Positions 1 to 64,000 of a stretch of 64,000 bases of DNA are shown in pieces. The notes under the pieces are model-generated. The model searched no databases and was not told where the DNA came from. It worked only from the letters and a program-made list of their open reading frames with translations. The translations under genes and the position numbers were made by a program. The DNA is from Torymus aiolomorphi (Eukaryota > Arthropoda > Insecta > Hymenoptera > Torymidae): contig CM070874.1 in NCBI GenBank assembly GCA_036365515.1, positions 248,497,930 through 248,561,929 of the forward strand, given 5' to 3'. Numbering within the stretch: position 1 is the stretch's first letter; the number at the start of each line of letters is the position of its first letter.

Positions 1-98
1 GTTTAAAAAAATTAAAAAGTTTACACAAGATCAGACCGTCATTAAGTTTAAATGACCTTCAAATGAACGTCAAGCTCCTTCTTGAACTATGTTCTGAG

Positions 99-513
99 TA
101 CATGTTTGGACGTAAAGTTTCACACTCTTTCCGATTCCGCTAAAAAAATAGGGGTTACCATTTAAAAAAATGAGGTTGACCTCGAAATAACCTCAAAAAT
201 GAGGCTCAAAATGAGGTTCAAGGTCGAATCAGAGGTCACCTTCAAGTCTTCGTTCGAACTTACCAAACCTTACCTTTGTTTGTTTTGTTTTACCACTGAA
301 CTCGCGAAATTTTTAAGAAATCATACTTTGACCTCAATTTGACCTCTGGGGGCAACCTCAACCTCATACCTTAATACATATCCGGACGTAAAATTGTCCG
401 CTCTTTCAGATTCTGCTATAAAAAATAGGGATTACCATTTAAAAAAATGAGGTTGACCTTGTAATAACCTCAAAAATGAGGTCCAAGGTCGAATCCAAGG
501 TCACCATTGGATT
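99..513. repeat. Imperfect direct repeat, ~275-bp spacing, TGACCTC-rich
   Basis: Two similar ~140-bp blocks (about 99-240 and 373-513) each run from a GGACGTAAA word through an ATAGGG(G/A)TTACC word to a cluster of GAGGTTGACCT, AACCTC and AGGTC words. The words GAGGT and ACCTC recur many times between 170 and 510. No open frame spans it. It is an old diverged tandem duplication; the source element is not recognised. Confidence 0.7.
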
Positions 514-610
514 CCTCGTAAAAAATTACTACAAAGGCGACCTTAACATTTTCCAATAGTAATTCAGCTGAGAAATTATTTGGGTGTTTCCAGACTTTTT
601 GGACACGCTG

Positions 611-630
611 TATATATATATATATATATA
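611..630. repeat. (TA)10 microsatellite
   Basis: Pure TA dinucleotide run directly after the words TTTTTGGACACGCTG, a configuration common at the ends of insect interspersed repeats. Confidence 0.9.
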
Positions 631-1105
631 TTGTGGTTTTAGGGGACACATTTTACAGCATCACAGGTGAGTAATCTCGATGGAATAGTGTATCGAACAG
701 TATTTTTTGACACGACGTATACAATACTAATTCAGCGTAATCTTAAACGTCAGAGAACGCGAAAAAAAGAGTTTTTAAAGCCGATAAGTTTTTAAAGCCC
801 ATTTAGCTCTTGGTGCACATACCAAGAGAAAAATGTACGGTAGAAATAACTATTTGATATAGCAAATAGAAATATTATTAAATTTACAATGTTTTTGGGA
901 AACCTACACTAAAATATTTAATAGATAATTATAAGATTTTGGTAATAAATGCGCTGTCTTATGCTGAATATCTAATACTTAAAATTATAAGATTTTCTGA
1001 TAACTTTTACAAAAAATGTATCGTATTTATATTCTAATTTATAAATATGGATCAAAATATGTCATCATCTACTATTTTTCATGGTCAGATTAGTTTTTTG
1101 CCTTA
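631..1105. other. AT-rich stretch with no recognised feature
   Basis: No open frame, RNA gene or repeat that I can recognise. It ends at the left target-site duplication of the solo LTR. Confidence 0.5.
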
Positions 1106-1110
1106 CAACT

Positions 1111-2319
1111 TGTTTGGGAATTAGCAAGGTTTTTGAATTTCCCGCGGTTGCGCGTCAGAGGTATATCTCAGGAGGCGGTCGCGCGATGACAGCACTCATC
1201 AGCTTCTCTCCGGAACAGCTGACTCGCTACGCTGATTAGCCGAGCATGGCTGGCTAAAATCATGCTGTATCTCTCACTCTTCCATATGTAAATGGGAGAG
1301 ACGGGGATTTTACTCTCGCCTCGGTGACAGGTTCAACGAGGAAGAAGGCGGAAATTACTTTCACTCAAACTCTCTCTCAGTAACGGACTGCGACGTGGAA
1401 AGCCTCACTCTGCACCTTCGGCAATTCTCTTTCTATAAACTCAAGTTTAGTCACTCTCTCTCTACATGGACATCTCATACGACGTCGTCTCACACGGAAG
1501 CTTATCATATGGCACTGTTTCTCACACAGTATAGTCTCACACGGCATCTTCTCACTGGCTCTCGATCACACCTGCACTTATATCTTCACATCAATGATCA
1601 TCAAGTGCAGTGTGTGCCAACTCGACAGCTAGCTCGCCTCGAGGCAACACCTCACTGCAACTGCTATCTTAATACTCAAGCGTCTCTCTAAAAAAGGAAA
1701 GTTCATTGGCTCGACTCACACGGACTTTCTTACCAAAGCTCACAGCTCTTTTCTCACTAGTTTTCCTCATCTGGCGCAACTCATCCTGCCTCTGTATCAT
1801 AGGCTGTGCATCGCAATATGCTTTCTCACCATCTTCAAGATTAATATAATCGCTATGAAGCTAGGGTAACCTCTCATACACGTACATCCATTTTGTTGAT
1901 ACAAGTAAGCAGTGATACGACGTGAATGTACTCTGCACATGTACTTCTCGGCTACTGTCAGATAACGTTAATTAATAATATTAATTGTTATCATTTATGC
2001 TAGCAGTGTCTTGACTGTGAGACTCAACGGAATTTCTCAGCACGACTCAGCAATTTCTCTGCATAACTCACTCACACACAAGAACACTCAAACTTCTGCA
2101 ACTCTTTTATAACACTTACACACAACTTTGTAACACCAATTTTATTTAACTTTTGTACTACGACTGTAATTTTAATAATCATTGTAAATATGTAATAGTT
2201 ATTTTAATTTTCATACTTTTTACAAAATATAGTGAACTTAACTTGTTAATTAGTATGTGACTCAAATTTATTTCAAACACCCAGAGCATGTCCTCATTAT
2301 ATTATGGCTTTCTCAAACA
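1111..2319 (-). mobile_element. Solo LTR of a BEL/Pao-type retrotransposon
   Basis: On the minus strand it starts TGTTTGAGAAAGCC and ends TTCCCAAACA, so it has TG...CA ends with TGTTTG/CAAACA inverted termini. It is flanked by perfect 5-bp duplications CAACT (1106-1110 and 2320-2324). The minus-strand start, including the words for ATAATGAGGACATGCT, and the end (AACCGCGGGA...AATTCCCAAACA) match the LTRs of the element at 57213-63828. It is 1209 bp, shorter than those LTRs (1644 and 1649 bp), and diverged in the middle. No internal sequence is attached, so this is an LTR-LTR recombination product. The minus strand is rich in TGAG/GAGTT words like its relatives. An ORF at 1395-1691 on the plus strand lies wholly inside the LTR and is not taken as a gene. 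Confidence 0.88.
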
Positions 2320-2324
2320 CAACT

Positions 2325-2841
2325 GTTCTTATATTTTATGATTGTGCCCCTATTGCACCATGCAATCTAGTACTTTTATAGTAACTGTTACAATAATTTT
2401 CTCTGGGTTTACCATATTTCTACTAACGATGTACTCTTTTTCGTTTTTTTTTTTTTTTATCATAAATCGGCATTATTAGGCACGGCAACCACGCGCTTAT
2501 TAAAGTATTTTTAATTTTTATTTAATTATTATTTTCCTATAATAAAATCTATTTTGGACGGTCGAATTAAAATTATTGCAATATATTTTGTAACAATTAT
2601 CGATGATTTTTCTAAAAATTTCCGAAAATCTTTTGCGGGCAATAAATAATGACAAAATTTCGCTACTCAAGTAGCGTGCGTTACAAACTGTCGCCCGCGG
2701 CTTTAAAAGCTGCCACTTTAGTCCCGCCTAATAGGTAAAAATGCGCGAAAATCCCGTTTGTGTTATAAAAAGTACTTTAAACATAGATAATTATTAAATT
2801 GTAGTTTTAAGATTGAATAAAAGTTGTTTTTGAATTAGCAG
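2325..2841. other. AT-rich intergenic or intronic sequence
   Basis: No gene recognised. It contains a poly-T run near 2444-2458 and a pyrimidine-poor lead-in to the candidate splice acceptor at 2838-2841. Confidence 0.4.
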
Positions 2842-3059
2842 ATCAAGAAGGATTTCCTTCAATCCAAAGAACGAAGTTCACGATAGATGATAATGAAAAA
2901 TCAATTGATACTTTAACTTCTACCACTGTAGAAGATGTTTTATATAATAAAAACGATAGTATGAATATTAAGGGAAAGGATGATATAGTACACGAAGAGA
3001 AAAGATCAATGGACTTGCAAAAACAACAAACAGCTGCACATAATTTTTCGGATGTAAAT
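2842..3059 (+). CDS. Candidate internal exon of an unrecognised host gene
   Basis: A 73-codon open stretch (frame from GAT at 2841) lies between a possible splice acceptor (TTGAATTAGCAG, ending 2841) and a strong donor (AAT|GTGAGTAA at 3060). The encoded peptide is hydrophilic and acidic, rich in D, E, K, N, S and T, with no hydrophobic segment and no domain I recognise. It is not part of the flanking solo LTR or the mariner. The mariner at 3251 would lie in the downstream intron. I cannot identify partner exons; a pyrimidine-rich acceptor at about 4520-4540 is only a guess. It could equally be a chance open stretch in AT-rich DNA. Confidence 0.3.
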
Positions 3060-3250
3060 GTGAGTAATTAATTTTTAATCTACGTTTGGCACCATTTACA
3101 TTATGTTGCAATGTCTTATTACTTTTCAATTTTTCAATTTTTCATTCTTAACTGTAATAACTATATACCCAATAGAAATTCTAAAAGATGCATTCAGAAT
3201 AATTATATAGCAAAATTTATTACATTTGTAATATATCTTACAGTATTTTA

Positions 3251-4487
3251 TTGGGTGTTGGAATTAATTCGTAGCATTTTACAAGAGATGGCACAAGTAG
3301 TACAATATTTCGTTGTTACCTACAGTAATGTATACATCGTAAGCAGCTATCATAGGAAGTCATTTACCGTAAATAACCTTTTTTCAAATCATAAATAACA
3401 ACACTTTATAATTTATTGAATATGTCAAAATTTGTGCCGAATAAAGTATTTTTGGGGGAAGTTTTGCTTCATTACTTTAATATGAACAAAATTGCAGCTG
3501 AAGCTCATCGTATTTTAGTGGAAGTGTACAGTGAACATGCTCTAACTGAGCAAACGTGTCGAAAGTGGTTTGCACGATTTAAAGCTGGTGATTTCGACTT
3601 GGATGAGAAGGAGCGACCTGGTTAGCCAAAAAAATTTGAAGATAATGATTTGGAGGCATTGCTCAATGAAGACTCATGTCAAACACTTAAAGAATTGTCT
3701 ACGCCATTGGGAGTTGACTTATTAACAGTGGGAAAACGTCTTAAAAGTTTGGGCATGATCCAGAAGGAAAGACATTGGGTCCCACGTGAATTTAAACCAA
3801 GGGTTATTGAGAGACGTTTTTTCACGTGCGAACTGCTGCTCCATTGGCAGAAAAGAAAAGGTTTTTTGCATCGAATTATTACTGGTGATGAAAAGTGGAT
3901 GCATTATGACAATACGAAGTGTAGAAAGTCATGGGTTAAGCCTGGCGAACCATCAACATTAGTGGCAAAGCCCTATATCCATGGGTCAAAGCTCCTGCTC
4001 TGTATTTGGTGGGATCAGAGGGGTGTCATTTACTACGAACTCCTAAAACCGCATGAAACCGTAACTGGGGCTCTCTACAGACTGCAACTGAGGCGTTTGA
4101 ACCGTGGATTGAAAGAAAAATGGTCGGAATACTCCGAAAGACACGAAAAAGTCATTTTGCTGCACAACAATGCTCACCCACACGTTGCAAAACCGGTAAA
4201 AACATACCTGGAAACACTTAAATGGGAAGTGCTACCGCAGCCGCCGTATCCTCCAGATATTGCTCCTAGCGACTACCACTTGTATGAAGATTGTAAAAAA
4301 TGGGTCGATACGTGGATTTCATCTAAAGACGAAGAGTTCTTTCGACGCGGTTTTTGTTCACTGCCCGAAAGATGGTCAAAAGTAGTAGAAAACGATGGGC
4401 AATACTTTAATTAATGCATTTTTCATGTGAAATAAATAATAATTTTTCATTAAAAAAAAAACGCTACAAATTAATTGCAACACCCAA
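3251..4487 (+). mobile_element. mariner (Tc1/mariner) element, near full length, inactive
   Basis: The ends are inverted repeats: TTGGGTGTTGGAATTAATT at the left, and the reverse complement of GCAACACCCAA at the right, matching over about 30 bp with few mismatches. TA dinucleotides flank both ends (3249-3250 and 4488-4489), the mariner target duplication. Length is 1237 bp, close to the usual ~1.3 kb. It carries one transposase reading frame with an internal stop and a short deletion. Confidence 0.95.
3422..4414 (+). pseudogene. mariner transposase, degraded
   Basis: Cut-and-paste transposase of the IS630/Tc1/mariner superfamily. The N-terminal paired HTH region is at 3422-3622, followed by a TAG stop at 3623-3625 directly after an RPG tripeptide, where an RPGRP linker is expected. 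The catalytic domain then runs to 4414. The first catalytic Asp sits in TGDEKW. The second, normally in HDNARPH, reads HNNAHPH, so Asp is replaced by Asn (a G to A change). The third Asp is in PPDIAPSDYHL. Straight after SDYHL about 14-15 residues usual in mariners are missing in frame. The C-terminus, ending DGQYFN, is normal. The stop, the lost catalytic Asp and the deletion each argue against activity. Confidence 0.95.
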
Positions 4488-5374
4488 TATTATATAATAA
4501 TAAAATTATAGTAATTTTCCTATTTTTTTTATTCCTTATAGAGGTATCAGCTCCAGGCCATGTCCTCATCTATTTGTTTTTTATCTGTGGAGAATGCATT
4601 AAGGGTAGAGTACCGTTGAAAATGATCAAAAATTCGATTTTCTTTTTTTTATTACAAAAATGTAATCTATAACTCTTTGACTTTAAGAAAAAACCATGTT
4701 CACACATAAATTTGATAATATAATATTTTCTTTCATATTTTTCGAAAATTGTATCTATTAATTTTGTTGTCCATTTTACGCCTTTTTTCATAATTGCATT
4801 CAAATTCAAAGACGCTTTACCGCTAATTTTTTAAACCGTTTTATATCTTTACGAGTAATACTCTATAAAGTGTACCTACTACCAATCCAATAAGTTCACG
4901 TTTTACCAGTACAACATCAATATGTTTTAGCAAGAGCAGTCAAATTTTAATGATTCTAATTTTAATTTTAATTTACATGGTTTTCATATAAAATACTGTT
5001 GATAAGCCCAGAAGTTTCATACAGTATGTTATATAGTTTTTTTCGTGTAGAAAACTTATGCTTTCACCAGTCAACTTGAGAAATACCCATCTCTGGCACA
5101 CAGTAAACAATCAAGCAGACGAGAATCCATATATGAGCATATCCACCGAATTTTTAATTTTCGTGTTACTGAGCTAGATCTTTCATATAAATGAACCTAG
5201 TTAACGTTCAAATACATAGAACTATTAAACAAAATTTTCTTGAAATCGCACTTCATTTTTATCAAGATCAACAGTGGCGATCATGACTAAAACATGTCTT
5301 GAACTTTGACCTATATAGAATGAAGAAAAGTGCTTCAGAAGGTGTGCCTTAAAAAAATTTAGAACTTTTTTTTC

Positions 5375-5641
5375 ATGCCCAAAATTGAAAATTCGGTGGA
5401 TGTGCTCATATCTGTTTATTCTGTTTTGGAGTATTTTTACTGTTTTGAAGACTCAAAAATGCATTCTCTGAATAGATGTTGCCATGCAGAAAGAGAACGA
5501 CTCACCAAAAGACAGGCTCATCTGAGTTTACTCAGGGAAAAGACCAAAATAAAAATGGAGCTCTGTAATCTGCCAAGTAAAGAACAGCCACCTGTTGATT
5601 ACAGTAGACGAAAATTTCTTCTTGTATATGCGTCAGTGTAG
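5375..5641 (+). other. Unrecognised 88-codon ORF inside the TTAA element
   Basis: A peptide with a charged helical middle (AERERLTKRQ) and no domain I can name. Its first 40 bp form one arm of the 45-bp inverted repeat inside the element, so the start is doubtful. It may be an upstream part of the transposase region, or noise. Confidence 0.2.
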
Positions 5642-5799
5642 TCAAAACTTTTAGAAAATATTAACTGCAGTGAGTGTAGAGAGCAAGAGCTTAGTACACA
5701 ATGTCTGATGAGATTGGGCACTCTTGAAAAATAGTATTGAAGTGTATGTCTCGCGGTTGGGTGCCTGGAGAGAGTCATTCGAGCCCTCGTACAGAAGCC

Positions 5800-6300
5800 A
5801 AGCAATGCTGTCCTTATTTAGTGAATAAAAAAATTGTGAACAGCGTTAATTCTATTGGTTTAGGTTTTGCTGCTCTAGAGTGATTTTGTGCTATCATGAA
5901 CATGAACAGCTTATCCAAGAATGCGTTCCAATTGCAGTTGAAAGCACAACATAAAGAAGACAGTGCCCTCAAGGATATTGCACTTCGAACTGCTCATCAG
6001 AAAGTTTATGAAGCACACGATAATATGTTAAGTAGTAGTATTTATGTACTACAAAAACTCAGTTCATGAAATACGCATTGACAACTGGTAAAGTTCATCC
6101 AAGTACTTCCAGATTTGCTGAGCAACGAGACGCTGTAAGGGAGTTGAGGCAGTTAGAAGCAGGAACATCGCAAAGGACAGCAGTACATCAAAAGAAAAAG
6201 TATGGGCCCGTTCAGAAGGAAGAAAAAGATTCCTTTTATAAGGCAGAAAGTTGTGAATTCTGTTTTAAATTATGTTTATCTTTAAATGCACTTTTCTAAT
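5800..6300 (+). pseudogene. Fragment of a Mutator-like/Kolobok-type transposase
   Basis: One frame runs from about 5812 through VNKKIVNSVNSIGLGF, a TGA stop at 5881-5883, then FCAIMNMNSLSKNAF and on to a stop at 6067-6069. The pattern N-x-x-I-V...IG-x-G-x-x-x-L-x-x-FC-x-x-MNM is the conserved core of the Mutator-like transposase domain family, which is widespread in insects and, as I recall, linked to TTAA-targeting elements. A second frame (6066-6299) gives a basic, helical tail. At least one stop and one frame change are present and the catalytic region is not seen, so it is dead. Family assignment is from memory of the motif only. Confidence 0.5.
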
Positions 6301-6789
6301 AACTTAATTTTATGATATTCAAAATGTTCCAGGCGCCTGAAATTTTTTTGCACCTTTGTGACTTTTGTTTTTACATATTCTGGAACTAATTTAGAAAACT
6401 TCTACCCGGAGGTAGAATTGATTTGATTTTTATTTTTTAGTTGGAAGTTTAAACGTTATTAAAATTTATTACATTTTTATTATTTTTATTTTAAAACTAC
6501 TCAATCTAACTGTATAAAAAAAAAATTCATCTTCCATTAATTAGCTCGAGGTAGATTTTGCATATTCGATGCTGAAAATATATACTTATCACAGGAGGAG
6601 AAAAAAAAATTGAGGCGCTGGGAATGTTTTGAATTAAATACTATGTTAGCAGTAATTTTAGGGATAATTTCAAATGTAATCGATGAAAGTTGTAACGTTC
6701 CAGACTGCGTTTTAACATATTTTAAATTTATCTTTATTAACTATGTATGTGGAGAAATGATTTATGAGAAAAACGCGTGTTCCCGTGCT

Positions 6790-7610
6790 GGACTCGAGTG
6801 GAATCTTACCTATAGGATATACCTGTGACAGGAGGAAAGACGCATATCCTAGGGAAGTCTCCGGCGCTCGAATGCTCCGGGTCGTTGCCCAGGGTGTGTC
6901 TTAGGGATACGGGACAGTAGCGGTTCTTGAAAGTCCCACTGCCGTGCCAAGTCAGGCGGGATAACAACGAGAGTTGAAGCAACTCTTTGCCTGCCGCAGA
7001 AAGGAAGTTTCGGGTACATAGTGGTCCTCGAAAGTTCCACTTAATAGCCTGAGGATGGATAGGTGGGAGAAAAGAGAGAGAGAGAGAGAGAGAGAATGAT
7101 TCTAATAAATTAATTGAAGTAATACAAGGATCTAGGTAAAAAATGATATTATTGATGCATATATATATACACACACACATGAGTTTACACAGGGTAGCAA
7201 GTGTGGTAAGGCCAGTGCCGTGCTCGCGGAGCTCTTACCACTGTCTTCTCAAGTGAGGAAATGAGTACCCGCCGCTGCGTGTCAGCGCCTTTTATACCCG
7301 AAGGCGATATGTCCATCTCTCTCGCTCGCCTATGTCTCCCTTGTGCAGTGCCACTACACCGCTGTACATTGGCGGGGAGAGTAACAGAGTAGGATAAGAG
7401 GAGAGGTAGACCGCTGTACAAAATTTACATATCAGCGAAGTGAGGTTCCCCCACTTTGCTTGCCTCGCATATGAGTACAGATAACAAGATAACAGATAGA
7501 TAGAAGAAGGAGCGGGTCGAGGTATAGGTGTGTACGTACGCTTGTTTTTGACGGTCGATAACGCAGAGACCGTTACAAAGTCATTCAAGATCGGCAAAAA
7601 ATCATATTTC
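6790..7610. other. GC-richer non-coding segment with simple repeats
   Basis: This segment has clearly higher GC than its surroundings but no open frame I can support. It contains a (GA)n run at about 7072-7095 and a TA/CA run at about 7157-7180. It lies within the TTAA element and might be its regulatory or captured sequence. Confidence 0.4.
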
Positions 7611-7692
7611 TTTGTGTAATTTATGTTAGTGTATTAATCCACATTTCATTTAAAGGGAAACAAGAATTTTCTCAACTGTACTCTACCCTTAA

Positions 7693-7897
7693 GGTGATGT
7701 GATACCCACACTATTACTCAATTCTGGGTTCCTGTTTTTCTCCTTCAATTTTAAACTTTTTGAAAAAAACTCTTTGACACGTTTTAGGTTTAATAAAGAA
7801 CTACAACGTATTAAAGAGTTTTTTTCTTAAAATTAAAATTTGAATGAGAAAAAAACGGGAACCCACTTTTGAGTAATAGCGTGGGTATAGCATCACC
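7693..7897. mobile_element. TTAA MITE, 205 bp
   Basis: Flanked by TTAA at 7689-7692 and 7898-7901. The left end GGTGATGTGATACCCAC and the reverse complement of the right end GGTGATGCTATACCCAC form a TIR of about 40 bp. No coding content. It shares each flanking TTAA with its neighbour. Confidence 0.88.
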
Positions 7898-7901
7898 TTA
7901 A

Positions 7902-8924
7902 CCCATTAAGTCCTGAATGGACGAATTTTCACTAAAGTTTTCAACGCTTATATTTTATGTGAAAATGAATTGTAAAAAGTATATGAATAAGCGTATTCGA
8001 TGTAAAATTTGATGAACTTTTAGAATCTTTCGTTAGATTTTTCAAAAAATTAAACTGTCGAACACTGTACATGATTTTTTCCAAAAAAAGATGGTTTTCA
8101 AAAAAAAAAAAAAATTTTCATTTCGATTTTTCAAATGGAATGCATTTAAGATTTAATGATCAAAATGCAGAAAACGTGGCCTCGAGACCTAAACTTGAAA
8201 ATCTAACGATTTAGGTTTTGAAAAAAAATTTTAAAACACAAAATGGCGGCTGAAACGCAGAAAAATCATAAAAATCTTCTGAAATTATTTACTCGAAAAA
8301 GATGGACTTCAGAGAAAAACTTTACTGAAGAAAAAGTTCTTAGAATTGATTAAAGAACACGCTGGAATTTTTTCAGAAACATAAGAAGCGTTTTTAAATT
8401 TTTCAAAATTTGAAAATTTTGAAAAATTCTGAAATTTGCCAAAAGGTTCTGGAAAAATTCCAGCATGTTCTCTGATCAATTCTAAGAACTTTTTCTTCAG
8501 TAAAGTTTTTCTCTAAAGTCCATCTTTTTCGAATAAATAATTCCAGAAGATTTTTATGATTTTTCTGCGTCTCAGCCGCCATTTTATGTGTTTTAAAATT
8601 TTTTTTCAAAACCTAAATCGTTAGATTTTCAAGTTTAGGTCTCGAGGCCACGTTTTCTGCATTTTGATCATTAAATCTTAAATGCATTCCATTTGAAAAA
8701 TCGAAATGAATAATTTTTTTTTTTTTTAAAACCATGTTCTTTTGGAAAAAATCATGTACAGTGTTCGACAGTTTAATTTTTTGAAAAATCTAACAAAAGA
8801 TTCTGAAAGTTCATCAAATTTTACATCGAATGCGCTTATCCATATACTTTTTACAATTCATTTTCACATAAAATATAAGCGTTGAAAACTTTAGTGAAAA
8901 TTTGTCCATTCAGGACTTAATGGG
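7902..8924. mobile_element. TTAA fold-back element, 1-kb near-perfect palindrome
   Basis: Flanked by TTAA at 7898-7901 and 8925-8928, with termini CCCATTAAGTCCTGAATGG and its inverse. Two ~510-bp arms are inverted copies meeting near 8413, with only scattered mismatches; the arms include A/T runs and the words GTGGCCTCGAGACC and GGTCTCGAGGCCAC. A 1-kb transcript would fold into one long hairpin. The CCC...GGG ends with TTAA fit piggyBac-type non-autonomous elements. The small ORF at 8403-8609 is part of one arm and is not a gene. Confidence 0.92.
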
Positions 8925-8928
8925 TTAA

Positions 8929-9288
8929 GGGGATGTGAGTACCGACGTTATTTTTCAAACGAGCATAACTCATGCAAATATCAATAGAATTATCCAGAAA
9001 AAAATCTGCATATAGTGTTTGCGTGTACGGAGCGCTTGACAGACGTCTTATTCCAAAAAAATGATGAGAATTTATTTAATTAAATAAAAACCGTACTGTC
9101 GGTAAGTAGGAATCTACAATTGACCTACTTTTCAAACGAGCATAACTCACGCAAATATCAATAGCATTATTCAGAAAAAAATCTGCATATAGTGTTTGCG
9201 TGTACGGAGCGCTTGGCAGACGTCTTTTTCCAAATAAATGTTAGAATGTTGATTTAAAAAAATATTGAAATTAGGGTTTCACATCCCC
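8929..9288. mobile_element. TTAA MITE, 360 bp, with internal direct repeat
   Basis: Flanked by TTAA at 8925-8928 and 9289-9292, with ends GGGGATGTGAG and TTCACATCCCC. Two ~100-bp direct repeats lie inside (about 8952-9050 and 9130-9232), each with the words GAGCATAACTCA and GTGTACGGAGCGCTTG. A truncated copy of the right end is at 25820-25931. Confidence 0.85.
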
Positions 9289-9292
9289 TTAA

Positions 9293-10849
9293 GAGTATTG
9301 TGTCATTAGAGTACGGTCTTCCAAGACTCCGGATGCCGACTACAATAGTTAATGTGCCATAGCTTAAAAAATCAGAGTAGTACATGTGTACGGGAGAATG
9401 TAAGTACACGGAGAGAAATGTTCGTATCGTTAACTGGAGACTCAGGCTAAAACGGCCTGCGTGACTCGGATAGTAGGCATAAAGCTAGCATTACTTGAGT
9501 ATCCGGTAGTTTCTGTCTGATAGTCAACAGTAAAGAGATTTTTTTGCACGTTCACGAATTCTTAATAATTTATTTTGTTTAGCTAAATTATAATAGAAAA
9601 GCATATTATAATTATGATTCACTTATGTAAATCGTATATAAGCTACGTAAAGTTTATTTATTTGTGTGCAAATATTGTTTGCATCTCCTAACCTCAGAAA
9701 AACATGCGACTGTTATGTTTACGTTTACAGAGGACTCAGGCAAAAACGGCCTAAGAGTCCGGCATTCGGCGCTTGGCTACATGCACTAACCTTGGCGGAT
9801 AAAAATAAGGTTATGTTTACGGAATTTTTCTCTCTGTGTATACAGTATATGGGTATAAATGATACGTGCGCATACAGTCACTTAAAAAAACGCGTTTTTC
9901 TGTATATGTTCCTCTCAAGCATCTGTCTTAGCCCAAATATTCCATACGGATACGACGTTTACACTACCTTTTCTCGAAAACTATACATGTCATAGCTCTG
10001 AATTTTGTTGATAAACTTTTAACTATAATGATAAACTAGCGACAATTCCTAGCTCTCTTACGCCCACTCGTATGATAAATATACCATAAGATATCTCTTT
10101 ATTTAACGGATAAATATAAATGGATAATGGGTGTGTATCGGTTGATGAGAGTGTTTGTAGGTATATGTGGCATATTTTTAATGGACCAAATATAATTTTG
10201 AAATATACTGTACTGAGAGTGAGAGGTTAAGCCGTATTTTAATAAAATACATCATAATTCATAAAATACATCATAGTTAAAAAAGTAAAGTACTCAATAC
10301 ACGGACAAAGAGAAAATTGGCACTAGGATTCGACAACAGTAAAATCCACTATTGTTTAAATTTGTTCCGTAGTCAAATCAATATTGAGTTAATTTAGATC
10401 TTGGAATTATTACAAAATCAATTAGATATCTATTGAGGTTATGTTTCAGAAGAAAGTATAGGTCAATTTTTGTCTGATCTAACATTTCACTCAATTTGCA
10501 TAACGCAGTAGTCGGGCATATTGAAAAACATATGTCCGAGTACTGCGTCAAAGCGATGTCCGAGTGTTGCATTCAACTCGATATAGGACGTCCAACTACT
10601 GCGGTCTTGTTTACATTTTTTTAAACTTACTTTTTAATTAACATAAAAAATCATCTTAGAGTCTTTTTCTTTGCCTAAATAAACAAAATTAACCCTAAAT
10701 TAAAAGTAAGACCTTGAAGCTTTCAATAATTTGCCTTATTGGCTCTAAAATCATCGTCCGTTTAAAAATGAGCCCCAAAAGTGTCCGATTATTGAGTATT
10801 TTACCTTATACTCGTATAGTAGATAGATAGATGCTTAGTTTTATAAAGG
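9293..10849. other. AT-rich stretch, no gene recognised
   Basis: The only structure noted is a repeated hairpin-like word (ACTCAGGC-T-AAAACGGCCT near 9441 and ACTCAGGCAAAAACGGCCT near 9734) about 290 bp apart. The ORF at 9666-9995 has no recognisable domain. Confidence 0.4.
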
Positions 10850-11165
10850 TCTGAATAGTATCTTCATAATATCAGTTTACGATACTGGGCAGAAAGTCTG
10901 AATTTTATCTTCTTAATATATAGAAGATATCATTGGTTACGGTACTGGGCAGAGAAGTTTGGGGTTGTCACAAAGACAGTCTGAGTTTATCTCCTTAATA
11001 TATAGTAGTTAATTTATAGTAGATGTTTTTGGTACTGAGTAGAGAAGTTTAGGGTCGTAACAAAAAAAAGTCTGTATTTTATCTCCTTAATATACAGTTG
11101 ATAGATGTTTACGGTACTGGGCAGAGAAGTTTAGCGTTTAATAATATCTGAATTTTGCCTCTTTA
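10850..11165. repeat. Tandem repeat, about 4 copies, ~80-100 bp period
   Basis: Each unit contains TCTGAATTTTATCT(T/C)CTTAATATA followed by GGTACTGGGCAGAGAAGTTT. Units vary in length through small indels. Confidence 0.8.
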
Positions 11166-11184
11166 ATGTCGTCGGCTGGGAGAG

Positions 11185-11372
11185 AGGAAGTCCTATCTCA
11201 GCTTCGCGTGGAAAAAAGTCCCATCTCGACTTCGTGTGAAAATTGGTCCTATCTGAGCTTCGCGCGTAAGAAAATCCTATCTCGACTTCGCATGAAAAAA
11301 GTCCCATCTCGATTTCGCGTGAAAAAAAGTTCTATTTCGGCTTCGCGCGTAAGAAAAGTCTTATCTCGGACA
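11185..11372. repeat. ~29-bp minisatellite, about 7 copies
   Basis: The unit is close to GTCCCATCTCGACTTCGCG followed by TGAAAAAA. Units differ by a few bases and by one or two A residues. The reading frame through it (11166-11417) only reflects the repeat. Confidence 0.85.
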
Positions 11373-11749
11373 CTAAAAAAATTAAATGCTGTCTTTAAAT
11401 TGAATACATCACAATAAAAGTATATATTGATGTATAATAGTAAGATAGAGAAATAATTTCGCTAGCATCACCAGCCCAATGTGATACGGAGACCGGTTAT
11501 TTAAAACTCTAAGTAGTAGGGCTATGAGGATTCTAGCCCACTTTGATCTGCATGGTTATGGGAATTCTACCTCACCTTGACCTACTCACGCAACGACCTA
11601 GGTCACCGTGGACCCTGACCTACTTACATAACAACAATAGACTCCGGGGATTCTGCCGGGAGGTGATGCAACGGATAATTAGTAATAAAATGGGAAAAAA
11701 TAAAAACAATGTATCTACTCTAAAACAGTGATAAAACAGAGGTCACAAG
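11373..11749. other. No recognised feature
   Basis: Mixed-composition sequence with repeated GACCTAC words near 11577-11640. No supportable gene. Confidence 0.35.
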
Positions 11750-11909
11750 ATGTGGGTCAAATTTGATGATACTCCTCGCATTCATCGCCTCGATGTATGG
11801 CTGTGGGCGAGTCGCAAGGCTAGGCGAGGACAATGGGAGAAAGCTGCACGCAACAGCGATAAGATGAACGTAATGCTAGCGCAAATAACAAATACAGGGA
11901 TTTTTGAAG
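11750..11909 (+). CDS. Weak candidate first exon, unrecognised
   Basis: An ATG at 11750 opens 53 codons, rich in W, R and K early on, running to a textbook splice donor (GAAG|GTATGTGAG at 11910). No domain recognised and no partner exon found. It may be chance or part of an unknown element. Confidence 0.18.
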
Positions 11910-12410
11910 GTATGTGAGTAATATGTGTTTTATAAGTATGTCGGAATCGTGGGTAGCAGAAAAAGACAAAAAATACTTGGAACAAAAGCTGCCGAAGGAA
12001 TTTGAGTGGAAAATAGGTAAAATATTCAGGGTAATAGAAAGGGAAAAGAATAATAAAATTGCGCAGGAATGATCACAAGAAGAGTAAATAGGCCGTATGC
12101 GGGTACTTATAGGAAAGGTAAACATGGGTAGGATATTTGAAAAGTAAAACGCGGAGGCGTCGCAAAGTATGAGTGTGGTAATATAGGAACTCGGCGTAAT
12201 TAGGTATTATGTATAATATTGCGTGCGAATTTAGGGACCTGATCGATTATGGTATTGTAATATAGGTATTATTGTATTATAGGTAAGAGTCAATGGCCAA
12301 AACTTTAACTGTATCTATGATAATAAATAAAAAAAAATATATAAATAAATAAAGGGAATGTAAGGCTGTAAAAAAAAGTCAAAACGTACAAAACGGTTTA
12401 TGCCAAAACA
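11910..12410. other. AT-rich stretch, no gene recognised
   Basis: No supportable gene on either strand. An A/T-rich run lies near 12318-12352. Confidence 0.35.
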
Positions 12411-12584
12411 AGCTCAAAGTTTAGTGTGTGTGATGTGTGCCATAAGGCCGAAATGTGATGCATATTCCGACTCGCTCAGACATACAGCACCCTTCGCAAC
12501 AAGAACATCCAATTTCGTTCGCACTTTTTGTTTCTCGGCGTATGATAGTCGCCTTGGGACGTAATGAAATGTTCGGTTAATGTC
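12411..12584 (-). pseudogene. N-terminal reverse transcriptase fragment of the gypsy element
   Basis: On the minus strand from 12584 the frame carries VPRRLSYAEKQKV and then SESEYAS, the conserved entry into Ty3/gypsy RT (usual form: RPRRLSYAEK...PSESEYASPVVLVKKK). It stops at TGA near 12412, before the YxDD core, so no catalytic domain remains. It is about 85 bp beyond the end of the protease frame. Confidence 0.8.
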
Positions 12585-12669
12585 AATATAATCTCTGGAA
12601 AAACGTACTCCTTCTTAAATAATGTAATTAATTGATTACATATTTTATTTGGAATATCTTCGTTTATAA

Positions 12670-14188
12670 TTAATTCATCAGCTCACAAGTTACATCAATA
12701 TTCAAGATTTGAAACTCTTCTTCAACAGTATTTACCGATACACCGCTTAGTTTCAAGCCAAAATTACTTAGTACATTTCTCCCAAAAACTACTGAACTTT
12801 TCATAGTGTTATTATCTGCAACAAAAAATTCTAAATTATCTTTCTCTGTTCCATTCATAAATACTCGTAAACTAACTTTACCCAATATCTTTAGTGCGGA
12901 ATTATTAATTCCACTAAACTTCGAATTATAATCTTCGTAATTGCTAATCATATCTTTTACAATAAATTTCTCTTTAATAAAACTAATCGGACTTTCCATG
13001 TCCAGCGAAGTGTCTAAATTTAATCGAAATTGTTCTCCCTCAAATTCGAGTTCATACGCTATCCGCTGATGAAAATCATCGTCTTCCTGAAGCTCTTCGT
13101 TTACGTGCGTAAGCTGGTCCTTAGTCGATGACTTTTTCCGGCAGTCCTTGGAGATGTGCCCTGCTCCGCCGCAAGTGAAACAATTCTGGGTTTTTTTTTT
13201 TTGTTCAGGGCTGTCGCTGAGTAGATGCTCTGTGTCACTGCAGTTGCAGCAATGCATGACGCCACGACTGGATCTTCCACGATCGTTGCTTCTAGACGGT
13301 TTGCCGTCTTTCGTCTCTCGTCCGTCGCTGTTGGAAAATTTTGTGTCTTGCCGTCCGGTGTGTTGTCCGTTGATCTTTCTTGATACGAGTTGAACTTTTT
13401 CAAACGCATTCAGTAAGTTTTTAACTACAGCGAAATTCTGCAATCACGCTTGATTTTTTAATACGTAATCCGGAATGCCATCAATAACATAATCATCCAT
13501 TTCTTCATTATCCATTGGCATGCAATTTCCCAGAATAATTTTCCCATGTACGTAGTCACTGAAAGATTCACCATACTTCCACGTTGTCTCTTCAAACTGC
13601 TTACATAATGCCAGATTGCGCGGCCTTTGGTCAAATATCGCTTTCATATTCTTGAAAAGATCATCGAGAGATGATTCCAGATGCTCGAGTTTCGAGTGAA
13701 ACCATTCGAGTGCTTTTCCTTTCATTTGCGCACTAACGAGAATTTTGGTTTTCTCTTCGAACAATCTATAGGTAGTTTTCACAAATTTAATCTGTTTTTC
13801 CCAGTTGCCATAATCGACATCTGCTCCATCATAACAGCTAATTAGTTCTTTTAGTTCATGTAGATTTATTTTTTGACCCGTATTTTCTTAAGAGTTGTCC
13901 GTATTGTTTACTATTCTCCGGTTTGGGGTGTTTGCTAGCTCCGTACGTAAAAGCTCCAATTGTTGACGCTCAATTTGCACTTTTCTCTCAGCTACTAACT
14001 TTTCACGAATACACAAATCCATTTCTCGCTGCCTCTTGTGTAATGGCATACTCACACGACGGATCAGCCGCATCCAGCTTACTTATTAGATCGGCTTTGA
14101 TGCCCGTCGTGTTCAATCCCAGATTCCTACACTTCTGTTTCAAGTACACAATCTTTAACTCTGTGGGATCTCTCTTTTGGCCTTCCAA
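12670..14188 (-). pseudogene. gag-protease of a Ty3/gypsy element (SAP, gag, CCHC, protease)
   Basis: From 14188 downward: a SAP-like motif (ELKIVYLKQKCRNLGL...IKADLISKL) at 14180-14060; a frame change near 14020; then a single frame to 12670 broken only by a TAA near 13888 and a TGA at 13444-13446. This frame holds a Retrotrans_gag core (WEKQIKFVK...KALEWF), a first knuckle that has lost its last Cys, and a good knuckle CFTCGGAGHISKDC near 13170-13130. The protease has LNLDTSLDMESPISFI, where DTS replaces the catalytic DTG. SAP domains bind DNA or chromatin in host proteins, and some insect gypsy gags carry one. Probably recently dead, given how few breaks there are. Confidence 0.85.
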
Positions 14189-14937
14189 TTTTTGTCGTTC
14201 AAAAACGACCGCACACAGCAGTCACCTTTTTAACTCTGTTTCTCAAAAAAAACTATCGATGCGCGCGATGACTGCTCCACTCAGTTCTCGGAATTGTCCC
14301 GCGCGACACCAGCTTTGCGCACGCTCTGAATTCCCAGAAGCTCTTCTTCGCCGCGACATTCGACTATAGTGCAACGCCGATCTGACTGTACCTGCGCCTG
14401 CTGTTTTTCATCATACAAATCTTGAACTTTATTTTAATTGCACACAGCTAATTGTTTATCAAAACTAAACTTCAAGACAAGCATTTCACGTTATTCATAC
14501 CTGTCCTTATGCGCATACAGCATTATTGACAACACTATGGCCGCACACAGCAGCGGCACGCAGTCTTAGTTTTTGTTCCGCATAGAACCAAAACCCATGT
14601 CCGCCAGCCGCAGAGCCTCGTCAATACGTATCCTCTTCAAGTGAACACAGCTACTCTTAGTTTTTTTTTCTGTAGCGTGCTTGCACACAGCGGCAACACG
14701 CAACGTTCGTCGAACGACTTGATGCACACAGCGAAATGCATTCACACAGCGTCACTAACTCGCTGCACACAGCAGCTCTGCCTTTGATCTCTTATAGCGT
14801 CCTTCTCGAGCCCTCCTAGCTAGCGTGACCAGGTTCTTCGCAATCTTCGTGTCAATCCGCACAATCCTAATGAAACAAAGATGTCTGTCTCACCTCGTGA
14901 CACTCGCGATCAGCCCTTGTCCTGATCCCACTTCTGA
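14189..14937 (-). other. gypsy leader with dispersed GCTGTGTG motif (CACACAGC on plus)
   Basis: Untranslated region between LTR and gag. The octamer CACACAGC (plus strand) occurs exactly at 14212, 14441, 14544, 14684, 14725, 14743 and 14766, with variants AACACAGC (14644) and CATACAGC (14514). Spacing is irregular, so it is not a simple tandem repeat. It might be a protein-binding or packaging-related motif array; function is inference. Confidence 0.75.
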
Positions 14938-15214
14938 TGTTGTAAGAAGTACTATTTTAGGATGAATGAGTTGAAATCACCAAGTCGAGTTTACAAATAA
15001 ATGGAGGTTTATTAATGTGATAATTATGACAAAGTTAGAGGATTTACTGTAGGGCACCGTGATGCGTACTCCACGCTAGCTCTCGCCGGGAACGACTGAC
15101 TGTTTTCTCCTCGCGACGCCTGCGTGTGTGAGCATGCTAAACCAGTCGATATAATATCGATAACAGATAACCCGTGCACTTTAAGCAATTCTTTTGTTTC
15201 TTTAAACTCTTACA
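14938..15214 (-). repeat. 5' LTR of the SAP-gag gypsy element
   Basis: 277 bp with minus-strand ends TGTAAGAG...CTTACAACA. It contains AATAAAC near its 3' part as a likely poly(A) signal. No second copy was found in the window. Confidence 0.75.
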
Positions 15215-15765
15215 GTATCAAAAGAATGGCAAAAGGCGATGGACTCAGAGATAAAAGGTTTAGAGAAAAATGATCCATGGCAAATTGTTTATAAACCCAA
15301 AGATAAAAAGATAATTAAATAAAAGATAATTGATGTTAAGTGGATTTATATAAGGAAAAGTTATAATACATATAAAGCCCGATTAGTTGTTAGAGGTTTC
15401 CAACACAAAAATATATTGGAAAAGTTTATTCACCAGTAGGCAAAAAAACCTTGAAAATTTTACTACCACATTGTTATACAAATTGATATAATTGTTATAA
15501 TTATTGATTAAATGGATGTAGAGATAGCATTTTTGAATGGCTATTTAAAATCAGAAGTATACACGAATGAACCGAAAGTTATGAATTAGGAGACAATAAA
15601 GTTTATAAATTAAGAAAGTCACTTTATCGTTTAGGAGAAAGCCCAAGAGCTTGGTATGATTGTTTGCATAAATTCATTGCAAACCTAAACTTTGTAAGAA
15701 ATAATTATGACTATTGTTTGTACGTAATACGTATATAATGAAGGTAAAGATCCTCTATATATATA
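15215..15765 (+). pseudogene. copia reverse transcriptase, N-terminal part
   Basis: The frame carries the copia RT opening (EWQKAMDSEIKGLEKND), a KARLVVRGFQ motif, MDVEIAFLNGYL near 15512-15550 (the Asp-containing motif A region), and SPRAWYDCLHKFI. Several stops and a shift near 15455 are present. It ends around a DPLYI pentapeptide, just before the place where the YVDD loop should come, exactly where the palindrome insertion begins. Confidence 0.88.
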
Positions 15766-15777
15766 GTATACCAGGTG

Positions 15778-17046
15778 TTTTTTTGCCCCTTTTTGAAAGT
15801 GTCTGATTGGTTGGATATTTTCAGTTTGGTATATTTTCATCGACCAAAAGTAAGGACTACGCCAGTCCCAAATTTCTCCACCAAAGTTTTTTTCAATTCT
15901 TTGGACAGAATACTTTAATTTAAAAAACAAAGTTTGTGGCCAGAGCTAAGGAAAAGTTCTACAGCACATTGAAAACTGATAAAAACCATAAACATGTTAA
16001 ATAATGCAACTGTAAGCCATTCTGTGGTTGACTATCATTTGAAGATTTCATGTCACCTATCTTGCTACAAAATTTTGTATTAGCAGTAAATGTACATTAA
16101 AAAACTAATTTGATTTGTCGAATACTTCATACAATATAATTAGCAATGTGCTTAAACCTTACTTATTTTGAATTTTCAGAATAGATATTATAACTGATTG
16201 ACACCAGAGTTACCGGTACCTGGATCAAGAATTCATTCTAATCTTCAATCACTACTTACTTAATATTATATAAGTGTTTCTATAATATACTACAGTAATA
16301 TTATATAAGTACTTTTTATAATGATTCAAGTTATTTAATACAGAAAATCAGACATTTTGCGGATAAGCCTTTGCCTAAATTTCATAAAAATAATTGTACT
16401 AACATAAGATTATTGAAAAATAATTGTTAAGTGCGAATATTTGATAAAGATTAACTTACTGTAAGATTTATCCTCAACATGTCTGACTTTCAGTATTAAA
16501 TAATTTGAATCATTATAAAAAGTACTTATATAGTATTACTGTAGTATATTATAGAAATACTTATATAATATTAAGAAAGTAGTGATTCAAGTTTAGAATG
16601 AATTCTTGATCCAGGTACCGGTAACTCTGATGTCGGTCAGTTATAATATCTATTCAGAAAATTCAAAGTAAGGTTTGAGCACATTGCTAAATATATTGTA
16701 TAAAGTATTCAGTAAATCAAATTAGTTTTTTAATGTATATTTATTGCTAATACAAAATTTTGTAGCAAGATAAGTGACATGAAGTCTTCAAATGATACTG
16801 AATCACAGAATGGCTTATGGTTGCATGATTTAACATTTTTATGGTTTTTATCAGTTTTCAATGTGCTGTAGAACTTTTGCTTCGCTCTGGCCACAAACTT
16901 TTTTTTTTAAATTAAAGTATTCTGTCCAAAGAATTGAAAAAAACTTTGGTGGAGAAATTTGGTACTGGCGTAGTCCTTACTTTTGGTCGAGGAAGGTATA
17001 CTAAAAGCCAACTAATCAGAGACTTTCAAAAAGGGTCATAAAAAAA
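15778..17046. mobile_element. Fold-back element, 1.27-kb palindrome inside copia
   Basis: Two ~590-bp inverted arms (about 15778-16368 and 16470-17046) with roughly 100 bp between them. Matching words include GGACTACGCCAGT and ACTGGCGTAGTCC, and GGTACCTGGATCAAGAATTC and its inverse. No coding capacity; the ORF at 15685-15930 on the minus strand lies in one arm. Ends are near CAGGTG on both sides, with (TA)n tracts, but a clear duplication was not resolved. Confidence 0.88.
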
Positions 17047-17603
17047 TAGTGGTGTATTCTACAAATAAAATGCAAACTTTTTCCTAATCAATGTTCTATT
17101 TAAAAAGTTTCAAGATTTTGAGTAAAAAAATGAATAATCTTGGATTTTAACCAAAAATTATAATGTTGTATAACTTTTTTATTTATGCAAATATCGAGCT
17201 AAAATTTCAGGAACATGTTTTTTTTTTCATAAGAAACTAAAAGAAAACGAGTTTTGAGCTATTTTAAAATTTTGACATGCTCACTTCACCTGAAACATCC
17301 CATATATATAAATATATCGGTTCCATACTTTGGAGACAAATACGTATGCCTTTACCCAACTTCGGAGACAATCCAATAGTTTGGGGACGCACCCAGAGTC
17401 TACAAATAACCCCAGAGTCCTTATTTCTTTAATCTAATAACCACCATTTTTGTACTAAAAGCGGGCGCCGCAGGGGTCGCTGCGAAAATCAATAACCTGA
17501 GAGATGTTGGCAGTGTAGACAATGGCGGTGCGCAGCGCCGCCCTTACCTCCTCTTCGGGAACTTTGAAAAAATAAACTGTCCCCGAAGAGGGGGTGAGGT
17601 GTT
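17047..17603. other. Non-coding insertion between copia pieces
   Basis: AT-rich to 17320, then a GC-richer segment (17460-17603). On the minus strand that segment reads a short open stretch with a splice-like GAG|GTAAGG. No family recognised; it may be a captured genomic fragment. Confidence 0.35.
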
Positions 17604-17712
17604 TGTGTGTGCGTGCGTGCGTGCGTGCGGGTGGATGGGTGGGTGGGTGGGTGGGTGGGTGGCTGCGTGCGGATGGTTGGGTGCGTGCGTGCGTGTGTGC
17701 GTGTGTGTATAT
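17604..17712. repeat. GTGC/GGGT microsatellite
   Basis: Runs of GTGC, then (GGGT)n at about 17636-17665, then GTGC/GTGT again. The long minus-strand frame through it (17455-17973) is a repeat artefact. Confidence 0.9.
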
Positions 17713-17716
17713 TTGT

Positions 17717-18170
17717 TCGTGATTTATTAATTTGTTGCAAAAATGAAAATGAAATAAACGAAGTAAAATCAAGTTTAATGCAAAGATTTTGTATGAAAGA
17801 CTTAGAAAAGATTGAAAGTTACATTGGAGTTGACATTGATTATAATGATGATAGAAGTAAAATGACCTTGAGTCAAGAAAAATATATTGAATCTTTAGCC
17901 GAAAAATACAATTTAGAAAATGCGAAACTGTATGATACACCAATGGAAACAAACTTGAAATCAGAACAAGCAAGCGAAATTGATGAAAATATAAAGTATA
18001 GAAACTTGGTAGGTGAACTGTTATATATTAGCACAGGCACTAGGCTAGATATGTCTTACAGTGTAAACTATTTGAGCAGATTCCAAAATTGTTACAATGA
18101 TACACATTTCAAATATGTTATGAAATTTTTAAAGTATTTATACAAGACAAAAGATTTGAAATTGATATAG
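17717..18170 (+). pseudogene. copia RT C-terminal part and RT-RNase H connection
   Basis: Begins at the catalytic loop, which reads FVRDLLICC where copia RTs have YVDDLLI, so the first catalytic Asp of the loop is replaced by Arg. It continues through MKDLEKIESYIGVDI, YDTPMETNL, YRNLVGELLYIS and an R-x-D-x-x-Y motif. The frame ends at TAG 18168-18170 in the KDLKLI segment, where the next insertion begins. Confidence 0.9.
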
Positions 18171-18429
18171 AATCTTTAGTAGAATGCTTTCTCAAAGAGA
18201 ATTGATAAATTACCTTAAATAATTTTTTTAAATGTACATTTTAATATAAAATTTCATTCTTTCTGCATATCTGATTTTCCATAAATACAATTATTCAAAC
18301 TGATCAAGAATTTATATTTAAAATGGTTATGTAGTAATTATTAAATTGCAAATTAAAAAGTTTAAGGTATTATCACATGCTATTTATTGAATTTATAAAT
18401 TAATTGCATTTCTTCAAAAATTTTTCGGC
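18171..18429. other. AT-rich start of the insertion that splits copia RNase H
   Basis: No coding content or recognised family. It leads into two tandem arrays. Confidence 0.4.
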
Positions 18430-18596
18430 GTTTTCTTCGAAAACCGGCTAACTCGATGTTTGCTTCAAAACCCCGCCAACTCAGCGAAGACTTCGAAAAT
18501 CCACCAACTCATAGAGTGGTTTCAAAAACCATATAACTCGGCGAAGGTTTCAAATATCCTCTAACTCAGGCGTTTTTTTTTTTTTTTTTTTTTTTT
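18430..18596. repeat. ~34-bp tandem repeat followed by poly-T (24 T)
   Basis: About five units containing TTCGAAAA(C/T)C and CCAACTCA or CTAACTCGG words, then an uninterrupted T run at 18573-18596. Confidence 0.75.
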
Positions 18597-18649
18597 AATT
18601 TTGTAGTGGTAGCTCTAGGATGTTAAAGTACAATTTCTATATAAGCGAT

Positions 18650-19430
18650 GAAAAAAATTATTTTCCATTTTTCCATATTTTTCTTCATTTTTTTTAACCG
18701 ACTTAATATTATCCGATCGGGCCGACAAAAATATGGGTAGATAGAAAATGTCATGACCTTTGAGAAAATGGGCCTACTTCCGACCGATATCCAAACCCGA
18801 GGGGAAAAAAATTATTTCCGATTTTTCTATATTTTTCTTTATTTTTTTTAACCGACTTATTATTATCCGATTGGGCCGACAAAAATATGGATTGATAGGG
18901 GATTTTAAGACCTTTTAGAAAATGGGCCTACTTCCTACCGATATCCAAACCCAGAGCCAAAAAAAAATTATTTTCGGTTTTTCCATATTTTTCTTTATTT
19001 TTTTTAATCGACTTAATAATATCCGATGAGGCCGAAAAAAATATGGGTACATAGGAAATTTCAAGACCTTTCAGAAAATGGGCCTACTTCCGACCGATAT
19101 CCAAACCCGGCGAAGAAAAAAGTTATTTCGATTTTTTCATATTTTTCTTTATTTTTTTTTTAATCGACTTAATAATATCCGATCGGGCCGAAAAAATATG
19201 GGTAGATAGGAAATTTCAAGACCTTTCAGAAAATGGGCCTACTTCCGACCGATATCCAAACCCAGAGCCAAAAAAAATTATTTTCGATTTTTCCATATTT
19301 TTCTTTATTTTTTTAACGAACTTAATAATATCCGATTTGGCCGACAAAAATATGGATTGATAGGTAATTTCAAAACCTTTCAGAAAATGTGCCTGATTTC
19401 CACCGATATCTGAACCCAGAGCCGAAAAAA
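18650..19430. repeat. ~155-bp satellite, 5 tandem copies, inside copia
   Basis: Each unit has a TTTTTCCATATTTTTCTT run, an A(A/C)CGACTTAATAATATCCGAT-like word, ACAAAAATATGG, and GGGCCTACTTCCGACCGATAT. Unit starts recur near 18650, 18805, 18960, 19115 and 19270. Units are similar enough to suggest a recent array, or one kept homogeneous. Confidence 0.88.
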
Positions 19431-19437
19431 ATTATAA

Positions 19438-19879
19438 TATCGATAGAAAATCTACAACAGGATTTATAATTAGACTGTATGAAAATTTAATATTTTGGAA
19501 AACACCAAAAAAAAAAAAAAAAAAAAAAAAAACTTAACCAAATGCTCAACTTTTGCTGAGTATACTGCAATGTCAGAATCAGTAACTGAAATATTTATTA
19601 GAAAGTTGTTAATTGAATTATTTTATTTAAAATTCGAAAGTCTTATAAAATTGTATGAAGATAATTCATGTGCAGTTCCAATTGCAAAGTGTGGAAATTT
19701 CACTAAGAACTCAAATCACATCGAAGTGCAATAGCACTACATCAATGGAAAGTACGAGAATGGAATAATGGACATCGTAAAAATTGATATAAGTTTGAAT
19801 TTAGCAGATATGTTGACAAAGGGTGGTGACAAAAGAAAATTTGTGAAAAATAGAAACCCATTGAAATTGATTATATAAA
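19438..19879 (+). pseudogene. copia RNase H domain, degraded
   Basis: Begins at DRKSTTGF, the conserved RNase H entry, then a 26-A run (19507-19532) that has expanded inside the coding frame, then AEYTAMSE and YEDNSCAVPIAK, and ends near LADMLTKGG. The poly-A expansion and stops make it non-functional. It is followed by a purine tract (TTTAAGGAGG) that precedes the LTR. Confidence 0.88.
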
Positions 19880-19941
19880 ATAAAAGTATAATTAAGATAA
19901 AAAGATTGTAAAAAGTTCAGGATTGTAAATTTAAGGAGGCG

Positions 19942-20166
19942 TGTTGGAATATATGTAAATGTTACGCTCCTGAACATAGCTATATGCATGTAAGTGTGTG
20001 TGAGAGTACCGTGAGCACCGACAGCGCATGCACTATCAGTCGGTGTGAGATAGCCATGTGAGTCGGACGTGTTCTTGCCAAAGATAGAGTAATGTACTTA
20101 GTTAATAAACTTATTTTATGAACATTATTAAAACCTCAACTTATTCCTACCCCTCATATTACAACA
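19942..20166 (+). repeat. copia 3' LTR, 225 bp
   Basis: Starts TGTTGGAATA just after the AAGGAGGCG tract and ends ATTACAACA, with TGTTG/CAACA inverted termini. It contains AATAAAC (20104-20110) as a likely poly(A) signal. No 5' partner is in the window. Confidence 0.88.
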
Positions 20167-20583
20167 ACTTCAAGCCTTCGAAATTATACTATCAATTTAA
20201 TATAATGTAATGAAAGATACGTGTATTGCTTTTTGCTAATTAATTAACCTTTGTTTTAGTTTTAATTCATCATTTCTAATTCATCGTTAATTTGTTGACA
20301 TCTTTCTCTTTTATGTAAACTTAAGGGGGTTAGTGCGGTAGACTACAAGCCAAAAGTATAGCGCGTACCGGGGGTGCCAAGAGTGCCTGGGCACCCAGTG
20401 ACTGGACGCCTGAACCCAGTTGGCTGCATACTAAATTGGAGGAAATACATGTTCATTTCATTCTTCTTCCTATGGAATATATTCAGTTGGATTTTTTCCT
20501 GCATTTCCAGCTGGAAATCCACTTCAAATTTAAGCATGGGCTACCGATGACATTTAAAATAAAATAATTCTAAAACACATATA

Positions 20584-20660
20584 GGCGGAGAGAGCCAGTT
20601 CTACGCAGGAAAATTGAGGCACGCAGGTATTAGTATTAGTGTTAGTATTAGTGTTAGTCC
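20584..20660. repeat. Single ~95-bp family unit and TATTAG/TGTTAG microsatellite
   Basis: ATAGGCGGAGAG...GTTCTACGCAGGAAA...GGCACGCAGG is one unit of the repeat arrayed at 22960-23540. It is followed by alternating TATTAG and TGTTAG hexamers. Confidence 0.7.
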
Positions 20661-21356
20661 CGGGTTCTATCTACCGATAGATGAACATTTTTTCGTGGTA
20701 CCGGGCGCGTCCTCAGTTTGTGGATCAGGGAACAGCCAGCTGAGGCTGGTCAGCTGCGAATATAATAAATAAGCGTCTGTGAACAAAGAAATCGTGACAA
20801 TGGACGAATGAACAAGCATAGTATGAATGGGTTGCGGCTCACGGATTGTGGATAGTCCCGCTAGGCAAGCCAAAGGGAGAGTAGTAAACTCCCTGCCAGG
20901 GTGGCACGAGATGTCAGTACCTAACCTCTGCGTTATTGAAAACACATGTTTAATGTGGAAGGACCTTTAAAGTGCTCACTGACTGGAGCCACTGGTAAGG
21001 TGGAAGCAATCATTGTTAGGCGCAAGTGTGAAGGATTACCTGATCATTATTTCCTTGTACCCGAAGTTGCGTAGGACAAATCGCACACCGTCTAGCCCGA
21101 GTTTTGGGTCAAGTTTTGGGACGAACCCGACATCGCCCACTCGGTAGGGGTGACGTTAAACCTTTTGCTTCATTACGGCACGGGCCTACATCGTAACCTT
21201 TTTTCGAGAGTCACTAGGTGCCGATAGTGACCGCCCGACAAACCGCATCTCGGTTTTGGCATCCAGAAATAGGATTTCTTATAGGCGGGGATAGTAGCCA
21301 CACCGTGGTGTGGCTCTCATAGTGGGCAAACATTTTAAAGACATATTCGATGCACG
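20661..21356 (+). other. Probable 5' region of the R1-like LINE
   Basis: GC-richer, non-coding and directly upstream of ORF1, with no other element signature. Taken as the LINE 5' untranslated region by position only. Confidence 0.4.
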
Positions 21357-22556
21357 ATGTCTAACTCAAATATTCAACAAAGCAAGGCGACGAAAGAAGA
21401 TAAGCCAGTGAGTGACCAAAAGGTTTTTCCAAAAATCCGATCGCTCCTCAAGGTCCATGGTCCAGGCGTTAAACTCACAACTCAACATTCAAAACGTCAT
21501 CAAGAAGGGGCTGCCACGCATGGCGGATCAGTTCGAGGAGCTGGAAAGTGCCGTGAAATCGGAACTTCGGACTGCCCAACAAGCTCCTAGAGTTTACACC
21601 CCGGCTAGGAGGCGAAGGATAGCGTCCTTTACAGAAGCTCTAAACACACCAACCGAGCTATCTGGTGGCACGAAGCGAGGCACCTCTAGCCCACCAATCT
21701 GTATACGAGAAAAAAGCCCGTTAAGAATAAGAAGGCGGACCCCTCTCAAGAAGAGTGGGCCGTCGAAACAACATGAAAGAGTGGAAGCAGCGGCAACAGC
21801 AGCGGCCACAGAAACAGCAACCGCAACAATAGCAGCAGAAGCAGAAAAAGAACAAGAAGAGGGTCAAGCTGGACGCGATTGCGCTACAGCCCGTAGACGG
21901 CAAGACGTACGTGGACATATTATCTACGGACCGCCGTCAAACCAGAAGATAGCGGGATCGAGGTTCGATCGATCCGGCAAACAAGAGTAGGCCAGATGCT
22001 CCTCGAACTGAAAGGGAGTACCCCGATATCAAGGGTTTCCTTATCAGAGGTTCTTAAAATGCTACGAGCGAATACTGCACTGTCGTGAAGTAACTGGTCT
22101 CCATAGTTGTCCTGGAGATCAGGGACCTCGATAGATGTACGTCAGAAGAGGAGATGGAGGAGGCCCTAAAAAGAGACCTGCAGGACTACAACGGTTTCCT
22201 ACAGTTCTCCCTGACCCAACCAAATGCAAGGGAACAACGGATCGCCATTGTTGCGTTAGGGGCGTCTGCCGCTAACAAATTGATGGCTACTGTTCGAATA
22301 AAGGTCGGCTTGGTCAACTGCAGGATACGGAGGAGAGCAACCGTCTCTCGCTGCTATAAATGTCTGGGTTTCGACCACCTGAGCCTAAACTGTAAAGGAC
22401 CGGACCGCAGCAAGCTATACTTTCGTTGTGGAGGGCAAGACCACAAGGCTAAGTGTTGCACCGCCACCCCGCGATGCTTCCTATGCCCCGAACAACACGA
22501 CAAAGGTGACTCCCGCAATGACATAGCGGGATCAGGGGCATGTGGCGTTTTCCGGG
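21357..22556 (+). pseudogene. R1-type LINE ORF1 (gag-like, CCHC knuckles)
   Basis: ATG at 21357 opens a frame that shifts near 21405 into a longer basic frame (to 21990). After stops the third frame runs 22154-22556, with TSEEEMEEAL and a triple zinc-knuckle block: CYKCLGFDHLSLNC; YFRCGGQDHKAKC, whose first Cys is now Tyr; and CFLC...GSGAC. This order is the C-terminal signature of R1/Jockey-group ORF1 proteins, which bind RNA in the element's particle. It stops at a junction with another LINE fragment at about 22557, and no ORF2 of this element follows. Confidence 0.85.
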
Positions 22557-22957
22557 ACGTTGGTCTATCCAGGTATGAGAAGTGCGTGTGTGATGCGTCG
22601 TAGCGTGCTGAGCCGTCTGAAGCGATAGCTTCGCCGCTAGTTTACGAACTAGTTTAGCATCATTGCCATCTTTAAGAAGGTCGGCATTCAAGTCTCCCAT
22701 AATGATTTTCCGGTTGTAGCAAGGATATAGATCACGCAATTTATCCAGTAAATCTGAGTCCTTTATAAATGGAACACCAGGCGGTCTGTAAATGACAAAG
22801 AAGCATGGGGTCAGAATTCTTTCCCTTTACCGAGCAGAAAATGTATTCAGGTATACCTGGTTTACCTCTTACTGCTGTATTAGATGATTCTAAAATTTCG
22901 CATTCAAGTGAATTGCGTACATATAAAGCAACTCCGCCCCCTCGCAAGTTTCTATCT
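22557..22957 (-). pseudogene. LINE apurinic-type endonuclease fragment
   Basis: On the minus strand, from 22957: RGGGVALYVRNSL, later VIYRPPGVPF in a shifted frame, then IIMGDLNADLL and TSHTWID. These are the GGVALYV, YRPP, GDFN and ID landmarks of the jockey/CR1-group endonuclease that nicks target DNA. The N-terminal catalytic part and the whole RT are missing, with one frameshift near 22790. It is joined in opposite orientation to the R1 ORF1. Confidence 0.88.
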
Positions 22958-22959
22958 TA

Positions 22960-23730
22960 TCTGTATACAGGTAGACAGGCTTAATATAAAATTATCAATC
23001 AAATAATTTCTACAGACTGCCTATAAAATTATCGATAAAACTATTTCTAAATCCAAATAGGTTTGGAAAGCGAGTTCTACGCAGGAATGTTAGGGCACGC
23101 AGATGGGCTGCCAATGGCATTTAAAAGAAAATAATTCTCAAATGCTACTAGGTGGGGAAGCGAGTTCCACGCAGGAAAGTAAAGGCACGTAGGCAGGCTA
23201 CGATTAAAGATTCAATCAAATAATTTCTAAACCCGTATAGGTGGGGAAGGCGAGTTCTACGCAGAAAAGTAGAGACACGCAGACAAAGTGCCTATAAAAT
23301 TATCGATAAAATTATTTCTAAACCCAAATAGGCGTGGGAAGCGAATTCCGCGCAAGAACGTGGGGGCACACGAGTTTGAAGAATAAATTCTTTATGAAAT
23401 AATCCAAAACCCAAAGAAGTTCTGGGTAAGAGGTTAACATTGAAGCGGAAGCACGGAAACGGGTTGGTGATTTGATTTTAAAGTGCCAGAGATTTTCAGT
23501 ACTATTCCAAAACCCACACAGGTGAGGGAAGCAAGTTCGAAATAGAAATGACGGACGAAGACAGGGTAGTAACTAGATTTTTAATTAAAAATTCACGAGT
23601 AAACATTCGTGGCGGTAAACTGGCTTCCCTTGCATATATGGGTTTCTGAATGATTTATAATTGAAAATCTTATGACGAGTGCGCCTGTGTTCCTCCACTT
23701 TTCTGCTTGGAACACGTTTGCCCTGCCTAT
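22960..23730. repeat. ~95-bp tandem repeat array with an inverted last unit
   Basis: About six units in one orientation (22960-23540), each with AAATAGGTGGGGAAGCGAGTT, CTACGCAGGAAAGT, GGCACGCAG and AAAATTATCGATAAAA-like words. The last part (about 23600-23725) reads the same unit in inverse (CTTCCCTTGCATATATGGG...TTTTCTGCTTGGAACACG). Related single units occur at 20584 and 56810. Confidence 0.8.
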
Positions 23731-24010
23731 TGACGTACGCAACAATCACGTAGGAAAAGTGTATATTTGTTTACGATACTGGCAATAGTCTCGTCACGAC
23801 GTTTTCCCAGTAAACATTGAGTGTCGACCTCGCAAGTTTTGCGGAAGTTCAATGCCGCTGCTCACTTGACGGGCCACACTCTGGGACTTGCGGGAAGGGA
23901 AGCCAGCAGTTGATTTTGCCGCTGTACTTACGGTGGCCAATCAGAGCTCTAGAAAAACAACCTTCCTCTCCTTCAAGGTATTCTCTAGTGACCGCCTCCC
24001 TATTGAAAAA
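23731..24010. other. No gene recognised
   Basis: Mixed-composition DNA between the two tandem arrays. The frame 23888-24214 starts here but owes most of its length to the 12-bp repeat. Confidence 0.4.
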
Positions 24011-24166
24011 AATCATGTGATAAACCATGTTATTAAACATGTGATTAACCGTGTTATTAATCACATGATTAATCATATGATCAATCATGTGCTCATTCAT
24101 GTGATCAATCATGTGATCAATCATGTGATTAATCACATGATCAATTACATGATCAATTACATGATT
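24011..24166. repeat. 12-bp minisatellite, 13 units, AATCATGTGATT-like
   Basis: Thirteen consecutive dodecamers of the form AA(T/C)CATGTGAT(T/C) or AATCACATGATT. Most units hold CATGTG or CACATG, an E-box-type CANNTG. Units are near-palindromic, so the array is open on both strands, giving N-H-V-I repeats (plus) and M-I-D-H repeats (minus). Confidence 0.95.
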
Positions 24167-25435
24167 TTTTCCAAAATCCAGGAATATGCTCTGCTGAATT
24201 TATTTATTATTTAGCAGTTTAAGACTGCTTAAAAATGAAAAAAGTACACTTTAATGAAACATTTGCATATAAATAACACTTTAATGAAACATTATAATAC
24301 AATTATTTGAATGTATTACATTTTTTTAAATGGTTAAGGGGTTAGTGCGATTTATAGTTTTCTTCAGAATTTCTTGAAACGTGCAGGGTAGACTCGTATT
24401 GCTATTATCCACAACATCTGCAAATTTCAGAAAGAAATTTCACCGTTTATGAGATATAAATTCCCATAGTTATGAAATTTAACACGGTGTCTTATGGGGG
24501 AGCCGTCATAAAACGTAAAAAAATTAACGTTTTCGTCATTAACTTGAAAACTTTTCTTCAGATTTGAAAGAAAAAGTTACTCTACAAATTTCGGGAAGAC
24601 AGGAAGCTTCACCGTTTTTGAGATGCAGTTGTTTAAAGTACGTAGCCTCGGTTTAGATGACGTCGCGCGTACCCTTGTGTGCGTGTAAACAAACGAAGGT
24701 GCGCTGCGTGTGTGTCTACACAGACGGAGCGCTTCTACTCGAACGGGAAATGAATAGTGTTTGCCGTAGATGTTTATAAGAGCCCAATGAGGTTCTCCGT
24801 AAGGGTTCCTAGCAAGGTGTATAATGGCGTTCCCGTCCGGCCCTGATAGTAATGATAGGGCCTTAGTGATGCCGAACAAACGCCGTATAAGGGCTATTAG
24901 GTGTCGCCCTGACTGTGACCTGACGTTCATTCCCGGATTCTCGTCCTACGAAAGCCATAAATCGCATTGACGTGGTTTCATTTTTGGGGTTACAATCAAT
25001 TTTCACGGTATTGTTACTTTAACGTTATTACGCGGGTAACTTGTTTAAAACAACTTAAGGATGATTTCTTAATCATTTCGGGCGACTTTAGAGCTTTGCG
25101 CGAGATTAGTTCTTTAATGCAGGAAATTAAGAATAAATATCAAGTCCTAATAAACTGCCAGGGCCACGTACGCGCCCCGTTACTCACCTTACATCGGGCC
25201 TTACAGGGTGCCATGTCATGACCTTGTAATTTTTCTAGGGCATCGGACAAGGCCCTAGTGTTAGCCCTAAGTCAATCTCCATTCGGGTATGTGTATATAC
25301 ATACAGATGAAGCGGCGCTATGTGTGCGTGGACAATCTCGCGTGAAATTTTGAGAGTTGGGAGACTCGAGAGAGTGCTGGCGTACGGCATCCGACGCGCT
25401 ATCCTTTTGGCTCGTACTCTACCGCAGTAACCCCC
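24167..25435. other. Terminal part of the 20325-25435 element
   Basis: Contains an internal TTAA plus left-end-like word at 24334-24350 and a GC-richer stretch (24640-24960 and 25160-25420). No recognisable protein, although the minus-strand frame 24577-24930 is open. Confidence 0.45.
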
Positions 25436-25439
25436 TTAA

Positions 25440-25819
25440 TTTAATTGAAGATAGACTTAGCTTTGTTGTTTTAACAAATATAATGTTGTGTCACGTCTGA
25501 ATAATGGAACAAAATAAAAACATATTTATATGTTTATATTATTTATAAATAAAATTATTTATAAATAATTTCTGCCCAAATGAAAAGATCGTATATTTAT
25601 TACATGTGCAGTTTGCACACGATAAATGGATCCCATGGGTTTCCCTCGACGGTCCCATATGCCTAATCTAAAAAAAATTAAGAAATTATTTTTATTTTTG
25701 GAATCAAAGCATTTTATTCGAATAATAATTAATATAACTTCTTATACGTTTTTGATAAAAATATATTGTTATTATAAATTAAGGCTATAACTGAAGTAAA
25801 TAATAAAGACATGTAACAT
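25440..25819. other. AT-rich, no gene recognised
   Basis: Only a short GGATCCCATGGGTTTCCC word near 25628 stands out. No family assignment. Confidence 0.35.
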
Positions 25820-25931
25820 ACCTCGCAACATTAGAACACGGAGCGCCTGAAAGAATTGCTTTTCCAAATAAACGTTCGAATGTTTATTAATTAAATAATG
25901 AAATTGGATTGATTTTGAGGTTCACATCGCC
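25820..25931. mobile_element. Truncated right end of the 8929-9288 MITE family
   Basis: ACACGGAGCGCCTG, CTTTTCCAAATAAACGTT and TTCACATCGCC followed by TTAA (25932-25935) parallel the right half of the element at 8929-9288. The left half is missing. Confidence 0.7.
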
Positions 25932-25999
25932 TTAAGTGAATTATTTGATATTTTTACTCACGCAGCAAGTATGTATAATGCATGATTATTTAGATGGGC

Positions 26000-26101
26000 A
26001 TGACTGCAAAAAAATATAACCAGTGGGACAAAGGTAAGTTGGAAAGTGTTATAAATGATATTAAAGATGGAAAGTCTATTCGAGCAAGTGCAGCACATTA
26101 G
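26000..26101 (+). pseudogene. pogo/Tigger-type HTH (psq-like) fragment
   Basis: ATG at 26000, then K-K-Y-N-Q-W-D...L-E-S-V-I-N-D-I-K-D-G-K-S-I-R-A-S-A-A, the N-terminal pipsqueak/CENP-B HTH pattern of pogo-group transposases. A TAG at 26099 replaces the codon after AAH, and the rest decays. Only about 35 residues remain. Confidence 0.7.
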
Positions 26102-26380
26102 TTTGCACAAGAGATCTGAAACTATATACGTGTGCGCCAATCAACGCGCAAGCGGCGGGTTGAATGGCGCAAATTCTTTTTTTAATAAATCGTTTATATT
26201 CAATAAATTGTAAATGCTATGCTATAAAAAAGTTTTTAGTTTGATACAGTATATGTTTGACTATCTTCACGTATAGTTAATTTTATGTTTTAACTATTTT
26301 TTCATTCTTAAATAATCAAGGACAAAGGTTAGGTGCGCCAATCATGCCGCTTCTCCCCTATACCTTTTCATATAGAACAC

Positions 26381-27275
26381 TTGCAAACCATAAGTCTTAA
26401 ATTAAAAAAGACAGCATGAATTGTTGCAATACTGTATGTTATTTTATAAAAATGTGTGAATATACAATACTAGCATAGGCTTTTTATTTTCTTGTAATGA
26501 AACACCTCAAATTTAGTCTGTTTTGCTGAGAATACTGCATCGTAGAAAAATAAGCCAAAATGCCACGGATTTCCTCATAAGAAAATAGGGAGTACTCTTA
26601 AATGTTAAATCATATATGGTTACAACTCAGGTGTTAGTAGCGAAGAGCACTAGAAATTTTATGTGACTTTAGAACTAAATCTGTCGCTGCTGCTCCTCCA
26701 TTACTTCTACTTATTTTTAACATATAAAATGTAAGCTATTAATATCAGTATTTACTTACTTGACATATAGTAAGCTTAATTAGAATGAATTTGAACTCAA
26801 CACATTTAAATTGCAAATAAATGAGAATAAAATATTTAGACACAATTAAAATATTTGGTTTTCATTTAATTCACTACAATGGTAAACTTAGAAATCATTT
26901 TTTACTGATACCGGTCCTTAAAGATGCTATACTGACAGTTTTAGTAGTAAAGCTATATAAATAGTATTTGGAAATGCTCGTTCATAATATCATTCAAATC
27001 ATATGTATATATGACTTGACTACAGTCAACGATGCACCTTATTTTCTTGTGGTAAAATCAATTGGATTTTTTGACTTATTTTTCTAAGATACATTGGTTT
27101 TAACAGAAAGAGGATAAATATAAGTTGCACGCTGCAAGAAAATAAAAAGCAGACATAATTTATGTCAATTCACACATTTACGTAAAAGATCTTCAAGTAT
27201 AAAAGAGCATTGCCATATTCGAGTCTGGTATTGTAACAATTCATTCTGTCTTTTTTAATTTAAGATCTATGTGAA
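26381..27275. mobile_element. Inverted-repeat MITE, ~0.9 kb
   Basis: Left arm (26381-26600) and inverted right arm (27035-27275) share CTTAAATTAAAAAAGACAG, GAATTGTTGCAATAC, GGCTTTTTATTTTCTTG and GTAGAAAAATAAG words. There is no ORF in the AT-rich centre. A partial third copy of the outer word lies at about 27387-27430. The target duplication is not resolved. Confidence 0.8.
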
Positions 27276-27477
27276 TAATTAACCCGTGTTGTAGTAGATT
27301 AAAAACTATAATATTATATTTTTTACATTTAGGACTTTTCCCTAACTGTAAGCTATGTGAGTATATTTAAGTAGCATTGATTCATGTATCACTTTCAAAC
27401 CATAAATATTAAATTAAAAAGGATAGCTTTAACTCAAGACTCTATAATAACATTGTTGAAAATAAAAATAAAAACTA

Positions 27478-27521
27478 TGCGTACGCGTGCGTGCGTAAGT
27501 GCGTGCGTGCGTGTGTGTGTC
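27478..27521. repeat. GTGC/GT microsatellite
   Basis: A short run of GTGC tetramers passing into GT dinucleotides. Confidence 0.85.
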
Positions 27522-27881
27522 AGGATCTACTCGATTGATTTGATCTGGACAGGGCTCATATTTTTTGGTTTTTCACAATTAAGGCCAATATCTTTTTTTG
27601 TTATGTTGATTCTTTTTTGGTTTATTGCGACTTTTCGATTTCAAAATTATCTTTTCCCATTTTGTTACAGTTAAAAGTTTATATCGTTTATATATTATAA
27701 TTTCATTTTATGGAAGATAACATTCTCTCAATTAAAGAAAAAGTTGCTATAGCTGCAGTCTGAAGTTATTTATGAAAACGAAATTTTTTTTATATAGGTT
27801 ATTTCTCGAAATTAAAGAAAAATATTGCTATGAAAATTTTTATGGTTGCGACAGATATAGATTGCTATAATCTGCTACATT

Positions 27882-28145
27882 GTGAAATCATTCATTATAA
27901 ATCTTCTTTATAATTACAACATTTTAAACAATAATTTCATAAAATCTGCCAGTATAACAAGGCATAAAGCTATAAATCTTCCAAAAAGGTATATGAAAAT
28001 TAGTGATAAAAATAGCTATATTAGAGCTACAAAACTTTTTAATAACCTGTCCAATGATCTGAAAATCCTAAATATAGAAAAAGATAATAATAAAAATAAG
28101 ATTAAAAAATGGATTCAAGAAAATGTGTGTGAAATTTTGATTTGA
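27882..28145 (+). pseudogene. C-terminal end of a LINE reverse transcriptase (jockey/CR1 superfamily)
   Basis: The 87-codon frame has the LINE tail pattern: TRHKAINLP, then a region with SYIRATKLFNNLSNDLK, then KNKIKKWI before a stop. Many jockey/CR1/Daphne elements end with a similar R-N-x-x-x-L-P...G-x-K-L-F-N-x-L-P...F-K-x-x-L-x-x-W-L segment. It is AT-rich and nothing upstream is recognisable, so this is the usual 5'-truncated insertion. Confidence 0.65.
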
Positions 28146-28344
28146 AATTTTAAATTGTTTAAATATCTCAAATTTTTTAAGTGTTATGTTCTCAATTCTA
28201 CAAATTATGATGAATTAATTATAAATCGTTTTATTCAATGTTATTACTGCACTGTACTAAAGTGCATATTGTATGTATATGTTACGTCAAGGCTTCGTGA
28301 AAAATCCGACTATTTGTTTCATAATGAAACGGTTTGCTCTGTTT

Positions 28345-28440
28345 CGATCCTAGGCCTATTTCATGCTAATAGCTCGGGATTGAGTCAGATACCTACACTA
28401 ATCAGGGAGGATATTGGGCAGCAAAGGGCGCGTCACGAGT
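28345..28440 (+). repeat. Dispersed repeat block shared with 32245-32336
   Basis: TCCTAGGCCTA...TAATAGCTCGGGATTGAG...AGATAC...GGGCGCG also occurs at 32245-32336 (GAGCCTAGATTA...TAATAGCTCGGGATTGAG...GGGCGCGACGCGG). At both sites remnants of the same transposase family lie downstream, so it may be subterminal sequence of that family. Confidence 0.65.
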
Positions 28441-29139
28441 ATCTATTTATCTTTGTTTTAATAAAACCAAAATATTATTATTTAAATGTTGATTAGTAGA
28501 ATATATATATTTACTAGAACGGTCGCTTAGTGTTCCTTACTGATGAAGAATCGGTGATCCACGATATTTATTGTGTATATATGTGTAAAGATGTGTAAGG
28601 TTGGGTCGTCGTCGCCCAGACACGGGAATATATAGGTATTTATATAAACTGAAACAGGAATCTGGAAGTGGGAAGAAAACGAAGTCTGACGATGAGAAAG
28701 GGAGAAACTTTAGAATCTGAAAGCATACATACAATTTTTCAGCATTTAATATCATTAATATAAGAACATCTTTTTACACGAAACTTTTTGTGCAACATAG
28801 TATAACCAAATAGCATGTTATTATTTTAAATTTGAGTTAAATAAAAGCGATTGAAAATTGCAGTAAATATTTGAAATTCTGGGTCAGGCATTTCACTGTA
28901 TATGTAGCGCGGTCGACCCTCAGGCTTCTTCTATACTTGCCTTCGGAGCACTCTCGCGCTCCTAGATATGATCACTTTGTCTCGCAAATTGCAAAAGGAA
29001 AAAGTATTGATGACCACACCAGAGTTAAAGAAAGGTTTATAAGACACGTTTTTTTCGTAATTTTCTGTTTTAATTTAATTGAAAAAAAATTGATTGAAAC
29101 ATAAAAAACATTTAAATTAAGTTTATTATCGAAAACGGA

Positions 29140-29470
29140 ATAATTACAGAAGAATTATCCTTTTATAGGAAAATCTCTTTCGGAAGAAATGATCAATTTT
29201 GTTATTGACTTTTATGTGAGTCATCTTAGTACTTATTTTTTACCGGGCAAGAATGATTGTATTTCAATAAGGAATGAGGGTGGAGCTAAAACAAAAAAGC
29301 ATCAATTTTTATTGTTATGTACAATAAAAGAGTTGTATGAGTTATTTAAGAAAAACATCTCACTGAGTCAATAGGTTTTTCTACTTTTGCTAAGCTACGT
29401 CCAACAAACTGTGTCTGCTGGAAGCAGTGGTACCCATTCAGTTTGTGTGTGTTCTATTCAATAAAATGTG
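29140..29470 (+). pseudogene. Transposase remnant with LRP...GTHSVCVC motif
   Basis: The frame from about 29165 runs G-K-S-L-S-E-E-M-I, then FYVSHLSTYFLPGKNDCISI, then FLLLCTIKELYELFK, a TAG at 29372-29374, then GFSTFAKLRP, and after a frameshift SGTHSVCVCSI. This order (FY...PGKKD, LLLxNLKELYxxFK, FxxLRPxxC, GTHSVCVC) belongs to a transposase family common in arthropods and cnidarians that I associate, tentatively, with Sola-type elements. A diverged relative is at 35001-36040. Confidence 0.6.
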
Positions 29471-29574
29471 AAGCTTCTAATAACAGGTAATATAGTAAAA
29501 AATTGTTTTTACTGTTTCTCTGTTATAATTTATCTCATTGATAACATTATCAATATTTGTAGGTTGTTCCTTAA

Positions 29575-29713
29575 TCTTTAGACGGCCGGGATTTCGAGAG
29601 GGAAATTCACCTTAAAAAATTTGGACAAAAGGTATCTTATATCATTGATTGAATGTAGACAAAGTGTCGATAAGGAGGTGTACCATTTTAGTGGTTTTCC
29701 GGCCCTCTAAAGG
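29575..29713. mobile_element. TTAA MITE, 139 bp
   Basis: TTAA at 29571-29574 and 29714-29717. Its body is nearly identical to the 139-bp element at 39471-39609 (words GGCCGGGATTT, GGTATCTTATATCATTGATTG, CCGGCCCTCTAAAGG). Confidence 0.92.
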
Positions 29714-29849
29714 TTAAGCAACCTAACAAGAAATTTCTCTAACAAATTAAGGGGGCGAGCCTGGGTTAAAGCCTGAAAAAATAGATTTTAGTATAATTAG
29801 TCAAGTAGTTATTTTTTTCAAATCTATAAAAAACAACGTTATACCTCAA

Positions 29850-30626
29850 AAATATACACTCTAAAAAATTTGCGCATGAAATTTCATGCAAATGTACTGG
29901 AAGTAAAAATTATGAACGGGCTTGAAAAAACTTTAATGTCCGTCATGAAATTTACGGTACATTTTGATTAAATTTAATGCAAATTTACATGAAATTTTAT
30001 TCATTAGAATTCCCGTTTAATTTTATGCAAGCACTAAAATTTCAATCCAATGCATGAAATTTAAGTTACACGTGTTGAAATTTCATGTAGTCACACATGA
30101 AATTTAATGCACACTACTACAAACTGCATTAAAGCTAATGCACATTCTAGAGACCAAATTCCATCGAGGCGTTAATTTTTTTATGGTTTCTAAATTTTAA
30201 ATTCGGTGCAATTGTATTTTAATTTATAACAGATTAATAATAAAAATTAATATACTACAGAGATAAAAAAAAGAAAACAAATTTTTGACTTTGTTACATT
30301 ATTAATAAATTTTAATATTATTAATAAATAATATTAATAAATAATATTATTAACAAAGAATATAGATGAATGGATACGCTACAATATTTACAACAAATAC
30401 CAGTTGAAAAAATACAAATAAAATTTTCGACCTAATGGGGATTCGCACGCAAACACTCTAACCATTACGCTATACAACACGCTATACGACGGTACTCTAA
30501 ATTGCAATAAGTTTGAATGAATTTTAATGTTTGTCAACTTTAACATCAATTTTTATCATTATGTTCATTGAATTTCATAAATGAAACTTTAATTTTAATT
30601 TACACTCGCAATTTTCAGTTAATACA
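29850..30626. repeat. AT-rich repeat dense in AAATTTCATG/CATGAAATTT words
   Basis: Many near-palindromic words such as CATGAAATTT, AAATTTCATG and AATTTAATGCA recur from 29868 to 30120. Similar sequence lies at 56987-57207 and 63834-64000, flanking the hAT nest and the BEL element. No coding content. Confidence 0.7.
30420..30492 (-). repeat. tRNA-derived (SINE-like) fragment
   Basis: The minus strand reads TAGCGTAATGGTTAGAGTG (A-box-like), then GCGTGCGAATCCCC (B-box-like), only a few bases apart, then ATTAGGTCGAAAATTT. The two boxes are too close for a real tRNA, so this is a collapsed tRNA-related SINE or tRNA pseudogene. Confidence 0.5.
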
Positions 30627-30689
30627 GATATTTACAGGCCCGGACTGGCCATCGGGAATTCGGGAGAGCTCCCGGTTAGCCGCGTGGCA

Positions 30690-31566
30690 TTAGGACCACA
30701 GTAGCAAGTAGCCGAGGATATGAGGTCTACGCATATTAGGGAATTTCGTAGACGTGCAACAATAAGTACGACAATTATTTAAACAATTTTTAAACCCCAG
30801 TAGGCGCGGGATATGCGGTTTACGCATGTAAGGGAGTCATGTAGGCATGACAAAAATAAGCAAAACGATTATTTAAATAATTTTTATACCCAAGTAGGCG
30901 GGGGATATGAGATCCACACATGTTAGGGAATTACGTAGACGTGCAACAATAAGCAAGACAATTATTTAAATAATTTTTAACCCTAAGTAGCCGGGGCACG
31001 CACGGTCTACGCATGTAAGGGTCATATAGACATGAAACATAAGCAATACGATAATTTCAATAATTTTTAAATGCAAGTATGGGTTTAAAAGTTATTTAAA
31101 TAATAGTCTTACTTATTGTTGCATGTCAACGGACTTTCTTATATGCGTGGACCCCCCGTCCTCCGGCTACTTGGGTTTAAAAATTATTTAAATAATCGTT
31201 TTGCTTATTGTTTCACGTCTTGATGACTCCCTTATATGCGTGGATCTCGCGTCCCTCGATTACTAGTGTTCACAAATTATTTAAATAATCGTTTTACTTA
31301 TTGTTTCATATCTTCATGACTTCCTTTATATGCATGGACCCCATGTTCCTCGGATAGTAGGGTTTACAAATTATTTAAACAATCGTTTTGCTTATTGTTT
31401 CGTGTCATCATGACTCCTTCATATTCGTGGAGCTCGCGTCCCCCGGCTACTTGAGTTTACAAATTATGCATAATCGTATTGCTTACGACGCACGTGTACG
31501 TAACTCCGTTATATACTTGGAACTCGCGTCTCCCAGCCACTTGGGTTTAAAAATTATTTAAATAAT
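30690..31566. repeat. ~90-bp tandem array with an internal inversion, part of the hAT-like element
   Basis: Four units with CAAGTAGGCGGGGGATATGAG, TACGCATGTAAGGGA and AATTATTTAAATAATTTTTA words (30700-31080), then about five units in inverse orientation (ATTATTTAAATAATCGTTTT, CATGACTCCCTTATATGCGT, GGCTACTTGGGTTT) to 31566. The same inverse array resumes at 36758, 38426 and 56297 after each insertion. Confidence 0.9.
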
Positions 31567-32677
31567 GGCCGAATCCATCTCAAATTAGGTGGCCCTCGTA
31601 TGCCTATGTCACCGATCATTTTGGGATAAAAGTATTTATTTTCATCTCCAAAAATTATTTGACCCGTATATTTTAATTTTTTTGTTGCAACAAAATTTCA
31701 TGCGTTCAGCAATGCCGAAAAATTCCGAGAAAATTCTTACTTAGAAATAAATTTTTTCAATGTAATTTTCAAACAGCTACTGCTTCACCAGTTTTTTAAG
31801 CTTTTTAGCATGTAACACAAAATTTCCTTCAGGTTTGAGCCCTCTGTCATGGTCTGTATGTTATTTAAAAAAAAAAAAAAATACCCGAGTTATGCACTTT
31901 TTACTGAAAAATGCATTTTTCTCGAAAAAGCCTATTTTTTTTCTCAATTTTCTTTTGTCATGATAGAGGACGTAAATAGCTATCTAGGCGTGTTTGTGAG
32001 ATTCACGGGTTTTCCACTGGGATAGCGATCACTAATGAGATAACACACAAACAAATTTTTCACGCTTAACGCTTATATTTAGTGATATAACAATGATATA
32101 ACAGTCAATATAAAGATGTTTATCTTTGTGCGTATATAAGTAGTACACATGTATTCCAGACATAATAATGTTACGTCGGGTCTACCACAGAAGACCCAAC
32201 AGTTAGTTTTTTATAAATAATAAAAAACTATGGTGCTCAGTTTTGAGCCTAGATTAATGAAACCTAATAGCTCGGGATTGAGCTAGATACTGCTAGTAAG
32301 ATAGGGTAGGGTTAGGGCTGCAACATGGGCGCGACGCGGTAGAATGATTTTTAAATGCTTGCAAATGTTTTGTAACCAGTGGTGTTTCTGGTTATTTTCT
32401 TTCTTATTATCAATTTTTAATATCAATTTTTATTAGGAAATGTACCTCTCAAGAAAGGCCAAGTTACTGGCGACTTGAAAGAATAGATTTCCTAATATGT
32501 TTTTTTACTCTCAGTGTCTCTAGAGGTTTAGTTTAGTAAAAAAAAAATTCACTTTAGTTTAGGGGAAAAACAATACGGCAAATCGATTTAAGCACAAAAA
32601 TGGGGTAATATTTTTGGGATAATGTTCTAGTCTGGCTAAAGAAAAGTTAGGATAGCAAATGAAATGTTTAACTTACT

Positions 32678-32929
32678 TTGTTTTCTTTTTCTCTGGTCCT
32701 TAGCAGCTTTGATGGTCCGTTGACTCTGCTGCGTTTTTTTTTGAAAGGTGTCGGTGGTTTAACTGATTTTAAAATAAATAAAAAACAAACCCGAGAATCT
32801 TTAGTTTTATGCACTCAATTTATTTCAAAGAAAGGTATGCGTTACCATTGCACGGTAACAAGGTTAAACAACGAATTTCAAAAATATTTTAAAGAATCGT
32901 ATAGAATTGTGTACAAATGTTTGATATAG
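32678..32929 (+). other. Unrecognised 83-codon ORF in the long-TIR element
   Basis: It starts beside a pyrimidine-rich stretch ending in TCCTTAG, so its 5' part may follow a splice acceptor. The peptide contains GVGGLTDFKINKKQTRESLV and a basic tail. No domain recognised. It is in the same orientation as the transposase fragments, so it may be an upstream exon. Confidence 0.3.
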
Positions 32930-34430
32930 AAGAGATAGAAAAATCAGACCCAGTCTGAATGTAAAAGTTGGACCTCTCCGGTGGAGGACTGTGAGACTAG
33001 AGTGTAGGACCTCGTAGGTTGAGGATTGAAGCTAGAGTGAGAGTGAGCGGACGCGTAGATGAGCGAGCTGCTAACGAAAAGACGAAGCCACCTCCCTTAT
33101 CTTAAATGCAGAGGGACACTATTAGTCGCTCGGATTTTTGGAACCTCCCTCGCTCAAAATAGAGCGCTAGGATTCGATAATGAGGTGACATTATGCATAA
33201 ACGTTATAACTTCGATATTAAACAATAAGAGGACAATTTTATTGTTTTATATACTATATCAGGATAAATAACCCACTTTGATGTAATGTTTTTTCTATAA
33301 TAAATAAATTTTAATGTGAAACTTTTAATACATATAAGAATTGGGCGGTCCCAATACTCATTAAAGAGTATTTACGCTATAACTTAAAAATTAATAAGTT
33401 AAAAATGAAAATCGTTAAATGAACCGATGAATGAATGAATTTATTATATAAATATAATAACAAATTAAGAAATTCTTTATAATTTTAAACATTACTCAAA
33501 CTGGATTATTCATTTACATAATTTTATCGTAGATAATTAAGCAAAGTTATTTAACGAATGCAACTATTAGCTTAATTTGCCTATTACCCGTTTGTGGTTA
33601 CTCGTATGTATGGATAGAAACATAACTTAGTATATAAAACTAGTGAATGTGTATAAGAGACATGTTTGACGAGAATTATAAAAATATAAAATTTAATATT
33701 ACAAAGACAATCTTAATACTAAATGTATATAATAGTTTTGGATAATATAAATGATTAGTTATTCGCAAGTATAAAATAAGTTTTACATTAAACTACTTAA
33801 ATTTGTATAACCTCTAAAATATTCTTAATTAATTTTGGAAATTCCTGAGACCCCTTTTTTTTTATTATATATTTTGCATAAATAAACAAAATAGAGTCTA
33901 GAAATATTAATATAGATTGAAAATATTAAAGATGATAATCTAATTATTAGAGCTTAATAAAGAATGAAATAGATTGGTTTACTTTGAATATTATAAATTA
34001 CTGAAAGAGAATTTTGTGGTTATATTGAAATAGAAGTATTACAAAGATCTTGATTTATTGAAAATGAAACGATTCTGTTCTGTTTAACAAATAAATTTTT
34101 TTTTCAATAGCTTTTAGATAAAACGTCATTAATAAATTATATAATGACTTATAGTAAATTAAAACGTTGATGCTTTTACAAACATGATTTTTGTACTCTA
34201 TAATAATTCTAGATTTATATATATAAATATATGCTAATTAACTTAATATAAATCTTAATGAGATAGGGTATATGTTTAAATTCTAAAATATAATAACTGA
34301 ACATAACCCAGTGTAAATATTATATAATGAATTTCTAAAGAATTTCTAATTATAATTATTTTATTTCATAACCTAATTGGAGTTTATACTAATGGGGGAT
34401 GTTATTAAACATTGAAGTTTTGATTTTCCT
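32930..34430. other. AT-rich interior of the long-TIR element
   Basis: A short GC-richer patch (32945-33180), then extremely AT-rich DNA to about 34430. No gene supported. Confidence 0.45.
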
Positions 34431-35000
34431 ATAGTTATTTAACCCGAAAATGGCTAAAAGTACAGTCGTAGAGATATCATCTACGTGAGAAAGAAAAAAT
34501 AGCGCAAGCGTGGGTGGTAGAAAATACTGGAAAACGAGCGTGAGAGAGACGGGAACAGACGCGGTCGCAATTGCCGGGTTTCCCTAATTTATTGGTTTTC
34601 GAGTGGCTGAAAATTTCGATGCGGCTCGCAGTCCGGGAAAGTTATCCCTTGCAGATGTTTGGGTTCTTAGATTAGGCCTTGGGAAAGCAAAGAGAGGAAT
34701 CTTTATCGCGGCCTACTTGGAAAACTCGGGTCTGGCTAGCGTTTGCTGAGGACTATCGTAAAAGAAAGGAAACCAAAAAAACTTTAAGACACACGGCGAA
34801 GAAGGAAGCATTGTATCCTTACATAGAGCATGCTCGCGTTGGGGTTCGAGAAGAAAAAAAAAAAAAAATGACCTGGGTGTTCTTTTGAGGAGTAGAACTG
34901 TGACGCTATTCAGATTTCTAATTTTCAGGGATTTATTTATATTATTATTATATTTTTTTTTTATTTAATATTAAAAACGGCCCGATGTAACAATAATGTA
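34431..35000. other. GC-richer interior patch, unassigned
   Basis: A 34679-34888 frame is open but has no recognisable domain and ends in an A-run. Possibly the 5' end of the transposase transcript. Confidence 0.3.
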
Positions 35001-36040
35001 CATGATAGAAAGAGCGAAAATTCTTGCACAAGAAAAGGGAGTTTACTCGGAACCAGAAGCGTACACAGGCCATCCAATTGATGAAAAGACCTAAAAAATT
35101 GTTATGGAATATTATATAAATGACGATTTTAATTGTTCAAGGCAGAGTCCTTATAAGAGTGACGTTATTACTGTTAAAATAAATGATAAAAAAGAGAAGA
35201 AAGTTAAACGTTTCCTTACTCGAAGTCTGGAAGCAACGTATGAAACATTTAAAAATGATTCTTTCACACTTCGTGCGCTAAGTGGACACTTTGCGCACGC
35301 TCGACCAAAAACGTGCTCGCAAAATCGAGCTTTGTTCACGTCGTATAAAAAAATTGTGTTCGATACACGAGTGAGAAAGTGATTTTATCTTCGTGTGGCC
35401 TTTTCACCCTCGCTTCGCTCGGGCGCAAACGTCCACACGAGGATAGAATCACTTTTTCGCACTTGTATCGAAAATAACTATTTCCGAATTGAGAATTGGT
35501 CAATCGATGTTTTATAGTTTGCGACCAAAATATGTCTTACTTAGCCCCATGAAAAAAGTTTGTCTCTGTATCTATTGTGCAAATTATGATTTATTTCTTA
35601 CGAGCTTAATTAATTTCAGAGGAAGTAACGTTACAGAATTGGATGAAATTCGGTCAGAAATAATAAACGCAACAATGTGTTCTGAACAATTTGATGTATG
35701 TTATTTACAAGAATGTAAAATGTGTCGAGGCAGTAACGGAATTGCGATTCATGTTCTAATACTGCAAAATATAGAAGGCACAGAAGAAATTACATATGGT
35801 TTGTGGGATAACGGTAACTTGATTAAATAAACTGTCAATTTCTGCTTTTAAAGATGAACTTTCGGTTTGGACCATGAGGGTTAGTACTCCCATGCATGTA
35901 AAAAACATATAACGCAAAGCTACAAAAGCAGAAAGAGAAAATGCTAAAGAAGACCCATATCATTTAGTTCTTCAAATAGACTTCGCTGCGCAAACTGGGC
36001 TGTGATTCATAATAAAGCTAAGTATCCTGAAATTCAAAAA
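35001..36040 (+). pseudogene. Transposase fragments of the long-TIR element
   Basis: Collinear pieces: HPIDEKT, a stop, then IVMEYYINDDFN...KSDVITVKINDKKEK...RSLEATYETFKN (35002-35250); a 130-bp MITE in between; then FYSLRPKYVLLSPMKKVCLC and CYLQECKMC to the stop at 35828-35830; then, past the stop, YHLVLQIDFA near 35960-35995. Segment order matches the remnant at 29140-29470 (FY, VxxK/PGKKD, ELYxxFK, LRPKxV, CxC). The C-x-C and C-x-x-C pairs may bind zinc. Multiple stops make it dead. Confidence 0.6.
35351..35478. mobile_element. ~130-bp hairpin MITE inside the transposase fragment
   Basis: The left arm, TTCGATACACGAGTGAGAAA through TTCGTGTGG, and the inverted right arm, CCACACGAGGATAGAATC through TTGTATCGAA, leave a ~32-bp loop. 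It falls exactly in the gap between conserved transposase segments. Confidence 0.8.
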
Positions 36041-36782
36041 ACTCATTTATTGATTAAATAAACGTGCAATGATAAAGTACATTGTTTGACAGCAAAGACC
36101 GCTGATCGTCCGTAAAAGACATAAATAAAAAAAACACATACATATATACATACCTGTATATTACTTATATACGCACAAAGATAAACATCTTTATATTAAC
36201 TGTTATATCAGTGTTATATCACTATACACAAGCGCTAAGCGTGAAAAAATGTTTGTGCGTTATCTCATTAGTGATCGCTATCCCAGCAGTAAACCCGTGA
36301 ATCTCACAAACACTCCTAGATAGCTATTTACGTTCTCTATCACGACAAAAGAAAATTGGGGAAAAAAATAGGCTTTTTCGAGAAAAATGCATTTTTTTAA
36401 AAACAGCATTTTTCAGTAAAAAGTGCATAACTCGGGTATTTTTTTTTTTTTTTGAAAATAACATACAGACCATGAAAGAGGGCTCAAACCTGATTAAAAT
36501 TATGTGTTTCACGCTAAAAGGCTTAAAAAACTGATGAATCAGTAGCTGTTTGAAAATTACATTGAAAAAATTTATTTGGAAGTAAGGATTTTCTCAGAAT
36601 TTTGCGGCATTGCTGAACGCATGTAATTTTGTTGCAATAAAAAAATAAAAATATACGGGTCAAATAATTTTTGGAGAAGAAATTAAATACTTTTATCCCA
36701 AAATGATCGGTGACAGGCATACGCGGATCACCTGATTTGATATGGATTCGGCCTAATAGTCTTGCTTATTAATGCATGTCTA

Positions 36783-38423
36783 CACTGAGAAAAATGCGGC
36801 GTAGTAGCTACTCCTGAGGTGTACGGGAAGCGCAGAATTACTGGGGTATAGGTCTTACTCTTTTAGTCGGAACACGAGCTACTCCGAAGGGAGTCACAGT
36901 TATGCCTATTGGGCGTAGAGCGCGCGCCTAACCGTTAGTGTAAGCACTACTCTCTGGAAAGGAGTAACAGTTGCTCTTTCGAAAGGAGTAGAAGTCATAT
37001 ATCATCATATCCTATATTCATTTGCGAGAATGATGGGAGAATTTATGGAAAAATACAGAGTGATACTGCCAACGGATATAAAAGATTTATTTCTTGCAGG
37101 TATAAAGATTGTATACATTTAGAGAAATTTAGTGCACAAGTTTAGAGGTTATACATAACATATCTTGTGCTTGCAGGTTTCTATAGTTTGAGGTTAGATG
37201 CTCTAAAATGTTTATATAATTATAGAAAGCCCTCTTTTTAAAATATAATTTCTTTCTCTCTTCTTCTCTCTTTTTAAAATATATTTAAGTATTAAATTTT
37301 TTTATTTAGAAGATATCGCCAGTGATGAAGAATTTTTTAATATTAAGACTGAGAAACTTTGTCAATTTTTTAAGGGCGATATTAATCTTTTTTGCTGCAT
37401 TTTTACCGTTGTACAATCAAGAAAAAAATATTTTTACGCACCAACAAAGTATTTTAAAATCGTTTAATGCCAATGTTAATGACAATATTGCATTGATATC
37501 CACAAGTCTCTTCACTGAAAAAAATTTTAGGCTGTAGAAACCATAGTTTCGATTTGCTGTACTAACACTATTTATAGTGTTCATTTACCCTTACAGACGG
37601 CTGAAGTAGCTATTCATTTGTATAATGTAACGGCACTATTGGTCAGATGCGGGAAATGTACTTGTACAGCTCTGACAGCCGTACGATTTAGTTTTGCCGC
37701 CGATATTTGTTTGTTGACAACGCTACAACGCGAAGCCGATATTCATGTTATAACCTAAAAAAGTCAAGAAACCGGCCACATCAACCGCATGTTTGCAATC
37801 CGCGTTTGCGTATTTCATCTGTAATCAGTGTACTTATTAATCGAGATTATTTTAATGAAAAATATGTATGTATGGCGAATCATAACCTATTTAATGCTCC
37901 GACAAAAGAACTCTATACATTAGTGCTTTCAGTGTATCTTGTACAGCTCTCACAACTGTACGAATACAATTACTGTATCTATAAAATTTAGCAGAAAGAA
38001 AATCAGCCGAACAGTACTGTTGTCAGAGCCGTACTTTCAGTTCTTACAACGTGAAATTTTTTTCAGTGTTGTGTGTACGAAAGTGATCCACAGCATGTAT
38101 TAACTTACTTCTACATTCTTTATACAAATTATTTTTATTCAAATTATCTATTAATTGCTTCATATAAAAAAGAACGCATTCATTTCGCCAAACTCGCATA
38201 AGAGTAGCCGCTGTACCGAAAAAGAATAGCTTAGTACGCCAAGGACAAGGTGTAACTAGTGATCCCAGAAAAGGAGTAGCGAGTGCCTCAAACACAGAGA
38301 GTAGCTACTGCTCGTGTATAGTGTGCAACCGCTGCGCCTTTTCGGCGCACTGACTATGCCGAATGGCGAGTGTTGCTGTCATTCCGATTAGAGGTTACGT
38401 CGTGCGCCGAATTTTTCTCAGTC
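36783..38423. mobile_element. CACTA-like non-autonomous element, 1.64 kb
   Basis: Ends CACTGAGAAAAATGCGGCG and the inverse CGCCGAATTTTTCTCAGTC. TA flanks both sides (36781-36782 and 38424-38425); joining the flanks gives GTCTACATAATTCCC, a normal array unit, so the boundaries are secure even if the duplication could be read as TA or CTA. Subterminal zones hold repeated GGAGTA/TACTCC and GTAGCTACT words on both sides, as in CACTA elements. No transposase. Confidence 0.75.
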
Positions 38424-38425
38424 TA

Positions 38426-38703
38426 CATAATTCCCTAATATGCGTGGACCTCGTATCCTCCGCCTACTTGGGTTTAAAAATTGTTTAAATAATTGTCTTG
38501 CTTATTGTTGCACGTCTACGTAATTCCCTAATATGCGTGGACCTAGCGTTCACCGGCTACTTGGATTTGAAAATTATTTAAATAATCGTTTTGCTTATTA
38601 TTTTATGTCTTCATGACTCTCTTATATTCGTGGACCTCGCGCCCCCCTGCTACTTGTGTTTAAAAATTATTTAAATAACCGTTCTGCTTATTTTTTCATG
38701 ACT
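38426..38703. repeat. hAT-element tandem array, continued
   Basis: About three ~90-bp units (CCGCCTACTTGGGTTTAAAA, ATTTAAATAATCGTTTTGC, ATGACTCTCTTATATTCG). The array stops at CATGACT (38697-38703), which reappears at 56297-56303. Confidence 0.88.
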
Positions 38704-39078
38704 ATTTTCACGTTATTAAAAAAAAAAATTTTTTATCTTACCCTTAATTTTCAACAGTTATTTGGATTTTTAATGTATAAGTATTTAACTTAACTCAAAA
38801 ATAATTTATATTTTAACCCCCCCCCCCCCCCATATATGCATACCTACACATTAAGTTGTACCGTTGGTTGCACTCTTTAAACAATATTGAAAAATTTCAT
38901 AATAATACAAAGCACTAGTCAATATTTGATATTAGATCTAAAATAATTTTCATTTTTTATTTTTCTAATGGAATGAATAATAAATCAAATATTAATTGAA
39001 AATATTTTTGTAATCTAAAATTATATTAATTATAGTGCCAAGATAATAAACTACAGTTGTACACTTATACACTTATAC
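38704..39078. other. Left part of an unclassified insertion (38704-56296)
   Basis: AT-rich, beginning ATTTTCACGTTATT, with a 15-C run at 38817-38831. No coding content. Confidence 0.5.
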
Positions 39079-39082
39079 TATT

Positions 39083-39302
39083 TATGACGGAAAATAATTC
39101 TTCGTCATTTTCCCCTCTCTCCGCATTACCCCTGTATTAACCTAATGAGATTATTATAGGTGTAGACGACGCAAAAGGACGCCTAGTCAAGAGGGTGGGA
39201 TGGTGGGATGGTGGGTGGGTGGGGGAGAGAGAGAGAGAGTATCGCGAGAGTACGGCGACAAGATAATTGCCGAGCAGCCAGGGAAATAATTTATCCGTTA
39301 CA
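39083..39302 (+). repeat. 5' LTR of the outer gypsy element
   Basis: 220 bp, much shorter than its partner at 53367-54357. It lacks a ~500-bp block present there between GAGAGTACCGCGACA and GGATAATTGCC. Confidence 0.85.
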
Positions 39303-40680
39303 AATTGGCGCCTCTCAAAAAACCCACAGTTTTCGAGAACGTGTGTATAGCAATTTGAATTCGCGCGCACCCGGAGTGCGAAAGATTGCAGCGTGCGGTG
39401 ACAGCAGTTCACGCAGCGCATCAGTGTATTAAACACGAGCAATCTAGCACCGGTATGGTGGATGCATTAACCTTTAGAGGGCCGGGATTTTGTGAGGGAA
39501 ATTCACCTTAAAAAATTGGGACAAAAGGTATCTTATATCATTGATTGAACGTAGACAAAGTGTCGATAAGAGGGTGTGCCATTTTAGCGGTTTTCCGGCC
39601 CTCTAAAGGTTAAGCATCACCGCATTCCGGGAAAGCCAGCGAACGTGCATCTACGTTTAAGGCCGTTGTCGAAGATTACATTCGGCAGCCGTCGCGCACA
39701 CGCGCAGCGACGGCAGCCGTAGATATTGTTTACGTCGCGCGCCGACACGAACTTGGGCCGCGCAGAACGTAAACAAAGCGCGCCTTTCAAGCACACGAAT
39801 TTTCGTATTGTGTGTTGGAGAGAGATACACTACTCCGAATATTATATTCGGAGCAGAAATTATTTCGAGCGTGGCTGAATATTATTTCAGCTTAGGCGCT
39901 ATTCGCGCGAGACTCACTACGCGACGCGCATATATAACAGTGCGTGTTATACATTTATTCTTTAATATTGTTCTACTATGAGTTTTGAAAGCGACCTCGC
40001 AATAACAGGTGTTAATTAATAAACGTTAATTTATAAACATTGATTAATTACATGAATCTTGACACGTGTTATTGTAAAATTAATACGAAAAATTGAAATT
40101 TGTTTAAACAAGTTAACTTTTATTGTACTTAAAAATTAATAGATTTTTTTTCTCCTCCATCGGTAATTGGTCACCGACATCAATTTAAATTGAAGTAAAT
40201 TAAAATTTGGTATTACTTTTAAAATCATTAAATTTAATATTCAAACTAAATCAAAAGTTGAATTATTATCGAAATAATAAAAATTGCATTAAGTGGGAAA
40301 ATAAATATTTGCTAACGCTAAACAACGCATGTGCGAACTCGCTGTTGAAAACTGAGTATTTAGGCACACGCAACGTAACTTGCTTACTGCGATACACAGC
40401 AGCGTGGAAACAGCAACAGCTGATTGCTTGGGAACTATTGTACCCCGACAGCGAAGTTTAAAAATCGAATGCGACCTTTCGCAACGCCCTGCATTTAAGT
40501 CAGGTCGAAAAATTAGAAACATTTACCTTATTACCCACTAGCGTATAAGATTGAAAAACGTACTATATTAAAATAGATACTAACAAAACATAAAACAGTG
40601 AACTTCCAGGTCACGTACAGATTAGAGTACCTCGACGAAGAAAGTACACAAACGGACTCGCGCAACACAGCGCGAACGTA
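39303..40680 (+). other. Leader of the outer gypsy element
   Basis: Long non-coding leader, GC-rich at 39640-39960 and AT-rich at 39990-40300. No domain recognised; the small ORFs at 40207-40461 and 40289-40522 have no support. Confidence 0.5.
39471..39609. mobile_element. TTAA MITE, 139 bp (same family as 29575-29713)
   Basis: TTAA at 39467-39470 and 39610-39613; ends CCTTTAGAGGGCCGGG and CCGGCCCTCTAAAGG. Nearly identical in body to the copy at 29575. Confidence 0.93.
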
Positions 40681-42083
40681 AATGTGCGGCAGCCACCAGC
40701 GCTAACCCCAGCAGCGCAAAACTTCTCACCGCAAAGGAATCATGCGAACGAGCGTGGTCCCCAACGACATCCTCAGCCTCATGCCCGCGACCGGCAAGAG
40801 TCTTGGGGAGGGGGAGCCTCCCGAGTAACTCGCAAAGCAGATACTCGGGCGAAGGTACCACGCTCCACCAATCCATTAACATGGACGTTGGCAGAACGGT
40901 GCGGCAGTGGAAACTGCAGTTCACTGGCGAGAAAGGCAGTAGCATCGAGGAATTCCTCGAGTGGGTTAATGAATGCCGTTCGCTCGCGCGGATAACAGAC
41001 GTAGATCTGAACGCTATGTCCGAGCTGACGTCTGGCGTGGCAAGGCATTGGTGTCGCTAAGCTCGTAAAAATTGGCGCATTTGGGAAGATTTCTGCGTCG
41101 CCGCGTGCCGCTGCTACGGAGTCGACAAGCGGTTCAGGCACCCAAGGCAGAGACGAGCCTGTAGGGGATTATATTATATGCCTCCTTACGATTTTGAGTA
41201 AGTTCGAGGAGCCCTGAGATGATGAAAGGCAACTCGTGCATATATATAGAAATATGATCCCCAGTCTCCAGCGCTTAGTGTCGCGGGAGAAAGTCTCCGA
41301 TATAGATAAGCTCGTAGAGCTCGCTCGAGAAGCGGAAGCGCTAAAGGAGGCGGAGAGATGTTACAAACCTCTCCCGAACCCGGACGACAGTCTGTTACTA
41401 GACGTAGCTTGCAGAAGGGTCCAAAGTCCGCGAAAACGCAACCGCAGCGAGACAAGAGTAGTTTGGCGGCTTTGGCGAGTGCCGCGACCCTTGAAGATAA
41501 GGATGGAAAATCCGTTTCGAGTTATGGCAAGCGCCTAGCCGCAATGGCAGAGCAGTCGGCTCAGGGGCTCGACCAGCTGATTAGCCAACTGCTAGATGAA
41601 AAGCTCGCCAAACTTAATTTGAGCAGGGCCGACCCTTGGGTCCTCGGCCGACAAGCAGCAGCCCTCCCAAGAGGACAGGAGCGTACCGTAAGGGTGGACA
41701 CACTTCCCCTAACAAGCATAGGGAAAAAACCCCGGAAAGAAAGAGCGAGACGAATTACGCGCCTCCAACTCCAACCAGCGACAAGAACACCAGCAACCAG
41801 CCCGGGCCAAAAGAGTTCGTGCGGTGTTGGGGTTGTAGCTGGCCTGGCTATATTAAGCCACACTGCCCGGAGTTCTCGGGAAAAGGCGGAGGGATGCGTA
41901 GATGAGGTCCCTCTCGTCCCCTCAAAACTTGGCGCGATCTCACCGGCGCCACTGCAAGGCACCCCGGCCGCGTCCATCGCAGCAACTTCTACCGACTAGG
42001 AGGGAAAGTTGTGTACCCCGAGTGAATCAGAATACTCACGATGGTATTTACCCGTGGGTCTGGGCGGATTTCACATACGCGCG
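40680..42083 (+). pseudogene. gag of the outer gypsy element
   Basis: Forms the capsid/nucleocapsid precursor. A Gln/Pro/Arg-rich N-terminal region (40684-40860) leads into the gag core, VGRTVRQWKLQFTGEKGSS and EEFLEWVNECRSL, with a stop at 41058-41060. Other frames continue with NMIPSLQRLVSREKVSDIDK (from 41250) and a basic region. A knuckle-like CWGCSWPGYIKPHC near 41824-41866 has Tyr where the zinc-binding His should be. Several frameshifts are present. The region runs into the protease, which is cut at 42083 by the errantivirus-like insertion. Confidence 0.8.
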
Positions 42084-42423
42084 AGTTACATGAGTCACCA
42101 CATAGGTACTTAGACGCATCGGCCAGCCAGCCTCCTTATCGCTCCGAATGGAATCTGCATGGACAAAGAGAAGCCAGAAGACAATGAAGATGCAATATAT
42201 ACTTTTCATATATACTTTATACATATACTCTCTTTATACTCTCTTACTGCACTTCGCATCGATAATCGCCAGTCTCTGTCGGGCATCCAACCTGTAACGA
42301 CGTTTTAAAAAATCATTATTCTAATCAACACCCTTTGTTCGATTACTTACTTTGGCGAGTGTTACCTGTGTGTGTGTGTGTGTTACCTTTCCTTGGTGAT
42401 CCACCGGGGCTTGCCACATAACT
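42084..42423 (+). repeat. 5' LTR of the errantivirus-like element
   Basis: 340 bp. It includes AAAAAATCATTATT, where the 3' copy has AATAAATC (probable poly(A) signal region), and a (GT)n run at 42367-42382. A near-identical copy is at 49066-49403. Confidence 0.93.
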
Positions 42424-42691
42424 GGCGCTGCGGACAGGATCGTGAAGCTGCAAAAACTCAGATTCTCCCTCAACCTGGTGACGGAAATCTTCAGCGAGGA
42501 AGCATTTGGCGTTTCAACGTCCATCATCACGAAACCTACGACGTCAAGATTGGAGTCCACCTGCAAGCAGAGATTCACCCGAAATCATTAAAGACAAACT
42601 AGTAAGTCTTTGAAATTTCCTATATCCTACCCAACCCTATCCTTTTAAGTGCAATTGATTTTACGTGAAGCGTAATCAAAGATAAAGCAAA
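42424..42691 (+). other. Leader of the errantivirus-like element
   Basis: Primer-binding site followed by an untranslated leader up to the gag ATG at 42692. Nothing else recognised. Confidence 0.6.
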
Positions 42692-44288
42692 ATGGCAAAT
42701 AACGGAGATAATCAACAAAATCTTACGGTAGAACAATTTAAATTGCGACTTACGATATGGCGCGACGCGATCCCCATATATGAAGGAGGTACCAGACTCC
42801 TTTCGCACTTTATACAAACGTGCGACAAATTCGTCGAAAATGTGGCGACTGCAGATAATGCAATAAACGAGGCATTATTCGCATTAATCAAATCAAAGAT
42901 TCGTGGTGAAGCACTAGACCTAATAGTGGCAAATAACCCGGCTACATATGCCGCATGTAAAACGCTCTTAGTTAATAGATTTAGTGACCCAAGTTCGGAG
43001 GAGTTACTATTTAATAGACTAAGTGTATGTTATCAATTGATAAATCAGTCTTACGAAAAATACGCGGACGAAATTAAAAGCAGGCTAAATAAATTCAAGG
43101 AACACACATACAGTTAAATAATCGAGACGCTAATGTTATAAGTATTAAAAATAAATTTTATGAAAACGTAGCCAAAAGTACTTTTATAAATGGTATTAAA
43201 GAGCCGTACCATTCTTACTTGCTACATTTTGATTTAGACGACGTTGAGGCATGTATAATAAAATGCCGTAAATACGACAACCATGAACAACAAAGTGCTT
43301 TCCTCAATTTCGCACGACAACTTGATAACAAACCTAAGCCCAACGTATTCGGTACAATCAATGCTAAAAGTACAAACCCATTTGCGACTAATAGTAAACC
43401 AAAAATTATTCACCCTTCAAATAATTTACCAAGTACTTCAAGAAATGTAAATCCATTTTATTTACAACCGACACCCGCATTTGCACAAACACAATCTGGA
43501 TTTATCCCCACAAATTATCGCAATAACAATTTTGGTCAAAATAATAATAATCTGTCAAGACAACAAAATTACCAACCAACACCAATGTCAGTCAGTACAA
43601 GAAATACTAACAAACAAGGTGTGCACGAACGAACGTGTACGAGTTATTTATATTGTTAGAGTTTGTCAACGAGAAGAAATGAATAAGTGTGACTCTTGGA
43701 GTCTCTGTTCCAACCCACTCGAGAGTAGAGATGGAGCAGAAAGAAAGGTTGAACGTGAAAGCACGTTCTAATAAATAAAGTAAAGGCAATAATATGTCTT
43801 AGTCGCAACTAAGACAAGTGTAGGCAAATGTACGCAACAAGTATAGGCAAAAGTATAGGGGAAAAGTAACAAGGCATGTGCATAAAGCACCTAATAAATA
43901 TGTAAGTAAAGGCAATAATATGTCTTAGTCGCAACTAAGACAAGGGTAGGCAAATGTACGCAACAAGTATAGGCAAAAGTATAGGCAATATCTGTATATA
44001 GCGGTTAGAGGGGTATGGGTAATATTGGTAAGTAGAGGAGACTGTATGTTTTAATGTCTCCCTCGAGTGCAAGTCGCGTGCCTATACTTATACACTCGGG
44101 GTGATGTTTTTCATTGCGGGTAGCGATTTGGCGCTTGCCATCTAGCGGACACTTGCGGCACTATACAGTCCCGAACACAAGGCGTTAATCCAACAAATAG
44201 ATCGAATAATTCACCAGCACAAAATAACTTTAAGCCAAGAACGAACTTCTTTAGAAGCACAGGACCAGCAAACTTTCTCGCTGAAGAG
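42692..44288 (+). pseudogene. gag of the errantivirus-like element, split by a solo LTR
   Basis: ATG at 42692 opens a 141-codon frame covering the helical N-terminal gag (TVEQFKLRLTIWRD...). A frame change near 43115 leads into the next part (LLHFDLDDVEACIIKCRKYD), then an Asn/Gln/Pro-rich tail. At 43620 the tail is interrupted by a 558-bp solo LTR. Coding-like sequence resumes at 44183 and leads into pol. There is no zinc knuckle, as is usual for this group. Not functional as it stands. Confidence 0.85.
43620..44177. mobile_element. Solo LTR inserted in errantivirus gag
   Basis: Begins TGTGCACGAACG and ends CCCGAACA (TG...CA), flanked by CAAGG at 43615-43619 and 44178-44182. It contains a ~125-bp tandem duplication (about 43771-43895 and 43896-44020) with GTAAAGGCAATAATATGTC. 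No LTR of this family is elsewhere in the window. The 5-bp duplication fits BEL, copia or some gypsy types. Confidence 0.85.
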
Positions 44289-47200
44289 TTGCATCATCAA
44301 CAAGAACAAGGAGAAGAAGAAATAGTCGATTATCAAAATGACTCACCTATGCAAGACCATGAAGAATTTAATCAAGAAAACGGCGAGAGTGATAATTGCC
44401 AAAATTTTCAAGAAGCTCCCCAATACAACAGAAATAACGTGATAAATTTAAATTCGATTAGCAATTCACCCGAATTACCACACTTAATAACGACAAATCC
44501 ACCTCTTAAAATTCTCATCGATTTTGGAGCCTCATCATCCATTATCAATCCAGAAATTGCATATAAACTATTTTCAAAATTCATATTTCCTTACGAATTC
44601 GAAATTAAATCGGTGCACAAAACGACGAAAGGTACACATGCGCTTACCTTTCCTATATTACGTGAATACGGTGACGACACACCTATAACTTTCTTAATAG
44701 CAACATGGCACTATACGTACGATTGTTCAATCGGACATAAGGATTTGCAGAATTTGGAAGCGAATATTAATTACAAAACTCAAATTTTTAGCACATCTAA
44801 GTTTGAAATAAATTACTTTAAAAATATACCGGACGATCATCAGAATGTTAAAGTGAATCATCATCAAGGAGTAGAATTACCAATAAGAACTGATCACATG
44901 AACGAAGAAGAAAGATATAAAATTACATCACTATGCCAGAAGTACAAAGACTGTTTCTACAATGAAAATAAAAAATTATCAGCGATTTCTGCGGTTTCAC
45001 ACAATATAAGAACAAAGGACGATCACCCTATCTATGTAAAGAGTTTTAGATACCCATACTATCTAAAAGAAGAAATTCAAACTCAAATCAGAAAACTGTT
45101 AGACGAAGAAATTATTCAACCAAGCAACTCGCCCTACTCATCCCCCGTATGGATAGTTCCGAAGAAAGAAGATGCAAGTGGAAGGAAAAAATGGAGAATG
45201 GTGATAGATTATCGTAAATTAAACGACAACACCATCGAAGACAAATATCCATTACCTAGAATGGACGACATTCTAGAAAATCTGGGCAAATGTTCTTACT
45301 TTAGTACATTAGATTTAGCACAAGGTTTCCACCAAATACCCGTCAACAAATATTCAATTGAAAAGACAGCGTTTACCGTAGAAAACGGACACTATGAATA
45401 TGCCAGAATGCTTTTTGGTTTAGAAAACGCTCCGGCTACTTTTCAACGTCTGAAGGATAGAATTTTAATGAAATATCTACATAAATTCTGCTTCGTTTAC
45501 ATGGATAATATAGTAATATTTTCGAAATCACTCCAAGAACATTTACAACATCTGAAGCTAATATTCGAAGAACTAGAGAAATATGGTTTAATAATTCAAT
45601 TAGATAAGAGTGAATTTCTAAGGAAAGAAGTTCCATTTTTAGGCCATATAATAACAGCAGACGGAATCAAACCAAATCCCGATAAGATCAAAGCAATTCT
45701 AAAATATCCGATACCTAAAACCCAAAAAGAAGTTAGAATATTTTTAGGACTAACCGGCTTTTACAGAAAGTTCATAAAAAATTACGCAAAAATAGCGAAA
45801 CCAATGACAAAAGCACTCAAGAAAAAAGAAAAAATAGATCCAGAAGATAAAGACTATAAAGAAGCGTTCGAGAAACTCAGAGAATTGATCACTAACGCAC
45901 CAGTGCTCATCTACCCAGACTTCACCAAACCATTTGCTATCACAACCGACGCCTCAAACTTAGCAATAGGTGCAGTTTGATCCCAAGAACAACATCTTAT
46001 CTCGTGTTATTCACGAACATTAAACTCAGCAGAACAAAGCTATCCGGCGATAGAGAAAGAATTACTGGCAATAGTGGAAGCATGTAGACAATTTAGACCG
46101 TATATCTATGGTAAGAAATTTACGATTGAAACAGATCATAAGCCATTCACCTGGCTGTATTCTTTAAAAACGCCTAACGCTAGACTGATTAGATGGAGAC
46201 TAAGATTAGAAGAATATGATTACATAATAAAATACAAAAAGGGTTCTGAAAATAATGTCGTCGACGCACTGAGTCGAATTGAAATTAATGCTAATAAAAC
46301 AATAGAAGAAGACTCACTCTCAATGGTGCCTCAAACACCTGACGATGCACCTGTCACACCTGAAGAAATGGACGAAATATTTGACGACGACATGGCAACA
46401 GTCCACACAGCTGAAGAAAATCCGACCTTTTCACTACCTATAACAGACAAAAATGTTCACGCTTTTAATTACAGCATTATCATAAAAGGAGGAAATGATT
46501 ACAACTTAAAAGTAAACGAAGATAAACTTAAAGTACAATACACGGTGAAAATTAATAAATCAAATGCAGAAACACATTTACTTAAGTTTTTCAAGGAAAA
46601 TATTAAACCCGATAAGCAATATGGTATCTACTTTACGACCGAAGAATTGGAAAGAATTACGTATAGAATATTGAAGGATCATTTCAATGAAAAATTAAAA
46701 CTAATCAAAACAATCACGTATATACCTACGATTGATAAAAATAATTTCATAAAAGAACTCGAGACATATCATAATCAAAATCATAACGGTATTCGAGAGA
46801 CCTTATTACACTTTAAGAGAAAACTCTATACACTTAATATGGATCGACTTATTCAAAATTTTATAAATCAATGTAAGATATGCCTAGAGCATAAGTATGA
46901 GAGAAACCCATATGAAACAGAAACATACGGCCCTATTATAGCTAGAAGACCGCTCGAACATATACACATGGACGTATTTCATTTCAACAAGGATAAATTT
47001 TTAACAATTATAGATATTTTTTCCAAATATGCTCAAGCTTATTATCTACCAGATGGAAATGCCACGACCATGATAAACAAATTGAGACACTTTGCCTCAC
47101 ACCATAACTTTCCGGATAAAATTACGACAGACAACGGAAGTGAATTCAACTCAACAGTATTTTAGGAGTTTTGCCGCATACATAAAATTCAATATCATCA

Positions 47201-47843
47201 AACAACGATAAACAGACACACATCGAATGGACCCATAGAAAGACTGCATTCAACCCTAAAGGAAAAATTAAGTATTTTATCCAATCAAAATCCAAAAGAA
47301 AGAGTGAAAAATCTTATGATCACCGCTCTCTTAATATACAATCAGAGTATACACTCTGCAGCTAACTATACGCCTTTTACACTGTTATATGGACCTTATG
47401 ACGAACTACAGAAACACATTATCGAGCCCGGTGCCGATACCATAGAAAGATAGAATAAAATCAGAAAAAATGAAATTTTACCTTTTTATGACACGCTATA
47501 TAGAAACCAAAAAGAGCAACAAAAGTTACCTAATAGTCCTGACAAATCGTTAGAAAATGAAGAAATTTACATGAAAACACATCAACAACAACGCGACAAA
47601 ACCGCACCACGATATCAAAAATTACTTGTAGAGACACAACAAGGCCCCTCGTTACGTTGCTATATACATAGTCAAGAACGCCGATACAATTTAAGAAGTG
47701 CCAAAAGAATAAGAAAAACTTCTTCTTTACAGGACAATGAAGACGGCACTAATCTTGATGCTCATAGTTCTGCTATAAAAGCTAGCTATACAATTTTATC
47801 TAACCAAGGCGAATTCTATGTAATGAAATACACCAGAATCTAA
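44289..47843 (+). pseudogene. pol of the errantivirus-like element
   Basis: One frame with in-frame stops at 45978 (TGA), 47163 (TAG) and 47451 (TAG). Protease: ILIDFGASSS (Phe where DTGAS/DSGAS is usual). RT: VIDYRKLND, FSTLDLAQGFHQIPV, FGLENAPATFQ, and FVYMDNIVIFS at the catalytic loop, where YxDD has become YMDN. RNase H: TTDASNLAIGAV, stop, then [10 protein letters not shown]. Integrase: H-x3-H (HQNHNGIRE) with [19 protein letters not shown] and the Glu in [12 protein letters not shown], so the DDE residues are visible. The lost loop Asp plus stops argue against activity of this copy. Confidence 0.93.
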
Positions 47844-47851
47844 AAATAATA

Positions 47852-49087
47852 ATGCCATCAAACATGAGAACGAAGAGAGGGTTAATAAACGGATTAGGCA
47901 CAGCTATAAAATACATTTTTGGGAACCCAGATGCAAACGATTTAGAAAAGATAAACAACTACTTAAATTCTCTACAAAATCAACAACAGGAAAATATATT
48001 TACTTTAAATAAGTCAATAAGCATAATAAATACGATAAGTAAACAAATAAATAACAACACGATTATAATTAATACAAATTTAAAAGACATGTGGAAAAAT
48101 GTAAATGACCAAACTTTGCAATCAAATCTATTTGAAGCGATCATGACTCTCATAATCCAGGAGCAACATTTTCTCGGATTACTTAATAAAATTAAAAGAT
48201 CATTTATTTTCAATGAACAAATATTTGACTTAGAATTGTTAACATATGACCAAATGTCGGATATATGTGTACATTTATTGGCAATCTACTCTCAGAAAGA
48301 GTTAATATTACACTACCATAATTTGCTAGATTTTCGCTTTGCTCAGGGATCAATTGCATTCACATAAAATCTTATTGTATACACCATCAAAATCCCTATC
48401 CTTACTCCTATCGAATTTTCACTCCATCAAAGACTTGCTATAATCAATTACAACAATCAGACAGAAGTTATCACCACGCCATGGAGTTTGACCGGGACAT
48501 CTATAAAACTATTTGCTAATAAGTGCCGACAGATGTATGAAAAGAATTTTTTATGTCAACAAATTATAACGGAAAGAGTCAAACCGATTATCATTTCAAT
48601 TAGTCCACCTTTAATACTGACATACAAATTATCTGAAAATTTAACGCTAGTATCGAGTAATTATCCGATCAAGGTTAAACATGATAATGACCAATTGATG
48701 ATCCGAGGAACATATGAAATACAAGGAAATGATGTACAAGTACAGGGATACCGACTTGACGAAAACCTTGGTGAAATGGAACAATCCAGCCTAATTTCAC
48801 CTTTAGTTATCAAAGACCACCAGTTGAATTTCGAACCTCTAAAAACTTTGTTATCGCCTACACTAAATATGCCAGTTTCTAATCAAATTAGAACCGAATT
48901 CGTCCTGTCTACAAGTTTAATTATATTAGTATTGCTGTTCATAACAATTACATCGATTTACTTAATATACAAAATAAAAGTCAAGAAACAACGGCCGCAA
49001 CTTACCAAAAAGTCTAAAATGAGGATATCAAAGACGAGGACGTCATTGAACTTGGCCTATGGAGGAGTTATACGAGTCACCACATAG
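47852..49087 (+). pseudogene. env (F-like fusion protein) of the errantivirus-like element, SU missing
   Basis: Envelope glycoprotein of the baculovirus-F-like type found in insect endogenous retroviruses. The frame has a furin-type RTKR only nine residues from the first ATG, followed by the hydrophobic GLINGLGTAIKYIFG segment typical of the fusion peptide, helical regions, and near the C-terminus a membrane anchor (about FVLSTSLIILVLLFITITS). One TAA (48365-48367) breaks it. The surface subunit that should precede the furin site is absent: the frame opens only after a stop at 47801. The last codons overlap the 3' LTR (from 49066). As present, this is a broken gene. Confidence 0.88.
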
Positions 49088-49403
49088 GTACTTAGACGCA
49101 TCGGCCAGCTAGCCTCCTTATCGCTCCGAATGGAATCTGCATGGACAAAGAGAAGCCAGAAGACAATGAAGATGCAATATATACTTTTCATATATATTTT
49201 ATTCATATACTCTTTATACTCTCTTACTGCACTTCGCATCGACGATCGCCAGTCTCTGTCGGGCATCCAACCTGTAACGACGTTTTAATAAATCATTATT
49301 CTAATCAACACCCTTTGTTCGATTACTTACTTTGGCGAGTGTTACCTGTGTGTGTGTGTGTGTTACCTTTCCTTGGTGATCCACCGGGGCTTGCCACATA
49401 ACT
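49066..49403 (+). repeat. 3' LTR of the errantivirus-like element
   Basis: 338 bp, ends AGTTA...ATAACT, near-identical to 42084-42423; differences include a 2-bp CT deletion in the CTCTCTTTATACTC stretch. Confidence 0.93.
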
Positions 49404-49407
49404 CGCG

Positions 49408-50990
49408 CTACACGATTCAGGCGCATCTCGCACCGCAGTAGGCCGGATTGGCTTGCAGATTGCGACCGCATGTGGCAAGAAGATTACGCCGCACCGTGGA
49501 AGTGGCGCATACCTCGCCAACGGCAAGACCGCGGCGGTGCTGGGCTGTGCAGACCCGCCCTTTAACGTGGCAGGTGTGCGACATTACCTCGATGTGGTGA
49601 TCCTCGAGGAATTGGATGCAGACTGTCTGCTTGGCGCCGACTTCATGCGAAAATTTATTGCCGTGCTGTGACCGCGTGATGCGGCACTTAGCATTGAAGG
49701 AGTTGAAGAGCGAATTCCGCTACAATTAGCATCGCTCGCGCACGACGAAACGAGCGCTGTTCACCTCGCTTCGGTTGGCCTCGCTGATGTTGACAGCACC
49801 CATCGTGGACAGTTGCAAGAGTTGTTCGACCAACTGCTGCCCGCGAGTAACGCACCATTAGGATGCACCAGCTGGGCCGAACACAACATCGAAGTCTCGA
49901 GTACTAGGCCCATAAAGCAGATGTATTATCCTCTCTCGAAAGAGCTTGGGGAGGAAATGCACAGGCAAGTTTGAGAGATGCTCGAGGCGGGCATTATTGT
50001 CAAATCGACCAGTGAATGGTCGAGCCGAGTAGTGATGCAGCGGAAAGCGAATCACGCGTATCGATTTTGCATCGATTATCGCAAGTTGAATGCGGTAACG
50101 AAGGTGGGCACGTACCCCCTCTCTTACATGGATGCTATTTTACGCAAGCTCCAAGATGCTCGGTATATATCGACGATCGATCTGAGCAGCGCCTGTCATG
50201 AAATTCCGATGCGGAAGGAGGCGGAGGCGCTAACCGCGTTTACAGTCCCTGGAATGGGCCTCTTCGAATTTACCCGAATGCCTTATGGGCTAGTGAGCGG
50301 GCCAGCGACCTTCCAGGAGCTTTCAGACCGCGTCATCAGTCCGGAGATAGAACCTCATGCGTTTTTCTATTTGGACGATATTATTATCGTCGCAGAGACT
50401 TTTGAGGAACACCTCAAGTGGTTTAGCCACGTTCTCCAGCGCATTAAAGACGCAGGTCTCACGATTAACTGTGAGAAAAGCGAGTTCTGTCGCCGCGACG
50501 TCAAGTTTCTCGGGGTCTTAGTTAACCGAGACGGCTTTAAGCGTGACCCGCACAAAATTGCTCCTATTTTGAAATACCCGGCGCCGAAGAACTTCAAACA
50601 GTTGAGAAGACTCCTTGGGATGGCGTCCTGGTACTGCAAGTTCTTGTCCGACTTCGCGACGATCGCAGAGCCGCTCACCCAGCTAACCAAGCACAATGTT
50701 GCGTATGTGTGGAGGGACGCGGAACATTCCGCATTTGAGCAGATTAAAGCTCTTATTGCATCTGCCCCGGTGTTACACTGGCCATCGTTTGAACACCAGT
50801 TCGTGATTCAAACGGACGCGAGTAATCCTGGCATTGGAGCGGTACTCATGCAGACAATCGATGGCGAAGAGCGAGTTTTATGCTTCGCGCACGATGATTC
50901 CGGCGGAACAGAATTATTTCTTCACGGAAGGCGAATGCCTCGCAGTTTTAGGGGCGATACGCAAGTTCCGTGCTTTTGTCGAAGACTTTA
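49408..50990 (+). pseudogene. Protease and reverse transcriptase of the outer gypsy element
   Basis: One frame with stops at 49669 and 49972. The aspartic protease motif DSGASRT lies about 8-15 bp after the CGCG target site, so the active site starts immediately 3' of the errantivirus-like insertion. RT: RFCIDYRKLNAVTK, ISTIDLSSACHEIPM, MPYGLVSGPATFQ and FFYLDDIIIV, so the YxDD loop is intact. The thumb (KSEFC...VKFLGVLV) and the start of RNase H (QTDASNPGIGAVLMQ) follow. A 1-bp frame change near 50885 precedes the RNase H remainder (MIPAEQNYFFTEGECLAV). Residue order and spacing match Ty3/gypsy pol. Confidence 0.92.
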
Positions 50991-50991
50991 A

Positions 50992-51220
50992 CCCCTTAAC
51001 TGGTGCGACTTTGACAACTTTTCGTGCCAAAACTGGTAGCCGTAAATAATAATTCTGATGTGAGATTCAGATTCAGCGACCTCAAAAACAGTTGTATACC
51101 GAGTTTTTCCCAAATCCATTGAGAATTGCAAAAGTTATTCAAATATGTACATATATCATTGATTGCCAGATTTGGCATGACTTTTTTTTGTACTTATATG
51201 ATCCATTGCCAATTATGGGG
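50992..51220. mobile_element. TTAA MITE, 229 bp, inside outer gypsy RNase H
   Basis: TTAA at 50988-50991 and 51221-51224; ends CCCCTTAACTGG and CCAATTATGGGG. Pol homology stops at the left TTAA (FVEDF) and resumes at the right TTAA with VVTDHSRLKWL. Confidence 0.88.
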
Positions 51221-51602
51221 TTAAAGTGGTAACCGACCACAGTAGACTGAAATGGTTATGTAATTTGCATAATCCCATCGGACATTTAGCGCGGTGGGCG
51301 CTTGAAATGCATATGACGCGTATGACTACGACATCGAGCATAGTAAGGGTTCATTGAATCACGTGCCTGACGTGCTCTTTCGAATGCTTGACGACAAGGA
51401 ATCGCCAGACCTCGCGTCAGTATATGTCTCCGAAGAGACAGACGACGCCTGGTACAAAGGCATGGTCGCCGTCATCGGACAAAACCCCGGTGACTACCCG
51501 TGGTGGAAGATAGTTCACGGGCGTCTGTGTAGCTACCGCCCAAATCCTGCGGTCGAAGATTTGCTTGAGGATGAGAACGCTTGGAAACTGTGTTACCAGT
51601 AG
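51221..51602 (+). pseudogene. RNase H C-terminal part and linker of the outer gypsy pol
   Basis: VVTDHSRLKWL resumes the RNase H domain. HVPDVLFRM is the usual N-V-x-D-x-L-S-R region with Ser replaced by Phe. A linker follows, rich in acidic residues, and a frame change near 51590 leads into integrase. Confidence 0.85.
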
Positions 51603-52831
51603 AGAAGCGCAAGAAAGCGATGCAAGAGAGCCACACAGAACCGACTGCGGGTCACTTAGGCCGAGTGGAAACGCATGTGCGTGACACGTTCTATTATTAC
51701 TGGCCTTCGCTGCGCAAAGATGTCGCTGACTTTATGCGGCACTGCTTGATTTGTCAGCAGTGCAATGTGCAGCAGACAGCGCCAGCTGGCCTCATGGGCA
51801 GCCATCGCGCATTACGCCCGTGGCAGATTGTCACAGGGGATATTATGGGACCTTTCCCCAGGCCCGCTCGAGGTTTTGAGTCTCTGCTGATCTTCCTAGA
51901 CTTATTTACTGGGTGGATTGAATGCGTGCCGCTTCGCAAGGAGGACGCACGTACCATCCAAAAGGAACAGGAACAGCGAATCTTCCTGCGATTTGGAGTG
52001 CCCGAAGCTTTTCACTCCGACAATGGAACGGAATTCAAGAACAAGACTCTTGACTCCTTCCTACACGAGTACGGAGTTGTGCATACGACAATTCCCCCGC
52101 ATCACGCGCAGGCGAATCCTGTGGAGCTAGTGAATCGCACGGTGAACACCAGGATCACCGCGTTCCTCGAAGAAAATTATAAAGATTGGGATTTGCATAT
52201 CCTCGAACTAATGTTCGCGTACAATACTGCGACCCAGGAGTCGACGGGGTCGAGCCCAGCTTTTCTAAACATGGGCCGGCAACCGGCTGCACCCGTTTTC
52301 TTGAAACGCCGCGAAGAGCGCGCAGCAGAAGAGCTCGCAGAAGTAGCCGAGCTCGAGCGCTGGCGTACGCGGTTGCAGAAGTTGCAACAGTTCGTTGCGA
52401 AGAACGCTTCAGCAGCGCAACAGCGACAGTCGCAATATTATAATGCGTCACCCCGCAATGTTCACTTTGAAGTAAAAAACAAGGTGTGGAAGCGAAATCG
52501 CATCCAATCCTCCGCATCCCAAGGTGTAGCGGCGAAATTAGCGCCGAAATACGCGGGCCCGTACACTATAGCAGCCAAGCTAGGCTCGAATGTGTACGAG
52601 CTGCAAGACCTTTATGGAAAAGACTGCGGCAAGGTCCACGTGAAAGATCTGAAACCCTACCACGAAAAGGTTGATCTTACCGTGGAGGCAGGGAGTTCAA
52701 CTGACATTAACTCGGCACGCGATGACCAGACTGGGGAAGATCCCGACGACAACGGATCTCCCAATGACCTGGCGGGTCAGCAGCAGCCCGTACTTCGCAA
52801 GCGGGGAAGACCACGCAAAGTACGGTTGTAG
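51581..52831 (+). pseudogene. Integrase of the outer gypsy element, open for 416 codons
   Basis: The zinc-binding N-terminus has H18, H25, C55 and C58 (HTEPTAGH...CLIC). Catalytic core: D87 in TGDIMGPF, D147 in HSDNGTEF and E182 in ANPVELVNRT, so all three acidic residues are present. AYNTATQESTGSSPAFLN is a clade-typical motif. A GPY-like module follows near residues 320-345 (KYAGPYTI). The C-terminus carries RKRGRPRKVRL, a good AT-hook (RGRP core), which may help chromatin or DNA contact. No stop inside, so this is the best-preserved gene in the window, though it lacks its own upstream frame (shift near 51590). Listed as pseudogene because the parent element is broken. Confidence 0.9.
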
Positions 52832-53366
52832 GTAACGCGAACCACATGTGCCATAGGGGCTCAGGCGAGCAAGCGCTCGTGAGTACCGGCAGACGCTGAT
52901 AAGCGGAAGCCGCTACCATTCATGACAAACGCAAGCGCAACGCCACCCCGAAGTCGCGGACGGCCTAAAGGCTCTCGGAACGCAGCCACAACGAACCGCG
53001 TCGCGACACCTTCCCCCCGACGCACGCGCGCCGCAACGCGCCGAGCATGTCACTAACCCCATAACCTCGCACCTCTCTATTGAACATAGTGACCAACTCT
53101 TTTCCCCGCTAGGGCAAATCATCCAGGGATGAGCCGATAAGCCTGCGCAATGTGCGTAGGATCGCGACCCCGCAAGACTGTGGGCCTGCGAGGCACTGAA
53201 TGAAAATTGTAAAAGGGAATCCAAGTAGCTTACTTTTTCCCTTTTTGTACTCCTCAAGCCTATTGCATGGCTCGTCGAAGCTCTAGACCTTACCGCATGG
53301 TGCATGACGTCGAGAGGTTATCTCGAGCTGGTACGTCGCCCGTAACCAGCGTCTGGGGGAGGGGCG
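52832..53366 (+). other. 3' untranslated region and polypurine tract of the outer gypsy element
   Basis: GC-rich, no supported ORF on the plus strand. Ends with GTCTGGGGGAGGGGCG directly before the 3' LTR, the expected plus-strand primer. Confidence 0.7.
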
Positions 53367-53473
53367 TATGACGGAAAATAAGTCTTCCACGTTTTACCCT
53401 CTCCCCGCATTGCCTCTATTAACCTATTGAGATTATTACAGGTGCAGACGACGCAAAATGACGCCTAGCCAAT

Positions 53474-53631
<158 letters not shown>

Positions 53632-54001
53632 ACTCGGTAACCTCGAGAGAGAGTGTCTGAGGCAGTCTCGTTTTGGATAGCGCGCACGTTCCTTGCTCAA
53701 ATTATAGGTGTAGGCGACGCAAAAGGACGCCTAGCCAAGAGGGTGGGATGGCGGAATGGTGGGATGGTGGGTGGGTGGGGGAGAGAGAGAGAGAGAGTAC
53801 CGCGAGAGTACCGCGACATGCGTTCCTCTGCGGATGAGAGTACGAGTGTGTCAGTGTTGGCGCGCACCCTGCTACGACCTCGTGGCCATCTCCAGCCTCG
53901 TACAGGCGACCAAGGGCGGCCGACGCATCAGGTGTTGGGGCGAGAGTGCGACCGGCGACGGCGATTCCACGCAACATTTGTAAGTGCCGGCTCGATTACT
54001 T

Positions 54002-54005
<4 letters not shown>

Positions 54006-54090
<85 letters not shown>
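54006..54090. repeat. (CT)~42 microsatellite
   Basis: Uninterrupted CT run about 380 bp downstream of the GA run and complementary to it, so the two could pair. Confidence 0.95.
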
Positions 54091-54092
<2 letters not shown>

Positions 54093-54361
54093 ACTCACGG
54101 TGACTCGGGCCCCCTTACGTGCCTGCTGACCGCGTTTCTCATTGTTTCCCTAATTCCTTCTGACCTCAATAAATGCAGTGGTTTACCCCTTATTTGCCGT
54201 GAGTGCTTAGTTACTCTACCCCGTTCTCACATAATTATGAAATGTTTAATATTCGCATGCGGTGTGCATTGCACGGGGTGCGCTAGCCTCGCCGCCGCAT
54301 GCATTATTTGTTACAGGATAATTGCCGAGCAGCCAGGGAAATAATTTATCCATTACATATT

Positions 54362-55509
54362 ATTTTGGATATATAATTTGAAAATCAAAGGTTTAATGTT
54401 TTATAATATAAACGATATGTGATACTAACGCGAACTAAAACCTTTTTTTTTACAATATACGTTATTGTTACAATATAAATTTCTCATTGTATTTTTGTAA
54501 GTATTTTAAAATAGTTTTGTTCCAAGTCTTTGTTTAAATTAATTTTTAGGTTTGTGCATCTTTATTGTTTAAACTCTTTTCGTTTCACAATATTTATACC
54601 TTCTTTATTAAACTATAACTAGATTAAATAAATCAGATCTTAGTATTTTGTTTTACAGTCAATATAGTAATTGTAAAACGATTTTGACAACTGTAACATT
54701 CTTTTTCACGGTCACTCTATGCACCCCGTACCGCACATCTGGAAAATCTTATCTCCTCCTAGGACGCTGCGTAGCCCATGCAGGTACCAAAGATGCACCT
54801 TTTAAGGATACCTTTTCATTTCCTTACCCTGCAACAAAATATTACTTTCCAATTTTAACTTGTAAAGCCTATATTTATCTAACTATTTTAGATTTTTAAT
54901 TTCTAATAACGCAATTCGTCTGCAATAATTTTTCTTTATATTTTCATATAATATCAATTTTTAATTTAGAATTTTTTAATATAATTGTTTATATAAACTT
55001 CATTGATTTATTAATATTTTTTCTTGTAAAATCTTAATAATTTTATTCTTACAATAATTTCATTTTCCATCAATTGCAAAAATTCACATTTGAGGCTTAA
55101 ACAAATGATTATTTAATTAAGTGGCAAATAAATATAAAAATTACAAATTTTAGGATTGGAAATAATCAGAAACAATATTTTGTGTAACGTCGAATGAAAT
55201 CTTTCATGTCACTGAGTTAAAGTTAAGTAAAACATATGAATTAATAAATAACGGCGATATTTACAATAATCCTGCAGACACTTGTATGACATTAAGTTCA
55301 ACTGTTTAGTTTTACAATCTTTAACAGCGTCTAATATTTTTGTAAAATTATATTAATTATTTTTATGTAAAACTAAATATTATATTTAACAATTTTTATA
55401 TTAGCCACTTTAACTTCGCTTGTAATCAATGTAGAATCACCGTTCAAAATTGTAATACTTTATTAGAGTAAAATCTAGTAAAGTAATGTAATAGTTAATT
55501 TGTAAAACT
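54362..55509. other. AT-rich right part of the unclassified insertion
   Basis: Very AT-rich with no open frame of note, except a small unassigned ORF at 54648-54899. No family recognised. Confidence 0.45.
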
Positions 55510-56296
55510 TCCGCTCTCAATAGTTTTTTATAATGCGTAAAATTTATCAAGAAAACTCTTCAGAAAGCGTAGAGTGAGAAAGATAGAAATATCTTTCCTC
55601 TCTCTCATCTTCCTTCTTCGTCGCGCAGTATAGCGTTCTCCCTCGCTCTTGGAGACGTGCGGCCGGAAACACCCTACAGAAGGGATGAGCGCCCGCTCTT
55701 TGTGTTAGAGCACAGGGTTCTCGCCGCTTGACGAAACTGTGGCGCTTGGAAGGGAGATTGCCTCTGCACTATTGGGCCCCGCTTTCCCGCACTCTTCACC
55801 TCGCTCAACATTGTAAACATAGGAGCAACTAAAAATACTACAGCCTCCGTCGCACGCATCATCGCTGATTCGACAAGATGCCAAAGCCGCGAGTCCTGAT
55901 TTGATACCACAGCTTTTTGAGGGAGGAGCATTGTCATTAAAACCAGTCGCGCTCCAGTGTACAAATCAGATCAGTCCGAGATCTCGGTTGACTAATAACT
56001 TTTGAATAAATAGTAAGTGTAGACCTAAAACAATTTTAGCTAACCTTTCTCTCTCCGGGCTGTTATGCTTTCGGATTAGATTATTTATTTTTCGACCGTT
56101 TTAGATTTTAAATTAATAACTATAAGTATTAGTAGAATCAAGATAAGTAAAAATTAAGTCAGAACATAATCGAAAAAGTTTATTTCCTATTAACTGACTC
56201 CAACCCTGGTATAAGACGAAATTCCTGTCTAAAAAGGAGCGTAGAATTAATTATTTAATTCTATTGAAAAACCCTAAGTGACATTCGGACGTCACA
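55510..56296 (-). repeat. Possible solo LTR, minus strand
   Basis: The minus strand starts TGTGACGTCCGAATGTCACT and could end GTTTTACA at 55501-55510. The body shows a GC-rich, promoter-like middle and TATTTATTC. The right flank re-enters the hAT array at CATGACT. No matching 5-bp duplication was found at the left, so this is only a suggestion. Confidence 0.3.
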
Positions 56297-56590
56297 CATG
56301 ACTCTCTTACATGCGTGGACATCGTATCCTCCACCTACGTGTGTTTAAATATTGTTTAAATAATTATCTAGCTTATTGTTACACGTCTACGTAATTTCCT
56401 TACATGCGTGGACCCTCATATCCCCCGCCTACTTGGGTTTAAAAATTATTTAAATAATCGTTTTGCTTATTTCTTCATGTATACATGACTCCCTTACATT
56501 CGTAGACCTCAAATCCCCCACCTACTCGGGCTGAAAAATTGTTGAAAGAATTGTAAAGTTTGTCCATTGTCTGACACTATACATATTATT
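56297..56590. repeat. hAT-element tandem array, last units
   Basis: About three ~90-bp units in the inverse orientation (CATGACTCTCTTACATGCGT, CCGCCTACTTGGGTTTAAAA), decaying toward the right end of the element. Confidence 0.88.
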
Positions 56591-56601
56591 AGATATTTTA
56601 A

Positions 56602-56741
56602 CCTTTTAGCTGCGGGGCTGGTCCATATATGGACCAGCAGTCAGGTCAGCGACTCTATCTGAAATATCCAGTGATATTATGTATACATTTTACATATTCT
56701 GAGAGGTCAATTTGTACTGAAATTTCCCCGCAGCCTAAAGG
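56602..56741. mobile_element. TTAA MITE, 140 bp
   Basis: TTAA at 56598-56601 and 56742-56745; ends CCTTTTAGCTGCGGGG and CCCCGCAGCCTAAAGG. An internal perfect 16-bp palindrome GGTCCATATATGGACC is at 56630-56645. Confidence 0.92.
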
Positions 56742-56809
56742 TTAAGGGCCACGAGCACCAAATATCCCGGGCCGTCTCGGTGGCCCAGTCCGCCCCTGGA
56801 TATTTATGA

Positions 56810-56976
56810 CGCAGGCGGGCTACTGATAAAATTTTCAATAAGATATTTCTTAAACCAAAATAGATGGGGGAATCGAGATCCACGCAGGAAAGTGGAGTAC
56901 GCATATAGGCTATTATAAATTTATCAATAAAATAATTTCTAAACCCCAATATAGGTGGAGGAAGCGAGCACACTGC
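56810..56976. repeat. Two units of the ~95-bp repeat, flanked by ATATTTATGA
   Basis: GCAGGCGGGCTACTG...AATAAGATATTTCTTAAACC and a second unit match the array at 22960-23540. ATATTTATGA occurs at 56800-56809 and 56977-56986, possibly a target duplication of this piece or of an overlapping event next to the hAT end. Confidence 0.6.
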
Positions 56977-56986
56977 AATATTTATG

Positions 56987-57207
56987 AGGAAGTACACGAA
57001 ATGTAATGGACAATGTTGTAAATTTAATGTACGTTAGTTGAACTATTTCATTCATTGCGGGTAATCAAATTTCATGTAAATTATATTAAATTCGATTACC
57101 CTAACATTAATTATCATGTTCCTGTGTTGCAATATTTAGAGATGTTTACATTAAAATTTATGAACATTACATTAATTTTAATTTACACGTATAATTTTAA
57201 TGGAATC
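56987..57207. repeat. AAATTTCATG-rich AT repeat, interrupted by the BEL element
   Basis: Words such as AAATTTCATGTAAATT and TTAATTTTAATTTACAC recur as at 29850-30626. The repeat continues after the BEL element at 63834. Confidence 0.65.
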
Positions 57208-57212
57208 TGAAC

Positions 57213-58856
57213 TGTTTGAGAATGCCATAATTTATAATGAGGACATGCTGTGGATGTCTACAAATAAATTGAGCCAAAACACTTTGGTAAATTGAAACTA
57301 TAATATATTCACAATAACTATAAAATATAAATTACTATTACATATTTACATGAAGAAGCATTTAAAATTGATTGAAAAGTTTGTTGTAAGAATTAATTAA
57401 AGTCGATATAAAATGTGTGTATAACTGTTACAATATTATTCGTTGAGTGTTTGAGTATTACAATTGAGTGTATGAGTCTTACAATAATTGGTTGAGTGCG
57501 TAAGTGTTACAATTTGAGTGTTTGAGTTTTACTGTGTGAGTGTGGGTGAGTTTACTGAGACACGTTGCGAATCACTGATGAGCGTTATAGCCATACAATA
57601 AGCACCACAATAAAGTATTATTGATTTTATGGTGGTTGAGTTTTCAATGAGATGCCACGATTAGATATTATTGATCTAATCGTGGCTGAGTAATTCCCAC
57701 TATACAGCTTGGTTAAGCTTCCGTGTAGCAGCGCACTTTTGTATTAAATGGCCGCATGTGTGAGTGGTTACCTGGGTTTGCATTGATTGTATTCCTCCGG
57801 AATGCGTGAGAGAATCCGATGATGCAGCAGCAGGTGAGTTGCGCCAGATGAGAAAATTCCAGTTGAGAATTTCAGTTAGGTTTCCTCGCTGATAACAGTC
57901 GCCAACATGCAGTATAGGTTGCGTGAGCTGCTTCCTCGTGGTGTGCTCGAAGCATCAGGCGCCGTTGAGAAGATGCCGTTTGAGTAGCTCTAAATTACTG
58001 CGAGTATACCTTTCGTTGATAGTCACTTCTCATACGTAGCTATTATATTAATAGTCTACGCTGATGAGTTGTTCCTGTGATGGTGACTCCGCTACGATGG
58101 TGTGCAGTTGAGAAAAGCCGTAAGTTGAGATGATCACGTGAGGTAGCCGTTGAGATGAGTGCGAGGATTCGAGCAGCCGAGGAGGGCAGCCAGATAAAAA
58201 CCATAGTTGAGAAAGCAGCAGTTAATTGTTGTGTAGTGGTTGTTGAGAGGTGCCGCAGCCGCCTCATGGCCAACTAGATGCAGCGAGCCGGTGAGAAATG
58301 CCATTTGATGAGACGCCGGGCGAGCAGCACTGCTACACGAGGGGATGCCGCATGGGTGTCACCGCCGTGTGAGAAGTTCTGTGTGAGAGACACTGCTGCC
58401 TGAGAGATTCTGTGTGAGAGTTGCCGAACGTGCACACTGATGTTCTCCACGAGGCCGACTTCAGAGAGAGAATTTTACTCGACTGCGCGAGAATGCCGTG
58501 TGAGTCGGCCATGCGGTCTCGTGGCGAGCACGCTGTCCTGACTAACTAGACTGAATGAGCACTTCCGTCTTCTTCCTCGCCTCGTGCCGATCCGATAGCA
58601 GAGAGGGAGTCCATGAACGACTTCCTTCTTCTCGGTCTTGAGTTTGTTACTTCGCGACTCAAATTAACACCTATCTCACATTTGCATGTGAGAGAGTGAG
58701 ATAGACCGAAATATCGCGCATATACCTCCTTAGTCAGTGTAGCGTCTCAGCTGTTCCGCCGAGACGCCGCGAGGTGCTGCCGCTCCGTGGCTGCACAGTG
58801 AGTTGAGCCGAGCTGAGATTAACCGCGGGACTTCAAATTAGCTGAATTCCCAAACA
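57213..58856 (-). repeat. LTR (3' copy with respect to the element) of the BEL-type element
   Basis: 1644 bp. On the plus strand it is saturated with TGAG, TTGAG and GAGTT words, including a recurring TGAGA-(1-3 nt)-TGCC(G) motif (for example 57218, 57963, 58243, 58289, 58413). Differences from the other LTR are scattered single bases and small indels. Confidence 0.9.
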
Positions 58857-61800
58857 TTCCGCCTGCCATCAACCGCTAGGTCGATTTAAATTCCGATGTG
58901 CTGGTACGATGGCGAGTTGCTGACTTCCGAGTAGATTGAGACGTGGCCGTCCTGAGTTTCTTCTTGTGAGGTTGTAATTTCTCGGATGAAGTATTCCAAT
59001 ATCTTCTGAGAGTGGCCATATATTATGTGAGGGTTATCCGTATTGAGTACCATGAACTCCACTTGATTTCGTGAGATAAGTGATGCCCTTTTAATGTTGA
59101 TTGAGACCGTTGTTGAGACGACTTGCTGCCTGAGTTACTGAGTCATCCATGAAGGAGTTTCCCAACTGGACAGTTGAAATGCATTTACATTTAGAAACCA
59201 CGTGAAACATTGAGTTTAATACCTTGATGATGAGAACAAAGCCAACCTGAGTGTATCTTCTGAATCCTTTTGGAGTGGTTGTGACGGCTTTGAGTTGAGC
59301 AACCTTCACTTGAGTCAGCAATGACAATGAAATTCCAATTTGAGAATAATGTTGTCCATGGTCTGTTGGCGGTGAAATATTATTGATTTCACCACTGCCT
59401 TCCACTTACATCATACGAAATGCTGCAGGTGGGTTGGGTATCCATGGAGTGCCATCATTGATGAGAGTTGTACCAAGTTGAGTTTGTTGCGAAGGAAGTT
59501 CTTCAATTGAAATAAACCAAGTTTAAGCCGTAATGAAACCATTCGGATGAGTAGTCACTGACCATGTATGGATGAACAGCTGATGGAAGATGATGCATCT
59601 GAGAGCACACAAATACAAATCCAGCACTTGTATGATTTTGGATTCACGCCCCTTCAATGAGTTTACGTGTGGTCCTGCTAAATTGATCCCAGTGTGAGTG
59701 AAGGGTGGTAATGGGGTGGTCCAGCGCGCTGGATAGTTGCCCCATGAGTTGCTGAGTCCGATGAGTCCGATACCTAGCAGAAATCACAAAGTCTAGAATA
59801 AGTGACTTGGCCGGAACTCTGCTTCCAATAATCCAAATTTCCTGCCTGATGTGTGCAAAGTGAGTTTTCTCGGTGCCATCGAGAGATGTTGTTATGTGAG
59901 AATGCCGAATGATCAGTGATGAGTTGACTGCACCGTATTAATGTAGCTGGATGTTGAGTGATACTCCAGTTGAGTTTCGTAAAATCGACCTCCTACCCTG
60001 ATAATTCCTTTTGAGTACATGCAGTCAATCTATTGAGTAGAGAATTCCGTGGGACTTGAGATATTCCAGCATGAGGAGTTCAAGATGGAAATGAACTTGC
60101 TGAGTTTTCTTGATCCAGAATAATTTTTCTTTGCTGATCAGATCAGCTGTGAGTCTCGTCTCTGTTGAATTTTCCCTTTTGCGGACGAGATCCCATGAAT
60201 TTTCCGAATGGGATGTGGCTGCAGTGAGTGTGACCTTTGCTTCTTTCTGGAAGGTGTTCCTCGTTTTCTGAGTCTACTTGAGATGGTCATGATGATTAAT
60301 TGCTTTTGGTTGTTGGAATTATTCTTTAAGTGAGTGCAACCCTGGTTCCAACAGATTCCTTCCATCATGAGGCACGTGAGGTTATGAGCGTGCATACCAT
60401 ATTCTGATCTGTCCATAAATGAACATGAGTGCTTGGCAACTGAACATTGTCCAAACATACCTTCTGAGTAACCTTGCCGCTCTGAACTCCAACCTTGATA
60501 TGGAGTTCGGGTTGAGTGTGGCCTTCCTTCTTGATGAGACTAGGAATCATAAGCCACTTGTGAGAAAGGTGGTTTACCGTGGGGTGCTGTAGCCGTTGCC
60601 TATTGCGAAGGATTCGAAAAGCCATAAGTTTTGAGAACCGAATCCAATTGAGTGAGATCTTCTCGAATTTGCAGCCATTCTTCGCAATTGAGTTAAACTT
60701 GTTTGTACCATGAGTACTTGAGTAGCCACAGCTCTTGTAAGAGAATTTGAAATAATAACCACAGATGAGATTGTCCATGTGGGATCGAGTAGTGGTGAGT
60801 TTTGAAAGAGAATTATCCAGTTGTGATTTTCTTGAGTGAGCTGCAATATCATTCAGATGTGAATTTAATTTATAGTGAAATCTGTTATAATTTGAGTAAT
60901 CTCGTGACGCAATCATCATAATCTATAGCTTGAGTTGCTGGTGAGTAATTCCTTGAGAAACATCGGCAAATTGAATTGCAATTTTGCTCATGCGTAGCCG
61001 CCCGCCGTGCAGACTCCTGATAACTGCGTAGCGCATAAATGAGTGTGTCCGTTGATGCAACTCCATATGTGAATTTTGCTAAACGACGTGTGTGAGTCGA
61101 TCCGATTCTCTATCCATCCATGCGTTGTAAATTACATTTTAATAATGCCAATTGAGAATAACTCACGTTGAATGCCAATTCGAGTGAGTTTTCGATCTTT
61201 TTTGAAGTTAAGTTTGATGATCTAACAATAATCATCAGTGCCAATGAGTACATCCACAAGTTGAGGCTGCCACAATATGCGCTGAGCCAATAAAGTTTTC
61301 TTTCGTATAATTGAACATAAATTGTTAAGATAGTTCCGATGGCACTGTAGATGAGACTTGGCGTATGATGAACAGTAATCCTAACCTCAAATTCCAATAA
61401 TTGATAGATGAGCGGTGCCATGAAGCATTGAGGATTCAAATCACATCCTTTGAGAAGAATCACAATTCTGACATTGAATGGATTAATAATGCAAGTTTGT
61501 GGGGTGTCACTGGTGTGTTGTAACATTCCAAATGCAGTGGCAATTATTGCCGATTAAGTAACTGAGTATTGCAGGTGAGTTGAACTTAAGTGTTAATGGT
61601 TGCGCCAAAATCCAATTTTTGAGTGATTTTTATCCAAGTGATAAATCTTGAGTGAAAATTTCTTGGTCTTGCACCTATGTGTGACGTGCGGTTATTGATG
61701 CATAAATCCAAACTCTGAAGCACAGCACAATTGTAAGATGAGGAGGACCAGTGTAATTGCATTTCTGTATCTCGTTGAATCGAATAATATCAACGCCACA

Positions 61801-62179
61801 ATAGAGTGAGTGAGGTCACTTCCAATAGGTGCAAGTGTGCTGAGTAATGCTACTAAATGTATCACTTTCGGTTGAGATGTTCTTGTAGAATTCCTATGAG
61901 GCTCCTTTCTGAGTTAACTGCTAAGGCAGCGCTGAGTTTGTACGTCCACACAGTGATCCACATGTAGTGAGGAGTTTGTCCGTTAATTCCTTGAGGTTGT
62001 CCGTTTGAATGTTGAGAGTGTCCAAGTCACTGGTGAGAATCGCATCCATGAGTATGTCAATCTCCTTGGCCTCAGCATTCTCAGTCATGATTCAATGCAT
62101 GTAAACAGTTCAGCAATGAGTAAAATGCACTGACTATAATACACACCACAGCATGTTTAATCCGGCTCGAAGGACCAAA
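58857..62179 (-). pseudogene. BEL/Pao gag-pol remnants
   Basis: On the minus strand, from 62088: a 55-codon gag-like start (MTENAEAKEIDILMDAIL...) ending at a TAG at 61923-61921. Near 61275-61220 lies QLVDVLIGTDDY then a stop, resembling the [ID]-V-L-I-G-x-D-x-Y-W segment of BEL/Pao protease. Near 60430-60400 lies HVHLWTDQNMV, resembling the RNase H W-T-D-S segment, followed by SW-like residues. The 60919-60365 frame is the longest open piece. No intact catalytic domain; every piece is cut by stops. Confidence 0.65.
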
Positions 62180-63828
62180 TGTTTGAGAATGCCATAATTT
62201 ATAATGAGGACATGCTGTGGGTGTTTACAAATAAATTGAGCCAAAACACTTTGGTAAATTAAAACTATAATGTATTCCAATAACTCTAAAATATAAATTA
62301 CTATTACATATTTACATGAAGAAGCATTTAAAATTGATTGAAAAGTTGGTTGTAAGAATTAATTAAAGTCGATATAAAATGTGTGTATAACTGTTACAAT
62401 ATTATTCGTTGAGTGTTTGAGTATTACAATTTGAGTGTATGAGTCTTACAATAATTGGTTGAGTGTGTGAGTGTTACAATTTGAGTGTTTGAGTTTTACT
62501 GTGTGAGTGTGGGTGAGTTTGCTGAGACACGTTGCCAATCACTGATGAGAGTTATAAGCATACAATAAGCACCACAACAAAAGTATTATTGATTTTATGG
62601 TGGTTGAGTTTTCAATGAGATGCCACGATTAGATATTATTGATCTAATCGTGGCTGAGTAATTCCCGCTATACAGTTTGGTTAAGCTTCCGTGTAGCAGC
62701 GCACTTTTGTATAAAATGGCCGCATGTGTGAGTGGTTACCTGGGTTTGCAGTGATTGTATTCCTCCGGAATGCGTGAGAGAATCCGATGATGCAGCAGCA
62801 GGTGAGTTGCGCCAGATGAGAAAATTCCAGTTGAGAATTCCAGTTAGGTTTCCTCGCTGATAACTGCCGCCAACATGCAGTATAGGTTGCGTGAGCTGAT
62901 GGCTCGTGGTGTGCTCGAAGCATCGAGTGCCGTTGAGAAGATGCCGTTTGAGTAGCTCTAAATTACTGCGAGTATACCTTTCGTTGAGAGTCACTTCTCA
63001 TACGTAGCTATTATATTAATAGTCTACGCTGATGAGTTGTTCCTGTGATGGTGACTCCGCTACGATGATGTGCAGTTGAGAAAAGCCGTAAGTTGAGATG
63101 ATCACGTGAGGAAGCCGTTGAGATGAGTGCGAGGATGCGAGCAGCCGAGGTGGGCAGCCAGATAAAAACCATAGTTGAGAAAGCAGCAGTTGAGTGTTGG
63201 ATAGTGGTTGTTGAGAGGTGCCGCGGCCGCCTCATGGCCAACTAGATGCAGTGAGCCGGTGAGGAATGCCATTTGATGAGACGCCGGGCGAGCAGCTCTG
63301 CTACACGAGGAGATGCCGCATGGGCGTCACCGCCGTCTGAGACGTTCTGTGTGAGAGACACTGCTGCCTGAGAGATTCCGTGTGAGAGTTGCCGAACGTG
63401 CACACTGATGTTCTCCACGAGGCCGACTTCAGAGAGAGAATTTTACTCGACTGCGTGAGAATGCCGTGTGAGTCGGCCATGCGGCCTCGTGGCGAGCACG
63501 CCGTCCTGACTAATTAGACTGAATGAGCACTTCCGCCTTCTTCCTCGCCTCGTGCCGATCCGATAGCAGAGAGAGAGAGAGTCTATGAACGACTTTCTTC
63601 TTCTCGGTCTTGAGTTTGTTACTTCGCGACTCAAATTAACACCTATCTCACATTTGCATATCAGAGAGCGAGAAAGCCCGAGATATCGCGCATATACCTC
63701 ATTAGTCAGTGTAGCGTTTCAGCTGTTCCGCCGAGACGCCGCGTGGTGCTGCCGCTCCGTGGCTGCACAGTGAGTTGAGCCGAGCTGAGATTAACCGCGG
63801 GACTTCAAATTAGCTGAATTTCCAAAAA
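62180..63828 (-). repeat. LTR (5' copy with respect to the element) of the BEL-type element
   Basis: 1649 bp, near-identical to 57213-58856. Two frames (62668-62994 and 63011-63241) repeat those in the other LTR and are not genes. Confidence 0.9.
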
Positions 63829-63833
63829 TGAAC

Positions 63834-64000
63834 ATTTATATACAAGTACATTAAATTTCATGTAAATGCTTTAAATATAACGTTAAAATACCTTAATTTT
63901 CATGTTTTTGTAAAGAAATCTACTTTTTGTTACAAATTCATTAAATTTAATGCACAATCGTAAATTAAAAGTGCATTAAATTTGCGGTCATTTTTTGCAG
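63834..64000. repeat. AAATTTCATG-rich AT repeat, right flank of the BEL element
   Basis: Resumes after the TGAAC duplication with ACATTAAATTTCATGTAAAT, TTCATTAAATTTAATGCAC and AGTGCATTAAATTTGC; runs off the window. Confidence 0.65.

Follow-up and report, generated by a model that had tools for sequence, protein, structure and literature searches.

The window analysed here (64,000 nt of Torymus aiolomorphi, GCA_036365515.1, contig CM070874.1, positions 248,497,930-248,561,929 of the forward strand) contains a hAT-like element with about 1.6 kb of its own sequence, which lies in five pieces spread over 26 kb by later insertions and itself sits in a TA-flanked outer element that is now 34 kb long. 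This explanation, taken as a whole, is considered highly probable. The two ends of the hAT-like element are of one family, the sites of the hAT-like insertion and of a BEL-like insertion are found empty in other copies, and the sites of two inserts (A and B) are read through in an uninterrupted copy. With empty sites and uninterrupted copies from the same genome, the order of events read from the sequence has been put to the test.

The hAT-like element extends from 30635 to 56798, and direct reading places its left end, CAGGCCCGGACTGG, from 30635 and its right end, CCAGTCCGCCCCTG, up to 56798. The 8-bp target site duplication (TSD) GATATTTA is likewise read directly on the left (30627-30634) and on the right (56799-56806). 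An exact 8-bp TSD flanks the window element and each of four uninterrupted copies, and the terminal inverted repeats are short, with 12 of 14 bases alike between CAGGCCCGGACTGG and the reverse complement of the right end, CAGGGGCGGACTGG; these ends and the TSD suggest that the element is hAT-like. Its five pieces, all on the plus strand, comprise the left end with 93-bp units in both orientations (30635-31566), two stretches of array (36754-36782 and 38424-38704), array followed by right-end sequence (56296-56601), and the right end (56742-56798). Together the pieces add up to 1596 bp. An earlier note had claimed a 1.6-kb hAT-like element stretched over 26 kb between matching TSDs, with an array of units of about 90 bp between its ends. 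Both claims are borne out; arrays of 93-94-bp units are present at 30705-31079, 31080-31566, 38421-38692, and 56296-56551.

The four uninterrupted copies lie in the same genome, each with a perfect 8-bp TSD and with left end, 93-bp arrays, and right end joined: L034 (1600 bp, TSD ATCTTTGC), L041+L044 (1849 bp, CGAGTCAC), L011 (2377 bp, ACAGCACC), and L042+L045 (2681 bp, ATCGACAC). These copies join the same left and right ends as are found in the window, in agreement with the earlier assignment of both ends to one hAT family, and in the 1600- and 1849-bp copies the left array leads to the right end within the distance of about 2 kb that had been anticipated. L034 accommodates the five window pieces in order (31080-31566 at 727-1213, 36754-36783 at 1210-1239, 38421-38678 at 1234-1490, 56303-56601 at 1245-1547, and 56742-56798 at 1544-1600), with placements within the array that are not unique because the units repeat; the third and fourth pieces overlap, and the top-scoring placement for the first piece is a different one (30705-31566 at 124-1028). 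Genome-wide, 38 of the 40 left-end matches scored (from 172 candidates) start at the first base of the hAT-like left end, and a right end with TSD is absent within the fetched sequence at 10 of 15 left-end loci examined.

The hAT-like element was initially taken to be the outermost layer, a view that has to be abandoned. It lies in a TA-flanked element at 29857-64002 (right end 2 bp past the window) with the ends CACTCTAAAAAAT and ATTTTTTGCAGAG, and the first reading missed this element as well as an LTR element of the same nest at 57213-63828. The same outer element is present in L012/L013 (CACTGTAAAAAAT to ATTTTTTACAGTG, TA on either side). In the window as in L012/L013, a TA adjoins each end of the outer element. 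This target site, together with CACTG-type inverted ends that carry one substitution per window end, suggests that the outer element is Tc1/mariner-like. The left arm recurs at dispersed positions across the genome (40 scored of 271 candidates), and all eight further outer-element copies fetched at the hAT site (L047-L054) have an empty site with a single GATATTTA-like 8-mer; these observations rule out the hAT-like element as the base layer. It has been considered that the hAT-like element is outermost after all and that its flanks resemble other loci through segmental duplication, since the TSD is perfect and the flank at 30000-30627, if read alone, contains neither reading frames nor obvious ends. 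This reading is scarcely credible, as both flanks end in TA and CACTG-type ends with different sequence beyond them in L012, and the dispersed copies of the flanks that were fetched are without the hAT-like element.

The hAT left junction is identical in L012/L013, and the sequence outside the TA-flanked element there differs from that of the window. L012 and L013 share 98.7% identity over 7.9 kb and together represent one other insertion. Recurrence of the junction at this other insertion suggests that the outer element and its hAT-like passenger likely moved to the present place as a pair. A quite improbable alternative is that the outer element was already in place and that L012/L013 gained a hAT-like insertion of their own at an identical base; no paired movement would then have occurred. 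The junction is indeed shared with just one other insertion event, and the copy in L012/L013 is without the hAT right end; however, both base and orientation are the same in the two places, and the eight empty outer-element copies are contrary to the presence of a hot spot. Under paired movement, an outermost visible element can itself be cargo, and consequently the order of a nest need not equal the order of arrival.

Four inserts split the hAT-like element. Insert A (31567-36753) has terminal inverted repeats of about 600 bp that begin GGCCGAATCC and a TSD of TAAT, and insert B (36783-38423) has ends that begin CACTGAGAAAAATGCGGCG and a TSD of TA, with CTAC as a further possible fit; the sites of both are continuous in the 1600-bp copy L034. 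A second copy of insert A, with both ends present and ATAT flanks, was found in L016. No match to the interior of A (32201-34988) was found in L016, and a stretch of about 210 bp (35261-35470) that is missing from the L016 copy is a putative small nested insertion. Insert D (56602-56741) is a 140-bp piggyBac-like MITE with TTAA on either side, of which 39 other scored copies have 95-100% identity (40 scored of 788 candidates). A Pfam scan of ten fragments (from A, B, the BEL-like element, and the frame 41358-41996) gave no match over the curated cut-off.

Insert C (38705-56295, with a putative left boundary) belongs to an unclassified dispersed family and contains a gypsy-type element. Its right end, which terminates in GGACGTCAC, was scored in 40 of 125 candidates, and the flanks of the window, L055, and L056 diverge after GTCAC. 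Only weak AT-rich matches were found between the two ends of C. The hexamer CATGAC was considered as the TSD of insert C and not accepted; in L002, CATGACTACATGACTC is part of the array itself, and consequently the repeated CATGAC does not prove that the insert at 38704-56296 has a TSD. The gypsy-type LTR element (39083-54357, plus strand) has LTRs at 39083-39302 and 53367-54357 and TATT flanks, and contains a small MITE with TTAA flanks (39467-39620; further copy at about 29571-29720) and an errantivirus-like element (42084-49403, plus strand; LTRs 42084-42423 and 49066-49403, CGCG flanks). The errantivirus-like element combines an LTR pair with gypsy-type pol and an env-like frame, as seen from matches to RVT_1, integrase domains, and the env-type family PF07253 in frames that are fragmented. 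Within it lies a solo-LTR-like piece (43620-44178, end uncertain by a base) with AAGG on either side, a reading from the sequence alone. These LTR pairs and domain matches uphold the nested gypsy-type and errantivirus-like layers described earlier, and the solo-LTR-like layer is retained as a putative one. The LTRs of the errantivirus-like element differ by a K2P of 0.024 (338 bp). Values for three pieces of the gypsy-type LTRs scatter (0.138, 0.075, and 0.026), that of a 40-bp piece (0.026) not appreciably exceeding the errantivirus-like one, and alignment of the whole LTRs across a microsatellite gives 0.257.

A 6.6-kb LTR element (57213-63828, minus strand; LTRs 57213-58856 and 62180-63828, K2P 0.040 over 1643 bp) is part of the same nest and splits the outer element in its right arm. 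The LTR pair is accompanied by the 5-bp TSD TGAAC, as is characteristic of BEL/Pao elements, and one TGAAC without the element is found in L012, L013, L047, and L048. Based on TSD length and on a primer site and integrase that presumably resemble those of BEL, the element is probably BEL-like; six minus-strand fragments compared with Pfam gave no pol domain over the curated cut-off.

Taken together, these data are best explained as follows. A hAT-like transposon, presumably mobilised by a hAT transposase encoded elsewhere, entered a TA-flanked transposon with formation of the 8-bp duplication. The outer element would have brought it to its present place as cargo. Inserts A-D split the hAT-like element, and the BEL-like element the outer one. 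The gypsy-type element entered insert C, and the errantivirus-like element entered the gypsy-type element. An element now reduced to a solo LTR likely entered the errantivirus-like element. The deepest path would thus have six levels, with the candidate solo-LTR-like piece as the sixth. The earlier count of at least six ordered levels, for which five were named, holds only when the then unseen outer element is included, and its ordering does not extend to several of the insertions: inserts A-D and the BEL-like element are neighbours, none within another, and consequently nesting gives them no mutual order. An Rfam scan of 29500-64000 returned zero matches at the gathering threshold.

Nesting as such is ordinary, and the novelty of this locus is the shared array core. 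Two hAT-like families with unrelated ends (CAGGCCCGGACTGG and TAGGGGTGGGCGATAT) have in common an inverted core of 93-bp array units with one 36-bp turn. A BLAST search for the turn located it singly, at the orientation switch of the array. It is tentatively proposed, at somewhat less than an even chance, that the inverted-array core is a transferable module, placed between two dissimilar hAT-type end sets, carried as cargo in the TA-flanked element, and acting as the seed of kb-size satellites; transposition would then have dispersed one repeat along three or more routes. An unlikely alternative regards the 93-bp array as an independent satellite which several transposons happened to enter, and not as a part of the hAT-like element. 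Such an origin would suit the presence of the array in the second family, its extent of about 7.8 kb in L014, and the 12 of 24 fetched array loci (L010-L033) with ends of neither hAT-like family. It is at odds with the array being found in seven of nine loci that were retrieved with only the left end, with four uninterrupted TSD-bearing copies made largely of array, and with the lone turn at the change of orientation. Literature searches on nested insertions, hAT elements with tandem repeats, and shared cores did not find the array core, which may nevertheless have been published earlier. The core common to two hAT-like families offers a test case for end swapping and for the origin of satellites from transposons.

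Published work provides several points of comparison. Interruption analysis and REANNOTATE (PMC2517846, PMC2672092) also derive a relative order from younger elements that interrupt older ones; these are genome-wide methods, whereas the present analysis concerns one locus, with empty sites for two insertions. Galileo, a foldback-like element of the P superfamily in Drosophila, has terminal inverted repeats that direct tandem repeats and inserted elements have lengthened, as here (PMC4168063); it has its own transposase and belongs to an element class other than hAT. A further likeness is found in Tetris (PMC4079207), a foldback transposon of Drosophila virilis that shares terminal parts with the MITE DAIBAM. 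Like the element described here, Tetris is apparently non-autonomous; its terminal parts are inverted and contain tandem repeats variable in number, and the same repeats also build kb-size satellite-like arrays. The Tetris repeats are about 220 bp long, compared with 93 bp in the T. aiolomorphi array, and, unlike in Tetris, the core here lies between two unrelated hAT-like end sets with 8-bp TSDs.

The hAT-like pieces in the window are one element. Its left end, CAGGCCCGGACTGG, starts at 30635 directly after an 8-bp TSD (GATATTTA), and its right end, CCAGTCCGCCCCTG (56785–56798), is followed by a second copy of GATATTTA; both ends and TSDs were read in the window sequence where the earlier note had placed them. 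Tandem Repeats Finder identified 93–94-bp arrays at 30705–31079, 31080–31566, 38421–38692 and 56296–56551, the first two of which are mutually inverted, with 30705–31453 aligning to its own complement. The five pieces total 1596 bp and were placed on an uninterrupted 1600-bp copy elsewhere in the genome (L034): window 31080–31566 on 727–1213, 36754–36783 on 1210–1239, 38421–38678 on 1234–1490, 56303–56601 on 1245–1547, and 56742–56798 on 1544–1600. Due to the repeated units these placements are not unique (the top-scoring one for the first piece is 124–1028), and pieces 3 and 4 overlap when so placed. Stronger support for the piece order comes from base-by-base comparison at the sites of inserts A (31567–36753) and B (36783–38423), where the uninterrupted TTAAATAATAGTCTTGCTTATTAATACATGTCTACGTAATTCCC of L034 corresponds in the window to TTAAATAAT, insert A, TAATAGTCTTGCTTATTAATGCATGTCTA, insert B and TACATAATTCCC. 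This comparison indicates that the TSD of insert A is TAAT; insert B fits TA, with CTAC as another fit.

Copies elsewhere in the genome were located with the left end (40 of 172 candidates scored), and 38 of 40 matches start at its first base. Both ends with exact 8-bp TSDs are present in five of the 15 left-end loci examined (the window, L010–L013, L026 and L034–L042): the window and copies of 2377 bp (L011; ACAGCACC), 1600 bp (L034; ATCTTTGC), 1849 bp (L041 with L044; CGAGTCAC) and 2681 bp (L042 with L045; ATCGACAC). A right end with a matching TSD was not found in the other 10 within the stretches compared (~1.8–2.9 kb each for L035–L040). Arrays are present in seven of the nine loci picked by left end alone (L034–L042), with none in L036 and L038 within the stretches compared. 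The claim of one hAT-like element split by insertions has now been tested and is right.

The earlier note also took this element as the base layer of the nest, which needs correction. Its flanks are themselves a repeat and belong to an outer element, bounded by CACTGTAAAAAAT and ATTTTTTACAGTG and flanked by TA on either side, that spans 29857–64002, 2 bp beyond the window edge. A genome search with the left arm returned 74 matches from 40 scored of 271 candidates. In all eight further copies compared (L047–L054), the left flank joins the right flank directly at a single 8-mer (GATATTTA in L049 and L050, GATATTTT in L047 and L048, AATATTTA in L051–L054), and the hAT left end has no match. In two loci, L002 and L003 (extended as L012 and L013), the same left flank meets the hAT left end exactly where it does in the window. 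L012 and L013 were counted as one insertion because they are 98.7% identical over 7.9 kb; the hAT right end has no match in this copy. Since the window and this one other insertion have a common hAT junction and differing sequence outside the TA-element, the outer element likely moved carrying the hAT-like element. L012 and L013 lie on different chromosomes (C4 and C2) with inverted arms around the TA-element, as in a larger unit that was mobile or duplicated.

A tRNA-like stretch (30420–30500; B-box-like GGTTCGAATCC in L002) was recognized by eye in the outer element's left arm; Rfam returned nothing at threshold for it. Repeats of ~90 bp in the outer element (56809–56968) adjoin the hAT right end and are related to repeats at 23012–23369; judged by eye, they are also related to the 93-bp unit. 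The window also contains a mariner-type transposase fragment (3650–4411; PF01359, E 1.7e-24), to which a mariner-like frame read by eye in L004/L010 is unrelated, and, left of the nest, two long palindromes matching their own complements at 92.5% (7868–8959, ~1.1 kb) and 87.9% (15778–17044, ~1.3 kb).

Insert C (38705–56295) belongs to a dispersed family, for which 40 of 125 candidates were scored. Its right end, ..GGACGTCAC, is common to the window, L055 and L056, with flanks that differ among all three. Inside insert C lies a gypsy-type element (39083–54357, flanks TATT), which contains an errantivirus-like element (42084–49403, flanks CGCG) that is interrupted in turn by a solo-LTR-like stretch (43620–44178, AAGG on both sides) recognized from sequence reading. 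The deepest path has six levels: outer element, hAT-like element, insert C, gypsy-type element, errantivirus-like element and a putative solo LTR. The LTR K2P distance is 0.024 over 338 bp for the errantivirus-like element; three pieces of the gypsy-type LTRs give 0.138 over 103 bp, 0.075 over 112 bp and 0.026 over 40 bp, the first two exceeding the errantivirus-like value, as nesting requires, and the third no different. The whole-LTR gypsy-type value (0.257) is unusable, as its alignment crosses a microsatellite.

A further element at 57213–63828 has LTRs of ~1.65 kb that are 95.6% alike (K2P 0.040 over 1643 bp) and is flanked by TGAAC at each end; in L012, L013, L047 and L048 this site holds a single TGAAC and no insert. 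It is BEL-like by its 5-bp TSD and by its primer site and integrase, which we take to resemble those of BEL; Pfam found no pol domain in it. Insert D (56602–56741) is a 140-bp MITE flanked by TTAA, and 39 other scored copies at 95–100% identity make it likely that its family is young. A second copy of insert A (L016) is flanked by ATAT and carries the long inverted end on each side, but is without the interior 32201–34988 and a 210-bp stretch (35261–35470). Because A, B, C, D and the BEL-like element sit next to rather than inside one another, nesting gives them no mutual order. The relative clock proposed earlier also needs correction. Deep transposon nests are ordinary in transposon-rich genomes; the part of this locus worth following is the shared inverted-array core.

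This core occurs in two hAT-like families. Among 24 array loci (L010–L033), five have the ends of the window's element (family I), seven have other ends, TAGGGGTGGGCGATAT (family II), and 12 have neither, allowing ≤2 substitutions and excluding weak matches at L016 5456 and, within an array, at L026 1311. Four family II members are two-ended, three with exact 8-bp TSDs (L031, GTACGTGC; L033, CTGCTTAG; L019, GAAAGCAG) and one, L028, with no TSD; L017, L020 and L027 have a single end. The ends of these families show no more similarity than shuffled sequences do (alignment scores: left-left 12, right-right 17; shuffled left scores average 13, with a maximum of 22), yet their cores align at 75.8–81.1% over 0.96–1.57 kb (top four alignments for each of L028, L031 and L033). 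Of 34 sequences searched (window, L010–L042), 16 contain a 36-bp sequence at the array turning point; family I ends accompany it in nine, family II ends in five, and neither was identified in two. It is absent from the window, L012, L013, L017, L019 and others. The simplest reading is that the core arose once and was later captured or had its ends exchanged. One array locus, L014 (G000:C1:28233500-28243400), has ~7.8 kb of the 93-bp array (1548–9348), its units in a single orientation and broken by two short gaps, resembling a satellite grown out of a transposon array. The nearest published parallel found to the shared array core is Tetris of Drosophila virilis (PMC4079207).
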